Assembly: GCA_905221605.1 (NCBI GenBank)
Contig: CAJNDS010002106.1
Location: forward strand, 348,501-412,500
From: Symbiodinium natans
Taxonomy: Eukaryota; Sar; Dinophyceae; Suessiales; Symbiodiniaceae
Direction of reading: 5' to 3'
Length of the DNA stretch: 64,000 bases
Shown here: positions 1-64,000 of the stretch, piece after piece
Layout: each line of letters starts with the position of its first letter
How positions within the stretch are numbered: position 1 is the stretch's first letter
Position numbers and translations under genes: made by a program
The notes under the pieces: model-generated
The model's database searches: none
Seen by the model: the letters and a program-made list of their open reading frames with translations, nothing else
What the model was told of the DNA's origin: nothing

Positions 1-216
1 TAAGGGTTTAGGGTTTAGGGTTTAGGGTTTAGGGTGTAGGGTGTAGGGTGTAGGGTTTAGGGTTTAGGGTTTAGGGTTTAGGGTTTAGGGTTTAGGGCTT
101 AGGGTTTAGGGTTTAGGGTTTAGGGTTTAGGGTACTCCTTGGGCATACCCCTTAACAGAAATTGAGGGGGGGGGGGGGGGTATGGCAAAACATCCTTCCC
201 GAGCTTTTCCGTTTAC

Positions 217-305
217 AGATTGAGGTGTATGGGCTTGGGGTATGTTGATGATGTTCTTAGAAAGTTGCATCTTCGACCAAAAGCAGACGGTCTTGCTAAG
301 GACAC
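217..305 (-). CDS. Probable internal exon, unknown protein
   Basis: Read on the minus strand, the acceptor is CCCCATCTGCAG and the donor is GTAAAC. The frame between them is open in more than one phase; one reading contains KTVCFWSKMQLSKN. No family is recognised. The downstream flank is a poly-C stretch and telomere-type repeat. Confidence 0.35.
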
Positions 306-1076
306 CTGCAGATGGGGTACGGTTTAGAAAAGCCTCTTAACCCTAAGCGGTTTAGAAATTCCTCTTAACCCTAAACCCTAAACCCGTATGAGGTGCTTTA
401 AGAGGAAACAGCCAAGACCAAGTGCCCTCCACTTCTGAGGCGGTTTAGGGGTTTAGGGTCTAAGGTCTATAGTGTTTAGGGTTTAGGGCCATGGGATAAC
501 GAGCCCAAAGAGTCCAAAAGTCCGACTGGTTGGATTCTTTGTGACTACTTCTGGCACCCTACTCCTACCTTCCGAACCCCAAAGCCCACCTTTTGTAGAT
601 CTCAACCCCCAACCCTGAACCCATAAGGGGCTTCTATAGCAAGAGCCTAACACAAAAGTAGGTTTGGGGTTCTTATCAGGTGCCCAGCACTGTATTTCTA
701 AAGGCTGTTTGCGATGCTGTGAAGGTTTGGATGCAGAGTAGGTGCGAGAGCAGCTATGGCCCGATTGTGGAGGCCCTAAACCCTAAACCCTAAACCCTAA
801 ACCCTGAACCCTCTCTCACCCCACCCTGCCCAAGGCGCCAAAGCCACCCGAACTCATTCCATACGAGGCTCAGGCCTAAACTCAATTGCTTGCGGGGGCC
901 TTTTCGCCCCCAGATCTCTATACAAGATTGGGTTTAGGGTTTAGGGTTTAGGGTTTAGGCCAAGGCCTCAGAATCTTTTCAAGGGGGGGTCTTCTGGGTG
1001 TCCCAGGTCTCAACTGGGGGGCCCAGGCTCAAGGGTTTGTAGGGTTTTGCGGGTTTATCGGCTGCAGCTCGGGCAC

Positions 1077-1190
1077 GTATATTGCATAGCACCCTGCGGA
1101 AGCCAGCATCCAGATGAGGCTGTTGAAGTCACCACGTTGGTGGAGGTCCACAACGCCTTGCACGATCCAGGATGTTTCGTTGCGCAAGTC
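1077..1190 (-). CDS. Probable internal exon, unknown protein
   Basis: Acceptor TTTCTTTGCAG and donor GTGCCC bound exactly 38 codons in phase 0. The frame includes DLRNETSWIVQGVVDL and later LIWMLASAGC, and two thirds of its third codon positions are G or C. The hydrophobic tail could be a membrane helix. The next minus-strand exon upstream (1584-1643) is also in phase 0, so the two can be spliced without a shift. Family not recognised. Confidence 0.5.
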
Positions 1191-1583
1191 CTGCAAAGAA
1201 AGCCTCAAACTTAAATCCCCTTCCCGACCACAGATAAGAGCGAAGAAGATGCATCAAGTGCGTAAGGCTGTAGTATCTACATCGATCTATTCATCTATCA
1301 AATGAACACAGAAACAGCGACGAAGCCACCGCACCTCGTACAAGCATGGATGCGCAGGACGAATGCGCCAGACACGGGTTTGTTCTTGAAAAACCACTTC
1401 AAGTGTTTGACTGGGGGATAGGGGAAGTAGTAAGACCAGGCAGGGCCCTAAACCCTAAAACCCTAAACGCTAAACCCCAAACAGTACCCTAAACCCAAAA
1501 CCCAAAACCCTAAACCCTAAATCCTAAACCCCAAAACCCTAAACCCTCAACCCTGAACCCTAAGCCTAAGACAAGGTACTCAC

Positions 1584-1643
1584 CACAAGAATGCCGAATT
1601 GAAGGTGAACGCAGATGGCCGCGCCAGACTTCCAAGCTCGGAC
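1584..1643 (-). CDS. Probable internal exon, unknown protein
   Basis: Twenty codons between an AAAG acceptor after a pyrimidine-rich stretch and a strong donor GTGAGTACC. The phase-0 frame contains AAICVHLQFGILV. This joins in frame to the exon at 1077-1190. A second open phase exists, so the frame is not certain. Confidence 0.45.
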
Positions 1644-2049
1644 CTTTGGGTTGGGTATAGGGTTTAGGGTTTAGGGTTTAGGGTTTAGGGTTTAGGGTTT
1701 AGGGTTTAGGGTTTAGGGTTTAGGGTTTAGGGTTTAGGGTTTAGGGTTTAGGGTTTAGGGTTTAGAGCTTAGGATTTTTCTTGCCACCCGCTTAGTGAGT
1801 AGGGTTTAGGGTTTAGGGTTCAGGGTTTAGGGTGCGATTCCTGAACCCGAAGCCCTATCCAAAACCCTAAGCACTGGACGCTTTCAATCCAATGGTTTGG
1901 GGCCTATGTAGACTTCAGACGTCAAGGCACGATCTAGTATGAGGGCGGCTTAGGTTTAGGGTTTAGCGTTTAGGGTTTAGGGTTCATGGTTTAGGGTTTA
2001 GGGTTTAGGGGTTATACGGTTTAGGGCTGGTGGAGTTTGTGGGATCCCC

Positions 2050-2190
2050 TAAAGAGCCCAATACCCCTTAGTTCATGAATGGACCGTAAATAATTTTCAA
2101 GATCCCTTGAATAAACCTTAAATAATGTTCAGGATCCCTTGATATTTTTTGGTATATTCTTTTAAGTAAGGGGCATTGAGCTCTTTGGGT
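2050..2190. mobile_element. MITE-like element, family A
   Basis: Inverted ends AAAGAGCCCAATACCCCTTA and ...AAGTAAGGGGCATTGAGCTCTTT. Related copies at 4306, 5380, 6081 and 21940. Confidence 0.75.
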
Positions 2191-2242
2191 CCTTGCGCTT
2201 GCGGACAAGTGAACCCTGAAAGGGTTTATGGTATGTCCTTAC

Positions 2243-2306
2243 TTGTAGTCGTTTGGGTCAACCATCCATGGCCGACTTGGACGACACGCGGTCATGTTCC
2301 AGTAGT
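2243..2306 (-). CDS. Probable internal exon, unknown protein
   Basis: Donor GTAAGGAC and acceptor AAAGTAG bound 64 bases. One frame is open throughout and contains PSRPWMVDPNDY. The upstream intron begins in telomere-type repeat. Its best frame ends in phase 2, which does not fit the phase-0 reading of the exon at 1584-1643, so the linkage is unresolved. Confidence 0.35.
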
Positions 2307-2777
2307 CTACTTTAGGGTTTAGGGTTCAGGGTTTAGAGTTTAGGGTAACTGTAGCTATACATGTACGTTTAAACCCGAAACCCTCATCCCAACATCTCCA
2401 GATGACAAATGGGAAAGCGACAGAAAAGCTTAGCGGACTTCAGATGTCGGGTGCTTTTCCCTTACCCTAGAAGGCTCTAAGGACTCGTCTTTTAGGGTTT
2501 TTGGGCCCCAAGGCCTTCAGGGACTTAGGGTTTATACCCCTAAACCCTAACCCTAAACCCTAAACCCTAAACCCCAAACCCTAAACCCTAAACCCCGGGT
2601 TTAGGATTGCTGAAAGGGCAGCATAGGGCAACCTGGGACGTGCACCTCTCCGATATCTGACGTTGTGGCACACGCGTTTGCGTTTACATTTAAGGGATCC
2701 GTAGGGTTTGGGGTTTAGGGTTTAGGGTTTGGGGTTTAGGGTTTAGGGTTAGTAACGGTTCAGGATTCAGGCTTCAG

Positions 2778-2854
2778 TGCCACGGCGCCTGCACATGTGT
2801 CAGCTCTTCCTCAACGCGCTCTTCGGTCACATGGCTATCCTGCGCGCCCCCTAA
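2778..2854 (+). CDS. Possible terminal exon, unknown protein
   Basis: Acceptor GGCTTCAG is followed by an open frame (RRLHMCQLFLNALFG) that stops at the TAA of the first CCCTAAA repeat. A stop supplied by telomere-type repeat is seen at several other pieces. No family is recognised. Confidence 0.3.
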
Positions 2855-4305
2855 ACCCTAAAACCTATAAACCCTAAACCCTAAATCCTAAACCCTAAAC
2901 CCTAAATGATAAATCCTAAACCCTAAATCCTAAATCCTAAACCCTAAACTCCAAGCCGAATCTAGACCCAACTTGGAAGCTCTTCTGACTTAAACAGCCT
3001 ACTTGGCCTTCCCTAGAAATCCGTAGTAACCCTACTTTCTCAGGCTAGCTATATGGACCCGTAATATGGTCCCTTGCCTCCCTCAAAGGGTTCTGAAGCA
3101 TGAGGGCCCTTGGGTGGTATAGGTATATGAGGGGGACATAAGGGGTCCCTGTTTCAGGGCTCATATTGAGGAACCATGAAACTACCCCTAAACCCTAAAC
3201 ACTAAACCCTTAACCCTAATGACTCAAAACCCGAATGCCGGAACCAACGGACCGACACAGGTATTTCCCAACAGATGCAGGGAGGAAGGGGGGGTCTAGG
3301 GTGTAGGGTTTAGGGTTTAGGGCTTAGGGTTAAGGGGGGGGGGGGGCTTTGGGGTGTGTTGAGAGCTAGCTTAAGGGGTTTCCTACCCTCAGCGAAACGC
3401 TAAACCCCTCGAAACCGCAATCTGGAGAGGTGCCCTAAGCCGTCAGCTTAAGGTGATAGGATTTACCGGACCCAAGAGTATCCCCGGAATCATACGGGCC
3501 TAGGGCTTAGGGTCCTGGACCCAAGAGTAACCGAGGAATAAAAAGGGGACCCTTTTGGCAGAAAGAGCGCGTAGAAGGGAACCTGAGCCCTAGAAAAACG
3601 GGGAAGATGGGCCTAGAAACCCTAAACCCTAAACCCTAAACCCTAAACCCTAAACTCTGAACCCTAAAAATCTCAGGGCTTAGGTCCTACGGTTTTGGGG
3701 CTTATATAGGTCTTGGAGGGTATGTGGGCGTTGGGCTCATGGTTTAGCAGTTCTGGGTGCGGTCTATCTCTACCTCAAGAACCCCAAAACCCATTTCGTT
3801 CCAGGCTCTCAGTGCAAAACCCCCTTATAGGCTTCTTGGGTAACCTACAAGAAACTAGGTTTGGGGTTCTTAAGGTAAGCCCCGGTTCTCCAGGTAAGCT
3901 CCGAAACCCTAAACCCTAAACCCTAAACCCTGAACCTTCTATGTAGCAGCGGTACTCTGACAGGGCCCGAAACACTGCGGTCGAGTGTGAGGTTCATAAG
4001 CCCAGGGTTGGCCAGGGCTTTTGAGACCTCGGGTTTAGGGTTTAGGGCTAGGGTTTAGGGTTTAGGGTTTAGGGTTTAGGGTTTAGGGTTTAGGGTTTAG
4101 GGTTTAGGGTTTAGGGTTTAGGGCTAGGGTTAAGGGTTTGCTGCAGCAGCTGTCCTTGTCAGGATCTTGCCTTGGCATCACGAAGAAAGCAGCAACAATA
4201 TTGTTTTTTTCGCAGGGTTTTGAGGGCTTGGGGTTCCACCTGAAGGCTCCATAAGCTCGGTTTAGGGTTTAGGGTTTAGGGTTAAGGGTTTCGGGTTTAA
4301 ACTTC

Positions 4306-4490
4306 TCAAAGAGACCAACGCCCCTTCATTCCGGAATATGCCTTAAGTGATAAAACAAAAACGGATCCCTTGATAAACTGAGGTATATCCCTTAATTAAG
4401 GGTTGTGGGGCTCTTTGGGTAGTTCCGTTTTGGGTTCGCTATGGGCTTGGACTTATACTACCCAAAAAACTGCATAGGAGCCTTTGGGTA
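4306..4490. mobile_element. MITE-like family A copy abutting a family B copy
   Basis: 4306-4420 has family A ends (CAAAGAGACC ... GGGGCTCTTTGGGT). 4418-4490 has a family B right half (CATAGGAGCCTTTGGGT) with a shortened left end. Confidence 0.65.
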
Positions 4491-4852
4491 GGGCCTGAAA
4501 CTGGGCCCCAATTTAAATTACAACCGTCTAATGGCTTTATAAGGATTATGCAGGGGATCCAGGGCAATAAAAACTCAAAAACATATGCTGAAACCCATCC
4601 TTGTAATGTGTAGGGTTTCCGAAAGACAAAAAACCTGAACCCAAAACCTTAAGCCGCGCATGAACCCAAGATGGACTGAGGTCCCCAGGCCATCTTTGCT
4701 TCTCCACTTTGCAAGAAAGACCCCTCTAAACCCTAAACCCTAAACCCTGAACCCTGAACCCTAAACCCTAAACCCTAAACCCTGAACCCTAAACCCTAAA
4801 CCCTGAACCCTAAACCCTGAACCCTAAACCCTGAAGCCATTTGCAATGCTAG

Positions 4853-4905
4853 CTGTCGCGCCAAGTTGCGCCTTGCGCGTCAAGGGGAAGAGGTCGCAAG
4901 GAAAC
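4853..4905 (+). CDS. Probable internal exon, unknown protein
   Basis: Acceptor TTGCAATGCTAG and donor GTAAGC bound a frame reading CRAKLRLARQGEEVARK. The piece is flanked by CCCTAAA on the left and TTTAGGG on the right. No family is recognised. Confidence 0.4.
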
Positions 4906-5379
4906 GTAAGCTCCTTTTTGGGTTCAGGGTTTAGGGTTTAGGGCATAGGGTTTAGGGTTTAGGGTTTAGGGTGAACCATTGCAAAAAAGCGTGTCGGGTA
5001 GTTTAAACTAGGTCCCCCAGTCACATAGGAGAAGCTCGTCTTGGTAATTTCTGGTTTATGAGGGCATTTCTGAACCACCCCAAAACCCCAATCCCCTGTA
5101 AACGGAGAGCCCGGACCCAGCCGGGTTCTTGGCTGAGGTCTTATAAGGAGAAGATCTCCAAAGAGAAGCTAGTACAAACCTCGCTGGAGCCCCGAAGTAC
5201 CCATAGTCAAGGGGCGCTTGGGGTTTGGGGTTTGGGGTTTAGGGGTTTAGGGGTATGTCTGCCAAAGCCAGGATTAAGTGGAAGGCCCAGGAAACCCAAA
5301 GCCCTAAACCCGTTGGAAGCACGACCTCATAGGGGCCCTATTCACTAGCTTGCCTACGCTGGACAGCGTAGATTGTACC

Positions 5380-5487
5380 CACAGAGCCCAATACACCCTT
5401 AATTAACAAATGTGCCTTAAGTTTGAAGGGGTCCTTAATTATGGTTTCAGGTATTTCCTTAACTAAGGGGGAGTGGGCTTTTTGGGT
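5380..5487. mobile_element. MITE-like element, family A
   Basis: Ends ACAGAGCCCAATACACCCTTAA and TAAGGGGGAGTGGGCTTTTTGGG. Confidence 0.7.
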
Positions 5488-5748
5488 CGTAGAAGGGTTT
5501 ATCAGTGCTTGCTATGGTTCATTGTTTCCAGTTGTCTTTATCCCCCTCGGCCACTTGTTTCCAACTGCTATGGGCTGGCCTTTAAAACCTCTGAAAATAT
5601 TTATATAGTGGGCCCCTTACACACCCAAATACGGAAAATATAAAATGTCCCAAAAACCAACCTAGTTCTCTCAGATCCGAGCTTGTAGAGATTGAGATTT
5701 AGGGTTTGGCTTTAGAGCAGTGTTTTTGGCACCTGCTTAGCTGACCAC

Positions 5749-5880
5749 GTCGCACTCCCAGGACGCGCGCAGCTGGCACAAGCGTACAATCTTCTGAAAT
5801 ATTTCATCGACAGTTTCAGTTTCAGTTGTGTAGGCTGAGTATCAAGATGGTCCCACCTCACTAGCCAACGCCGTCCGAAG
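5749..5880 (-). CDS. Two small exons with a 68-bp intron
   Basis: On the minus strand a 19-base exon (5862-5880, acceptor ACATCTGCAG, donor GTGAGG) is followed by an intron at 5794-5861. That intron starts GTGAGG, contains CTGAAAC branch-like sequences and ends ATATTTCAG. A 15-codon exon (5749-5793) reading KIVRLCQLRASWEC follows, with donor GTGGTC. Donor, branch and acceptor are all good, which makes this one of the more convincing introns here. Protein not recognised. Confidence 0.45.
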
Positions 5881-6080
5881 CTGCAGATGTTGCTTTCGCC
5901 CTAAACCCGAAACCCTAAACCCCTAAACCCTAAACCCCAAACCCTAAAACCTAAACCCTAAACTGGGCTTCCATTATCCCGGTCTCTCAGAGCAATGCCG
6001 ACCAGCTGAAACCCCTGAGCCCCAACGCTGTAACCCTGACCCTAAGCCCGAACCCCTATAAACCTCAAACCTAGACACTC

Positions 6081-6184
6081 CCAAAGAGCCCAATACCCTT
6101 AATTAAGGAATATGCCTTAAATCATAACAAGGCCTTTAAGAACTAAGGTACATTCCTTAATTCAGGGATTTGGGCTCTTTGGGC
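6081..6184. mobile_element. MITE-like element, family A
   Basis: The cleanest copy: CCAAAGAGCCCAATACCC to GGGATTTGGGCTCTTTGGG, with TTAATTAAGGAATATGCC and its near complement inside. Confidence 0.8.
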
Positions 6185-6848
6185 TTGTCCTGAACCCTAC
6201 CAAGTCAGTTGCTGAGTTCCAAGGCCGAAACAAAGGTTAATCTTTCAAAGATGGTAGGACTCTCACCCTGTCTCTCTCTATACATACAGACACACCGCAA
6301 AAGGTGTAAAGGTTACCTACCCAGCGTCTGACCCTAGCCCTCAGCCCCAAACGCCGGATGAGGCGCTTTGTGTAACCATATCAGTGCCAGGGACCACGCC
6401 AAGGCACACCTGAGGGAGGTGGGGGGGGGGGGGGTAGTGAACAAGGTAGAGCAGGGGACAGGGTGGAAGGTTGAAGGTTGAGATTTTTTTAATATGTTTT
6501 TATTATATACATATACATATACACATACATATACATATATATATATATACGAGCTTATTTTTTGTTGGGGGGGGGGGGGGGGGTGGGCTGAAAAAAGAAA
6601 AGGGGGTCTGGGCAGGGGTGTGGTTCGAGGTTCATGTTCGGAGTGGTTTGACATTGCAGCTGGCCAGGATTTTTTACAGGCGAAACCCTAAACCCTAAAC
6701 CCTCCGGTGCCCGGCCACTTCAGTCAAGCTAGGCAAGAAACCAACACTTTCCCTAGGCGGCAATGAAAACCACTTCTTCCTTTGACCCAAAAATGCTCTG
6801 CAGGGGCACGAATTCGTGGTGGGAATCAACTTTGGGAAAAGAGTAGGG

Positions 6849-6987
6849 ATTGGGATGCTCCTCCTCATGCTAACAGCCCTTAATAAGCATTCTAGTACAC
6901 CCTCTTGTAATCCCTATTAGGGTTTAGGGTTTATAGGGTTTAGGGTTAAGGGTCACGGACTCTTAGTACAAGGGGGGGACATCCCAA
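6849..6987. mobile_element. MITE-like family C, interrupted by telomere-type repeat
   Basis: Starts ATTGGGATGCTCCTCC and ends GGGGGACATCCCAA. The middle (about 6913-6951) is TTAGGGTTTAGGG-type repeat in place of the usual element centre. Confidence 0.7.
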
Positions 6988-7660
6988 AGTAAGGGTTCTA
7001 AGCTGCAAGAAAGCAGGGAGCATGGGCTGCTGTGTGCAATGCGGCTAGACCGCACGCAGCCCTAAACCCTAAACCCTCAACCCTAAACCCTAAGCCCGAA
7101 GCCCTAAACCCTAAACCCTAAACCGGACTGAACTGTGACTCAGTCAAAGCTGCGCCCAGACGGCATCCAGCTCAAAGATCTCCGACCACACCGCCATGAT
7201 GCACGTCACATGTACGTCCACTCTACCACAGCGGTCAGTTCTGGGAGCCGGAACGCAAGTCCACGAGCGCATGGCCCTAAGCCTCAAAAGCCTGAATGCT
7301 TTCAGGGTTTAGGGTTGAGGATGTGGGGCTTGGAGGATTTGGAAAGTTGCGCTCTTCACAGTCTAGTTTAGAGAACAGCTTTAAGAAGGCCAGGGAGTTA
7401 GGGATTGGGGACCCGCCCCCCTCCCCCCCCGCATTTGATAGAGCGCATTCGGGCCGGTGGGCACACACACACAGATGCATGTGAGAGCTAGAAGCCTCCT
7501 AAACCCGAAACCCCACAGTCCCCCCCCCCCCCCCCAAACAAAAAAAAAACTAAACCCTAAACCCTAAATCCTAAACCCTAAACCCTAAACCCTAAACCCT
7601 AAACCCTAAACCCCAAAACCCCAAACACTCAAACTTTTCAAACACCTCTGCCCTTTGCAG

Positions 7661-7697
7661 TCTCTGGCAACCTCGAGGCGGCCTGATCCTCTTGATG
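7661..7697 (+). CDS. Possible small exon
   Basis: A strong acceptor, CTCTGCCCTTTGCAG, precedes 12 open codons (SLATSRRPDPLD) and a GTCCTT donor. The minus strand is also open, so strand and frame are tentative. Confidence 0.25.
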
Positions 7698-8730
7698 GTC
7701 CTTTGGTTTAGGGTTTCGGAGTTTAGAGGCTTTAGAGGTTTAGGGTTTTGCAGGGGGTTTAGGGTTTAGGGTTTAGGGTTTAGGGTTTAGGGTTTAGCCA
7801 CCCCCCCGGCCAAGCAACGTGGCGGCTGTGGCGGCTTTCGCGGGGAGGGTGCCCGATGGGGGCGGGTGGGTGGTGGCCTGCGCGGCAAGGGAGGCCGCAA
7901 ACCCCTAAGGGTTTAGGGTTTAGGGTTTGGGGTTTAGGGGTTAGGGTTTAGGGTTTAGGGTTAGCCCTAAACCGAAGTTGTCCAGTAGCCTAGGGAACTA
8001 AAGAGTAACCTTTGGGATGATATAGGGATTCTAAAAACCCCAAACGGTGCAAGGCCACCTACTCTACTACGACGAAACACCCCAGAGATACACCCCTAAA
8101 CCCTAAACCCTAAACCCTAAACCCTAAACCCTAAACCCTAAACCCTAAACCCTAAACCCTAACCCTAGCCCCTAAACACCCCACCAGAGAGACACCAACC
8201 CCAAACATGCTGAACCCTCAGCATCGTGAAGCCCCCGAAACCGGTAACTCTCTTAAACCCGCAACTCAGAGGTAGGGTTTAGGGTTTAGGGTTTAGGGTT
8301 TAGGGTTTAGGGTTTAGGGTTTAGGGTTTAGGGTTTAGGGTTTAGCGTTTAAGGTTTAGGGTTTAAGGCTTAGATTTCGGGAGACACGCTGCCTGGACCC
8401 CCCCTTTATTTAGGTCTGCTTCTGGGCACACGTGCCCTGCAAAAAGAATGACATATATGGGTTTACGACATTAGGGGTACCTTCTTGGGGTCCTCATTAT
8501 CCCTAAATCCTAAACCCTAAACCCCCATATGATGCAGATCTAGGCATCTGAAACCCCTTTAGCAGAAGCATAAGGCCGAGTGGTACAATGGCTACGGGAT
8601 ACGCAGTGCGCCCTACAAACCCTAAACCCTAACCCTTAAACCTTAAACCCTAAACCCTAAACCCTGAACCCTAAACCCTAAACCCTAAACCCAAAACCCC
8701 AAACCCTAAACCCTAAACCCTACCTCCGAG

Positions 8731-8802
8731 AGGTGGGCCAAGCCTTGCCGGAAGCACGCGGCGCGGCTCGGGGGGCGGCTCCGGCAGCTGCACCGCTTCG
8801 CT
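8731..8802 (+). CDS. Probable exon ending in a GTTTAG donor
   Basis: Twenty-four codons in phase 0 follow the acceptor ACCTCCGAG and run to GTTTAG. The translation is basic (RWAKPCRKHAARLGGRLR), with high GC in third positions. Both flanks are CCCTAAA-rich within 30 bp. Function unknown. Confidence 0.35.
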
Positions 8803-9052
8803 GTTTAGAGGGTTCACCTTCGCAGGTCTCCCTTGCCTAAACCCTAAACCCTAAACCCTAAACCCTAAACCCTAAACCCTAAACCCTAAACCCTAAACCC
8901 TAAACCCTAAACCCTAAACCCTAAACCTAAACCATAAACCCTAAACCCTAAACCCTAAACCCTAAACCCTAAACCCTAAACCCTAAACCCTAAACCCTAA
9001 ACCCTAAACCCTAACCCTAAACCCTAAACCCGAAACTCTAAACCTCCGATTC

Positions 9053-9122
9053 TCAAAGGGCCTGCGTCGCGTCGTCGTTTTTCACCTGTTCCAAGCGCTC
9101 GCGCCACCTGGCCAAGGCACAG
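9053..9122 (-). CDS. Probable terminal exon, unknown protein
   Basis: Acceptor GAACTTTCAG is followed by a frame reading CALARWRERLEQVKNDD and a TGA stop. The sequence is charged and helix-like. A GC donor inside the last codons is an alternative to the stop. Confidence 0.4.
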
Positions 9123-9342
9123 CTGAAAGTTCGGCCTTAGGGGTCCTAAACCCTAAACCCTAAACCCTAAACCCTAAGCCCTAAACCCTACACCCTAAAC
9201 CCTAAACCCTAAACCCCAAACCCTTGACTTGAGCAACTTGAAGCTGAGAGTGTAAGGCGCCCCATATCCTCAATTGGGGGGGGGGGGGGGGGGTTATTTT
9301 TTATACCTGTCCCCCAAAACAGCCCCAAGGTATGCTTGGTAA

Positions 9343-9440
9343 CCCTAAGGGTCCATGTACCTAAATAGGGAATACTTGGGCCTTGAAGTACCTCCTATTT
9401 GGGGACTTTAGGGCCTATAAGTACATATAAGTACTTAACA
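9343..9440. mobile_element. MITE-like element, family D
   Basis: AAGGGTCCATGTACCTAAAT ... GGGAATACTTGGGCC ... partly inverted right end. Relatives at 19819-19932 (clearest inverted ends) and 31019-31092. Confidence 0.65.
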
Positions 9441-9879
9441 ATAAGCTACATTGAACCTTTAGGGTAAGGATTCCCCAATTTTGACAGGAGTCTGATCCCA
9501 TGGTCACATGGTCCACCCGCTAAACACGACTTTTTGGAACGACCCCACCCGGCTATGGAGAACCCCTAAACCCCTAAACCCCTAAACCCCTAAACCCCTA
9601 AACCCTAACCCTAAGCCCTAACCCACCCTAAACCCTAAACCCTTAACTTCACCCCCCCCCCCCCCCCCCTCAAACCCCCCAAGCCCTGGGAGTTTGCAGC
9701 TTCTGCGTGCACCTGACGATCTGGCTGGGCCGCTGCCTGCACCCGCACCACGCTGTATCCGCCCTAAACCCTAAACCCTAAACCCTAAACCCTAAACCCT
9801 AAACCCTAAACCCTAAAGGGTTCAAAAAGGGCTTAGGGTTGACCTAGACCTCGGAAAGTAGATCTTTTGGGTACCGGAG

Positions 9880-9923
9880 CTTCTGCGGCGCCCCCGGAGA
9901 AGGAACTGCAACCAAAGGTCCAG
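9880..9923 (+). CDS. Probable internal exon, unknown protein
   Basis: Acceptor GGTACCGGAG and donor GTAGGG bound 44 bases reading SAAPPEKELQPKVQ. A partial copy of the 3' boundary (GGTCCAGGTAGGG) recurs about 85 bp downstream. Confidence 0.35.
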
Positions 9924-10491
9924 GTAGGGCGTTTAGGGTTTAGAGTTTAGGGTTTAGGGGTTCGGGTTTAGAGTTTAGGGTTTAGAGTTTACAAGGGTCC
10001 AGGTAGGGTGCCTTTGGGATGCTCGAGGCTGTAGAGTGTGAGATGTTTTTGGGGATGTGGGAGGTTGAGGCTGCAGGTTTCGCGGGGTGAGGGCCTGCTC
10101 GGCAAGTCACTTGAAGCACAGCTCGGCTAGGGTTCGGGTTTTAGGGTTTAGGGTTCAGGGTTTGGGATTTAGGGCCTCTAAATCGCAAAACCTAAGACCT
10201 AAAGAAGCCCCGAAACCCTGAGACCTTAAACGCCTAGGCCCCACATGCCGAACACCCTGAAACCCTAAACCCTTAGCCCTAAACCCTAAACCCTAAACCC
10301 TCAACCCTAAACCCTAAACCCTCAAACCTAAACCCTAAAGCTTATGAAGCTGCAAAGCTTTGAGCCCGGTGTCCTTCAGAAAGCCTTGAGCCACCCTAGG
10401 ATTCCTCCGGTTTAGGGTTTAGGGTTTAGGGCTTAGGGTTTAGGGTTTGAGTTCTAGGGCTTGGGGTTCAAGGCTGGGTTTTGCGCTGCAG

Positions 10492-10531
10492 AGCTTCACA
10501 GATGCAAGCGGACGCCGGCTGCTAAGGCTGG
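10492..10531 (+). CDS. Probable exon with telomere-repeat donor
   Basis: Acceptor TTGCGCTGCAG, then SFTDASGRRLLRL in phase 0, then directly GTTTAGGG, the first unit of a TTTAGGG array. The splice donor would be the telomere-type repeat itself. Confidence 0.4.
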
Positions 10532-10630
10532 GTTTAGGGTTTAGGGTTTAGGGTTTAGGGGTTTAGGGTTTAGGAAGGTTTAGGGTTTAGGGTTCAGGGT
10601 TCAGGGTCCCATCGTCCTGGCCTATACTAC

Positions 10631-10668
10631 CTGCATATTGGGGAGCAGTCGGCCATAACCGAGGGGTA
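10631..10668 (-). CDS. Small exon, unknown protein
   Basis: Thirty-eight bases between acceptor CTCTCAAAG and donor GTAGTA (CAG/GTAGTA at the junction). The frame reads YPSVMADCSPIC. Short, so the evidence is mainly the splice sites. Confidence 0.3.
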
Positions 10669-10873
10669 CTTTGAGAGCCTAAACCCTAAACCCTAAACCC
10701 TAAACCCTAAACCCTAAACCCTTAACCCGAAACTCTAAACCCTCGTTCTACACCTTGGACAGTCGACCTTCTCAACCCTAAATTCTAAGCCCCAAGCCGT
10801 CCCCTAAGAACCCCAAACCTAGTTTTTTCGTTGTAGTACCTAAGAATCCTGTAGGGGAAGTATAATGAGCGCC

Positions 10874-10900
10874 TAAAAAAGGGTGTCCTTTTGGCTCAAA
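10874..10900. repeat. AAAAAGGG/CCCTTTTT palindrome, family F
   Basis: CTAAAAAAGGGTGTCCTTTTGGCTC, near-perfect hairpin. Also 23508-23536 and 62884-62908. Confidence 0.7.
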
Positions 10901-11075
10901 ACAGTATTAAACGGCCCTCCCCCCCCCCCCCCCCCCCAACAAACAAAAATGGGAATGAGGGTTCATGGGGACGGTGGGTATTTAGGGAACCTGCGGAAAA
11001 GCTTTAGGGCGGGAACCTTAGGTTACACCCCCCCCCTCCCCCCCCCCGGCAACCCCTAAACCCTAAACCCCTCAT

Positions 11076-11132
11076 TCAGCAAAGCTGCAGGCGCTGCATG
11101 TAGGCGCTCTTCCTCCGGACTTTGTCGGTATC
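11076..11132 (-). CDS. Probable terminal exon, unknown protein
   Basis: Acceptor CCAGAGTTCAG, then 18 codons (DTDKVRRKSAYMQRLQLC) and TGA. Charged and helix-like; no family is recognised. Confidence 0.35.
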   Translation of the reverse strand, partial: DTDKVRRKSAYMQRLQLC

Positions 11133-11365
11133 CTGAACTCTGGCCGTTTCTAAGATGACTTGACTTGAGGACGTTGCGAGTGTCGGGGCTGTGAGAATAA
11201 CCACGTATATGAATCAATAAATAAATGTAAATAAATAAAAAATAAATAAATAAATATACTTTTAGTTAGATGTGTGCTTATACATATGTATATGTGTATG
11301 TATGTGTGTGGGTGGGTTGCTGTAGGGGGGGGTGGGGGGGGGTTGTTATCACCTCTCTCTCATTT

Positions 11366-11403
11366 GTTTTCTTTCTCTCTCTCTCTCTCTGTCTTTCTCT
11401 CTG

Positions 11404-11435
<32 letters not shown>

Positions 11436-11558
11436 TGTCTCTCTCTCTCTCTGTCTCTCTCTCTCTGTCTCTCTCTCTCTCTCTGTCTCTCTCTCTCTCT
11501 CTTTCTCTGTCTCTCTCTCTCTCTCTGTCTCTCTGTCTCTCTCTCTCTTTCTCTCTCT
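11366..11558 (+). repeat. CT/CTGT microsatellite
   Basis: Almost pure CTCTCT interrupted by GT at intervals. It gives long S/L-rich (plus) or R/E-rich (minus) open frames that are not genes. Confidence 0.95.
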
Positions 11559-12776
11559 GGCGCTGACAGACCCTTTTCCATTAACCCTGAAGCTTTCTAC
11601 CCCTAAACCCCGAAACCGTAATACCATAACACCCTTAAACCCTTTAAACCCTTAAACCTTAACCCTCAAAGCCTTAGACCGTTAACACCCGCAACCCTCA
11701 ATAACCCCCACAGAGCCTCTCGAGCCTCTGGCCGAGGCCATCAGTGCCAGCGAGGTTGAGGGTTTAGGGTGTGGGGTTGAGTAATAGTAACAAGAGAGAA
11801 AGATAAGGTCAGGAAATATGTGTAGGGTTCATTGTATTTAGGGGCTTTGTAATATTCTCAATAGTATGACATATAAACATGTCAAATAAATTTATGTAGT
11901 CCTAAACCGGTTATAAGTACCCATGAACCTTCAAGTAGGTATTGTGGGAATTCTTGTCCCTAAGGGTGAGAAGGGGATAGCACAGGGGTCACTAGTCACC
12001 CAAAAGGCTTCTATGTGGTACTTTTGGCGGGCAGCACACTGCAATCTCGAAAACTAACCCAAACAGGATCTACAATGGAGCCTTCACGAAGGCTACGAAT
12101 TTCTCGGGATTGGCTGTACATGTCTTGGGTTTAGGGTCTTACGGGGGTTAGGGTTGCGGGGTTGGGGAGGGGGGGGGGGGGGGGGACCTTTTAGACCCTC
12201 CACCCTTCCACCTGTTTTGAATTCGGACTTGGTGACTGCCAGCAATCTCTCTCGCCCTTCCACCCCTGAACCTTATAGGGTTTATGGTTTATAACACCCA
12301 ATCCCCTAAACCCTAAACCCCGAAACCCTAAACCCCAAACCCGAAAGCATTCCAGGGCCAAGTCTCCCTCTCCATCTCTGGCGGAGCTTCTATGTGATCT
12401 TTGGCCTCAGTTGGTTTTCCCTCAGTTCGTTTTGGGGTCTGCGATTTAGGGTTAAGGGTTAAGGGTTTAGAGCTCTAAGGTTTAGGGGGCGTGCGTCAGA
12501 ATGTAGGTTGGCCTACTCCCAGCTGCAGTCGAAAGCCCTATAAGCCCCTTAGCCCTAAGCCCTATAGACACCTAAACCCTAGAATCCCTAAACCCGAGCT
12601 TTAACCAAAGGCTCCTATGTAGTACTTTTTGGGGGTAGTATTCGAGCATCCCCGATAACCAACCCTAAAAGAACCAGAAGGTTGCCTCATAAGACGCCCA
12701 GAGCTGCACCAGTTGCAACCATGAACCCAAAACCCAAAACCCAAAACCCTAAACCCTAAACCCCTAGAAGCCCAAC

Positions 12777-12866
12777 ATAGAGGCGGGGCCTCCGGTTTAT
12801 GATGTAGTTTAAGGCTGCTCGGGCCGAATCTACTCCCAACATGGCCCATACATTGCCATGGCGGAT
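12777..12866 (-). CDS. Exon-like piece resembling RNA polymerase largest subunit
   Basis: Thirty codons in phase 0 between acceptor TTTTGCAAAG and donor GTTGGG. The stretch NVWAMLGVDSARAAL recalls the conserved LGIEAAR-type segment near the C-terminal end of largest subunits of eukaryotic RNA polymerases (I and III especially). What is seen is the short motif and its spacing from an N residue; the family assignment is inference. No neighbouring exon continues the family recognisably. Confidence 0.3.
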
Positions 12867-13265
12867 CTTTGCAAAAGGTCCCCAAACCCAACAGTCCAAT
12901 CTTAGGGTCCAAAGTCCATTCCCCAAGAGCCCAAACACCTAAACCCGAAACCGCATGAAATGGAGTGGGGCCTCCGTTTATGGTTTATGCTTTAGGGCTA
13001 ATCGAATTTAGTGTAATTTTGGGTACAGCGAAAAACTATATTGGAATCACCATGTTGGTTCCTTGAGCTCGACTGGTGGTCTCGACAATACCTCGCCTTC
13101 TCCGCCCACCTCCCCCCCCCCCCCCCCCTGCCAGAAAGAACCCAAAGCAACTCGGTTGAGGGGTTATACGGCTTATAGAGTTTAATTATAGGGTTTTTAG
13201 GGTTTATAGAGTTTAACTCTAGGCCTTAATGGGTTTATAGAGTTTAACTATCGGCTTTCGCGCAC

Positions 13266-13359
13266 GGTCTTTGCGTTGCGACGCCAAAGTGTGACAAGGA
13301 TCTGCCAGAAAACCCGAACCATGCAGCAGAACCAACAACTTTTGCTTTGGAAGCCTAAG
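13266..13359 (-). CDS. Probable internal exon, unknown protein
   Basis: Acceptor CAATTTGTCACCAG and donor GTGCGCG bound 31 codons. The frame contains KQKLLVLLHGSGFLADPC, a hydrophobic strand followed by a glycine turn, then a basic tail. No family can be assigned from this length. Confidence 0.45.
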
Positions 13360-13729
13360 CTGGTGACAAATTGTAAAGCCCTACCTTAAGATTCCAAAAC
13401 CTACTTAAAAATACTAGGTTACCTAAGAATCCCACATCACATGTTCATTACTTTTATCACAAGAATCTACACAAACAGAGGTTTGGGGTTCTCAAGGGTT
13501 TTTGTACTAAGAACCTACCAAACAAATAGGTTCGGGGGTTCGGAAGGTCTACAGTCGAACCCTGCACACCTCACGGATGATTGCATATCCCCCTTAGAAC
13601 CTTAATAAAAACAGTAGGTTTAATATCTTCTTGGGTGTTATATAAACAATATATGTGTATATATATATATATGTATGTGTATATATATATATATATATAA
13701 TATTCCCAAGGGGGATATAGGATTGGTAC

Positions 13730-13803
13730 CCCCGAATCCGAACATGCAACCTCCTCCATGTCCTTCTTTTCCATCTCCTCCTGGCATGCTTGCACCCGAA
13801 ACA
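13730..13803 (-). CDS. Probable exon, charged helix
   Basis: Acceptor AGTTTTTAG and donor GTACC bound a frame reading FRVQACQEEMEKKDMEEV. Just downstream on the minus strand lies an AT dinucleotide repeat (about 13650-13700). Confidence 0.4.
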
Positions 13804-13869
13804 CTAAAAACTGAACCCTGAACCCTGAACCCTAAACCCTAAACCCAATGAGGTTGAAGGGAACCTCAC

Positions 13870-13903
13870 CCTCAAGCCTCGTGGAACCTAGACGAGTTGT
13901 GAC
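13870..13903 (-). CDS. Small exon, unknown protein
   Basis: Acceptor ATGCCTACCAG and donor GTGAGG bound VTTRLGSTRLE. The splice sites are good, but the piece is short. Confidence 0.3.
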
Positions 13904-14128
13904 CTGGTAGGCATGCTGCTCTCACAGGGCTGAGGCCAGTGACCATATGAGCCCTGATCCCTAAGCAGCTACAAGCACCTACCCTGAACTCCAAACACCA
14001 TGGCCACTGAACCCTAGAAATATTCAGCATACCCTTAAGGGGTATTGGTAGGTTAAGGGGTATGGGTTTGGGGTATGTTGCATGATTTTTTGATAAACGC
14101 TAAGTCCTAAACCCGGAACTGAACCACG

Positions 14129-14290
14129 CCTACTTCTGAGGGCGGTGCGCGAGCGAAACAGGAGAGGCTCACAAGCACTCCTACTTCTGAGGGCGTTGCG
14201 TGAGCAAAATGCAAACAGGAGAGGCTCACGAGCACTCCTACTTCTGAGGGCGGTGCGCGAGCAAAATTGCAACAGGATAGTCAGAAAAGT
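14129..14290. repeat. 51-57 bp tandem repeat, three copies
   Basis: Units begin CCTACTTCTGAGGGCG at 14129, 14180 and 14237 and contain AACAGGAGAGGCTCAC. They lie in the 3' tail of the retrotransposon remnant. Confidence 0.85.
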
Positions 14291-14409
14291 ATTCTGCACA
14301 TGAGTGGGGCAGAGAGCGCAGCCGGACCTGCAAACCTGTCCCAATGTCGATTCCCCCCTGGGCAGATGTCAGAACATCCAGGCGCGACCCGAGAGCGAAC
14401 AGCGACACG

Positions 14410-15411
14410 TCACGGCTGGTCTAGTGCTGCAGTGGCGGCAGCCGGGTCCCAACCTGCCCTGCGCACCACCGCACGCGCGTTCTCGCGCTGCAGTGTGATG
14501 CTCAAGGCCTGCAACAGTTTGACCTTCTCGGCCGCTGCAGTTTCGCCCGTGCGGGTGGCCAAGGCTTCCGCCAATGTCTCCCACGTCTGCATGGCAGCCG
14601 GGCCCCATCCCCCCCCGCAGGCCTCGGCAATAAGCGGCACAAACTGCAGGCCGACTGCGGCGCAAGCTTCCTGGGTTCGCTGGTAAACCCGTTTTCGGGT
14701 CTCATACTCCTCTGTGGCCCGCGAGCCTGAAGCAGCCGAAGCGGACACAAAGCCTTGTCGCAAGCCCGATGTGACCGCAAAGTCAAATGCCGCCGGGCCG
14801 TGTACCCCCCAGCTGGGCACCCAGACGTCAGCTGGCCTACGTCCCCCTTGCCCCACCACTCCGGCTACCCCATCATCATCCGGGCGCTGGGGAAGCAGGT
14901 TAGGCTTCTCCACCTCTGGGCTAAGCCCGGCACTCTGTGCCCTTGCCGCAAGCACTGATCGCAAGCGATTGTGGCGCTTGACGCGGTCTCCTCCGCACGG
15001 ACACAGCCGGGCATGGTCGCCGTGGCTGTCCGCCACGCCATCGCACAGTGGGCAGTCCATGTCAGTGGCCGCCACCGGCAAGCGAAGGCGAAGCTGCACC
15101 ATGACGCGGAATAGAGGCGCCGCCACGTGCAAGCCAAGCGCTTCGCAAGGCGGGGCGTGGAGCCAGGCGCCCGCACCGGGCTGCTGCAGGAGCTGAAGGT
15201 GAGCCCTGAAAGCTTCGCGGCCGGCAGCCGGAAGGCTCAGCTGAGCGAACGTTGCCTTGTCAAGCGCCTTGGACAGCTGCTGCTGTCGGAGGTGGGTTGG
15301 CACTGGAAAAGGCACACGGTCGGCAGCCGAGACTTCCTGGTTGAAAGCCGCGATCGTGGTTTGCAGCTCCGGAACCCCATAATCTAGGAAGCTCCCCCAA
15401 AACCCCCTTGA
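14410..15411 (-). CDS. Retrotransposon ORF, C-terminal fragment
   Basis: The frame is open from 15411 to the stop at 14410. Two thirds of the way down is a zinc-binding pattern, CPLC followed by DSHGDHARLC. After it come RPADVWVPS and, about ten residues later, FDFAVTS. A CCHC-type finger followed by an R/K-P-(A)D ... D/E pattern is what the restriction-like endonuclease of R2-type non-LTR elements looks like, so this may be that domain. The assignment rests on motif spacing only. No start codon is meaningful because the 5' part is missing. Similar C-terminal regions are common in algal LINE-type ORFs. Confidence 0.55.
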   Translation of the reverse strand, partial: SRGFWGSFLDYGVPELQTTIAAFNQEVSAADRVPFPVPTHLRQQQLSKALDKATFAQLSLPAAGREAFRAHLQLLQQPGAGAWLHAPPCEALGLHVAAPLFRVMVQLRLRLPVAATDMDCPLCDGVADSHGDHARLCPCGGDRVKRHNRLRSVLAARAQSAGLSPEVEKPNLLPQRPDDDGVAGVVGQGGRRPADVWVPSWGVHGPAAFDFAVTSGLRQGFVSASAASGSRATEEYETRKRVYQRTQEACAAVGLQFVPLIAEACGGGWGPAAMQTWETLAEALATRTGETAAAEKVKLLQALSITLQRENARAVVRRAGWDPAAATAALDQP

Positions 15412-15959
15412 TCATACCGGGAAGAATTCTTAAAACCACAGGCAGGAACTCTGGAATGGGCTAGGGTTTTAGGGTTCAGGGTTTAGGAAGAATATTTAGG
15501 ATCCCCCGTGACAACTTAGGAGATATCTTTCTTGGCTTGAGGGCTACTGGAGACACTACACACTCTAAACCCAAAGCCCTAAACCAAACCCTAAACCCTC
15601 AGACCCTCAACCCTAGGCTTGCCCTAAGCTTGGAGTCCGTGGGGTCTAGGGTTTAGGGTTTAGGGTTAGTGATAAACTTCAGCCCTTTCCCGACATTCCG
15701 ACGATGATCCCGAATCAGGTAGATGGACCATAAGCCCTAAACCCTGAAACCTAATGCCTAAGCGCAAGCCCGGTATCCTATGCCACTAGTAGGGATATGG
15801 ACCCGAAACCAACAAACCCAGAAGCCGTGTTCCCAGTGGGCTGAAGTCCCTAAACCCTAAACCCTAAACCCGAAACTCTGAATCCTAAACCCTAAACCCA
15901 AACCCTAAACCCTAAACCCAAAACCCAACACAAACCCAACCCCGTAGTCCCCAGGCTAC

Positions 15960-16017
15960 GGCGCAGCTTCGTCCTTCTTGAGACGTTCGGCCGCCGCGAG
16001 GAGCGCGGCCTGGAGAC
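15960..16017 (-). CDS. Probable internal exon, helix-forming
   Basis: Acceptor TTCCAGCGCAG and donor GTAGCC bound LQAALLAAAERLKKDEAA. Every boundary is canonical, and the composition is strongly coding-like (GC-rich third positions). Function unknown. Confidence 0.45.
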
Positions 16018-16355
16018 CTGCGCTGGAATCTAGGATTTAGGGTCTAGGGTTCAGGGGTTTTGGGGGTTAAGAGGTTTAGGATTTGGGGTTCAGGGTTTGG
16101 GGTTCAAGGTTTGGGGGTTTAGGGTTTGGGGTTCAGGGTTTGGGGTTCAGGGTTTGGGGTTCAGGGCTCGGGTTTAGGGAATGAGGGTTCAGGGCTTGGG
16201 GTTTCTGGCATCCGGTCAGACGGATTGGTCCAACAAGCTTTAGGGTGGAACAAGGTTCTTCACTGACCTGCAGAGTACCTATTTGCGGATGAATGGAGGG
16301 CGGGGACCGGGGGGGGGGGAGGTTTAGGTTTAATAGGGCATAGCGTATAGTTTAC

Positions 16356-16443
16356 AAGGTTGGCCAAGGGGCGGCTGGACCATTTCTCCTTGTCCGTCCA
16401 GCGATCCTCTTCCAGGAAGGCTTGATGAACCTCCGGTCCATAC
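16356..16443 (-). CDS. Probable internal exon, unknown protein
   Basis: Twenty-nine codons ending at donor GTAAAC, containing EVHQAFLEEDRWTDKEKW. The acceptor assumed here (GCCGAG) is weak and the exon may start a little further upstream. Family not recognised. Confidence 0.45.
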
Positions 16444-17537
16444 CTCGGCGTCAGCAGCCAGGGTTTCGGGTTTAGGGTTTAGGGTTTAGGATTTAGGGTT
16501 TAGGGTCTGCCTGCCTGCATGTCTGCCTGTGCCACACACCCCTCAACCCTCAACCCTGGACCCTTTGTAACACCTGAACCCTAAACCCTATACTAATCCA
16601 GACCCCAAACCCCGAAATCCAACCTGGGCTTCACAACCCTGAAGCCAAAACCCACAAAATGCTTGAAGTGGACGTCTTTCAGACTAGTACGGTCCAGTAT
16701 TGTCCGGTATACCCTTCATCCTCCACCCTGGGAAAACCTGAAACCCAAAGCCCTACAACATCACAAACCTTGGCCCCTAAATCCGGATATTGAGGGTACA
16801 AGTTTCTAACACAGAACCCAGAAGGAGAAGGCACCAGGGCTTCTGAGGGTAGGGCGCTGGATTCCTGAACCCTAAACCCTAAACCCTAAGCCCGAAACCC
16901 TAAAATTTACAGTAAACCCCGTGGGATTCATCACTTTCAGGGATAAAGTTGGCAGATTCGGGCCTACAGATTCTGGTTTTCGGGTCCAGGTTCTCTTTTT
17001 GCCACCTGCCTCGCTGACCAGGGGTTTAGGGTTTAGGGTTTAGGGTTTAGGGTTTAGGGTTTAGGGTTTAGGGGGTTTGCGGTTGAGGGCTTAGGGTTTT
17101 GGATAGACATTTAGGTTGGCCGAAGTGAAGCAAGTCGAACTTGATCCTCATACTTAAACCCGTGGGAATACCAGTGTTCCCTAACCCCCACTGACACCAC
17201 CCTAAATCCGGGTTTAGGGTTTAGGGTTTAGGGTTTCGGGTTAGTGTTCGCCCTCAATCATACCACCCAAAATATCCCAAACCCTAAACTTTACAGACTG
17301 ATTGCATCGAAGGGTAGCCGGTCCCGCAAGCCCAAGCAAGAGAGACCGACTTCATGAACTTAAGTGGGCGGAAGCTCTGAATCCTACACCCTTCACCCTT
17401 GAAAACCCGAGACCCTAAACCCTTGAAAAACCAAAACCCTAGACAAACCCTTCACAATAAACCCCGAAACCCTATACACCCTTGAAAGCCCAAAACCCTA
17501 AACCCTAAACCCTTGAAAGCCCAAAAAACCCTAGAAC

Positions 17538-17633
17538 AAGCAAGGGCAGCCCAGCCGCAACCGGTTCATGTGCGTGAGCCAGTTCTCAGCGCGAGTGCGC
17601 CAGTACTGCTCCACCCCGATCACGCGGGCCAAC
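17538..17633 (-). CDS. Probable internal exon, unknown protein
   Basis: Acceptor CATGTCTTCAG is canonical. The frame reads ARVIGVEQYWRTRAENW and continues LTHMNRLRLGC, rich in W, R and L as real proteins are. The donor is either GC at 17541 or GT at 17537. Both flanks are telomere-type repeat. Confidence 0.5.
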
Positions 17634-18363
17634 CTGAAGACATGTCAGGAAGCCCTAAACCCTAAACCCTAAACCCTAAACCCTAAACCCTGAACCTTAA
17701 ACTGTACCCGAATCCCTATAACCCCTCAACCCTTAAACCCCCATAACACAACCTAGAAGGCCCCAAGCCTTAAACCGCTTAGATCCTACATCTCCCACAG
17801 GCTCTTGATCTTTGGGTTCCCCTCAACAATAAGCCCTTTTTGAACCCGGGCTCTCTCAAACAACCCCAAACCCTAAACCCTAAACCCTAAACCCTAAGCC
17901 CTAAGCCCTAAGCCCTAAACCCTAAACCCCTAAACCCTTACACATAAAACCTAAACCCAACCACGCAGGCGCCTTTGGCTCATGCGCCTGACTGACGCTC
18001 TCTAATGCTTCTAATGTAGGTTTAGGGTTTACCGTCAGAATCCAACGACTTTCTTTTCTTAGCCTCTTATCATCAAGCCCCTTTAAATTACAGGATTCTT
18101 AGGTGCAAAAAAAGCAGGCTATGGGTTCTTAAGGTAGGGTGAAGGGTTAGGGTTCAGAGTTTAATCGCCGCACTCTTTCCCAACTGCAACTAAACCCTGA
18201 ATCCCAAACCCAAAACCCAAAACCCAAAACCCAAAACCCAAAACCCAAAACCCTGAACCCTGAACCCTAAACCCTAAACCCTAAACCCTAAACCCTAAAC
18301 CCTAAACCCTAAACCCTAAACCCTAAACCCTAAACCCTAAACCCTAAACCCTAAACCCTAAAC

Positions 18364-18448
18364 CCTAGTCCCAGGAGCTTCTCCTGTAGGTAGTCCACCT
18401 CACCTTCCCAACGTGCCTCAATGGCTCCAGGGCCCGAGGGGATGGCGG
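18364..18448 (-). CDS. Probable exon between opposed telomere-type arrays
   Basis: On the minus strand CCCTAAACCCTAG serves as acceptor, then SGPGAIEARWEGEVDYLQEK, then GG/GTTTAGGG as donor. The whole unique insert between a 117-bp CCCTAAA array and a 185-bp TTTAGGG array is therefore one exon-sized open piece. Function unknown. Confidence 0.45.
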
Positions 18449-18736
18449 CTAGGGTTTAGGGTTTAGGGTTTAGGGTTTAGGGTTTAGGGTTTAGGGTTTA
18501 GGGTTTAGGGTTTAGGGTTTAGGGTTTAGGGTTTAGGGTTTAGGGTTTAGGGTTTAGGGTTTAGGGTTTAGGGTTTAGGGTTTAGGGTTTAGGGCTTAGG
18601 GTTTAGGGTTTAGGGTTTAGGGTTTAGGGTTTAGGCTTCCCAACACACGACCCTCCCCCTGCAGGGACTAATCAGCCCGAAAATTGTGGTCATGTAGCCC
18701 GTGCTTCGCAAACTACTCCGGCCGATGGGCCATTAA

Positions 18737-18943
18737 CTAAACGCTGACAGACAGGACTTGTCGGGTTTGTTGTGGAGGTTTTTGTCTCTTGGAAACTAAT
18801 GAGCTTCTCAAAGGAACCTCTGAGAGACATGCAACGACTGAAACATGCCCAGACGACACCAAGCTGCTTGCTGCTGCGCTCGCGATTCGATCCGCTGCAT
18901 CGTCTTGATTCCATTCTTCTCCTAGTCTCGTACAGCTCAGACA
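18737..18943 (-). CDS. Probable C-terminal exon, unknown protein
   Basis: Acceptor TTAAGATTTGCAG is followed by 68 open codons and TAG. The frame contains GEEWNQDDAADRIASAAASS and VVACLSEVPLR, and the 3' end is polar. It is one of the longest exon-like pieces in the repeat-rich part. No family is recognised. Confidence 0.45.
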   Translation of the reverse strand, partial: CLSCTRLGEEWNQDDAADRIASAAASSLVSSGHVSVVACLSEVPLRSSLVSKRQKPPQQTRQVLSVSV

Positions 18944-19110
18944 CTGCAAATCTTAAAGTGCCAACATGGCTACGGGTCTAGGGTTTAGGAATTTTGATTT
19001 GCCACCCGCCAGGCATTTGCTTGAAACTACCCTAAACCCTAAACCCTAAACTCTGCCATCCTAAGCACAATCTGGTTTAGGATGCTCGCCGAGTTGCCTG
19101 GGCCCTTAAT

Positions 19111-19149
<39 letters not shown>

Positions 19150-19478
19150 GTGGAGGGTGTGCATAAGGTTGCTGAAGGTCCGATCGGTCAGTCAGATTCA
19201 GTTACCTCAACCCTAAATCCTAAACCCTAAACCCCCAAGCCCCCCAAGCCACGGAAGGGCCTGACAAGGCTCAGACTACCCCTAAGCCCTGATTAAGCCC
19301 TAAACTCTAAACCCTATAAACCCTATAAACCCTAAAAACCCTATAAACCCGATAAACCCTATAAACCCGATACACCCTATAAACCCTATGAACCCTATAA
19401 ACCCTATAAACCCTATAAATCCTGAAAACCCTAAAAACCCCTAAACTTAAACCCTAACCCCACCCCTAAACCCTAAAC

Positions 19479-19581
19479 CCTATCGCAAGCCACTGCTTCG
19501 ACCGAAATCGGGATTCGGGACGACCATTGCTGCCCTGCAACGAGGGTCATCTTCAGCACCTTGTTCAGGTCGTCCCCTCGG
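19479..19581 (-). CDS. Probable exon with telomere-repeat donor
   Basis: The frame reads GDDLNKVLKMTLVAGQQW and then IPISVEAVACDR, and ends exactly at GTTTAGGG. The acceptor TGCCATAG leaves it in phase 2. The neighbouring upstream exon (19675-19754) ends in phase 0, so the two do not join without a shift and may not be adjacent exons of one gene. Confidence 0.45.
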
Positions 19582-19674
19582 CTATGGCAGCTGGGGCCCT
19601 AAACCCTAAACCCTAAACCCCAAACCCTAAACCCTAGACCCCAAACCCTAAACCCTAAACCCGAAACCCTAAAC

Positions 19675-19754
19675 CCATCGCCGCGCCACTTCCCGCAGCT
19701 GTTTTTGCTTGGTAACCCGTAGCAACTTCCCTCGCTTTTCGGCTTCAAGGTTCT
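19675..19754 (-). CDS. Probable exon with telomere-repeat donor
   Basis: Acceptor AATACTTTATAAG, then NLEAEKRGKLLRVTKQKQLR and REVARRW, then GTTTAGGG. Highly basic and helix-like. The donor is the first base pairs of a CCCTAAA array (minus-strand sense TTTAGGG). Confidence 0.45.
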
Positions 19755-19818
19755 CTTATAAAGTATTAGGTTCTAAACCCTAAGCCCTAAATCCTAAACC
19801 CTAAACCCCAACCCCAAA

Positions 19819-19932
19819 CCTAAGGGTCCATGTACCTAAATCGGGCATACTTGGACCCCAAAGTCCCAAAAAAAGGAGGTACTGAAAGGCCCGAGTACTC
19901 CCTATTTAGGTACATGGGCCTTTAGGGAAAGA
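19819..19932. mobile_element. MITE-like element, family D
   Basis: TAAGGGTCCATGTACCTAAAT ... TACTCCCTATTTAGGTACATG then GGCCTTTAG: inverted ends over about 30 bp. Confidence 0.75.
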
Positions 19933-20114
19933 GGGTGCCCTGACCATAATCTGGTTACAGGGCTACCAAGATAGTTTACAGTGCATGTTTTGGATGGTAG
20001 GGTTGATGTTTAGAATTTGTAGGTGGTTTAGGGTTTAGGGTTTAGGGTTTAGGGTTTAGGTTTAGGGTTTAGGGTTTACGATACTCAGCGGCCCCCACAT
20101 CCTGTGTTCCCTGC

Positions 20115-20199
20115 CTGAAGGCTCCAACGTAGTTCCTTTTTTGGGCCTATTCTAGTATACTATACACAAAAAAAACGTACAACATGGGAGCCTTTGACC
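20115..20199. mobile_element. MITE-like element, family B
   Basis: GAAGGCTCCAACGTAGTTCC ... AACATGGGAGCCTTTGA, inverted ends of about 20 bp. Confidence 0.7.
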
Positions 20200-20428
20200 C
20201 CTCAACCACAAAAACCCAAAACCCTGTTTGTCTCCTGTCCTTCTCTTCGTTCTCTCGGGACTCGGAGCATCTACCCCACAAGCGTCTAACCCATAATATA
20301 ATAAGGCGATGTGTAAGGTATATGCGGACTCATCTAAAATCAACGCGTTTTGTCCTTTTTGGGTAGTTGTCCTGTTTCTACGGCTCCGTTAATCTGTTGG
20401 GAACCGCCAAAAAGACCCTGATTTACAG

Positions 20429-20591
20429 GGGGGTCCCACATGGACGATACAACCCCTGTTCGGGCACACTGCTGCCAGGGGAGCGTTTGGAATCCCGCAA
20501 GTTCTCGGTGATGGCCTGGGTGCGCGTTGCCTCCAGCAAAGACCTGGCGGAAGCATTTGCCGCATCTACTGGCCGAGAGAGCCTTCTTTGA
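20429..20591 (+). CDS. Probable C-terminal exon, unknown protein
   Basis: Acceptor CTGATTTACAG is followed by 53 open codons and TGA. The frame contains HGRYNPCSGTLLPGERLESR and SVMAWVRVASSKDLAEAF. The upstream 65 bases are open too and may belong to the exon. Family not recognised. Confidence 0.4.
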
Positions 20592-20762
20592 GGGGATGTC
20601 CCCAGTTCCTGCCCGCGAAACCTTCAACACGTGCCTGGTCCCAAATCCCTCATAGCCTGCAATACTCCCTTTTAACTAACGCTTTGTCCCTCAACCCTAC
20701 ATCCCTAAACCCTAAACCCTAAACCCCAAACCCTAAACCCTAAACCCTAAACCCTGAACTAC

Positions 20763-20846
20763 TGCTTCAAGCCTCTTCTGGTGCCCGGTGGGTACAGGTC
20801 CGGGCGAAGGATGCGAATTCTCGATGGCCCCCCACAGTTGTTCCAT
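20763..20846 (-). CDS. Possible exon beginning with ATG
   Basis: The frame starts MEQLWGAIENSHPSPG immediately after CCCTAAACCCG and ends at donor GTAGTTC. No acceptor AG is visible, so this could be a first coding exon or a fragment. Confidence 0.3.
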
Positions 20847-21357
20847 CGGGTTTAGGGTTTAGGGTTTTCCAGATGGGTAGTTTCCTAAATTAGGGTCCCT
20901 TTTTGGGCACCCATTATAAGGCGGCACCCTTTAAAGAAGGGATCCCAAAAAGGGACCCCAATTTAGAGAACTACACATATCCAAACCTACAGCAAACTCC
21001 AGAAAGTTAATGGTTGAAGGATGACCAGAGCTGGGATTCCCTTTAGTTTACCTTTTGGGGGATAGGGATGTTCCAACTTGTCGGAGCTTACTGTAAGATG
21101 CCCCTTAAGACCCTCTGAAAAAGATTCCTGGATATGCTCTCGTGCACCCAATGAGGGAACAGACGAAATATCCCAAGGGCCTACCTAGAAACTAACCTTC
21201 ACAGCTTCTGCCCTCGTCCCCTAAACCCTAAACCATAAACCCTAAACCCTAAACCTTAAACCCTCTTCCCTGTGCCTCTAGTTCCCAGGGTTCCCTTACT
21301 ACCCCCCTATAGTACCCCCACCCAGATTCCCCCCTTAAATAACCTTCGTTGGGCTGA

Positions 21358-21450
21358 CCCAAAGTCTCCAATGTAGTTCCTTTTTTGGCATAGTTATAGT
21401 GGATTCTAGTATGCTACCCCCAAAACGGTACTCCATAGGAGCCTTTGGGT
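21358..21450. mobile_element. MITE-like element, family B
   Basis: CCCAAAGTCTCCAATGTAGT ... TACTCCATAGGAGCCTTTGGGT; the centre has GATTCTAGTATGCTACCCC, shared with other copies. Confidence 0.8.
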
Positions 21451-21939
21451 AGTAGCCATCCCTAAATCGCCTTGTTACCGAAGAATCCCGCCCAAGGTTC
21501 TACAAAAGCAGCCTACAAACAAGTAGGTTTTGGGCTCTTAAGCTGGGGTAGAGGAGAGTTGGTGCTTTTCGGGCTTGTGTTCTTGGAGCTGTGGGGGGGG
21601 GTGAAGGTCAAGACGATTTTCTATTTCAGCAGGCTTTTCAAAGACTGTAAGCCCTACACTGTAAACCCTAAACCCTTTTATCCCACAACTCTAAACCCTC
21701 ATGACGCCCGAAAACCTAATGCCTTTTTTACCCCTAAACCCCAAACCCTTCTCTTCCTAAACCCTAAACCGGCATGAGACTATCTGGCCGAGGTTTTGCG
21801 GCAGAACAAAAACTAGTAACCCTAAACCCTAAACCCTAAACCCTAAGCCCTAAACCTTAAGCCCTAAACCCTCCAGGTAAACCCTTTTTGGGCACCGGGC
21901 TTCTCAAACGAAGCCCTTAGGCGCCTGCTAAACCAACCC

Positions 21940-22181
21940 CAAAGAGCCCAGTATCCCAATAATTATCCTAATAGGGGTTTAGGGTTTAGGGTTTAGGGTT
22001 TAGGGTTTAGGGTTAGGGGCCTTCATTTGTAAAGGCATCCTTAGTATGACTTAAGGTATTTCCTTTCGTTAAGGGGTATCATACCCCTTAATTAAGGCAT
22101 ATGCCTTAATTTGTAGAAGGGATCCTTAACATGGTTTAAGGCATATTTTTTCTGAATTAAGGGGTATGGAGCTCTTTGGGT
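21940..22181. mobile_element. MITE-like family A, composite with telomere-type insert
   Basis: Left end AAAGAGCCCAGTATCCCAA, then TTTAGGG units at about 21974-22014. A family A right part and a second full core (ACCCCTTAATTAAGGCATATG) follow, ending GGAGCTCTTTGGG. Looks like two copies, one interrupted by telomere-type repeat. Confidence 0.65.
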
Positions 22182-22433
22182 GAAACCCCCAAACCCTGCA
22201 CTCCAGAAACCGGGTGCCGTTGTGACCGGGTGGCCTCTTGAAGACCCTACATCCCTGGGCACTAAACCCGAAACCCTAAGCTGAAGATCCAACCCTAAAC
22301 CCTAAACCCTGAACCCTACACCCTACACCCTACACCTTACAGCCTAAACCCTAAACCCTACACCCTACACCTTACACCCTAAACCCTAAACCCTAAACCC
22401 TAAACCCTAAACCCTAAACCCTAAACCCTAAAC

Positions 22434-22513
22434 AGGTGGCCTCTTGAAGAGCGCTGCGGCAGTTCGATCCGACGCGGTCTTGAGGCGGCGCTGCAGCTTC
22501 GTAGTGAAGATTC
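22434..22513 (-). CDS. Probable exon with telomere-repeat donor
   Basis: Acceptor TAAACCCCAG, then IFTTKLQRRLKTASDRTAAA and LFKRPP, then GTTTAGGG. Basic, helix-like, function unknown. It sits between a CCCTAAA and a TTTAGGG array. Confidence 0.45.
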
Positions 22514-23055
22514 CTGGGGTTTAGGGTTTAGGGTTTAGGGTTTAGGGTTTAGGGTTTAGGGTTTAGGGTGTAGGGCTTAGGGCTTAGGGTTTAGGGCTTG
22601 GGGCTTGGGAGGGGGGGAAGGGGGGAAGGGGGGGATGGGGGGGGGGTTCTGACGGGCTCAACGGGCTACGGTTTGGGGAAGCTGCGAAATTCGGACAGCC
22701 AAGGTGCTGGGGCGATTGGGATTAAATGTTCACAAGTGCTATCAGTGGTTATGAGTGCTGTCTGTCATTCGCCATGGCGCGTGGAGACTTTCTGTAGTGG
22801 GATGTACCCCCTCCCCCGACAAGTTCATAGGCGGTCCCTGAAAGCAAGAAAGTAGAACTGGGGCTCTAGGTATTCCATAGACTGTACCTCCTACCCTACA
22901 CCCTAAACCCTAAACCCTATAAACCCTATAAACCCTATAAACCCTATAGACCCTATAAACCCTATAAACCCTATAAACCCTATAAACCCCATAAACCCTA
23001 TAAACCCTATAAACCCTATAAACCCTATAAACCCTATAAACCCTAAACCCTAAAC

Positions 23056-23145
23056 CTCCCCAAAACCTCCTTGGAAGAACACCATCGACGCGAGAGCCAA
23101 GGCACGATTCAGCTGCTGCGTGGCGCTCAGTCGCGTCGGCTTTGG
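23056..23145 (-). CDS. Probable exon with telomere-repeat donor
   Basis: Thirty codons in phase 0 containing RLSATQQLNRALALASMVFF and QGGFGE, ending at GTTTAGGG. The acceptor used is GGCCACGAG. Other frames here are also open, but this one has the donor and a hydrophobic core. Confidence 0.4.
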
Positions 23146-23859
23146 CTCGTGGCCCTAGTCGCTTGTGGATTGCAACGAAGAGGGTTTAGGGTTTAGGGTT
23201 TAGGGTTTAGGGTTTAGGGTTTAGGGTTTAGGGTTTAGTGGCCCTTCGCCTGTGGATGGCAGCTAAAGGGTTTACTGTAGGGCTTTTTGCCACCCGCCTA
23301 GCTGATGCTGTAGGGTTTAGGGGTAGGCGTTTAGGGTTTAGGGTTTAGGGTTTAGGGTTTAGGGTTTAGGGTTAAGGGTTTAGGGTATTAGGGTATTAGG
23401 GTATTAGGGCTGAGGCATGTGGGGCTTAGGGGGTTTAGGGGTTTAGGGTTCTACCCTGATGGAACTTAAGGATTTCGGGCTTAGGGGTTTAGGCTGGGTT
23501 GCTGGCTTAAAAAGGGTGCCCTTTTTTGCTTAAAGGGGTTTATAAGGGAAACTCAACCCCCCAAAAAGGGAATAAGGGCACTACTGGGCATCCTAGTAGG
23601 GGTTTAGTAAGGGGCTCGGGGGCCAATGACGAAAATTCATCTTCCAGAAGCTGGAGTAGCCCGCGGCCGCAGCACCGCCCTCTGACAGATGACCATCTTG
23701 CGGGTTCAGGGTTTAGGGTTTAGGGTTTAGGGTTTAGGGTTTAGGGTTTAGGGTTTAGGGTTTAGGGTTTAGGGTTTAGGGTTTAGGGTTTAGGGTTTAG
23801 GGTTTAGGGTTGCCAAAAGCCTTTCATGCTCTTGGCGCCTGGAGGGGGTCTGCACTTGC

Positions 23860-24160
23860 TCAGCTGCATTCCAATGGTTCTGCCTCCATACTTCTCCTCA
23901 GAGCCATGTCCACCACTCCTTGGCCCCTTGTGCCACCTGCGGAATTTACACGAGGTCACGAACCGTGCTGAAAGCGGCATGGCTGTGCGGGTCTGTACTT
24001 GAACCACCCATGTTGTGGTACAGGGGCCAGCACATCTTCTTGAGAAGGCGGAGTTGTTCTCGACTGGCGGCGATGTGCAGCGCAGTTTATCCGCTGTTAG
24101 CTCTGGTCCGGTTGCTTTGCGGCTTCTCGGAGCCCCCTATGAAGGAAGGCAGCAGCCTGG
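23860..24160 (-). pseudogene. Ankyrin-repeat-like exons, frame broken
   Basis: The minus strand near 24085-24030 reads TALHIAASREQLRLLKK, the core of an ankyrin repeat (G-x-TALHIAA). The codon just before it is TAA, and the preceding helix-like stretch (FLHRGLREAAKQ, about 24140-24105) is in another frame, so the repeat unit is disrupted. The downstream part can be spliced over 23937-24007 (GTGGTT ... TTCCGCAG, 71 bp) in matching phase to GQGVVDMALRRSMEAEP and a stop at 23860. A different phase through the same sites is open as well, to a stop supplied by CCCTAA at about 23813. Ankyrin identity is motif-based; whether the gene works is doubtful. Confidence 0.4.
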
Positions 24161-24243
24161 CTGAACCCTAAACCCTAAACCCTAAACCCTACACCCTACA
24201 CCCTACACCCTAAACCCTAAACCCTAAACCCTAAACCCTAAAC

Positions 24244-24298
24244 CCGAGGATTTGCTGACGGCGCCCGCCATAGCTGCCAAACTGCCCTTCCGCAGCAG
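24244..24298 (-). CDS. Probable exon with telomere-repeat donor
   Basis: Acceptor CCCATTGCCGTTGCAG is one of the best in the window. The frame is open in all phases for 18 codons (one reads LLRKGSLAAMAGAVSK) up to GTTTAGGG. Confidence 0.4.
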
Positions 24299-24742
24299 CT
24301 GCAACGGCAATGGGATTCGGGTTGAGGGTGGTGGGGATGATTCTTCAAACCCCTAAACCCTAAACCCTAAACCCTAAACCCTAAACCCTAAACCCTAAAC
24401 CCTAAACCCTAAACCCTAAACCCTAAACCCTAAACCCTATAAACCCTAAACCTAAACCCTGCAGACCCTGATTGAAGAATCGTTGCGGGAAACCTTAAAA
24501 ACGGCATCTCGACACCCAACCCCCACTCAACTGCAGTTCCCTATTTTGTGCGCCACTTTCTCTCTAGAATCTACCAACTACTGGCCCTCAAACATAAATG
24601 CCCCAGAAAGGCAACTACAACACTAGGGGGCCCTAAACCCTAAACCCTAAGCCCTAAGCCCTAAGCCCTAAACCCTAAACCCTAAACCCTAAACCCTAAA
24701 CCCTAACCCTAAACCCTTAACCCTTAACCCTAAACCCTAAAC

Positions 24743-24816
24743 CCTGGTGGTCGAAGGCACAGCGTTAGGGTCCGTGTACAGGCCTCCTCGTCGGCCGACG
24801 ACTTGGATTCCCGGAC
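24743..24816 (-). CDS. Exon of phase-consistent chain, part 4
   Basis: Acceptor TATAAAGGAG, then VRESKSSADEEACTRTLTLC in phase 0, then GG/GTTTAGGG. It can follow 25037-25081 in phase if that exon uses a GA donor, a donor type known in dinoflagellates. Function unknown. Confidence 0.4.
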
Positions 24817-25036
24817 CTCCTTTATAGGGTTCTTCAGGGAGGGGGCTTCATGGTCCCTTTTGGTCTGTAGCGTCCTTAAGGGAGGGTTCAGGGTTCAGGG
24901 TTCAGGGTGTTAGGGTGTTAGGGTGTTAGGGTGTTAGGGTGTTAGGGTGTTAGGGTGTTAGGGTGTTAGGGTGTTAGGGTGTTAGGGTGTTAGGGTTTTA
25001 GGGGTTTTGGGTTTGGGGTTGAGGGCCTTAAGAACC

Positions 25037-25081
25037 CTAAAACTCCTCAGCGACCGCCCGGGCGGTGTGCACGATGGAGGT
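25037..25081 (-). CDS. Exon of phase-consistent chain, part 3
   Basis: Acceptor ATCTCAGGCTGCAG, then TSIVHTARAVAEEF and TAG. Either the stop is real and this is the gene end, or a GA donor after AVAE continues to 24743-24816. It begins in phase 0, matching the end of 25627-25706. Confidence 0.4.
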   Translation of the reverse strand, partial: TSIVHTARAVAEEF

Positions 25082-25626
25082 CTGCAGCCTGAGATGTGGT
25101 GGTAGGCTGAGGAGTACATGATCTAGCGCTTGTTCAAGCTCTATAGGGCCCAAACCCTAAACCCTAAACCCTAAACCCTAAACCCTCAACAAAAGGTTTT
25201 TCAACCCTAAAGCCTAAACCCTGAACCCTATAAGCCCCAAAGCCCCCAAGCCTACCTGGCCTTAGCTTGCCAGGTTGATGCCCGAAACCCTTCAACCCTC
25301 GCTTTCCCCATCTCAGCACAGGTTTAGGGTTTAGCGTTTAGGGTTTAGGGTGTAGGGTTGAGGGCCTCAACCTTAAACAAAAGCGCAAAACCTACTGTTT
25401 GAGTAAGTGTGGGGTCTAGACCTTAGCAGGGATTGTAGCAATACAATACGGGTAAATGATCCCATGTTTACGGTTTAGGTTGGTTTAGGGTTTAGGGTTT
25501 AGGGTTTAGGGTTTAGGGTTTAGACTTTAAAGTTTAGGGTTTAGGGTTTAGGGTTTAGGGGTTAGGGTGGGTTAGGGGTTACGCGTTAGGGGGTTAAGGG
25601 TTTTCCACTTGGTCCAGCAACAGGAC

Positions 25627-25706
25627 CCTATAACACTCAACGGCCAGTAGCGACTGCCCCTCCATCGGGAGGTACTTGGGGGTCCACGATGGGCCGCCCG
25701 AGGACC
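25627..25706 (-). CDS. Exon of phase-consistent chain, part 2
   Basis: Acceptor CTCTGGCCAACAG, donor GTCCTG. The frame contains GGPSWTPKYLPMEGQSLLAV. It begins needing one base, which 25824-25866 provides. The donor is modest, and without splicing the frame would run on to a TAA at about 25593. Confidence 0.45.
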
Positions 25707-25823
25707 CTGTTGGCCAGAGATGCATGTAGAGTTTCGGGTTTAGGGTTTAGTGCCCTAAACCCTAAACCCTAAACCCTAAACCCTAAACCCTAAACCCTAA
25801 ACCCTAAACCCTAAACCCTAAAC

Positions 25824-25866
25824 CGTCTATGACTAGCGCTTGGGGAGCCTCGACCCGAACCGAAAG
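25824..25866 (-). CDS. Exon of phase-consistent chain, part 1
   Basis: Acceptor CCGCCCCCAATAACAG, then LSVRVEAPQALVID, then G/GTTTAGGG. The following intron (25707-25823) starts with about ten telomere-type units and ends at a pyrimidine-containing AG; phases match on both sides. Confidence 0.45.
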
Positions 25867-26638
25867 CTGTTATTGGGGGCGGGGGCATGCAGGGAGTTTA
25901 TCGAGTGTCCGACTTCGTGAGCCAAAGTCTGGGGTTTAGGGTTTAGGGTTTAGGGTTTAGGGTTTAGGGTTTAGGATGTAGGGCTTAGGGTTTAACCCGT
26001 AAGGTTGTACCCATGGGTTTTGGGTACCCTTTTCAAAGACCTCCGGGGTACGAGTCTTCATCCCTTGAAATACAGGGTGCGTGGATCCTGTGTTTCATGA
26101 CCCTAAACCCTATATAAACCCTAAACTCTACAATTATTTAGGTTTTGAGTTGCAAGTGCGATTGGGGCTGGACCCTGAACCCAACATCATGACCATATCA
26201 ACCCAAGGCTCCACCCCTCTTCCCCAAAAACAACCCCATACCCCTTACGGATCATTTTAAGGATCCCTATATTTGTGCGCTGTGCGTTCTCAACCCCCAG
26301 GCCAGTCAGGGTGGGTGTTTGAGTTCCGCCCCCCTGGGCTCCCTGGGCCCCTCTGGGCGCCTGCTGGCCCGGCCCCCTCTTTCCCTTTTGGGTTGGAAGG
26401 CCCATTTGGACCCTGCCCTGCACCTTGCTTCTCGCCTTTGCGCTGTTTGGCCAGGCCCATCTGCGCCTTTCTGCCCTTCTGCCTGTCCCCTTTTTCTGAA
26501 CCCTGAAGCATGCTGGCGACCACCGTGAGGGAATGAAGAAGTTTGAGTTTAGGCCTAAACCCCAAAAGGAATAGGTTTGGGTGGCTTTGCCGCCTCGGAC
26601 GGCGTGGGGTGGGAGAAAAGTGTTAGATGGCCTTCCAC

Positions 26639-26699
26639 CATCGGGCCAAAGCTGCTCTTCGCGCCTCACGACGCTTTCGAGCTTGTTCCGAAACCTAAC
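26639..26699 (-). CDS. Probable internal exon, unknown protein
   Basis: The frame reads VRFRNKLESVVRREEQLWPD from an AAG acceptor to donor GTGGAAG. It begins in phase 0, matching the end of 26784-26905 upstream. Charged helix; function unknown. Confidence 0.4.
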
Positions 26700-26783
26700 C
26701 TTCACAGCATCTACGCCCTATCACAGCAAACCCTAAACCCCCTAAACCCTAAACCCTAAACCGCGCCAACCCACATGGCTTAC

Positions 26784-26905
26784 GGTAAACTCCTCAAAGG
26801 GTTTCGGGCTCTCACGGTCCACGCGGGCTCTGCCTTGCTTGCCTCGCCCCTTCTTTGCACGCGATCCGCCAGAAGGCGAAGCACCCGCCACGCCTTGCCA
26901 GGCAT
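26784..26905 (-). CDS. Probable internal exon, basic low-complexity
   Basis: Donor GTAAGC and acceptor TCCCAAAG bound 40 codons. The frame contains ASPSGGSRAKKGRGKQGRAR and ends PKPFEEFT. It is Gly/Arg/Lys-rich, as nucleic-acid-binding tails often are. A second frame is open, so the reading is not certain. It ends in phase 0 and can join 26639-26699. Confidence 0.4.
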
Positions 26906-27080
26906 CTTTGGGAGTTAGGGTTTGGGGTTTAGGATTTAGGGTTTAGCATTTAGGGTTTAGGAGGCTTACGAGGTTCTCCCCCTTAGAAAGCCTTGTTTGG
27001 ACCCTATAGAACCCAAAAGTCTAAACTAGCCCCTATAAACCCCACGCCCTTTTCTCTTGTGTGAGAGGTAACAGGGTTTG

Positions 27081-27197
27081 GGTTGGGATGTTCCCCCCTA
27101 TACTAACACAAACAGTCCTTAATAGGGAATATAATAGGGGGGTGGGGGTACTTGTTATCCATGTTAAGGACTGTTAGTATAAGGGGCAACATGCCAA
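27081..27197. mobile_element. MITE-like element, family C
   Basis: GTTGGGATGTTCCCCCC ... AACAGTCCTTAATAGGG ... AAGGACTGTTAGTATAAGGGG, long inverted ends. Confidence 0.8.
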
Positions 27198-27495
27198 GGT
27201 TTGGTGTTCAAAGCCTAAACCCTAAACCCTAAACCCTAAACCCTAAACCCTAAACCCTAAACCCTAAACCCTAAACCCTAAACCCTAAACCCTAAACCCT
27301 AAACCCTAAACCCTAAACCCTAAACCCTAAACCCTAAACCCTGTTCCAGAGGTTTCGGGTTCACGAGGCTCATGGCTCAAAGAGTGCTCGGCTTCCTCCA
27401 GCGGGCTCAGGACAGGCGTTGGGCTTAAGGATGTACTATAGGGGTAGGGTTTAGGGTTTAGGGTTTAGGGTTTAGGGTTTAGGGTTTAAGCTTTA

Positions 27496-27595
27496 TACCC
27501 AAAGGCTCCAAGGTAGTTCCGTTCCTTTTTGGGTTCGTTATAGGGGATTCTAGGATGCTACCCCAAAAAGGTACCACATAGCAGCCTTCGGGCAG
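27496..27595. mobile_element. MITE-like element, family B
   Basis: ACCCAAAGGCTCCAAGGTAGT ... GTACCACATAGCAGCCTTCGGG with the shared centre. Confidence 0.8.
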
Positions 27596-27848
27596 GGCGG
27601 AAGTTTAACGGCTAAAGTGTTCGGGGTGTCGTTAAAGCCGCCTTAAGGTTTGGGTTTCAATTTCATGGCGCGCATACGGGCCTACTGTAGTTTCGTGAGT
27701 TGTCATTCGCTCCCGCTCTGTGCGACACAGGCATACTACAACGTCCTAAGCCCTGACCAAACCCAGCCCAACCCACAGCAACCCTAACCTAACCTAACCT
27801 GACCTAACCTACCCTATCCTCAGCCGACATGCCCTCACCCAACCCAGC

Positions 27849-28245
27849 CTACCGTACCTGATCGAACCTGACGCGGCCACCTGGCCCATAGAAATGCGAC
27901 AAGTTTCCTGACAGACTCACTCGCTGACTGTCGCCGTGCCACAAGTCTGCCAGCTGCTCGAGCATGTGCTTGACTGATGCTGAGCAGGTGTTGTACTCGA
28001 CTTTGACCAGGAACGTAAGGCAATCTGCGACGAGCGTAGGAATCTGCAAAGATGCCTGTTTTCAGAGGAACAACATACATGCGCTTGACGTCGTTGAGCT
28101 CTGCTTGGATGACCTCCGTTTCTCTGAAGTTGTCTGGACAGAAGGCCATGTATGATGATACGGGCGGCAAGCGTATCTGGTCTCGCCCTCCCTGCTCCGA
28201 CTGCGGGTTTGGCGCCTGGTTGGATGCTTCTTGCCAAGCTGCAGA
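27849..28245 (-). CDS. Probable two-exon piece, unknown protein
   Basis: Acceptor CCTCTGCAG (about 28244) is followed by an open frame containing PPVSSYMAFCPDNFRETEV and IQAELNDVK. About 60 bases further a TTTGCAG acceptor opens a second frame, IPTLVADCLTFLVKVEY then MLEQLADLWHGD, ending near donor GTACGG at 27861. The exact donor between the two (28040-28070) is unclear; an intron there would be only 35-46 bp. Both halves look strongly coding, but no family is recognised. Confidence 0.45.
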
Positions 28246-28484
28246 GGGCTAGGCTTCAGGGTTTCGAGTTTAGGGTCTAGATCTCTACCTACAAGCTCCG
28301 ATGTAGTACCTTGTTGGGATAGTAGAGGAAATTCCTATAGCTAACCCAGAAAAGGAACGACAGGTAAGTGTACTCGCAATCTAGCGAAGCCCGAACCGTA
28401 GCTAAACCCTAAACCCTAAACCCTAAACCCTAAACCCTAAACCCTAAACCCTAAACCCTAAACCCTAAACCCTAAACCCTAAAC

Positions 28485-28571
28485 CCTAAAGAAGCTGAGC
28501 CCGGGGATGCGGAGAAGGCCTCCCTTTGCCGGCAAGTTCTGCTCGGCGTCGCTGTCGTCGTCCTCCTGCGC
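28485..28571 (-). CDS. Probable exon, acidic then hydrophobic
   Basis: Acceptor TAGCGTTCAG, then AQEDDDSDAEQNLPAKGGLL in phase 0, ending at GTTTAGGG. The acidic stretch suggests a disordered linker. Confidence 0.45.
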
Positions 28572-28710
28572 CTGAACGCTAAACCCGAAACCTGAACCCC
28601 AAACCTTACATCCTAAACCCTGAACCCTAAGCCTTACATCCAAAACTCTGAACCCTAAACCCCAAACCCTAAACCCCACACCCTAAACCCTAAACCCTGG
28701 ACCCTTAAAC

Positions 28711-28747
28711 CCTAGCTCCTTCATGGCCTCGCGGATCCACTCGGTAC
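28711..28747 (-). CDS. Small exon following 29328-29417
   Basis: Acceptor AAGCGGAG, then TEWIREAMKEL, then GG/GTTTAAGG. It starts with two bases of a codon, which fits the phase-1 end of the exon at 29328-29417. Confidence 0.4.
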
Positions 28748-28900
28748 CTCCGCTTGCTTTTGTTCACAAGGCTTTAGGCAAGGGCCGATCGGGGTAAGGT
28801 CCACGGGGTTTAGGGGGTAGGGTTTAGGGCTTTTTCGCTCCCGCATAAGGATTAGGGTTTTTTGTTTAGGGTTTAGGGGTTTAGGGTTTATAAGAAAGTA

Positions 28901-29023
28901 ATGCACCTTAAAGAAGTTGAAAAGACAGGCAGCTTTTCTTCTGACCCCGCGAACTTCTACGAAACAACCATGAGCCTGCAAGTGAAGAAACCCAGAAGAA
29001 CCCAACTTCCGGCCGTGCCTTAA
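28901..29023 (+). CDS. Possible terminal exon or 40-residue ORF
   Basis: ATG follows AAGAAAGTA and opens 40 codons: MHLKEVEKTGSFSSDPANF then YETTMSLQVKKPRR, stop TAA. A GACAG acceptor and GTGAAG donor inside it would give a shorter exon. Family not recognised. Confidence 0.35.
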   Translation: MHLKEVEKTGSFSSDPANFYETTMSLQVKKPRRTQLPAVP

Positions 29024-29327
29024 GATCCCTGCACAGGCTGGCGATCTGAGATATCCCTAAACCCTAAACTCTAAACCCCAAGCCCCCCCCCCCCCAAAGT
29101 TCTGAATCTACCAAACTCTGACACCCTTTTACCATAAACCCAGAAGTTGGTAAACCCTTGAAAGCCAGAAGCCGTTTCCTAAACCCTAAACCCTAAACCC
29201 TAAACATTAAACCCTAAACCCAAAACCCTAATTCACCCTAAACCCATAAACCCATAAACCCATAAACCCTAAAACCTTAAACCCTATTTAAAGCCTAAAT
29301 ATCACCCCCTCCCCCTGAGCACCCCAC

Positions 29328-29417
29328 CTGGTGGGCCGGCAAAGGGAGCTTCTGCGAACCGTCCTTTCGAGGCTTTCGGCACGTGGCCCCCTTTCGTCAC
29401 GTTGGACCCGCCGCCTC
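29328..29417 (-). CDS. Probable internal exon, Gly-rich then basic
   Basis: A long pyrimidine tract and CTCTCAG form a very good acceptor; the donor is GTGGGG. The frame contains SNVTKGGHVPKASKGRFAEA. It ends in phase 1 and joins 28711-28747 in frame over an intron of about 580 bp with telomere-type repeats. Confidence 0.45.
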
Positions 29418-29603
29418 CTGAGAGGAGGAGGGCGAGGAAAGGGGCGTGAAGGGGGTGGCGAGGTAGGCGGGGAGGGGGGGAAGTCTGCAGAAGCTGTTTT
29501 TTTGTTAAGCGTTTGGAGGTCAACCAGGTGTTCAGGACGTTTTTGGGGGAGGAGGCACTCTCCCTAAACCCTAAACCCTAAACCTAAACCCTATAACCAC
29601 GAG

Positions 29604-29699
29604 GCTTCCGCAGAGCACTGGCGGCGCCTTGATCTCGCTTCTTCTCAACACCCAGCAGCCCTACCAGGCTCCTGGGATGAACTTCGAGCTATAGGCCCA
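29604..29699 (+). CDS. Probable exon with telomere-repeat donor
   Basis: Acceptor TAACCACGAG, then 32 codons in phase 0 containing ASAEHWRRLDLASSQHPAAL and WDELRAIGP, then GTTTAGGG. A second frame ends in a stop four bases earlier, but the first has the better donor. Confidence 0.4.
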
Positions 29700-29858
29700 G
29701 TTTAGGGTTTAGGGTTAGGGTTTGGGGTTTAGGGTCAGCCTGATCCTGCCTCAGTTTGCTTTTGCTTCAGATGTGTCGAATATGTGTTTCTCATACTTCA
29801 GTTGGTGTTTGTGTTGCTCTCCTAACGCTCGCCCGCTCCCGGCAGCTTGATTCAAGGG

Positions 29859-29925
29859 GCTTACAAGGGAACCTAAATCCTAAAAACAAGGGAATAGGGG
29901 CCTACTCTGGGTCCTAGTTAGGGTT
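29859..29925. mobile_element. Short repeat, family E
   Basis: GGGCTTACAAGGGAACCTAAA ... GGGAATAGGGGCCTACTCTGG. Relatives at 23530-23607, 34942-35010 and 52030-52086. Ends are less clearly inverted, so the element type is uncertain. Confidence 0.55.
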
Positions 29926-30607
29926 TAGGGGTTTGTTCTGGCACCCGCAAAGCTGGACGAACCACTCCGCAGGAATCCAGGATTGTACACAACACAACAG
30001 GGTTCAGGGCTTCTGCAAGCACTCTCTGCAACAGAAGGGTTTAGGGTCTGTAGGATTGAGGGTTCAGGGTTTATGGTTGGACCCGCATACACCCTGCTGG
30101 TTGGCGCAGGCAGGGGCACACTAGTGAGCCCTGTATGGCCAGTCCTCTCTAAATTATGGTCCCTTTTGGAGGTTCCCCCCTTACAATAAGGGCCCTATGT
30201 TTGAAAAGGGCGCACCAGCCCTACAACCGAAAAGCTCTGTCGCCTACATATCCAGAAAGGAAACCCTGAACTCTATCGTTTTTTGACCTATCATGCAAGG
30301 AAAGGGACAGGAACAAGGTGACCACAGGAATCGACGCACGAAACCTGAAAAACTGATTCGAGGTGCCGTGTCTGTGTGCTTCCCTTCACCTTGCCGTGAA
30401 CATGTGCGCCTGGGGCAGGTGCAGGGTTTGTGGGGCCTAAGCCCGAAACCCTAAACCCTAAACCCTAAACATTGATAATTTGGTCGACCTCAAGAACCCC
30501 CAAAGACCTGCCTCTTTTGTAGGTTCGGATGATAAAACCCCTTTTATAGGATTCTTGGAGGCAACCTACAAGAAAAGTAGGTGCTGGGTTCTTCAGGTGG
30601 GGCTTAC

Positions 30608-30685
30608 GTTGGGGGCTTGCTCCGCGTGCTGGAACCGAAGCTATGCGAACAAACTTGAGGCCACGAACCCTGGCTTCGGCGTGTC
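30608..30685 (-). CDS. Probable internal exon, unknown protein
   Basis: Acceptor AAGGCTTTAG and donor GTAAGC bound HAEARVRGLKFVRIASVPAR. Clean boundaries and GC-rich third positions. Confidence 0.45.
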
Positions 30686-31420
30686 CTAAAGCCTTTTGGT
30701 TTAGGGTTAGGGTTGAGGGTTTAGGGCTAGGGATATAGGGAGGGACATTAACCTTATTCCCCAAAGTAACCCTACATATACCTTATCTACGCGCTTTTTA
30801 CCTAAGTAGCCCCCGATATTTCCCCTAGGGTCCTTTAAGAAAGGCCCCTCCTTTAGTCGCTAGAGGGTTCAAAAAGGGTCCTGCATACCCTAAACCCTAA
30901 ACATTAAACCCTGAACCCCAAACCCTAAACCCTAAAGCCTGAACCAGCAGACTGGAAGGCGGCTGGTTTAGGATTTAGGGTTTAGAGTTTATAGGGTTTA
31001 GGGGCACATTACAAGCTCCTTCCCTAAGGATCCCATGTATCTTTGTAGTATATACTTGGGCCTTAAAGGGGTCCCTATATAGTAGCTCCAGGCCCAAGAC
31101 GAATGAACACTCTCAACCCTAGTGTCTAAACCTGCAGACCCTGAACCCTGCCTGGACCTCGGATTTGAGCTCCGTTAATATGATTGGCCCGGGTCGCCAA
31201 AAATTCTATGGCTAGTGTGACCTAACGAACCCTGAGCCCTGAGCCCTAAACCCTAAACCCTAAACCCGAAACCTTAAGCCCTAAGTCCCAAACCCCACAG
31301 CAGGAAGTACCTGAACCCTAAACCCGAAACCTTAAGCCCTAAACCCTAAACCCTAGAACCCTACCCTAAACTCTAAACCCTAAACCTCTCTTTCATGTAT
31401 AATTTCAATGTTGGGGGAGT

Positions 31421-31627
31421 TACTGGGCAAGGTCATTTGTTTTTACTGGGCAAGGTCATTTTTTTACTGGGCAAGGTCATGTTTCTACTGGGCAAGGTGT
31501 TTTTTTGTACTGGGCAAGGTCATGTTTCTACTGGGCAAGGTCATTTTTGTTATTGGGCAAGGTCATGTTTCTACTGGGCAAGGTCATTTTTTACTGGGCA
31601 AGGTCATTTTTTACTGGGCAAGGTCGT
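31421..31627. repeat. Minisatellite, 10 copies of about 21 bp
   Basis: The unit ACTGGGCAAGGTCATTTTT repeats ten times with length changes in the T run and a CATGTTTCT variant. Three forward frames stay open across it, but this is repeat, not a gene. Confidence 0.9.
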
Positions 31628-31822
31628 TCCATAAGTGAAATATGTTCTGAATGTTGTGGAATTCTTTGGGCGGGTGGGTATTTTTCTGGAGTAATTTCTC
31701 GACTAGTGAATGCTTGGACTTGAGATGCTTAACCCGAAACCCTAAGCCCTAAACCCGAAACCCTGAAACCCGAAACCCTAAACCCTAAACCCTAAACCCT
31801 GAACCCTGAACCCTACCCGGAG

Positions 31823-31896
31823 GTCTGGGAGGTGCCTGTCAGCTTCATGATCTTCAACTCCGCCGAGCTTGAGAGTTGCTTTACCTCATTGGCTGG
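31823..31896 (+). CDS. Probable exon with telomere-repeat donor
   Basis: Acceptor CTACCCGGAG, then VWEVPVSFMIFNSAELESC and FTSLA, then GG/GTTTAGGG, which opens a 118-bp pure TTTAGGG array. Confidence 0.45.
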
Positions 31897-32130
31897 GTTT
31901 AGGGTTTAGGGTTTAGGGTTTAGGGTTTAGGGTTTAGGGTTTAGGGTTTAGGGTTTAGGGTTTAGGGTTTAGGGTTTAGGGTTTAGGGTTTAGGGTTTAG
32001 GGTTTAGGGTTTAGGCGACGCTGCCCAAAGCCCCAAAACACCCTCACTAGGCTGAGCTTCCGGGGGTTTAGAGCAAGGCAGCCTTTTTCAAGTCACGAAA
32101 GCTCTGACGCACCCGACCTTAACACTTTCG

Positions 32131-32283
32131 ACTTGGGATGCGCCACCTTCTACTAACAGTCCTTACTAGGGATTATATGTACCCCCTATTCTAGTCCCTA
32201 CAGTGCTTCAGCTGTATTCTAGTAACCCCCTGATTATTCTATAGTCCCTATTAAGGACGGTTCGTTTGAGGGGGAACATCCCA
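32131..32283. mobile_element. MITE-like element, family C
   Basis: CTTGGGATGCGCC ... CTAACAGTCCTTACTAGGG ... CCTATTAAGGACGGTTCG ... GGGGAACATCCCAA; longer centre than other copies. Confidence 0.75.
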
Positions 32284-32532
32284 ATCCTAAACCCTCGACC
32301 CCACAAACCTCGAGGTTCCGGGTCTAGAGGGAGCACTAAACCCTATAGGCCGCTGCGGAAAAATAACCTTGAGCCCTCCCCCCCCCCCCCCCCCCAAAAA
32401 AAAAAAATAAAAAAACAAAAACAAGCAAATAACAAAATAATAATCAGCAAACATAAAGACTAAGAGGTGCATTTTGTTTCATATGAACTAGAGGGTCATA
32501 AGACAAAACCCTAAACCCTTTCGAGAACTGAC

Positions 32533-32631
32533 CGTAACGCCGCAGCCCGGTAGCCGCCAGGAGCATTCGCAAGCTTTGAACCAGCCTCGGCGCTCTGACA
32601 GCTGAAGAGCCTCTTGCATGGACAGCACACC
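32533..32631 (-). CDS. Probable internal exon, unknown protein
   Basis: Thirty-three codons in phase 0 from acceptor TAGGGTCAG to donor GTCAGT, containing MQEALQLSERRGWFKACEC and WRLPGCGVT. Cys- and Trp-containing, so possibly a small folded unit. A second phase is open. Confidence 0.4.
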
Positions 32632-34540
32632 CTGACCCTAAAAACCCTAAACCCCAAACTTTAGACCCAACAAAGAATCAGCACAAACTGATTGAGGCGT
32701 TACCCCCCGAATCTCCCCCCGAAAGCCTGCAAACGAACTACGCCCTAAACGCGCAGTGAAGCCCTAAACTCCCTAACCCCCGCCCCCCCCGCCCCCTAGG
32801 GTTTAGGGTTTAGGGTTTAGGGTTTAGGGTTTAGGGTTTAGGGTTTAGAAAGGTTGCTGCTGCGAGAGGCCCTTTAGCGGATTCTCACAGCCCCCCAGCG
32901 TTAAGGCTCCCCCTCCTCCCTCCCTCCATGGGTTGCCCTACTACCCCCCAAAATACTACCCCACCAGTGTTCCCCCCTTAAGTACTATATAGTCTCCATG
33001 CACTATAATGATTACTATCGGAAATAGGAGTAGAACAGAACACATCTAAAGTAGAAGTACAACAGAGCTGTAACAGAACTAGAGTATAGCTAGAATATGA
33101 CTAAAATATAACAAGAATATTGCAACAATGGGGGGTATTTAAGGCTAGGGGACAGGGGGGTTTAGTATTGGGGGGGAGGAGATTAGGCCCTCAACAGCAA
33201 GGCCCGCCCCAGGCCAACCCTGTCCTTGAAACAAGGGGAGAAAAAAGTTTTTGGGGTTTGGATGGGGTTTAGGGTTTAGGGTTTGGGGTTTGGGGTTTAG
33301 GGTTTGGGGTTTAGGGTTTGAAGTTTAAGGGGTCGAATTCCCACACTACTATTTGCTTAAGGCCCCGCCTCAATAAAAAAAAACAACAAAAGATAATAAT
33401 CTCCATATGAGTAGTGGTCCAAACCTCTAGTATGTCCTGACTGTCGCGTAGAATAGGGTCGGCCCCATATCGGTTATGTGGGAATTATCTATGGGAGTTG
33501 GGTATCGGTTTAGGGTCGGCCCCTATCGGTTTTCGTGGTAGAGCAAACTTGTCAATTCCATATGGCTCCTCTAATCATGGCTGCCTCTTCCAGAGGTTTT
33601 GGAACAGTTGTGAATCTTCTGGGGTGTTCTTACGCAAGTAGCATATCCCAAGCCCTAAATTTGAAGGTTTTTGGGGCTTGGGATCCCTGCGGCGGAATGT
33701 GGAAGCAGGTTTAGGGTTTAGGATTTGTCGTCTAGGGTTTAGGGCATCATTTTCTGAGATGCCCCGAACTACACAGCCCTGATCACTTGCAGAATCTTGC
33801 GTATGACGTATGTCCTTCATCGGGTTCTAAGCATTGTCCTAACCCTACACCTTCCTCCCTACCCTAAACATTAAACCCTAAACCCTCAAACCCCTAAACC
33901 CTAGAAACCCTCAACCCTGGAAACCGTATAAACTCTAAACCCTGGAAATCCTTTAAACCCTATAAACCCTAGACCATATAAACCCTAAACCATAAACCCT
34001 AAACCCTAAACCCTAAAAACCCTAAACCCTAAAAACCCTAGACCATATATACCCTAAACCATAACCACCCCACCCAGCTCATGAAATGAGCTCCTGGCTT
34101 CTCTGCATGCTGCTTGTCCTGCAAAAAAAAACAGCTCTCCCTGAGCCCCACCCCTCCAATTCTACCCTAAACCCTAAACCCTAAACCCTAAACCCTAAAC
34201 CCTATAACCTATAACCCTAAACCCTAAACCCTAAACCCTAAACCCAACCCTAAACCTACCAAGTTGGGCCTCCTAGCTCCTCCCCCACCTGAAGGCCCCC
34301 GTCAACTGCGGGCTCGCATAAGGGCTGACAGTTCTGAGGGCTCAGGGTTTAGGGTATAGGGCTAGGGTTTAGGGTTTAGGGTTTAGGGTTTAGGGTTTAG
34401 GGTTTAGGGTTTAGGGTTCAGGGTTTAGGGTTTCGGGTTTAGGGCATCTCTGCTGTTGAGAGCTTTTGGATTGTCGGGGTGGCAGATTCGGTGAGACGTC
34501 GCCCTGTCTCCCACTGCAACTGTCTCTGGTTCTCTCTCGC

Positions 34541-34583
<43 letters not shown>

Positions 34584-34657
34584 CGCTACCCTAACAAGCC
34601 AAAGCGCGAACACCCTCACTCTACACCCAGGAAGTGGAAAACTCAAACCTCCGTGGA

Positions 34658-34729
34658 TTAGCGTTGGTCCTCTTCGTACTTCTGGGACAGCGCCCGGTCA
34701 TTTTCCAACCTCCGGGCGGGTGACTGCTT
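34658..34729 (-). CDS. Probable C-terminal exon, charged helix
   Basis: The frame KQSPARRLENDRALSQKYEE ends DQR and TAA. The acceptor is GCTCGAG, or the TTTAG of the adjacent telomere-type repeat nine bases upstream. Confidence 0.4.
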   Translation of the reverse strand, partial: KQSPARRLENDRALSQKYEEDQR

Positions 34730-35524
34730 CTCGAGCAACCCTAAACCCTATACCCTAAACCACTGGGGGTGCGCCCAGAGATCCCAACGCCAAAGCCCAG
34801 GGCGCGAATCCTAGGAGCCCCTACTGAATGTGAAAACTCCCTTCCAGACAGGGGGCTTTCTCTGTGTATTCGTATTATGAGGGTTTAGAGTTTAGGGCTG
34901 AGGGTTTCGGGTTTGGGGATTAGGGTTGAGCAACCTAGGAATAGCTTGTAAGGGAACCTAAACCCTAAAAAACAAGGAATGAGGGCCTACTCCTAACCAA
35001 CTGGTTCTTAGGCCTAAGCCCTAAAACAGGAGCTTTACTGGTACCCTGTAAGCAAGACCCGTAAGGTTTAGGGTTTAGGGTCTAGGGTTTAGGGTTTTTT
35101 TTGTGGGGGAATACAAACGAACTTGGCAGCTGTTGAATGTGGGCCATTTGGGGGCATATATATATATATATGAGGAATAAACAGAATACATGTATGCAGA
35201 TTGCCTGGCAAGTAAGATCTCTTCTCTAGACCCGTAAACCCTATATAAACCCCACAGACTAAAACCTAAACCCTAGTGAACTCCTAAACCCTATATAAAC
35301 CCCCACGCCCTAAACTTTAGTTTCCCTAAACCCTGAACTTGAAACCCGACTTCGATAAACCCCTGAACCCCATGTAAACCCCACACACCCGAAAACCTAA
35401 ACATCTCTAAGCCCGCTAGAGAACCCGGCACATCCCTCTAAGCCCTGAACCCAAATCTCCGAGTAGCATTTGGCCGGCATCTTCCAATGAAGCCTCCAGG
35501 CTTTCTTTCTCCTTGCCTGAAGTG

Positions 35525-35660
35525 GTTGGGGTTTGGGGGTTTGGGGGTTTGGGGGTTCGGGGGTTCGGGGGTTCGGGGGTTCGGGGGTTTGGGGGTTTGG
35601 GGGTTTGGGGGTTTGGGGGTTTGGGGGTTTGGGGGTTCGGGGGTTTGGGGGCTTGAGGCT
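35525..35660. repeat. GGGGGTTTG/GGGGGTTCG nonamer array
   Basis: About fourteen tandem 9-mers, an expanded relative of the telomere-type motif. It gives G-rich and P-rich open frames with no gene support. Confidence 0.9.
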
Positions 35661-35875
35661 TTGGGGCTTGTGTTTTTGTTTCTTGTTGTTGCCGATCTTT
35701 CTTTTTTGGAAAACTGGTCAGGTTCAGGGCTTCGTTGGGTTCAGGGTTTAGGGTTTCCCTTGTTTTTTTGTAAGGGGAGAGAAGGAGGGGCGGCACCTGC
35801 CGAGCCACTGCACTGCGAGGTCCTCCCCACAAAGCAACGGAACTCCCCCCAAGACCTTCCATAAGTCTGGCCGCG

Positions 35876-35911
<36 letters not shown>

Positions 35912-36059
35912 GACAGAGAGAGAAAGAGAGAGAGAGAGGGAGAGAGAGAGCGAGAGAGAGGAAAAAGAGAGCGAGAGAGAGAGAGAGAGAAGAAAAAGAG
36001 AGAGAGAGAGAGGCAGAGACCGAGAGAGAAAGAAAGAAAAGACGCAGAGACAGAGACAG

Positions 36060-36090
<31 letters not shown>

Positions 36091-36092
36091 CA
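35876..36092. repeat. GA-rich microsatellite
   Basis: Imperfect (GA)n with CAGAGA and GAAAAA variants, just outside the 3' end of the large retrotransposon. Confidence 0.95.
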
Positions 36093-36313
36093 AAGAGCGC
36101 CAGAAACATCAACAGATTCGGGGATCCGTCTCAGTAGACGAGTTCTGCCCAATACAATGCCAAAGACTCTCGCACATCGGCACCCCTGCTTGGAGTTACA
36201 TGTAGAGGGTTTAGGGTTTAGTCAGTCAGTCAGGGACAGCGAAGAGACTCCATGTCGCGCTGAGTATAGCACTTACTGGCCATACGTGATACAAAAACAT
36301 GCAGCAATGACAC

Positions 36314-39300
36314 TCATCCGGAAAGCCAACGGTCGATGAGAACCTTCCCGTCTGGCAGAAAATCCGCCATTTGAACGGGGGCTCTATTCACCGGGAAATG
36401 TTGTACAAGAATGTTGGCTACATCAAAAACGGTGTCATCGAATTTTTTTAAGCTCGGCAGCAATGCTTGCACTTCCCATCCCTCCAACTCCAGCAGAGAA
36501 GCGCACAATGCAGCAGTATCAGCTTCCCTTCTAGGCCTTAATGGCCCTTGGACACGGATCACTGGCCAGTGAGATGCCGGACCTGGAGAGGGCGTCCAGT
36601 CAGTATCACTGCACGGTTGCATCGTGGCGAGCAAGAAAGGGAGGCAACCCGTGTGGCCGTGCGCCAAGTGACGGCACAACCTTTCAGTGCCCCAGTAGTT
36701 GCGCAGGCACGCTTTGCAAGTCGAGCCGCTAGCAAAGGGCCTGGCGATATTGGTGTGGTCATGTTGGCATTGGACATGGGCGGCCAAGTGTGAGGTGGAT
36801 GGAAAAGTAGCCTCACAGAGCCAACAAGCAAAGTCGCCAGCTAAGGTAGGCGGTGGACTCTTGTCCACCCTGGCAATTCCTTCCCTTCTTGCTCTCACCT
36901 GGAAGGCAGCCCACTTGCCCAAGCTGTTTGTATGGGCCCTGACAGCAAGCTTCAGCGCTCTGGTGACAACTGTTGCGTGCTCGGACGCGAGGCTTAACAG
37001 GCCATCCGCAGAAGCACAAGCACTCCTGACAGTCTGCTCGTTGATGACGCCAGGCGCCCACTTGGCTAGAAAGGCCAAGTCTCGATGGATTTGGTGAATC
37101 CACGAGTCATCCGTTTGAGCTGCATGCTCCAGGAGTAGCTCCCATAAGAACCGGTTGTCATCCCGCACAATCCTCAAGAGATGCCTGACCCGTTCTACGA
37201 GCAAGAGGGCAGCTGGTGCTGGACGGCAGAGTGCTCCCGCCAACTCTGGAGTGCCTGGGTAGGCCGGGTGATGATCCCACCTATCCTCCGGTAGAAGCAT
37301 GCGGTACATGACCGAGATGCCCTTCTCCCATCTGTCCAGTGACGCTGCATCAGGCACCCATACTCCTACATTGTGTGAGGCAGATGAAAGAGCCAGGGCC
37401 TCCAGGAGCTGACACCTGCCCTTGAGAGGGATGGCTGGATTGCGCAGTACTTGTTTCGTCAAAGGGGCGGCCGCCTGGACACCATGAGCCAGCTTAGCAG
37501 CAAAATCCGCCTTTGATGACAGCTGCGCCGAAACGAGTGTCCCGAGGTGTGTGTACCTGTGAACCACGGCCAGATCCAGATGGCAGTTTGGATCGGACTG
37601 GACTTTGATGACATGTCGGTCGTGCAGGAGCTGTTTCTTCATAGCCTGGCTGCCCTTTCCAGTCCAGAAGATGACCGCTTCTGTCTTGCCCCTGGCATAG
37701 TTCGGAGCAAGACCTCTCCTGGTATAGGCCGTGTGCATGATGGCGCATACCTTGCTCAGCCTGGTTGGGAGCCTGGCAGCCTCATTGGAGCAGACCGGTA
37801 TGCACACGTCATCTGCCCAAGTGGGCTGCTGGGCTGGTGAGCATTGCGGACCACTGAGAAGATCCTCAGCCTCCAGCCTACTGGAGATCTCTGCCATGGC
37901 ATCGCAAAGCACAAATGCGAAGAGAACATCAGCCATGGCATCACCCGGACGCGTGCCGGCACGAGAGCGGAAGGCACATGGCAGGCCTCTTAGGACAAAA
38001 TTGGGGCAGGCAAACCAGGAGGCAACAATGCGTCTGATATGGGGAGCCACGCCCGTGAGCAGAGTGTCCCCTTTCATCCATGCCATAACCCCATCATACG
38101 CCTCTTTGGAGATTTCCAGCTGCTCAAGTATGCTGCAAAGTTCATCGTCACAGCTCGGCAGCTTGACCAAGCGCTCTCGCAAGACCCTGTAGAACGCTGA
38201 TTTCGCATCCACGAAAAGGAGAGCGCAGCAGTATCCCTTGCTCTTCGACAGTGCTGCAAGCGTGAGAAGATAATGCGTGAGCTGCGCTGATGAGCTGTGA
38301 GGGGTGCTGCCTTGCAGCAGGGCCGGCTTCTGCCCAGCAAGGGATTCGACCAAATGTGGCCGCAGCAACTTGCGAAGGGCTTTGCCTACCCCCTCCATGA
38401 GGTAGATTGAGCGATGACTCTCGACATCAGTCACTGCTCCTTTGCCTTTGTAGAGTGTGGAAAGCAAGGGCTCGGTGAGGCGCAAATGCGATTTTAAAAG
38501 CAGAGGCAGCCAGATGCGCGCTGCTTTTGCGGCACTGCACAACCACACCTCGTTAGGCAGTCCTGAGACTCCAGGGGCTTTCCTTTTGGGGAGATCTCTC
38601 AGGGCCTTTTCAAGATCAAGAAGCGTGGGAAGGTCCTGAATGCGAAAGACTGCCTTCTGCGGAACCTCCAGGTAATGGGACCCTATGGAGGAAGCACATA
38701 CAGGTCTAGCTGCCTCTAGACCTCCAAAGTGCGTCGCCCTGACCCCTTGTGCTTCGGCAAATGTGTGCACCGCTTCTCCGTCTGCTCCGTTAAGCATCCA
38801 CAGTGGGCCCCATAGCACCCGTTTGGAGGCCGGCCGGATGTGTTTAAGCGCGGCGTAGACAGTCTGCGCCTTTTTGCTTGCTGTGCCCTCTTGGATGTCA
38901 GCAACTAACCTATGAATGTACGCATTGCGATCCGCTGCAAGCTGAGTGCGCACATTATAGTTGGCTAGGGCAATGACATGCTCCCAAATGGCCACTACAA
39001 ATCTATCAAGCTTGATAGTGCGCATAGCTTGTGCACTTCTCTTTCTCTTGCAATGCGCAAAAAAGGAGCGCAACCTGCTCTGGTCAAGTCGTTTCCTGGC
39101 GGCTTGGACTTGCTTGACAGCGCAGCGTTTCTGGGCAATCCTTTCAACTGCTTCGCTGCTCACATAGGGCTTGCGAGGGCATTTGGGCTGAGCCTTGATC
39201 GAGGCTTCAAGGCTCTGCCTGGCGGTGTGCAGAAAGGCCTCGGTGTGCTCATGAACACTGACTTCCCATGGCAGTTGAATGGAAGCAGCGGCATCAAGCG

Positions 39301-42300
39301 CCCTATCATAAGCCTCCGGAGGCAATCTTCTGAAGGTGCGTCGTGCTGGAGGACAAGAGACGCTTTGCGCAGGCTGTATCCTGCAGTGAATGATGACCGG
39401 TACATGATCATCGCGCGGGTTGAGCAGATCAAAGTCCGTTCCAGGTTGGGACCACGCGTCAGCTCCCCACGCAGCAGGAACAGCAATGTAGTCCAACCTG
39501 GTCTGCTTCCAGGTGTAGGGGGAGACCTCTTGTAGCACATGTGAGTGTGTATTCAGCACACAAAGCTCTAGCTTGGATGCGAGATCTGCAAGCAGGTCGC
39601 CCGCCAAATCTTGGTCCCCAGTTCCAATGTCACCGACATGTGGCAGGAAAGTGTGATGCAATTTGGCGTTTGCATCTCCCAGTAGCACACACTGCCACTT
39701 GGCGGCAAGCGGTGTTAAGATCGTCCTCAGACGACCCCACCATTGGGTAATTTCAGCGGCTGGTCTGAGGCTGTGCGGGCCTCGATATGCCACGAAAAGC
39801 GCACGGCAGGCTGGATGTTGACAAGCAACCATAAGGAGTGTGGGCTCGCTGCGGAGGACGAAAAGGTGCTCCGGCTGCAGAGGGACTCTTGACTTGCCTT
39901 TACCCCATTGTGCAGCCGAATTAAACCACAAAGCAATCCCGTCTCCCCCTTTATGAGCTCCCGAATGAAACGTAATCCACTCCCCATTTATCTGGCCTTC
40001 CTTGCACCTTGTCTCTTGGAAGGCAGCCACATGCAGTCCCAGCTCCTGGCCCTGTTGTTTGAACGAGGCAATTTTGCCTGTCAGTGTGCAAGCATTGGCC
40101 GTCATCAGCTTCAGGACACAGGGTTTCTGGCCAACAGGTGCCTTGCAATGCACATCCCGGAGGATTGAATGAAGGTCATCGGCAGTCGGCACGTCTACCT
40201 GCTCATACTGGCCTTGACAAAGCTGGTCCAGACTTGGAAGGCCTGCACCCGTGTGTGCCAGCCAAGCCCATGGCAATAGCGGATGCCTGAGGAAGGGTAC
40301 GGAGGCCAATTTTTCTCTTCGCCCTGCGTCTGCGATCCTATCGGCAATTTCATTCCAGAGGAGGCCCGAGTGACCCTTGACCCAATGATGCTGCAGCGAT
40401 ATCCCTCGTTCCAGAAGACAGTGGGTGACCATGCGCAGGGCGTCGTGCAGGAGTGGCTCACCACCTTCTTTGGGCCGTATGGTGTTGGACCAACCCGCCG
40501 CTTCTCCTAAAGTGATGCAAGAATCTCCATGCAAGTGGACTGGGATCTTGCCGGCAGAGAAGGCGAACAGGGAGGCCACAAGAAGAGCCTGTGCCTCAGC
40601 CGTATTGTTGGTTTGGGCGAGGGACTCATCCAGAGGGAACAGTTTGCCCGTGGGCCCCCCGGCAACCCCAACCAACCGGAAAGGAAGGGAGACATCTTCG
40701 GCCGTCTGTACACAGAGCACGGCTCCCCATCCACCTTTGCCGTGTTTGGCAGAGCCATCTGTGAAGACGTGAAATGCAAGGACAGGTCCATCCATGCCTC
40801 CCCAAGGAGCAACCTGCTGACAAAGCTTAGCGCTCAAGAGCTTGGCCGGCCATTCCCAAAAACCTGACCACGGCATCGAAATTGCCTGAAGGCAGTTTCG
40901 CAGCTGTTCAACAGTCGGAGTGGGTACCCGAACGGCGTCAGCAAGTGCAATTGGTTTGGGAGGCACTTCCATAGGGTCAATGCATCTTCTGCCAAAGGGG
41001 GTGGGCACAATACATCTGGCCTGGGTATGCAAAGACGACTGAGGACCTTGTAAGCTGCTTGCAGCGCTTCCAGATTCTGGCAACCGTTCCGGGGGTGGCG
41101 CTGCCTCTGCTGGGGGTGGAGCCTGCCCAGTAGCATAGCCTCCCTGCGAGTCAGCGCAAGGAGCAACTGGTGTCTCCTCAGTAGTTCGATTTCCTTCAGT
41201 CTCAGGCTCTTCTCCTCTGAGATCTGGCACAGGAGGAGGCGGAGGCCTGGCTGTGGCTTTGATTGCCTCCAGGGGGACGAGGTCGGGGGGCGGGGGGTCC
41301 GTCGGCTGGCCGCTTGCTGCTCGCCGAGTGGTGGTGTTGGCCACGGTCCTACTGCTGACATCCGCCCCCATCCCATGACAGTTGGCCGCTGTGTGACACA
41401 TCTCAGCCAGGGCGGCCCCAACCCCTTGCCAATCCGCTCGCGGCCAAATGTCAATGGTACACAGCCCGAAGCCTAACCCCCTCGCATCAAAGGGCATAGC
41501 CCTCCACCCCGGGAAGGCAGCCGTGAGAGTGACCGCGAACTGCGGGGTAGGAAACCCGGACAGTGGCATTTCAAGTAGCCTGACTTCACGTACCGGGCCA
41601 GGGGCTGATAGAAGAATATCAGCCACAACAAACTCAAGTCTCGCACTGGGATCAAGGTAACGCACATGAGCATGCCTATGCACATCAAAGACAGTGTATC
41701 GCCGAAGCGGGTGGTCACTGAAGGACAGGGCACTGTTGATGCCAGCCAGGAACGCTCTGTCGATAAGTTCATCAAACGAGGCCGGCAACAAAGCAAGGGG
41801 ACTACCCCTCCCGGAGGCAAAATGCGAGACCTTACATGCACCAATTTGTGAGAAGTCAGTCGCAGGTGGAACCCGGGCAGCCCATGTATCTTCGTGAGAA
41901 AGACTAGGGGCCCTGACCTGCTCAATACCGAAATCACTCCAGCAAAGCTTGAGCCTGGCTTCACTTGCGCTACCCTCCATCGCCGCGCAAGGCGAAGTCC
42001 TGTGCTTGCTTGACGTGCGTATGTGAACAAGGCTCGTCCCTTGCCTAGGCGGCCTGTGATACCTCTGGACAGTGGCGTGTTGTGGATGGCCAACTGACAG
42101 GACCTCCAGGCCTGCGGGAGCAGGGAAATGGGACGCCGTGTGGATATTGTCAGTCGTGACTGGCCAGAGCAGAAAGGTGAGCGGGAAAGCAGATGCCGGC
42201 ACCAGATGCCAGCACTGGTTCCTTTCAAAGGCATCTCTGGCCACAAAGACTGCCGAATCAAGTGCCATGATGCGAGTATCCACTAGATCCCTAATATCCC

Positions 42301-45300
42301 TCCAAGTATCAAGCAAGGCCAACGCTTCGGTAATTTGGGCAGCACTGGCCGGCAATCTGCCTTGCACGCAGATCATAATTTCTCCTCTGACTCTGTTAAA
42401 CACAAAGGCCTGTCGTTGTGGCGACAGCCAAAAGCCAAGTCGAATCGCAGTGTTTTCAAGCCAGTCTATAATATGCCGATGTACTTGGAGGGATGCCTGC
42501 GTCTGGTCTTGCGGCAGCTCCTGTAGCACAAGCGAACTGGTCTCAATCGCAAGGAGAGCCAAGTTGTTCCATCTTCGGAAAACCGATGCTCTAGTCAAAA
42601 TCGGCGCAGACAAGGCATGCCATGAGGCTGTGATCAGGTCTCCGTCTTGCAGTAACCCACAGAAACATTGGCTAGGGATGCCATTGATCCAGATGTGCAC
42701 ACCTGCCTGCCTAAGTTGGGCGTCGATCAGCGATACAGGATCCTGATCGGTATCTACTGCATGCTGCCTTAGGCCACCCCCAACGCCCCGAAGATCAACA
42801 ACCACTTGGGTGGCGAAATCAAAGGGACTCCAAACCATCAGAACTTCAACGAGCTGCATGGAGTGGTGAGGCATTACCTGTGCTAGGCGAAAGCTCCCCT
42901 GGCCAGGAGCTCTCCCGTGCACGATATGGGCCATGGCAGCCTCGGCTACATCTTCTGCCAAGTCATGGATGCTGGTGCCCTGTATGGGACGGCACGCAAT
43001 GGCAGTTCCAGAAACCAGAGTCAGGACCAACTGTCCTGACGGTGCGAGAGGCAGAGTGGTGGTATGAGTGCGGCTAGTGGCCCTCATGAGGGTAGTAGTT
43101 GTTGTAGAACTCGCGGCTCCAGTATCACTATGTGCCTCTGTGCCGGACATCTGTTGGAAGCGCCTCCGTCTCCACCTGCCACCTTGGGTTTCCTCTCTGA
43201 CGCCATCCCGCTCCTGGGGTGGAGCATGGGGGTGCAGAAAGATAGAATGCTCCGAATCACAAGGCGGCCAGAAATCAGCATAGTAAGAAGCACCCGGAAC
43301 AGGGCTTCCTGACAGCGGCAGCGTCCAAGGAATAAGCCTGGTTACAGCGCTCCACCCCAGACCATGCTCCACCTGAAAGGCAGCAAGGTCGGGCCCCCGC
43401 GAGGAAAGCAGGATGTAGTGGGTGCGGGGGTCCATGAGACCAGGCACCGCAACAAAGGTCCACCTTCCAGTGTGCTGGGTGCGCGTGTCAAAGAGCTGCA
43501 AAGAACCATATCTACTGCCCAGCCAGGTCTCAACCCATTCAGCCACAGCTTCAAGTGAAGGCCGCTCTCTTCCCAACGAGGCAGTGTAGGCGAAACCCTG
43601 CCCCACAACAGTGAAGAAGACACTTCCCCTTATAAACCCCAGCGATCTAAGTCGGGCACCCACCGCACTATCCCAATGGAAGGAAGAGTGATCCGTTTGA
43701 CTCGAGGCCCAACGGGGGCGTCTGCTGATGCCGGACGGGATTGGTAAGGGAAAGAAGGCAGCCTGTATGCCTGGAATTGCCGAAGCCAACTGGTCCGGCA
43801 AACGCACATCAGGAGCTTGGGGCACAATGGAGGCTGAAACTAGGCCACCATGACGCATCTCGCCTGGGGCATCCCACCTGTGACCATTGAAGTAGAGTGC
43901 CCGTATGTTTGTCCCGGGTGCTAGAATCGACTCGGGCCCTGCGAACTGTCCGACCTGCAAAAAGGCAAGTTCAGCAGTGGGTCGCGCATCTACCCAGACA
44001 TAGATGGGTTCAACCCTGGTTTGGGGTGCAGTCAGGAAGAACAATAGCTCTCTGCACGATGCTCTCGGTTCTGGCTGCACAGGCGAAGCCTCGATTGAGA
44101 GTCCCAGGGGGAGTACCTGTTCGTCTGCCGCTTTCTGGACGAGCATATGCAAGATCGTGGGCAGATCAACATCCCAATCCAGCGCGACTTCAACGATGGT
44201 ACCCCTGGGTAGGCCGTTCGGAATCCCCAAACGCGCAATGGTCCTGCGCGGTGTATGCACCACAAACTGGAAGGGGTCTTCAACACGACTAGTGGAGGTG
44301 GTAGTGGTTGAAGTGAGAGTCCCTTCATTGGTGTTATTACCCTGATAGGCCAAAGCAGATTGCCTAAGCCCCGGAATCTGTAGCGCAATATGAAGCGTGT
44401 CTTCAACCACACAGACTGCTCCGTCAAGTGCAGGTACAACCGTGGCAGCAGCACGATTGGCCGTGTTGTGATACACAGTTGGCGGTGCAACAAGGCCTGA
44501 CTGGATCAGGAAAGCCTCAGCAGCGCTGGCCAGGCCATGTACATCCCCATCCTGTCCCGGGGTGGCCTCTATCAGCCGTATGCAATGGAGGTGTGGCCCA
44601 AAGATCCGTCTCATGTCAAAGAGGAAGGGCTTGGTCCTGTCACTCCCAGAGGGTAACGCAAGAACATGCCCATGCACTCCAACAAAGACAGGCTGTCTGG
44701 GTGGGAAGACAATCCTCCATGCGTTAATACCGGAGGATCCCCCAAGCCGGCTTGCAACATGCCTGACTAGCACCTCGGGCGTGACTAGTCTGTCGAAGTG
44801 TGCTGTCCACGGCATGTGGCCCACTGCATGAAAGGCAACAAGAATGTGCTCATCGTGTTCGTCTGGCCGGTAGAGCACATGAAAGGGAAGGCATCTTCCG
44901 AAGGAGTCAGATCCTTCTGTGGCCGTAGTGCTGCTATTTCCACTAGAGGCGGAGGCTGACGAAGTGGAGGGAGTCGGCGGAGCAGTTGCTTGTACTTCCA
45001 CTACTAAAGTGGCATCTTCATCCAGGATGGATGCATCGAAAGGCGAAACGGGCGTCCCGTCAACCCTAAGAACCCTCCAAAAACCCCTAGCAACAAACCT
45101 GTGCGCTGCAGATGGCACTGCTGGGCAGGCAAGTGTAGCTTGGTAGATGTGGGCAAAGCAAGTTGCAGCAATCGGCACCATTACGGTGCAGAAAGAGCCA
45201 ACAGCGGCGCGCATGTCAATTGGCAAAGCAGTCCAGTCGGGCGCAGTACCCGCTGGCACCAGAACTATCTGCAATCGTGGCAGCCCGGCAAACGGCAGCT

Positions 45301-46297
45301 GCAGAACGCGGATGTGCCCTATAGGCCCCGCTCTTGTCTTATGCAGAGCATCCTGGATAGCGTCCACAATTCCCCAGGATGCTTCAAAGGGGCCGGTTCT
45401 AATGTGATCGACTGTGTCGAAAAAGGCATACCTGCCTGCCTGTGCGCCTATTTCAGCAAGGGTCTGCAGGTCCTCTGGCATCCAACAGTCGGGGAACCAG
45501 AGGCCATCCGGGTGGAGAGGCTGTTGGCAGGCATCAGGTCCCAAGAGAACCGTGCGTTCACCTACATAGGGTGGTAGTGTCGGCACATGAAACAGCCTAG
45601 GCCATGTCATGAGGAGCGGGAAGCTGTCGACACCGGATTCAGTAGGCGGCAGATGGTCTTCCTCAACCTTAGTATGTGCGTCACCACTGCAAGACCGGTC
45701 GAGCAGGCCAAGAAAGCCGCGATTTAGAGTGCACACCCCCGCATTCGTCCATTCGGCCTTTGAGGCACGGCCAAATGGATGTGCAAAGCGTGGACCGTCT
45801 GAAAAGTTGCCTCCAAGTGGGCATTCTGCTGACACGGGGGCAATCAAGGCCGAGTTGCCGATGTTCTCAGCAATGCAACGGTTGAATTGCCTATTCCACT
45901 TGTTCCGCCACGACGTTGAGGAACAATCAACCCTCGACAGCTCCGGAAGTTGGAAGGAGACATGGAGGGGAAGCACATGGTGGTGGCGGTGGAGAGCAGG
46001 GAAGCACAAACTAGCCCTATCTCCCGATTCTGGGAAAGGAAAGCCAGCAACACCTCGTTGGCAATCAAATGTGCACACACGGGGCTGACAGTCTAACTCA
46101 AAACTATGTACAGATTGCTCCACCGCGTCAACAATACGCGGATCAGCAGCCAAGGGAAAATTAGATGCAATACTTTCCGGAAGGGCCAGCTCAAACGACA
46201 GATTGACCGCAATCAAAGCCGCCTTCCAGGTACCCACGAAGTCCAGCTCCTCTTCGACAGAGTGAAAGCCAGAAAAAAGCTCAACAGCAGACTTCAT
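36314..46297 (-). CDS. LINE ORF2: RNase H, endonuclease, reverse transcriptase
   Basis: A 3,327-residue polyprotein makes the cDNA copy at the nicked target. The start chosen is the ATG at 46297, just after the ORF1 stop; the frame stays open 1.46 kb further upstream to an ATG at 47758. Residues 1-1830 carry no domain I recognise but contain an internally repeated unit (about 290-375 and 1530-1625). RNase H spans about 1840-1990: TDGSAKHGKGG with catalytic D1847, NNTAEAQALL, LHGDSCITLG and WVKGHSGLLWNEIAD. APE-type endonuclease spans about 2055-2302: QETRC, LLGDANAKL, RLDYIAVP and DDHVPV. Reverse transcriptase spans about 2560-2880: KAPGVSGLPNEVW, FVDAKSAFYRV and WADDVCIPV near 2827 (W where F or Y is usual). 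Two C2H2-like fingers follow (about 3157-3217). RNase H before endonuclease is not the usual LINE order. Confidence 0.85.
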   Translation of the reverse strand: MKSAVELFSGFHSVEEELDFVGTWKAALIAVNLSFELALPESIASNFPLAADPRIVDAVEQSVHSFELDCQPRVCTFDCQRGVAGFPFPESGDRASLCFPALHRHHHVLPLHVSFQLPELSRVDCSSTSWRNKWNRQFNRCIAENIGNSALIAPVSAECPLGGNFSDGPRFAHPFGRASKAEWTNAGVCTLNRGFLGLLDRSCSGDAHTKVEEDHLPPTESGVDSFPLLMTWPRLFHVPTLPPYVGERTVLLGPDACQQPLHPDGLWFPDCWMPEDLQTLAEIGAQAGRYAFFDTVDHIRTGPFEASWGIVDAIQDALHKTRAGPIGHIRVLQLPFAGLPRLQIVLVPAGTAPDWTALPIDMRAAVGSFCTVMVPIAATCFAHIYQATLACPAVPSAAHRFVARGFWRVLRVDGTPVSPFDASILDEDATLVVEVQATAPPTPSTSSASASSGNSSTTATEGSDSFGRCLPFHVLYRPDEHDEHILVAFHAVGHMPWTAHFDRLVTPEVLVRHVASRLGGSSGINAWRIVFPPRQPVFVGVHGHVLALPSGSDRTKPFLFDMRRIFGPHLHCIRLIEATPGQDGDVHGLASAAEAFLIQSGLVAPPTVYHNTANRAAATVVPALDGAVCVVEDTLHIALQIPGLRQSALAYQGNNTNEGTLTSTTTTSTSRVEDPFQFVVHTPRRTIARLGIPNGLPRGTIVEVALDWDVDLPTILHMLVQKAADEQVLPLGLSIEASPVQPEPRASCRELLFFLTAPQTRVEPIYVWVDARPTAELAFLQVGQFAGPESILAPGTNIRALYFNGHRWDAPGEMRHGGLVSASIVPQAPDVRLPDQLASAIPGIQAAFFPLPIPSGISRRPRWASSQTDHSSFHWDSAVGARLRSLGFIRGSVFFTVVGQGFAYTASLGRERPSLEAVAEWVETWLGSRYGSLQLFDTRTQHTGRWTFVAVPGLMDPRTHYILLSSRGPDLAAFQVEHGLGWSAVTRLIPWTLPLSGSPVPGASYYADFWPPCDSEHSIFLHPHAPPQERDGVREETQGGRWRRRRFQQMSGTEAHSDTGAASSTTTTTLMRATSRTHTTTLPLAPSGQLVLTLVSGTAIACRPIQGTSIHDLAEDVAEAAMAHIVHGRAPGQGSFRLAQVMPHHSMQLVEVLMVWSPFDFATQVVVDLRGVGGGLRQHAVDTDQDPVSLIDAQLRQAGVHIWINGIPSQCFCGLLQDGDLITASWHALSAPILTRASVFRRWNNLALLAIETSSLVLQELPQDQTQASLQVHRHIIDWLENTAIRLGFWLSPQRQAFVFNRVRGEIMICVQGRLPASAAQITEALALLDTWRDIRDLVDTRIMALDSAVFVARDAFERNQCWHLVPASAFPLTFLLWPVTTDNIHTASHFPAPAGLEVLSVGHPQHATVQRYHRPPRQGTSLVHIRTSSKHRTSPCAAMEGSASEARLKLCWSDFGIEQVRAPSLSHEDTWAARVPPATDFSQIGACKVSHFASGRGSPLALLPASFDELIDRAFLAGINSALSFSDHPLRRYTVFDVHRHAHVRYLDPSARLEFVVADILLSAPGPVREVRLLEMPLSGFPTPQFAVTLTAAFPGWRAMPFDARGLGFGLCTIDIWPRADWQGVGAALAEMCHTAANCHGMGADVSSRTVANTTTRRAASGQPTDPPPPDLVPLEAIKATARPPPPPVPDLRGEEPETEGNRTTEETPVAPCADSQGGYATGQAPPPAEAAPPPERLPESGSAASSLQGPQSSLHTQARCIVPTPFGRRCIDPMEVPPKPIALADAVRVPTPTVEQLRNCLQAISMPWSGFWEWPAKLLSAKLCQQVAPWGGMDGPVLAFHVFTDGSAKHGKGGWGAVLCVQTAEDVSLPFRLVGVAGGPTGKLFPLDESLAQTNNTAEAQALLVASLFAFSAGKIPVHLHGDSCITLGEAAGWSNTIRPKEGGEPLLHDALRMVTHCLLERGISLQHHWVKGHSGLLWNEIADRIADAGRREKLASVPFLRHPLLPWAWLAHTGAGLPSLDQLCQGQYEQVDVPTADDLHSILRDVHCKAPVGQKPCVLKLMTANACTLTGKIASFKQQGQELGLHVAAFQETRCKEGQINGEWITFHSGAHKGGDGIALWFNSAAQWGKGKSRVPLQPEHLFVLRSEPTLLMVACQHPACRALFVAYRGPHSLRPAAEITQWWGRLRTILTPLAAKWQCVLLGDANAKLHHTFLPHVGDIGTGDQDLAGDLLADLASKLELCVLNTHSHVLQEVSPYTWKQTRLDYIAVPAAWGADAWSQPGTDFDLLNPRDDHVPVIIHCRIQPAQSVSCPPARRTFRRLPPEAYDRALDAAASIQLPWEVSVHEHTEAFLHTARQSLEASIKAQPKCPRKPYVSSEAVERIAQKRCAVKQVQAARKRLDQSRLRSFFAHCKRKRSAQAMRTIKLDRFVVAIWEHVIALANYNVRTQLAADRNAYIHRLVADIQEGTASKKAQTVYAALKHIRPASKRVLWGPLWMLNGADGEAVHTFAEAQGVRATHFGGLEAARPVCASSIGSHYLEVPQKAVFRIQDLPTLLDLEKALRDLPKRKAPGVSGLPNEVWLCSAAKAARIWLPLLLKSHLRLTEPLLSTLYKGKGAVTDVESHRSIYLMEGVGKALRKLLRPHLVESLAGQKPALLQGSTPHSSSAQLTHYLLTLAALSKSKGYCCALLFVDAKSAFYRVLRERLVKLPSCDDELCSILEQLEISKEAYDGVMAWMKGDTLLTGVAPHIRRIVASWFACPNFVLRGLPCAFRSRAGTRPGDAMADVLFAFVLCDAMAEISSRLEAEDLLSGPQCSPAQQPTWADDVCIPVCSNEAARLPTRLSKVCAIMHTAYTRRGLAPNYARGKTEAVIFWTGKGSQAMKKQLLHDRHVIKVQSDPNCHLDLAVVHRYTHLGTLVSAQLSSKADFAAKLAHGVQAAAPLTKQVLRNPAIPLKGRCQLLEALALSSASHNVGVWVPDAASLDRWEKGISVMYRMLLPEDRWDHHPAYPGTPELAGALCRPAPAALLLVERVRHLLRIVRDDNRFLWELLLEHAAQTDDSWIHQIHRDLAFLAKWAPGVINEQTVRSACASADGLLSLASEHATVVTRALKLAVRAHTNSLGKWAAFQVRARREGIARVDKSPPPTLAGDFACWLCEATFPSTSHLAAHVQCQHDHTNIARPFASGSTCKACLRNYWGTERLCRHLAHGHTGCLPFLLATMQPCSDTDWTPSPGPASHWPVIRVQGPLRPRREADTAALCASLLELEGWEVQALLPSLKKFDDTVFDVANILVQHFPVNRAPVQMADFLPDGKVLIDRWLSG

Positions 46298-46371
46298 TCC
46301 ATAAGAACCAGGCCATGAAGTAAGTGGAGCGTCACGCTCATGTAGTCCCGTCAGGCTCGTACATGAGCTTC

Positions 46372-47472
46372 TCAAAAAGACTGCCCACCAGAAGCTGGTG
46401 CAGGCACTCCTTTTTGTGCAGCTGTTCCCCCGGCTGGAGGCGCCAAAGCTGCCAACTTGGTCTCTTCTTCGTCTTCGCCTTGTTGGGCCTCCTCCGAAAC
46501 CCTCCTGACTTTCCTCCTCGGGGTGCAAGAGCCTGGCCGTTCGGACCTTGCCACTTCCCTCGCCGTCGTCTGGGTGGCCTCGAGCAACTGGGCCACTTGA
46601 CGCGCCTGCTCCTCCATCTTCTGCTGATGTTCTTGCTGCAGCGTGCGAAGGTCTTGCTCTGCCGCCAAGGCTTCGTTGACTTGAGCTTCTGAGACTTCCA
46701 TCTCCTGATCTTCTTCTAGCGCCCCAGGCGATTCCCGGATGGCTTGTTGCAGTGCTTGAGTTGCGGAGGTCAGCTGGGCAATCCACTCCCTTTCGGCTTG
46801 ATGGAACGCCAGCATCTTCTCTTGCCTTTCCTTCGTCTGTTCCTGCCACAACTGCAGGAGATCCGTGGAATACTTCTCCCAAGCGGTGTTGAAGGCCAGC
46901 ATATCTTCCCTGACCTTTTTTAGTCCCTGCAAGGCCGACGTCTTGATGGCGACCATCTTGTGCAGACGTTTGGCCTGATTCTTGGGATCTTGACTCGCCA
47001 GATGTCCCACTTGCTCTTGTAGCGATTGAGGAAGAGCACCTACATCGACATGCCTCAGAATCTGTTCGATCAGCTTGCGATCCTCCCCACCTCCCTCTGC
47101 CATTCCCTGCTTGGGGAGCTGCACTTTGGACGAAGTGGGTGGGGCAGGTAAGGCTGCAATCGCTGGCGCTGATGTAGTCTCCTCCCCTTCTTTCCGCACG
47201 CCTTTGGCACCGCTCTGTTTGCCTTTGCCCTTGGCTTCTTGGAACGGCTGTCTTCTCCTGGGAGATTGACGTCTCCTCGCCGGTTGCGCCTGTTCCTGCT
47301 AAGGAGGGGGTGGTGTCCACTGGGCGTACGACTGCTCCTTGGCTGCACACTTCTGCCAGTGTCCCCCGCAGTTTGGGCAATAGTTCGCCGAAAGCTTCAC
47401 CGCTTGTTTGCACTGTGAGCACTTCCACGAGGTAGGCTCTGTCCACTGTGACGTTGTCGACTTGCTCGCCAT
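46372..47472 (-). CDS. LINE ORF1: zinc finger and coiled coil, in-frame TAG
   Basis: The likely start is the ATG at 47472. The first 57 codons carry a RanBP2-like zinc finger (SWKCSQCKQAVKLSANYCPN then CGGHW, pattern W-x-C-x2-C-x10-C-x2-C). A TAG at 47299-47301 follows PPPP. The same frame then stays open for 308 codons: a basic Q/R/K-rich segment, then a long charged coiled coil (for example ERQEKMLAFHQAEREW and LRTLQQEHQQKMEEQARQ) to TGA at 46372. This resembles an RNA-binding Gag-like ORF1. The TAG may be read through, may separate two proteins, or may be a mutation in this copy. The frame is also open upstream of 47472, so the start is inferred. Confidence 0.65.
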
Positions 47473-47767
47473 CGCTGCTTCTGCTTGACGAAGACGAAGA
47501 ACCTGTTTCGGCAAGGTAGAGAGCGAATGATGTCTCAACAGTCGTTGAACGGCCACGTCGACAGCCAGTCCTTGTGAGCGATGGTGTCCTGCTAGCACTC
47601 CCCTCAGCAAAGTGCGAGCTTCGGTTCTGTATCTGCGAGAGCGGCGATGTGCCGCTGTTTCCTTCCGGGCTTGCAGTCCAGGAATGGTCCTTGAGGCCAA
47701 AGGTCCAGCAAAGTGCTAAACCCCACACCCAGAAGACAGCGCCAAGCCAAATACCCATAAACGCCTA

Positions 47768-48210
47768 CCACCAAAGCAAACCAGGTCGGTGGAGGCAGAA
47801 GATCCAAGCTTATGCAGAAGCTGGACGAGAACACAAGGGGGTGCCAAGCCCCAGACCAAAAAGGCACAGGTATGCAAACCACCAGGGCGGACCAGATCAG
47901 TGGATGCAAAAGGAGGGGGTGCCAATCCCCACAAAGGGCACAATACCGCAGGCCACCAGGGCGAGACCAGGTCAGTGGCAGCTGTGAATGGGGGTGCCAA
48001 TCCCCAAGAAAAGGCACAGAGAGCAGACCACCAGGGCGATACCAGGTCAGTGGCAGCTGAGAAAGGGGGTGCCAAACCCCAAGAAAAGGCACAGGGAAGC
48101 AGACCACCAGGGCGAAACCAGGTCAGTGGCAGCTGCAAAGGGGGGGTGCCAGTCCCCAAGAAAAGGCACAGTGGAGCAGACCACCAGGGCGAACCAGGTC
48201 AGTGGCAGCG
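47768..48210 (-). repeat. About 75-bp tandem repeats at LINE 5' end
   Basis: Copies marked by ACCACCAGGGCG begin at 47878, 47953, 48028, 48103 and 48180 (period 75-77), with a diverged sixth at 47768. Each holds CCAGGTCAGTGGCAGC and GGGGTGCCAA. Tandem monomers at LINE 5' ends often hold the promoter; that role here is inference. Confidence 0.85.
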
Positions 48211-48892
48211 AAGCGTGGGCCGTCGGCCACACAGGGTATGCGGGGAGCCGGAGGACCACAGGGGAAACTACTCCAGGCTCGAACCGCAACGCCTTTAGGG
48301 TTTAGGGTTTAGGGTTTAGAGTTTAGGTGCAGGGTTTGGGTTGCATCTGTAGTGTTTAGGGCGTTTACGCACTCAGAGCTGCCCGAAAGACCCTATTAAA
48401 CCCACAGAAACCCGGGTTTTTGAAGGGAACCCAACCCTAAATAAAAAAATAAGCGCCTTAGGGTTTAGGGTTTAGGTCGAGACCCGATCAAAACCTAGAA
48501 GCACTTTTTCCAACGAGGGCTCTCGCAAGTGCCTGAAAACGCTATAGACCATGATCCTACAACTCTTTGTCGCCCGGTAGCCATATTACAATAGGGCACC
48601 CGTTTTTGGGGTTGGTTACCCTAAACCCTAAACCCTAAACCCTAAACCCTAAACCCTAGACCCTAAACCGAAAAGGGCACCACTGGGCCAGCAAGAAGTT
48701 CACTCCAGGGTGCGGAGGGCTTTGATGCTCTTGCTCCTCGGTCTCTGGCTTAGCTTTGGAGTAGACCCTGGAAAAAAAAAGTATATACTTTTTGGGTTTT
48801 GAGTAGCTATTTTATAGGAACCCAGAACCAAAAAAAAGTATTAAAGTGTAGTACTCCAAAACTCAGCTCAAAAATCCTTCGGGGGCTTCATC

Positions 48893-49183
48893 ATGGAACC
48901 GTTGATCACGAAACAAGCCCAAGCCCCGGACCCGAGAGCCCCAAACTCAACCGCAATAAACCCTAAACCCTTTTACCGTAAACCCCTGACATCTCACAGC
49001 AACCTCCCAGAAGACACTGTCCCCCCCCCGCCCCCCCCCCCCCCCCCGCCCCCCCCGCCCCCCCCCCCGCCCCCCCCCCCCCCCCCCCCCGCCCCCCCCC
49101 CCCCCCCCCCCCCCTCCGCCCCCCCCCCCCCCCCCCCAAGTAAGAACTCGAACCCCCACTGCGCAGGAAGGGTTAGGGTTTAG
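48893..49183. repeat. C-rich tract with scattered G
   Basis: Core 49021-49137 is C runs of 7-23 separated by single G or T. The long proline or glycine frames are artefacts of the tract. Confidence 0.9.
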
Positions 49184-49270
49184 GGTTTAGGGTTTAGGGT
49201 TTAGGGTTTAGGGTTTAGGGTTTAGGGTTTAGGGTTTAGGGTTTAGGGTTTAGGGTTTAGGGTTTAGGGT

Positions 49271-49637
49271 AAAGATGATAGCTTTTGGATCCCTGGCAAG
49301 CCTTGGACCCAAATCCCAACACCAAAACACCAAACCCTAAAAGCCCTACATTTGGGATGTTCCCCTTTCTACGAACAGCTCCTTAGGGTTAGGGTTTAGG
49401 GTTTAGGGTTTAGGGTTTAGGGTTTAGGGTTTAGGGTTTAGGGTTTAGGGTTTAGGGTTTAGGGTTTAGGGTTTAGGGTTTAGGGTTTAGGGTTTAGGGT
49501 TTAGGGTTTAGGGTTTAGGGTAAAGATGATAGCTTTTGGATCCCTGGCAAGCCTTGGACCCAAATCCCAACACCAAAACACCAAACCCTAAAAGCCCTAC
49601 ATTTGGGATGTTCCCCTTTCTACGAACAGCTCCTTAG
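49271..49637. repeat. 251-bp tandem duplication: unique block plus TTTAGGG array
   Basis: The 116-bp block 49271-49386 recurs at 49522-49637, apparently identical, with a 135-bp TTTAGGG array between. In the first copy the block ends CTCCTTAG and passes straight into GGTTAGGG; in the second it continues as CCTTAGTAGGG into the rest of a MITE-like element. The repeat array thus joins the element at a short TTAG/AGGG match. Confidence 0.9.
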
Positions 49638-49704
49638 TAGGGATTACAACAGGGGTACTAGAATCCCGGTTAAGGACTGTTAGTATAAGGGGGAGCATCC
49701 CAAC
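49601..49704. mobile_element. MITE-like element, family C
   Basis: TTTGGGATGTTCCCC ... GGACTGTTAGTATAAGGGGG ... CATCCCAA. Its first 36 bases are duplicated at 49351-49386, where a TTTAGGG array takes over. A 5' half also lies at 50544-50608. Confidence 0.85.
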
Positions 49705-50665
49705 ATACATTCTCAAAAACCTAATAAGCCGTAAACCCTAAACCCTAAACCCTAAACCCTAAACCCTAAACCCTAAGAGCCGGGGCGCAGCTCGAGCTTC
49801 TTCTTGAACTTCGCCACGGCCACAGCTGCCTTCGGCCAGGGGTTGAGGGGAAGGTGGGCGTTCCAGGGTTTAGGGTTTAGGGTTTGGGTTTAGGGTTTGG
49901 GGTTTGGCTTTTAGGGTTTGGGGTTTAGGGTTTAGGGTTTGGGGTTTGGGGTTTGGGGTTTAGGGTTTGGGGTTTGGGGTTTGTAAGAGCTTTGGGATGC
50001 TTGGGATTTATCTGGTTTAAGGGGGGCCCAGACTTGGTTGTCGTTTGGACGCTTAGGCTGTGGGGTGCAAGGGTGCAAGACCCATGAACCTTAAATCCCT
50101 CAACAAGCTACAACGCCACCACTCCCGACGCCTTTCTCTCAAATTCTAACCATGATGCTGCTGCACTTCTTCTATTCTGGGAGGTGCATGTCGCGAGGTA
50201 GGGTCTTTCGATTCGGGTCCCCTTATTGGGCATCTATTGCAAGGCTGGGCATTCTAAAGTATCCCGAAACCCTGAACGCAACGAAGCGCGATGCGCTGAC
50301 AAACGCCCCAAAACAACAAACTAAACCCTGCGCCCTACTGAGCACCCCCAGCAAACGTTGTAGCACCCCAACGCTGGACTCAAACATCGATTCCCCGGGC
50401 CACCGTATATCCCAGACCCAGCCTCTCAACAGTCAACTCAAGAAATTTACTGAAGTCTTACCCACTTTTGTTTCATCCTAACACAAGAACATGCCCAAAA
50501 GAGAGGCGCAACAAACCTCCATCCGAAACCCTACAGCCTACAACTTGGTATGTTCCCCCTGATACGAACAGTCCTTAATGGGGATTATAATCAGGGGTAC
50601 TAGAACCCTGAACAGCACACCCAAACAGCTCCCTGGGCGTCCATCCTAACCACCCCCCAAAAAAC

Positions 50666-51056
50666 ACACACACACACAAACACAAACACAAACACAAACA
50701 CAAACACAAACACAAACACAAACACACACACACACACACAAACACAAACACAAACACACACAAACACAAACACAAACACAAACACAAACACAAACACAAA
50801 CACAAACACAAACACAAACACAAACACAAACACAAACACAAACACAAACACAAACACACAGACACACACAGACACACACAGACACACATAGACACACACA
50901 GACACACACAGACACACACAGACACACACAGACACACACAGACACACACACACGCGCACACGCACACGCACACGCACACGCACACGCACACGCACACGCA
51001 CACGCACACGCACACGCACACGCACACGCACATATATATATATATATATATATATG
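50666..51056. repeat. Compound CA-rich microsatellite
   Basis: Successive blocks of CAAACA, CACACAGA, CACACG and TATA units over 390 bp. The long V/C/L-rich minus-strand frames are artefacts. Confidence 0.95.
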
Positions 51057-51155
51057 CATCCTTCCCCAGCTTCTTTAAACCCTAAACCCTAGACCCTAAA
51101 CCCTAACCCTAAACCCTAAACCCTAAAACCCTAAACCCTAAACCGACTTCCACAG

Positions 51156-51250
51156 CTTCTGGGGGCCCCCTTCGCCGCGCGCCTCGAGTTTCACCCCGGG
51201 ACCGTCACGAGAGGCTTCCGAATCCTGTTTTCTTGGCTGCACTTAGGAGG
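51156..51250 (+). CDS. Probable exon with telomere-repeat donor
   Basis: Acceptor CGACTTCCACAG, then LLGAPFAARLEFHPGTVTRG and FRILFSWLHL, then GG/GTTTAGGG. Thirty-one open codons with GC-rich third positions and two good splice sites make it one of the best plus-strand exon calls. Function unknown. Confidence 0.5.
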
Positions 51251-51394
51251 GTTTAGGGTTTAGGGTTTACCTGGACCCTCCAGGGGACTAAAATATTAGT
51301 CGTTGGTTGGAAAAGCATGAATTTAAGTCGCTGCTCAGGAAATTCGTTCTTCGATGAAAAAAGTGCTCGTGCCATGTTTGGGCAAAGCGTGGCA

Positions 51395-51470
51395 AAGCAG
51401 CGGTCGGCAAAAAGCGCGTTTCGGCCGGGAAAGAGCGCGTTTCGGTCGGCAAAGAGCGCCGTCACCAAAC
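51395..51470. repeat. Short tandem repeat, about 22 bp
   Basis: Three units of GGCAAAGAGCGCGTTTCGGTC with small changes. The surrounding open frame (51317-51577, plus) has no other support. Confidence 0.7.
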
Positions 51471-52212
51471 ATGAGCCCATGTCTCAGTCTGCAATAGTCC
51501 CGAAAAACGCTCGAGAACAGAAATTTTCGTTCTCGGACGCGAAAAAACGGTTATCTTCAAAAAAACAGATATTTTAGCCTCCTCGGCATCTCCAGGTAGG
51601 GTTTAGGGCCTTATTCAGAAACCCAATAAACCCAAAAAGGCTAAGGATCTAAAGTTACAGTAAAGCACCACAAAGTTTTGGGGTGCTTTGAGGGCTGCGG
51701 AGCCTTGGGGACTGTCAGGGTTTGGGGTTTGGGGTTTGGGGGTTTGGGGGTTTGGGGTTTAGGGTTTAGGGTCTGCAGGGCTCAGGGTTTCGGGCTGCGG
51801 GTTCGACGGCCTCCAGAAATATGCTGGGCTCTTATCAGTCGCTTTTCTTCTTTTCGGAGTTCATGAGCCCCCTCCCATCCCCCCCAAGGAAAATTTAAAA
51901 AAAAACAACGAACTTACAAGAATCCTAACGCGGACTATCGCCTGGCTGGATGTGCACGTATAAACGTATTCGATGCACGAAAATAAACCCATCTACAACT
52001 GTCTGATTGTGCACTTTGTGGTTTAAACGGGCTGATACGGGAACCTGAACCCTAAAACAGTGAACAAGGGCTTACTCTGGCAGTGGGTCTTTGAAACGGA
52101 GAACACTTTCTGGAAGAGAAAGGTGTGGAGAATTAGGATACAAGTAAGATTATAGGATACAAGTAAGATTAGCTGGACTTTATGGGTTTAGGGTTTCTAA
52201 GGGGATTGCTGA

Positions 52213-52428
52213 TCAAGAGCCAGATGAGCAGTTTTGTTGTTCATTTCCATGCGGAATATGCCTTTGGCCAAGCAATAAGCAATGGTGCCTTATCAGAATT
52301 TGCGCGTTGAGAAAACGCTTTTGCTGGTAAACAACGCAAAACATCATCATTGCTTTGATTGCGACGTCCTGAATCCCAAACATTGCAAGAACCCTGTTGA
52401 GCATATTTCCCCCGCCATCACCCTTCAC
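52213..52428 (-). CDS. Possible terminal exon, unknown protein
   Basis: An open frame contains NMLNRVLAMFGIQDVAIKAM and ends NEQQNCSSGS with TGA. It is less GC-rich in third positions than the other pieces, and no convincing acceptor was found, so it could be chance. Confidence 0.25.
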   Translation of the reverse strand: MKGDGGGNMLNRVLAMFGIQDVAIKAMMMFCVVYQQKRFLNAQILIRHHCLLLGQRHIPHGNEQQNCSSGS

Positions 52429-52663
52429 ATAAACTTAGTTGTCCGGTAACCTGGGGGACTAAAAGGGGATGAGAATACCCCAAAAAGGTCAAAGGTTACC
52501 TACTCTACGAGCAGTGAAATTACGGGAGTTGAAAGTTAATTCATCTGCAAGCCAACCATGTCTACCATCATCGCACCAAGCCGGTCATGAATGCTCGCCT
52601 GAATACCCTGGCAGCTGACTCTACCAATAGCAGGAAGGGTTTAGGGTTTAGGGCTTGGCTCAC

Positions 52664-52756
52664 ACATTCTCCTTGGGCATATGGGTGCAGGGTCTTTGGG
52701 GCGACACGAAACCGCGGACCTTGCACAAGGTACAACATGTCAACAAGCAAATGCTG
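52664..52756 (-). CDS. Probable internal exon, unknown protein
   Basis: Thirty-one codons in phase 0 from acceptor CACTCTACGCAG to donor GTGAGC, both strong. The frame reads QHLLVDMLYLVQGPRFRV and ends LHPYAQGEC. Family not recognised. Confidence 0.5.
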
Positions 52757-52849
52757 CTGCGTAGAGTGAGCCGCTCAGTGGCCCACGCATCTTGCATCTG
52801 GCCTTTTGACCCTACACCCGCTAAACCCTGAACGCTAAACCCTAACCCC

Positions 52850-52908
<59 letters not shown>

Positions 52909-53054
52909 CACCTAAACCCTAAAACAAAACCCTAAACCCCCCTCATCCCTAAACCCTAACCCCCCCCCCCGGGAAAAAACAAAAACGTACAAGCAACCAT
53001 GAACCCTAACCTTAAAACCTAAACACTAAACCCTAAACCCTAAACCCCTGCAAC

Positions 53055-53135
53055 CTCCAACCCGGCCTGCGAGTCGCGCCGATTTGAGATGCGACGGGTC
53101 TCGGGGTGCACCTTCTGCACAAGGCCTCGGGAATA
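53055..53135 (-). CDS. Exon-like piece resembling histone H2B
   Basis: Twenty-seven codons in phase 0 from acceptor CTCTCACACAAG to donor GTTGCAG. The segment LVQKVHPETRRISNR resembles the conserved KQVHPDTGISSKA region of H2B, with an extra residue in the loop. Dinoflagellates keep divergent core histone genes, so this is possible. What is seen is a 12-15 residue similarity; identity is inference, and no histone-fold continuation was found nearby. Confidence 0.35.
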
Positions 53136-53662
53136 CTTGTGTGAGAGGGGCTTAGGGTTTAGGGTTTAAGGTATGCGGCCCTCTACTCCAGGAACCGCCC
53201 CCGAATCAAAACTGGCACACCACCCTTGTACGAGTGGGAAATGGGCAAGCGGCCCGGGGTGAACCCTAAACCCCAAACCCCAAACCCTAAACCCTAAACC
53301 CTAAATCCTAAACCTAAACCCTAAACCCTAAGCCCTAAACCCTAAACCCTAAACCCTAAACCCTAAACCCTATAAACCCTAAACCCTAAACCCTAAACCC
53401 TAAACTAAACGCGGGTTAAGATCTGGGTTTATGGCTCCATCAGGGGTTCACGCGGGTTAGGCTTTGGTGACGCTTGGGCTCCAATCGACAGTTTGGGATT
53501 CAGGGCTGGGGGGGGAGGGTTGCGGGAGGTGGCCCTTCTGCAAGAGATGCTTGGGTTCAGGATTTCGAGCCAAAACCCTAAACCCTAAACCCGAAACCCT
53601 AAACCCTAAACCCTAAAGGTGTCATGTCTGGTGTTCGCCGGATGTCTGCAAAACAGGCTTAG

Positions 53663-53735
53663 CGGTTCAACCGTCTCACTCGCCGTTCTGAAGCAACAAA
53701 TTGCAGCCCAAATCTCGACCGACCACATTTCTTAA
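53663..53735 (+). CDS. Probable terminal exon, unknown protein
   Basis: Acceptor AAACAGGCTTAG, then GSTVSLAVLKQQIAAQISTD and HIS, stop TAA. Short but strongly protein-like. Confidence 0.4.
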
Positions 53736-54015
53736 GCATTCTTGGGGTAAAGGGTATACCTTAAGATCCCCTTCTTGCTCTCGGTTTCCTAAGAATCGTG
53801 CAAGGGGTGTGAAAACAAGAGCCTACCAAAAAGTAGGTTTTGGTCATTAAAATAACAACAATAATTATAATGATAATGAAAAACATAATAGAAATAATAA
53901 TAAGAAGAAGAATAGGAAGAATAACAATAATGATAACAAAAATAACAATGACAATAAGAGGAATAATAAGAATAACAATAAGAACCTACAAAATGAAGTA
54001 GGTTTTGGTCATTAG

Positions 54016-54105
54016 GGGGCGTAGGGCCTGATGATGCGTTCCAAGCTGCCGTAGCCTTGCCGAAGCTGGGGGTGCAACTGTGCAAGCTCCTGTGTCGGAT
54101 TTCGG
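54016..54105 (+). CDS. Probable exon with telomere-repeat donor
   Basis: The frame reads GVGPDDAFQAAVALPKLGVQ and LCKLLCRIS from acceptor GGTCATTAG to G/GTTTAG. Upstream lies an AAT/AAG-rich low-complexity block (53845-53990) inside a repeat whose ends are AAGTAGGTTTTGGTCATTA copies. Confidence 0.45.
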
Positions 54106-54858
54106 GTTTAGTTTAGGGCTTAGGACATGTCTCGACCCCCCACCTGAACTGCACTTCCTCCACGCCGTAGCCCTGAGCCCTGACCCCCAGATTGGGGTTT
54201 AGGGCTTACGGTTCGAAACCCCCACCGCCCAAACTCCAACAACGCGCTCAAACCCGAAATTCCCTCTTGCCCCTGCACGGCCGCCCCCGAACCCATCCCA
54301 AGCTAGGTCGGCCCCAGTGAACCCCAGCAAGAGAAGATACACAAACTGTTTTCGGAACATGTTATGCCAGTAAACCCTCCACTCTCAACCTGAAAGCCTT
54401 TTCGCCTCCAAGAATCCCCCCCCCCCCGGGCCCCCCCCGCCCCCCCCCCCCCCCCCCCGCCCTGCCCCAAAGGGGTCTTCGAAGCAACAGGAGCCCAACA
54501 CCCCCATCGCGCTGGGGACTTGGGGGTTCAAAACGACGAGAGATGAACCACCCTAAACCCTGAACCCAGACACCCTGAACCCTCAACCTCAACCCTAAAC
54601 CCCAAACCCTCAACCCTAACCCCCCCCTACCCTAACCCCCCCCCCCCCCAAAAAAAAAAAAAAAAACACGTTCAACCTTTCAGCCCGCAGCCTGAAGCCC
54701 GAAGTCCTAGAACACCCCCTCAATACGAAAACATGCCGACGACGTCAGCTCGCAGAGTCACAATGTGCAAACCCGAAACCCTGAACCCTGAACCCTGAAC
54801 CCTAAAGCCTAAACCCTAAACCCTAAACCTTATAAACCCTAAACCCTAAACCCTAAAC

Positions 54859-54917
54859 CCTCGCTCCTGTGTCAGCTCTGCTCGGATGTCCAGCTTCGCG
54901 GCTTTTTGCTTGCGAGC
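54859..54917 (-). CDS. Probable exon with telomere-repeat donor
   Basis: Acceptor GGGCTGTCAG, then ARKQKAAKLDIRAELTQER, then GG/GTTTAGGG. Charged helix; function unknown. Confidence 0.45.
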
Positions 54918-54929
54918 CTGACAGCCCTC

Positions 54930-55080
54930 CCTTTTCCCATACACCCCTATGCATAGACCCTATCCCTGCCTATACCACCCCCCTGTGCGGCATAGACCCT
55001 ATCCCTTTTCCATAGGCCCCTACCCCCGTCCAGATAGACCCCACCCACAAACCCATAGACCCCTATGGTAACAAACTGCA
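54930..55080. repeat. CATAGACCCCTAT-rich block
   Basis: Repeated CATAGACCCTATCCC and related units directly after the last exon of the protease-like gene. The same kind of DNA follows the small gene at 60740-60850. Confidence 0.8.
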
Positions 55081-55083
55081 TAA

Positions 55084-55517
55084 TCAATCTTCTGGCAGAC
55101 CACGTAAACGGTTCTGAAACTCCAGCTTACGATTCTTCAAGCTTATCTGACCCTTGCTGAGAACAACACCGGATTGCTCCTGCTTCTCCACATCAGCGAT
55201 GGCATTCAATCGGGACAGGAAGTAATGTCGCTTTTCAGCAATCGAAGAATGCTCTGATGGCTTTTGAACTCCTGCCCCTGCAGCTGGTACCGGAACTTTT
55301 GGAATTCCTTCCGATGGCTGTGAGGCAGTACAATGAGCAGGGTTCTTCTGTCCATCAAAAGAAGTCGCTTCTGTTCCGTGTAGCCCTGAAGAATCTTGTG
55401 AAGGTCCTGCTTCGACGGTAGGCAATGAAGGAAGCTCAAGCTTTTGTTTGGGAGATGGGGTCCGGATCCGATCAACCTCCTCCTCCTCCTGTGTCCTGGC
55501 ACGAACGTCCAAAGTCG
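55084..55517 (-). CDS. Protease-like gene, last exon
   Basis: Runs from the acceptor at 55518 to a TAA/TGA-bounded end at 55084. It is hydrophilic and probably disordered (RTQEEEEVDRIRTPSPKQ), ending in a charged helix (KRHYFLSRLNAIADVEKQ). Splicing at 55518-55614 joins it in phase to the upstream exon. Downstream lies CATAGGGGTCTAT-rich DNA. No family is recognised. Confidence 0.55.
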
Positions 55518-55614
55518 CTGCAAGCGCAACAAAAGCGTCACCCAGAGCCTCCGATGGAATCGAAGCGGCAAGGAAGTAATTAGACAAAGAGCGGTAAGGG
55601 TCTCGCGCACTTAC
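55518..55614 (-). other. Canonical intron in protease-like gene, 97 bp
   Basis: Starts GTAAGT, contains CTAAT about midway and ends TTTTGTTGCGCTTGCAG. Removing it joins phase 1 to phase 1 and bypasses the TAA that otherwise ends the upstream frame. It is the best-supported intron in the window. Confidence 0.7.
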
Positions 55615-56002
55615 TGGAACAGAATGTGTGGACCCGGCCTACATTGAACGAAAACGGCACAAGCTCCTCCTCATCATGCACCGAATCTGCATGCTTCACC
55701 TGGAAACCGTCCGGGAATCTGGGATGCGGTCCAATGTTCAAAGAGACTGACATCCCTTTCAAGCCACACAAAGTGTCTGCGTCACCAACGCCAAGAGCAT
55801 GATCAACGCCGGCCTTCAAGGCATCTGAAAGGTAAGCATCAGGGACAGTAACAACCTTCCTTTCTTGAGTGCCGCGGTCACCCGCTAAAAATGAACACCG
55901 CAGTTTTCGCTTGGCAGTATCGTAGCTTTCGATACGAGCCTGTTGTCCAGAAGGCAGAGACAAACACGCCTCAGACACAGCATCAGGCTCTTCAGCAGCC
56001 AC
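55615..56002 (-). CDS. Protease-like gene, exon after protease domain
   Basis: The frame contains LPSGQQARIESYDTAKRKLR, VVTVPDAYLSDALKAGV and MSVSLNIGPHPRFPDGF. Its upstream boundary is a probable intron of about 70 bp after the protease exon (possible GC donor AAG/GCTCAC, acceptor CGTTTGAAAAG), in matching phase. Function of the region unknown. Confidence 0.5.
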
Positions 56003-56059
56003 TGGCTTTTCAAACGAAAAACTGCGAGGAACTTCAGTTTCAGCGGGGCCGCAGCACCG

Positions 56060-56680
56060 TCAAAAGTGAGCCTTCCAGGAATCAGCCGTCTCCTTCCAAA
56101 CCAAAGGGACAGCTTGCATGCAGCTCTTGAAGTATGCCCCATGCGGACGTGTGACTTGCTGCAAAATACTATCCAAGAGGCGGCATTCATTGGCTTCCGA
56201 CTTGATCTCCGTGAGATGAACATTGAGGGCTACTCCCTGCCGAGGAACAGCAAAGATGCCCGTCGTTCCATCAGAAGACCTTCCGATGTGGCATCCCTTG
56301 ACCGGGCCAGAAGATCCTTGAGGGTAGTACAAAACGGCGGAGCCACTATTACCAGACTGACAACGGGCACCTTTGTCATGGACACCAAAGATTACCTCAG
56401 ACGACGGTTTTGGCGGAACTGTCGTTGAGGCATCGCCGTAGCATGGCGTTGACGTATAGCACGCAAACTCACCAACCACTGGCTTTGACGTCGCGGCCTC
56501 CATTCCTGAAGAGTTGACATACCCCTTGTCCGTAGAAAGGAAAACCAAGCCATCGTTCAGGCCCTCAACGGCAGAACTAACTGGCGCCCGGAAGACTTTG
56601 GCCTGGAACTTCCTGGCCCCTGCCAGATACAAGAAATTTTCGCCGTCTGACAACTGTGGAATTCGCCGTTCGGACCGGTG
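56060..56680 (-). CDS. Trypsin-like protease domain, C-terminal half
   Basis: The frame holds the lower part of a chymotrypsin-fold protease: a probable catalytic Asp in VEGLNDGLVFLS, the nucleophile region CQSGNSGSAVLYY, then a substrate-pocket-like GCHIGRSSDG and GIFAVPRQG. GNSGSA in place of GDSGGP, with GCHIG after it, is closer to virus-type and other divergent trypsin-like proteases than to classical trypsins. The catalytic His lies upstream in a different frame (TPCHSF, about 56690), so a one-base break falls at about 56650-56685. Confidence 0.6.
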   Translation of the reverse strand, partial: HRSERRIPQLSDGENFLYLAGARKFQAKVFRAPVSSAVEGLNDGLVFLSTDKGYVNSSGMEAATSKPVVGEFACYTSTPCYGDASTTVPPKPSSEVIFGVHDKGARCQSGNSGSAVLYYPQGSSGPVKGCHIGRSSDGTTGIFAVPRQGVALNVHLTEIKSEANECRLLDSILQQVTRPHGAYFKSCMQAVPLVWKETADSWKAHF

Positions 56681-57849
56681 AAGGAATGACAAGGAGTGAC
56701 GAAAGTGCTCACAGAATCATAGGTGCACGACGAAATCAATGTGCCGCAAGCCCGAACTGCCATGAGACCAGTAGTCTGGCGTTGGCAAGCAGCAATTCTA
56801 TCGATCTGCTTGTCGGACGCATCAGGAAGCGCTTGCTTGATCGCCTCTCTGGCAACTGTCTGAAGAGCACCCGCATCCATAACCAGCGCTGACTGCTGAT
56901 CAACACCTAGCTGGAATGCTTGGAACATCTCCCTCAGTTCTTCAGAAATGACGCCCTTCTCCAAATCCAATGAAACAGAATCACCTGCCCCTTTGATCCG
57001 CAAGCCAGCATCAGCCCGAGACTGCAGTGGCCCGATGGTGCGCAGAGCTTGCAAGAGAGAAGCACTGATATTCTTGCTGGTGGAGTCTTCAACCATCAAG
57101 TAAACAAAGAATGAAATAGAAGTCGCAACAGGGTTCCGGCAGATGATGATGAAGACGATGAAAGCCGTCGAGTCAGCCCTTGTGTCAGAGAAGGCCGCCC
57201 GGAAGAAGCCTTGAATGATACGAGGTTGAATCTTGCCGGCTTCTGTAACAAAGAGGGGTGTACCAGAAAGCTGACTCACAAGCAAAGCAGTAACAGAAAC
57301 ATGACGCGCAAAAAGTGCAACAGCGGAAATGACCAACATAAAAGAAAAACTAATCTTAAATTTGGGCATGCCAACACCCCTCCTGACAAGATTCCAGCCA
57401 GCCATCAAAGATTGGAAGTCTGTGCTCGCATAGAGTATCTGACACACAATGCCGGAACGCGCCTCTCGCCTGACGTACAGCTCAGTCGTCGCAGACAAGT
57501 GGGTCATCAGAGCTATACGATTGGTAAGAGTTGCCCGTGTGGAAGTATAAGAGCCAGCCACTGTATAAAACGCTCCAAGGGCGGAACATATCACCATCAC
57601 CCAGGAATTGGAGGTCGCCCGGGACACACCCGTGTTGAAGAGCATCAGACCTGACAGAGCGTACTCCACAGGGGAAGGAGCAATGCCAGCACGGACGTTG
57701 AAAAACGAAACAAAGTACATGGCAAGCTGAAAGAACCCCCAGAAGTTGCAGGAAACCGCCGCAATGTCAAAATAAACAAGCGAAACCAATACCGCCAACA
57801 CAGTAAGAAATGCAACTAATCTCGGCCGAAATGCAGAAATCACCCCCAA
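56660..57849 (-). CDS. Membrane segments and protease N-terminal half
   Basis: Several hydrophobic helices (LVAFLTVLAVLVSLVYF; WGFFQLAMYFVSFF; VMVICSALGAFYTVAG; SFMLVISAVALFARH; FIVFIIICR and SISFFVYLMV) are followed by a soluble linker and CGTLISSCTYDSVSTFVTPC then HSF. In the last part the His is the probable first catalytic residue. The frame has no proper start; at 57848 a run of five G separates it from the upstream frame, and six G would make them continuous. A membrane-anchored protease is the natural reading. Confidence 0.55.
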
Positions 57850-57989
57850 CAGAAGACAACAAAAGCGGCACCGTCTCCATCACATAAAGCAAGAAACCAG
57901 CTGCGAAAGGACTTTTTCCCTTTGACTGTCAGATTGGTGAAGGCTTTGCGGGACTCCTGGCCGAGCATCTCCACGATATCTCCTGGCCA
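57850..57989 (-). CDS. Protease-like gene, short exon
   Basis: From the acceptor at 57990 the frame reads WPGDIVEMLGQESRKAFTNL then VKGKKSFRSWFLALCDGDG, reaching TGA just after the G run at 57848. It links the N-terminal region to the membrane region. The CDGDG segment is loosely EF-hand-like. Confidence 0.5.
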
Positions 57990-58112
57990 CTGGCTACTAA
58001 ATCCCCAAACCCAACCCGAAGCCCTAAACCCTAAACCCTAAACCCTAAAACCGAAACCCTAAACCCTACACCGTGATATTCAAAAAACTCTATTGGAACT
58101 TAGCACTCTTAC
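57990..58112 (-). other. Probable intron containing telomere-type repeat, 123 bp
   Basis: Donor CCT/GTAAGAG and acceptor TAGTAGCCAG, both phase 0. The interior holds GTTTAGGGTTTCGG and three further TTTAGGG units. Removing it joins two coding-like frames and avoids stops. Confidence 0.6.
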
Positions 58113-58250
58113 AGGTCCTTCGTTGCCCGTCAGGTTCTCCCGTGCATCGGCCACTGTCAGCAAATCTTCTTCGCTCAGGGTTCGAAGGAAGCATCTCAAA
58201 TCATTCCTTAGGTAATTGATTGAAAGGAAGCCTCTACTCGAAAAAAAAAC
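58113..58250 (-). CDS. Protease-like gene, exon after T9 run
   Basis: The frame reads SRGFLSINYLRNDLRCFLR and LSEEDLLTVADARENLTG up to the donor at 58112. The upstream frame is offset by one base at a run of nine T (58241-58249 on the plus strand as A9); eight T would make the two continuous. A short intron is the alternative. Confidence 0.5.
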
Positions 58251-60054
58251 CGTTCGGGAGAAGGCAATCGCGATTACGAGCACTAGGCTGCGCAACTCGG
58301 CGAACCCAGCGAGACATGGTCATGCCTTGAACCTCATCGAGATTCAGCTCAAAGACCTCAAGAGAAGAGATTCCAATTGAGCTGAACAAGGGATCCCATC
58401 TCATCAAAAGACTCTTGGTTTCCAGACAGCTAGTGCCTACATCAAGCGCTTCTGCATAGGAAGTGGCTTCCTGGCACGCCTTTCGGTTGAGCTTCTCTGC
58501 TTTCTGCTCCCTGGAGGCAACACGTGTAAACTTGGCAGAGAAGTTGCCGAGCTCAAAGAGGTCTCCAAAGAACTCAATCGGAGGCGAAGAGACATCCTCA
58601 GTTGAGTCCTGCGTCACCTGCAAGCAATGCGAAAAGCACTGAAGCGTACATCCAGCCTCCATCATGAAGACAAGACATGAGTCCGTCTCACGATCACCCC
58701 GTTCAAATCCGAAGTCCGGAAGCTGGATCGAGTACACGTGAAGCTGCCTCTCCAGCGTTGAAGGGGAAAATAGCTTGGAGGCCGGAACACTACGGTCCCG
58801 ATCAGCGGCCGCTGTGAAGATCTGCATCGTCGGAGAGTAAGATTCCTCAATTTGCCACTCTGCAGGCAGTTGCAACAGTGTCTCTTGGCTCCGACTTTTG
58901 CAACGCGCACCATTGATATCCGGCCCTCTTTGCAATCTTCCATCCGCGGCGTCAGGGTGTTGTGTCGCAATCTCCCTAACAGACGAACACCTGACAATGG
59001 ACAATTGCGTCACTGTGTCGCTGTCAGTGACACAAGTCCCGTCACCTCCGGCAATCAAATCCGCGATAGGATCAGTCGACGCTTGAATCATCAACGGGGC
59101 CTGGGCAAGGCCAAAGACTGGCCGCGCCGACTTCACCTTGAGCACTGAGTGGTATTCAAGTCCAGAAGAGGGAGATTTCTTAGGAATGACAGATCCGAAC
59201 CAGAGGTTGCAACCTGAAATCTGTACTTCAAAGGAGAACGGAGCAAGAGAGGAAGTGCGGACAGTGGTCACGTAGGTCCCTGTCGGGGAGTTATGCACTG
59301 GAGCTGCTCCGGCGACTACTTTCGTACCATCATCATTGCACACACTTCCCGAACCAGCTGGCGTCGCTTTGTTGATCTGCAGAATTCCTTGGAAGCTCGT
59401 CCGGAGCTCGTCAACTGAATAGTCGCGACTTCCCTTCAGCATAGACCAGAGCACTCCATCCAGCGTCCCATGCTCTTTTCCTACTGAAAGAAGAGCTGCT
59501 GCAAACTCCTCCTTCGTGATCCTGCAATCCGCATTTGCGTCGAACCTCAAAGGATTGTTGACAGAGATCAGACCAGGCAATGTGCCGGAGAACGCCTGAT
59601 AGGACAGAGTGAAAGAAGGACAACTGTCCGCAGAAGAAGTGACAACCGCATCGGGAGGCGGCAAATGACCGGCAAGATAGTCACCTTCAACTTCATATCC
59701 GGCCAACTGCTTGCATGTCATCGGAGTTGAAGAACCCGGAACATACAAAATGCCATCAGACAACGACAAAGTGCCAGATGAGGAGATGGCAAAGTCGGAT
59801 GTCCGAAGAGGTCGCAAGACAGGAGTGAACTCTTGTGCACTAACGGAACCCGGAAACAAACGTCCAGGAGCACCAGACGAAACGCCGGTAGTCAGAACGC
59901 AACGAGTGCGATACAGACCAAAGATGCCCTGCATTCTGAAATCCGAACTGAAGAAAATCAACTCATCATCAACAAGTCCCTCAGTACGAACTGTAAGAGG
60001 TTCAGCAGAAAAGTCATCAAGAGCCTGGACACAAGGGGAGCGAGAGAAGAAGCT
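58234..60054 (-). CDS. Protease-like gene, N-terminal region with EF-hand
   Basis: Open for about 600 codons. A canonical EF-hand loop, DANADCRITKEE (59545-59508), with flanking helices, suggests calcium binding; the rest has no recognisable domain. No ATG opens this frame near the 5' end. In another frame an ATG at 60058 begins MKLLLSLPL, signal-peptide-like, but stops after 13 codons. A very short intron or a one-base break would connect it. About 56 bases upstream of that ATG is a spliced-leader-like sequence (60115-60130). The gene therefore appears nearly complete but carries several frame breaks. Confidence 0.6.
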   Translation of the reverse strand, partial: SFFSRSPCVQALDDFSAEPLTVRTEGLVDDELIFFSSDFRMQGIFGLYRTRCVLTTGVSSGAPGRLFPGSVSAQEFTPVLRPLRTSDFAISSSGTLSLSDGILYVPGSSTPMTCKQLAGYEVEGDYLAGHLPPPDAVVTSSADSCPSFTLSYQAFSGTLPGLISVNNPLRFDANADCRITKEEFAAALLSVGKEHGTLDGVLWSMLKGSRDYSVDELRTSFQGILQINKATPAGSGSVCNDDGTKVVAGAAPVHNSPTGTYVTTVRTSSLAPFSFEVQISGCNLWFGSVIPKKSPSSGLEYHSVLKVKSARPVFGLAQAPLMIQASTDPIADLIAGGDGTCVTDSDTVTQLSIVRCSSVREIATQHPDAADGRLQRGPDINGARCKSRSQETLLQLPAEWQIEESYSPTMQIFTAAADRDRSVPASKLFSPSTLERQLHVYSIQLPDFGFERGDRETDSCLVFMMEAGCTLQCFSHCLQVTQDSTEDVSSPPIEFFGDLFELGNFSAKFTRVASREQKAEKLNRKACQEATSYAEALDVGTSCLETKSLLMRWDPLFSSIGISSLEVFELNLDEVQGMTMSRWVRRVAQPSARNRDCLLPNGFFFE

Positions 60055-60114
60055 TCATCGCTGCGTGAGGCTGGCACCTTCCACAACGAACGAAACTCCC
60101 GCTACAAGCTACTC

Positions 60115-60130
60115 CTTGAGCCAAAAAGGG
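60115..60130 (-). other. Spliced-leader-like sequence, possible relic
   Basis: The minus strand reads CCCTTTTTGGCTCAAG, matching the last 12 bases (TTTTGGCTCAAG) of the dinoflagellate spliced leader with one mismatch before them. It lies at the 5' end of the protease-like gene. A palindrome family in the window (10874, 23508, 62884) also contains CCCTTTTTGGCTC, so a chance origin is possible. Confidence 0.45.
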
Positions 60131-60139
60131 ATTAGGGTT

Positions 60140-60720
60140 TCTTCTTGGGTTTAGGGATTAGGGCTTATTTGCAAACACAACACTCACATGATGGCTTCGA
60201 AAAAGAATAAAGCGGGGGGGGGGGGGGGGGGGGTTGGGGGCCCCATTTGCACAGACAATGCTCGCATGATGGGTTTGAAACAAACAAGTGCCTATGTTTA
60301 GGGGCTTGTAGGGTTTTGGGTTTAGGGTTTTTGACGGATTGGATTCATTAGGGTTTAGGGCTTAGGGGTGTAGGGGTTAGGGTTTGAAGTTGAGGGTTTT
60401 TTCAGGGTTTAGGGTTTTGTGGGTTTGGGGCGGGTTTTTAGGGTGTAGGGCTTAGAGGGCTTCGGGGTTTTTAGGGTTTAAGGTTTTTTAGGGCTTAGGG
60501 TTTAGGGCCAGGTTTTTGGGGTTTAGGGCTGGCTTTAAGGTTTAGGGTTTTTGTTAGGGATTAGGGATTCTTAGGGTTTTTTTAGGGTTTAGGGTTTGTT
60601 GGGGTTTAGGGCCGGATTTAGGGTTTAGGGTCTTTAGGGATTAGGGTTTCTTTTTGGGTTTAGGGATCAGGGTGTTTTAGGGGCTCGGGCTTAGGGTTTA
60701 GGGTGTAGGGACTCAGGGTT
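60140..60720. repeat. Degenerate TTTAGGG-rich stretch
   Basis: TTTAGGG units with many single-base and short insertions (TTTTAGGG, GGCTTAGGG, GGATTAGGG) plus a poly-G tract at 60214-60232. Nothing gene-like was seen. Confidence 0.85.
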
Positions 60721-60739
60721 TAGGGTACAGTTGTGAGGC

Positions 60740-60850
60740 GACGAAGGAAGGGACGGATAGGACCCTATCGGAAAGGCATAGGGGTCATGCCGCGGATAGG
60801 GGTCTCTGTCTGGGCTATGCCCCCCTATATACAGACCCCTAGCCTTTCCA
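60740..60850. repeat. ATAGGGGTC-rich block
   Basis: GGATAGGACCCTATCGG, GGCATAGGGGTCATGCC and similar, downstream of the small retroposed gene; same motif family as 54930-55080. Confidence 0.8.
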
Positions 60851-61088
60851 GGCAGGGCCCACCAGACATCATGTTAATCAAGGAAGTCGACCTTCCGTCG
60901 ATGACCTGATGACCATCGTTCCCGAGGGTGGCAAGGGCATGGCCGATCGCAGAGACAGGCAGGCTTTCAACCTCTTCGTCAGTCAGAGCACCAAATGGGG
61001 TGCACCCGGTCCTGAGAAAGCTGGACTCATCGAAGGGTATCGCAGCCGGTGCCCTGTCCACGCGGACTTTCTTCACCACTGCATCCAT
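60825..61088 (-). CDS. Small gene downstream of spliced-leader relic, unknown
   Basis: ATG 29 bases after the relic opens 87 codons: MDAVVKKVRVDRAPAAIPF, then FGALTDEEVESLPVSAIGHA, ending in CATAGGGG-type repeat DNA that contributes the last residues and stop. The true C-terminus may therefore be lost, so this is probably a truncated retroposed copy. Family not recognised. Confidence 0.55.
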   Translation of the reverse strand: MDAVVKKVRVDRAPAAIPFDESSFLRTGCTPFGALTDEEVESLPVSAIGHALATLGNDGHQVIDGRSTSLINMMSGGPCLERLGVCI

Positions 61089-61116
61089 GCATCGACACCA
61101 ACCGCAGGCAAAGCGG

Positions 61117-61131
61117 CTTGAGCCAAAATGG
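61117..61131 (-). other. Relict dinoflagellate spliced leader
   Basis: The minus strand reads CCATTTTGGCTCAAG, an exact match to the 3' 15 bases of the 22-nt leader trans-spliced onto dinoflagellate mRNAs. In the genome it marks a gene copy made from a processed mRNA. It is fused directly to CCCTAAA repeat upstream. Confidence 0.8.
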
Positions 61132-61139
61132 TTTAGGGT

Positions 61140-61259
61140 TTAGGGTCTTTTTTGCTTCAATAAGAAAGTTGCTTGCCGGGCCTGGAGGTTCTTCCTGAAC
61201 TCGAGGAGCCTCTCGAGCAGCTCCCTGATGGCATCTTCCTGGCTCTGCTTGTTTTGCCC
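61140..61259 (-). CDS. Probable C-terminal exon, coiled coil
   Basis: Acceptor AGGTTCTAAG, then GQNKQSQEDAIRELLERLLE and FRKNLQARQATFLLKQ, with a TAA stop formed by the CCCTAAA repeat. Heptad-like leucines. Its stop lies 9 bases from the spliced-leader relic of the next gene. Confidence 0.45.
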   Translation of the reverse strand, partial: GQNKQSQEDAIRELLERLLEFRKNLQARQATFLLKQKRP

Positions 61260-61905
61260 CTTAGAACCTTTAGGGTTTAGGGTTTAGGGTTTAGGGTTTA
61301 ATTCTTTTGGGCAGAAAAAATTAGAATTAAACACGAGAAACAATTCAGTATCCCCCCGGGTGTTCTGCAAATACATCTCTCAACAATCAGTTCCTAAGGG
61401 GGCTATAGTCTTCTGCCCATGAAGCTCGGGGCTCAGCGAGTTTGGAGCGGAAGCCCTCGACCCTCAACCGTCTCCTTTGCCCCCCCCAAGCTAACTTTAA
61501 AGAAAGGGGCAGACGAGAAAGCACGAAAAACCACACCCCCTAAACCCTAAACCCTTTGGGCAACGGACTAAACCCAAAACCCAAAACCCTAAACCCTAAA
61601 TGTCCATAGGAGCTCCCTCGGCACAACCCCCTAAACCCAGTGAACCCTAAGCCCGAAGCCCTAAACCGTAAACCTTAGACCCCAAGCCCTAAACCCAGTG
61701 AACCCACGAGGCGTTGGGGTTTTAGTGTTCTTGGGTTGAGGGTCCAGTTTGAACCTAAACCCTAAACCCTAAACCCTAAACCCTAAACCCTAAACTCTAA
61801 ACCCTAAACCCTAAACCCTAAACCCTAAACCCTAAGCCCTAAACCCTAAACCCCCTAAACCCTAAACCCTAAACCCTAAACCCCAAACCAATAGAGTTTT
61901 CCCAG

Positions 61906-61944
61906 CGAGGTGCCGAGGGAAGCCGCAGTGGGCAAAAAGGAAAG
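61906..61944 (+). CDS. Small exon, unknown protein
   Basis: Acceptor GAGTTTTCCCAG, then EVPREAAVGKKE, then donor GTCTAGGG. Good acceptor; short. Confidence 0.3.
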
Positions 61945-62186
61945 GTCTAGGGTCTGCTTGGAGGCTCGTAGTACTTATTAACCAATTCGAACTGTACCTA
62001 TATCTGTACTTACAACCATATTAGGGCACTTAAGGGGCTTATAAGTGCAGTTAGAATTGGTTAATAAGTACCATGAACCTTCAAGTGGGCTTTAAGGGAG
62101 AAGGAAGCTGGCATGTAGGGCTATAGGGCTTCTAGGCCTCCTGGCCTCAACTCCACACCGTCCCTCCACCCTCCACCCTCCATCCT

Positions 62187-62279
62187 ACCCAAAGGCTCCA
62201 ATGTAGTTCCTTTTTGGGCTGGTTATCGGAGATTCTAGGTATGCTACACCAAGAAGACTTTACACAGCAGCCTTTGGGA
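62187..62279. mobile_element. MITE-like element, family B
   Basis: TACCCAAAGGCTCCAATGTAG ... ACACAGCAGCCTTTGGG. Partial relatives near 12002, 12604, 28290 and 62765. Confidence 0.8.
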
Positions 62280-63009
62280 AAACTTGAAGCCCTAAGCCCT
62301 GCAGCCGCAATGCTCAACTCTTCAGGTCAATGCTCTCAAACCCTCAACCATGCCCAGGTAGCGGAGATGAATTGCCACGCTTCCTCGCCCTGCATCTGGC
62401 TCTTCCGCCTCCTCACATCTCAAGTCCAGGCTTCAGTTTAGGGTTTAGGGTTTGGGGTTTAGGGTTTCGGGTTTCGACTCTCACACTCGCACGAGGCCGG
62501 CAAGGCATGGGGTGGGAGGTCGGTGGTTTAGGGTTCGGGGTTTAGGGCTTTTGGGTATAGAGTTGAGGATGCCTTCTATAACCCTAAACCATAAACCCAA
62601 AAGCCTGAACCCAAAACCCTGAATCAGAGGTGTATGGGGAAACTTGCGCATGTGACCGTGTTCCGACGATGTAATGACCAACGCAGTGGGGGGCTGCGGA
62701 GGGAGGGTTTAGGATGTAGGGTTTAGGGCTTAGGGTTTTGGGGGTTAGGGTTTACGTAGTCTTTTCTAAAAGGCTTCTTAGCAGTTCCTTTTTGGGGCTT
62801 CAGGTAGGTACGCTGCAACTGCTTCGAGCTCCTCTTCACTATGTCAGGGTTGCATGCTCCAGACCCAAGAATAACCCAGGATGAAAAAGGGTGCCCTTTT
62901 TGGCTCGACAGTTCGAGAGTGTTGCACCTACCCTAGCTGCCCCGTACAAAGTCACATAGCATGCTTTATCGGACCTGCACCCCTTTTGTCCTGACACGAA
63001 AACGCTGCG

Positions 63010-63228
63010 TCACAGATAGCCCAGAGCATGACGTATCTCCTGGACGGCTTCGTACATGTCCGGAGCTTGCTCCAGGACAGCTCTGGTGTTTCGTTCGCAG
63101 TCCTCACTGTTGGTGTGGTTTATGCCTGCAGAAAGGCCGTTCTCGCCCCTGTGAAGATCTTCATGCTTGGCCAGTTCACGGATGTGCTCGTGCTCCTCTT
63201 CAGTGAGAAGATCTCCGAACATGAAGTC
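63010..63228 (-). CDS. Probable C-terminal exon, unknown protein
   Basis: Acceptor TTGGCCCCAG is followed by DFMFGDLLTEEEHEHIRELA then MYEAVQEIRHALGYL and a stop, about 72 codons. It is helical and acidic, with a His-rich patch (EHEHIRELAKHEDLH) that could bind metal. Not recognised. Confidence 0.45.
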   Translation of the reverse strand, partial: DFMFGDLLTEEEHEHIRELAKHEDLHRGENGLSAGINHTNSEDCERNTRAVLEQAPDMYEAVQEIRHALGYL

Positions 63229-63379
63229 CTGGGGCCAAGGCCGACTACAACTGCCTGGCCTTACTACTCGTGCTACCTGTGTAGCTGCTTACTTGCCTGT
63301 TGAGCAAATTATGTTGTATCCTACATACTTGCCTAGTTGCGTAGATCGCGGCATATTTGAGCTGTAGAGTGAGAGCGAG

Positions 63380-63389
63380 CGCGCAAGAA

Positions 63390-63426
<37 letters not shown>

Positions 63427-63532
63427 GCACAGGGAGAGCAAGAGAGTGAGAGAGAAGAGAGCAAGTGAGAATGCCATGGAGAAAGCGATTCGAGAGCCAC
63501 AGAGAGAGAGCACGAGAGACAGAGCAGAGAGA

Positions 63533-63563
<31 letters not shown>

Positions 63564-63640
63564 CAAGAAACAGAGAGAGAGAGAGAGACAGACAGAGATC
63601 AAACAGAGAGAGAGAGAGAGTCAGAGGAAAACAAACACAC
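63380..63640. repeat. GA-rich microsatellite
   Basis: Imperfect GAGAGA with CAGA and GAGC interruptions. Confidence 0.95.
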
Positions 63641-63728
63641 AAAACATCAGATGCGGCTACTAAACCCTAAACCCTAAACCCTAAACCCTAAACCCTAAAC
63701 CCTAAACCCTAAACCCTAAACCCTAAAC

Positions 63729-63862
63729 CCTATCCCCTGGCCAGGGAGCGAAGAGCGTCTTGACATGGACATCGAAACTGTCCGATGAGTAGCTGAGGTC
63801 CTCGAAGCGAGAGTTGTAGGTGTCCCTGCCCGAGTTCTGGTAGATCTCTAGCCTTGGTTGGC
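63729..63862 (-). CDS. Probable exon with telomere-repeat donor
   Basis: Forty-four codons from acceptor AACCCTAG to GTTTAGGG, reading LEIYQNSGRDTYNSRFEDL, then SSDSFDVHVKTLFAPWPGD. It is the longest and most protein-like of the exons bounded by telomere-type repeat on both sides. Family not recognised. Confidence 0.55.
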
Positions 63863-64000
63863 CTAGGGTTTAGGGTTTAGGGCTTAGGGCTTAGGGCTTA
63901 GGGTTTAGGGTTTAGGGTTTAGGGTTTAGGGTTCAGGGTTTAGGGTTTAGTGTTTAGGGTTTGGAGTGTAGAAGGGAATAGAGAATTAGGTACCTTACAT

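Follow-up and report, generated by a model that had tools for sequence, protein, structure and literature searches.

Introns commonly carry G-runs close to the donor and pyrimidine tracts close to the acceptor; the introns considered here likewise tend towards G-rich 5′ and C-rich 3′ ends. The TTTAGGG repeat itself has been reported in dinoflagellates (PMC11453091). Interstitial telomeric sequences at double-strand breaks in mammals (PMC2246262, PMC7215372) are, like the sequences considered here, short internal runs of telomere repeat. In the alveolate Eimeria tenella, bands rich in repeats extend across much of the genome and contain the same TTTAGGG heptamer (PMC9131526). The introners of Amoebophrya (PMC7789003) offer another likeness, dinoflagellate introns with pairable inverted repeats near both ends; these repeats are 8–20 nt long and direct repeats are present at the borders. 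Plant telo boxes (PMC3022908) are also telomere motifs in gene regions; they consist of a single unit and are concentrated in 5′ flanks and in 5′ UTRs. Searches of openly licensed papers turned up no description of telomeric repeats placed at the ends of introns; the work of Roy and others (2023) on dinoflagellate introners is known to us through citing papers only, so an earlier description may exist.

Telomere-type repeats in the window and in the genome

The window, i.e. the whole 64-kb stretch of DNA that was analysed, contains 412 copies of TTTAGGG and 500 copies of CCCTAAA, far beyond chance; tandem runs of the two are called G-type and C-type arrays below. These tandem telomere-type repeats are located away from chromosome ends, as in interstitial telomeric sequences. 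Exact (TTTAGGG)3 words number ∼1.19 million per strand in the 759 Mb of the genome. Telomere-like coverage (7-mers with at most one mismatch to the repeat, counted per 2-kb bin of the window) was 22–55% per bin at 1–36, 48–56 and 60–64 kb and 2–8% in the remaining bins; the stretch 36.3–48.2 kb had 4.7% versus 7.6% in its own shuffle. Features of the window are listed in Table 1.

Table 1. Features of the window with their coordinates, strand and supporting remarks
Feature	Position	Strand	Remark
Array-rich stretch	1..36217		22–55% telomere-like per 2-kb bin
Exon-like piece AIPSGPGAIEARWEGEVDYLQEKLLGL between arrays	18370..18447	-	
G-type array (minus-strand sense) after piece 22433..22519	22349..22432	-	
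Exon-like piece closely flanked by arrays, ...CCCTAAACCCCAG before it and GTTTAGGG... after it	22433..22519	-	No Pfam match
C-type array (minus-strand sense) before piece 22433..22519	22521..22597	-	
Exon-like piece GHEPKPTRLSATQQLNRALALASMVFFQGGFGE between arrays	23055..23154	-	No Pfam match
Exon-like piece with HEVGH zinc-protease-like motif, between arrays	25823..25936	-	All Pfam matches were below cut-off, the best at E 0.088
Retroelement-like open frame, 3816 aa, array-free	36317..47764	-	RNase H PF00075 and endonuclease PF03372
G-type array (minus-strand sense), possible intron, in the interval that separates two long open frames of the minus strand	58022..58063	-	
Relic resembling a spliced leader, CCATTTTGGCTCAAG, with two C-type units immediately before it	61117..61131	-	
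Exon following the probable intron 63226..63734, DFMFGDLLTEEEHEHIRELAKHEDL...ALGYL, then stop	63013..63225	-	
Probable intron with sense-strand (TTTAGGG)9 at its 5′ end	63226..63734	-	Missing from 16 continuous homologues; limits approximate
G-type array (TTTAGGG)9 at 5′ end of the intron	63665..63728	-	
Exon RLEIYQNSGRDTYNSRFEDLSYSSDSFDVHVKTLFAP...	63735..63863	-	Either end may shift by a few codons; in a query fused to the following exon it matches 16 homologous frames that have no break

Among ten window frames (45–3816 aa) one had Pfam matches. The window gave no Rfam matches at gathering scores, no tRNAs in a tRNA scan and three hairpins, one of them an AT repeat. The 21-base sequence CCGTAGCCATTTTGGCTCAAG, which we take to be the dinoflagellate spliced leader, has 205 exact copies genome-wide (104 + 101; none for the reversed control), identifying the host as a dinoflagellate.

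Most of 300 arrays have degenerate repeats at their edges. The starts of the 300 arrays were not sharply anchored at GT; a mild excess of starts was seen at GGGTTTAGGG (62/300). Other simple repeats are common beside the telomere-type arrays, and array density is very uneven from sample to sample. Eight RNA-polymerase stretches, two of them partly N, contained few arrays (1 to 17 heptamers each).

Orientation and spacing of arrays

In the window, the distance from a C-type array to the next G-type array is ∼112 bp; G-to-C gaps are broadly distributed. Gaps of 80–140 bp account for 25/41 C-to-G cases versus 8/42 G-to-C cases, a difference reached in none of 5000 label permutations. The same polarity was seen at five other loci (15/25 versus 6/24; 11 of 5000 permutations as extreme). 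These loci (L026 and L028–L031) are the array-bearing ones among 15 stretches; the remaining ones, outside the spacing test, were L027 with 3 heptamers, L032, which is all N, and the RNA-polymerase stretches, eight in number. Genome-wide, C..G unit pairs with a gap of 85–115 bp outnumber G..C pairs 2.6-fold (107 320 versus 41 057), where the counts are of overlapping unit pairs rather than loci and reversed-pattern controls gave 0. The corresponding numbers are 2282 and 6284 at gaps of 0–30 bp, and 191 698 and 138 161 at 250–280 bp. Viral contigs had no match to the C-N85-115-G pattern.

Could the arrays have grown neutrally, as microsatellites do, in all non-coding DNA, with polarity a by-product of exon spacing and of intron G/C strand skew? 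The mostly degenerate array edges, the frequent simple repeats of other kinds and the uneven density between samples are consistent with such growth, but it predicts neither the 25/41 versus 8/42 contrast nor the genome-wide excess at exon-sized spacing, and we consider it unlikely.

The 49 pieces bracketed by a C-type and a G-type array had on average 3.18 open frames out of six versus 2.78 (sd 0.15) after shuffling. G-to-C pieces of matched length, in which degenerate, stop-rich repeats were left untrimmed, had 1.73 (sd 0.18). At least one frame was open in all 49, a weak difference from the 47.1 of shuffled pieces. GC content was 0.594 in bracketed pieces (n = 48) and 0.499 in G-to-C pieces (n = 48; p = 1e-13). 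The pieces are not mutual copies, as blastn among the 49 gave no matches. One piece at L031 resembled Decapeptide repeat PF25296 (E = 5.7e-9; 36.2 bits, below the family cut-off of 45) and, in tblastx, a second bracketed piece. A joined query of three L031 exons matched its own three exons only, which says nothing on splicing. Codon-model strand calls for the bracketed pieces include many near-ties and are illustrative only.

The initial annotation listed 16 positions at which exon-like pieces run in frame to GTTTAGGG, and proposed that the repeat unit acts as a 5′ splice donor. The word is present at all 16 (5 on the plus strand, 11 on the minus strand), within 1 bp for 15 and within 6 bp for 54105. 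The expected surplus in open-frame length before it was not borne out: the median longest frame was 72 nt upstream (267 arrays) versus 57 nt downstream (p = 0.11), and telomere-free sites had 105 nt. This comparison carries a bias, since ∼110 bp upstream there is often a C-type array, whose stops close all frames. We regard GTTTAGGG as no more than a candidate 5′ splice donor.

A probable intron near 63 kb

The two minus-strand exons near the end of the window, when joined and compared with the same genome, gave 21 matches, of which 16 are single open frames running across the junction (29–40% identity, E from 5e-10 to 0.008, net 1–8 codons shorter than the query). The segment carrying the G-type array is missing from these 16 homologues; the break in the paralogue C1859 falls at the same site. 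Homology makes an intron the most probable identity of this segment; that it inserted into a broken gene copy is less likely. Apart from the array it is mostly CT-rich, and its 3′ end has no C-type array. Since (TTTAGGG)9 begins within a few codons of the end of the upstream exon, the array itself may serve as the donor or may follow the donor immediately.

The same homologues bear on another explanation. The order of arrays round each piece, (CCCTAAA)n–piece–(TTTAGGG)n, is that of a linear chromosome with its two telomeres, as if the pieces were former minichromosomes or products of ciliate-like DNA elimination. Such an origin appears extremely improbable: the pieces are ∼100 bp long and exon-like, two of the window exons are continuous in 16 homologues, and the pattern is found inside long contigs, one of 3.4 Mb.

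Kinesin introns with and without arrays

Eight kinesin P-loop exons of 501 bp each provided cases of known strand. A C-type array is located upstream of four of them and a G-type array upstream of none. Downstream, we found one G-type array (L046), one single G-type unit (L045) and one C-type array (L048). At L046, 45 nt separate the conserved T-M codon from the start of the array, so that the donor is probably upstream of the array; the L045 unit begins 19 nt after this codon. At kinesin L036, C-type units lie 30–89 bp before an exon. L048 is one exception to the orientation rule. Others are L034, where a G-type array precedes an exon by 25 bp; L033, with G-type units 64–123 bp upstream of an exon; L035, whose C-type units follow an exon at 60 bp; and L036 and L038, in which G-type arrays occupy mid-intron positions.

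In seven of the eight exons, read by eye, homology ends within ∼5 codons after T-M, both where the following intron carries an array and where it does not. The intron at this position therefore looks older than the arrays, and invasion of old introns is favoured over intron gain. The earlier proposal that telomere-type repeats form introns can be kept in part: arrays do lie inside introns, as indicated by the homology across 63734–63226 and by the C-type arrays upstream of kinesin exons; the suggestion that they seeded new introns is disfavoured.

The kinesin introns also count against birth or remodelling of introns by break healing, in which telomerase extends both 3′ ends of a break and the insert is spliced out. 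The product, left-(TTTAGGG)n...(CCCTAAA)n-right, would owe its polarity to telomerase alone and acquire the order inside introns without selection, and telomeric-repeat insertion at breaks has been reported in mammals (PMC2246262, PMC7215372). Still, direct head-to-head joins are few (6284 unit pairs at 0–30 bp against 41 057 at 85–115 bp), G-to-C gaps mostly contain hundreds of bp of other sequence, and many introns have only one array; both the intron birth and a polarity due to telomerase alone seem rather unlikely. That telomerase-type repeat addition has been a genome-wide source of intron ends in this lineage is distinctly unlikely. On this view breaks in genes were healed on both sides, and at tens of thousands of sites the inserts would have turned into spliceosomal introns or reshaped existing ones; inserts of this type would supply their own GT, branch-like and pyrimidine-rich sequence.

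A G-type array in the 5′ part and a C-type array in the 3′ part of an intron form inverted repeats, which recalls introners with inverted repeats, and introners are reported in dinoflagellates (PMC11453091, PMC7789003). We give little credence, however, to the idea that these introns were made by insertion of an element like a DNA transposon whose terminal inverted repeats are of the telomere type. When ∼111 kb of masked array-rich DNA, a small sample, was searched by blastn, 15 dispersed matches appeared and no shared intron interior was recognised; moreover, the arrays vary in length, are often one-sided and can sit away from the exon.

Proposed origin of the arrays

We lean, at somewhat better than an even chance, to the reading that telomere-type arrays colonise introns and that a splicing constraint sets their orientation. 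The window would then be genic dinoflagellate DNA in which heptamer arrays form parts of spliceosomal introns. On the sense strand (TTTAGGG)n would tend to occupy the 5′ part of the intron and (CCCTAAA)n the 3′ part, and many exons, roughly 60–110 bp long, would be bracketed as (CCCTAAA)n–exon–(TTTAGGG)n. The arrays may have come into introns that were already present, either through telomerase-like insertion where a break occurred or because short seeds grew longer. Sense-strand TTTAGGG holds the acceptor-like TTTAG/G and should therefore be harmful near the 3′ end of an intron. CCCTAAA has neither GT nor AG, is pyrimidine-rich and contains, in tandem, branch-site-like CTAAAC; near the 3′ end it should be harmless or helpful. 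G runs close to the donor may be tolerated or may aid it. The known-strand cases, being few, fit a 3′-end and a 5′-end constraint alike.

Exons bracketed by inverted repeats should be able to pair in RNA, so that exon skipping or circular RNAs are predicted unless the cell prevents them. If colonisation by arrays is correct, insertion of telomere repeats would be tied to intron structure at genome scale. Intron remodelling would become testable in one species, since array presence could be compared across sister strains and the repeats expected to disturb splicing follow from the orientation rule.

Comparison with known systems

Relative to the general G-run and pyrimidine-tract composition of intron ends, here one telomere-type repeat in two orientations supplies both. 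Mammalian interstitial telomeric sequences (PMC2246262, PMC7215372) differ from the ∼1.19 million (TTTAGGG)3 words per strand found here, which are polarised round exon-sized pieces. The Eimeria tenella bands share the heptamer, but the available part of that report (PMC9131526) states no relation to splice sites or orientation, unlike the polarity described above. Plant telo boxes are single units (PMC3022908), whereas here arrays surround exons. Compared with the introners of Amoebophrya (PMC7789003), the repeats reported here are heptamer arrays that differ in length, are frequently one-sided and stand back from the exon.

Abundance and distribution of the arrays

TTTAGGG is the dinoflagellate telomere repeat according to a review (PMC11453091). 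In the assembly searched (759.4 Mb, 2543 contigs; the window is G000:C1794:348501-412500), exact (TTTAGGG)3 occurs 1,185,204 times on the forward and 1,184,385 times on the reverse strand, against 41 and 33 occurrences of the reversed control. The window contains 412 TTTAGGG (G-type) and 500 CCCTAAA (C-type) heptamers, with 69 G-type and 105 C-type perfect arrays of at least two units; the telomere-like share per 2-kb bin is 22-55% in 1-36, 48-56 and 60-64 kb and 2-8% in the remaining bins. Array density is very uneven, as the number of heptamers runs from 1 to 241 among 14 readable sampled stretches of the assembly (L032 is all N). On contig C1, plus strand matches to (TTTAGGG)3 are listed from 235,651 on, past 1-235650, and are dense from there, a pattern that suggests array-free and array-rich domains. 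The 9-bp and 8-bp units of the variant arrays in the table are apparently heptamer derivatives, and the paired G-type arrays probably arose by local duplication.

Placement of arrays in introns

On the minus strand, at ∼63.0-63.9 kb, a piece ends in VKTLFAPWPG, (TTTAGGG)9 begins within a few bases of this end, and a piece starting with DFMFGDLL comes ∼500 bp on. The joined translations of both pieces, used as a query against the same genome, produced 21 rows: 16 single uninterrupted frames across the junction (29-40% identity, E-values from 5e-10 to 0.008; 133-370 aa long, with a net shortening of 1-8 codons relative to the query), two rows for the window exons themselves and three for a paralogue on contig C1859. 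In this paralogue the split between the first two pieces (query 3-38 and 48-73) falls where the window exons are divided. Since 16 of the 21 rows run through the junction, the array segment is absent from homologous coding sequence; its simplest reading, given these homologues, is an intron, and insertion into a broken copy is a less likely one.

The proposal in the initial annotation that telomere-type repeats lie in introns is thus supported by homology for this segment. Its second part, that GTTTAGGG acts as 5′ splice donor, is possible: GTTTAGGG is a candidate donor of the window intron, the exact donor being placed only within a few codons because a similar PWP stretch is present on both sides. 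The motif was found at all 16 coordinates assigned to it, 11 of which are minus-strand. Over 267 arrays, the open frames that end at GTTTAGGG had a median length of 72 nt; the medians were 57 nt for frames downstream of arrays (p = 0.11) and 105 nt for telomere-free sites, in a comparison limited by the stops that an upstream C-type array puts in all frames; as these frames are not unusually long, the enrichment of open frames expected by the annotation was not seen.

Exons of known strand were provided by kinesin genes (98 hits in the genome), for which flanks were read in eight stretches of 501 bp (L045-L052). Upstream of the exon, a C-type array was present in four of eight (L045, L046, L049, L050) and a G-type array in none; downstream, L046 has a G-type array, L045 a single G-type unit and L048 a C-type array. 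In the 501-bp stretches L047, L051 and L052 no arrays were found on either exon side. The G-type repeat begins 19 nt (L045) and 45 nt (L046) after the codon of T-M, conserved residues of the P-loop exon. By eye, homology in seven of the eight exons ends within about five codons past T-M whether arrays are present or not (in L049 it may extend further), so the intron at this position is probably older than the arrays. Among the longer kinesin loci, L036 has C-type units 30-89 bp ahead of an exon. The orientation rule is broken by L034, with a G-type array 25 bp ahead of an exon, by L033, where G-type units precede the exon by 64-123 bp, and by L035, where C-type units follow it at 60 bp; G-type arrays also occur mid-intron in L036 and L038.

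Polarity of arrays around exon-sized pieces

Array polarity around exon-sized pieces is strong. For window arrays of at least three units, taken in order along a single strand (gaps >3 kb or crossing the retroelement left out), C-to-G gaps are narrow (median 112, quartiles 101-131; 27 gaps) and G-to-C gaps broad (median 356, quartiles 215-628; 27 gaps). With arrays of at least two units, gaps of 80-140 bp make up 25 of 41 C-to-G vs 8 of 42 G-to-C gaps in the window (0 of 5000 label shuffles as extreme), and 15 of 25 vs 6 of 24 at five other loci, the sampled array-bearing stretches outside the RNA-polymerase loci (11 of 5000). Genome-wide, C..G vs G..C counts with two exact units per side were 2,282 vs 6,284 at gaps of 0-30 (ratio 0.36), 107,320 vs 41,057 at 85-115 (2.6) and 191,698 vs 138,161 at 250-280 (1.4); the pairs counted overlap one another and long arrays inflate their number, and the measure is the order ratio.

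Arrays occur in introns, and the mechanism that we infer behind their architecture is one in which splicing determines polarity. Sense TTTAGGG contains the acceptor-like TTTAG/G, with GT added by tandem copies; CCCTAAA lacks both AG and GT and is rich in pyrimidines, and its tandem copies hold CTAAAC, which resembles the branch-site consensus. C-type arrays close to acceptors would be harmless or useful, and G-type arrays would be displaced toward the 5′ part of the intron. The repeats may come from telomerase acting at breaks or from growth of short seeds. Two-ended break healing would yield the same array order; however, it predicts many direct head-to-head joins, and such joins are few (the 6,284 unit pairs at gaps of 0-30).

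The pieces bracketed by an upstream C-type and a downstream G-type array look like exons. Their mean GC is 0.594 vs 0.499 for G-to-C pieces (48 each, p = 1e-13), and on average 3.18 of six frames are open, vs 2.78 in shuffled pieces and 1.73 in G-to-C pieces of matched length, which retain degenerate stop-rich repeats. No mutual similarity was detected by blastn among 49 bracketed pieces. On the minus strand of L031, another sampled stretch, seven exon-like pieces were recognized by eye, each with C-type repeats before and G-type after; one matches the Decapeptide repeat PF25296 (E = 5.7e-9; 36.2 bits, under the curated cut-off of 45) and resembles another of the seven (tblastx).

Other elements

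Features of the window and of stretch L031
Feature	Position	Strand	Remarks
Variant arrays	22911-23045, 19308-19440, 24904-25003		9-bp TAAACCCTA and 8-bp AGGGTGTT units
Two long G-type arrays	49173-49592		flanks alike (...aaagatgata; aaaacaccaaaCCCTAAAagccctacat)
Tandem 21-bp unit	31420-31625		TTACTGGGCAAGGTCATTTTT; unrelated to heptamer
3816-aa frame	36317-47764	-	RNase H (PF00075), endonuclease (PF03372); without arrays, within array-poor 36.3-48.2 kb
Several consecutive long frames	55087-60054	-	no Pfam matches
333-aa frame	14413-15411	-	C/H-rich segment; no Pfam match
Spliced-leader-like relic	61117-61131	-	0 mismatches in 15 bases
Spliced-leader-like relic	60115-60129	-	1 mismatch in 15; could be chance
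Hairpin, MITE-like	61957-62085; L031 6063-6137		arms 38 and 22 bp, respectively

Judged by domain content, the 3816-aa frame is a retroelement of non-LTR type; the 333-aa frame looks retroelement-derived, by its resemblance to other dinoflagellate sequences. One of the consecutive long frames has a GNSGS motif that by eye resembles those of trypsin-like proteases; a G-type array (58022-58063) occupies the gap between two of them. The L031 hairpin has C-type repeats on both sides. In L009 (G000:C1841:87098-87832) an RNA polymerase beta match lies inside an uninterrupted 1235-aa frame, and copies on C31, C101 and C524 are split; contig C1841 is a possible bacterial contaminant.

Exact copies of the dinoflagellate spliced leader number 104 + 101 genome-wide (control, 0). 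Two spliced-leader-like matches arose in 6 of 100 shuffles. C-type repeats, perfect or degenerate, directly precede both relics, which perhaps mark retroposed genes with trans-splice acceptors after C-type repeats.

Comparison with known systems

The arrays are a real, genome-wide architecture and a new form of interstitial telomeric repeats; in a few cases sequence homology supports their placement in introns. No account of exon-polarised telomere-type arrays was found in the openly licensed literature. The closest published parallels are the bands of telomere-like repeats in Eimeria tenella (PMC9131526), the introners with inverted repeats of Amoebophrya (PMC7789003) and the telo boxes of plants (PMC3022908).
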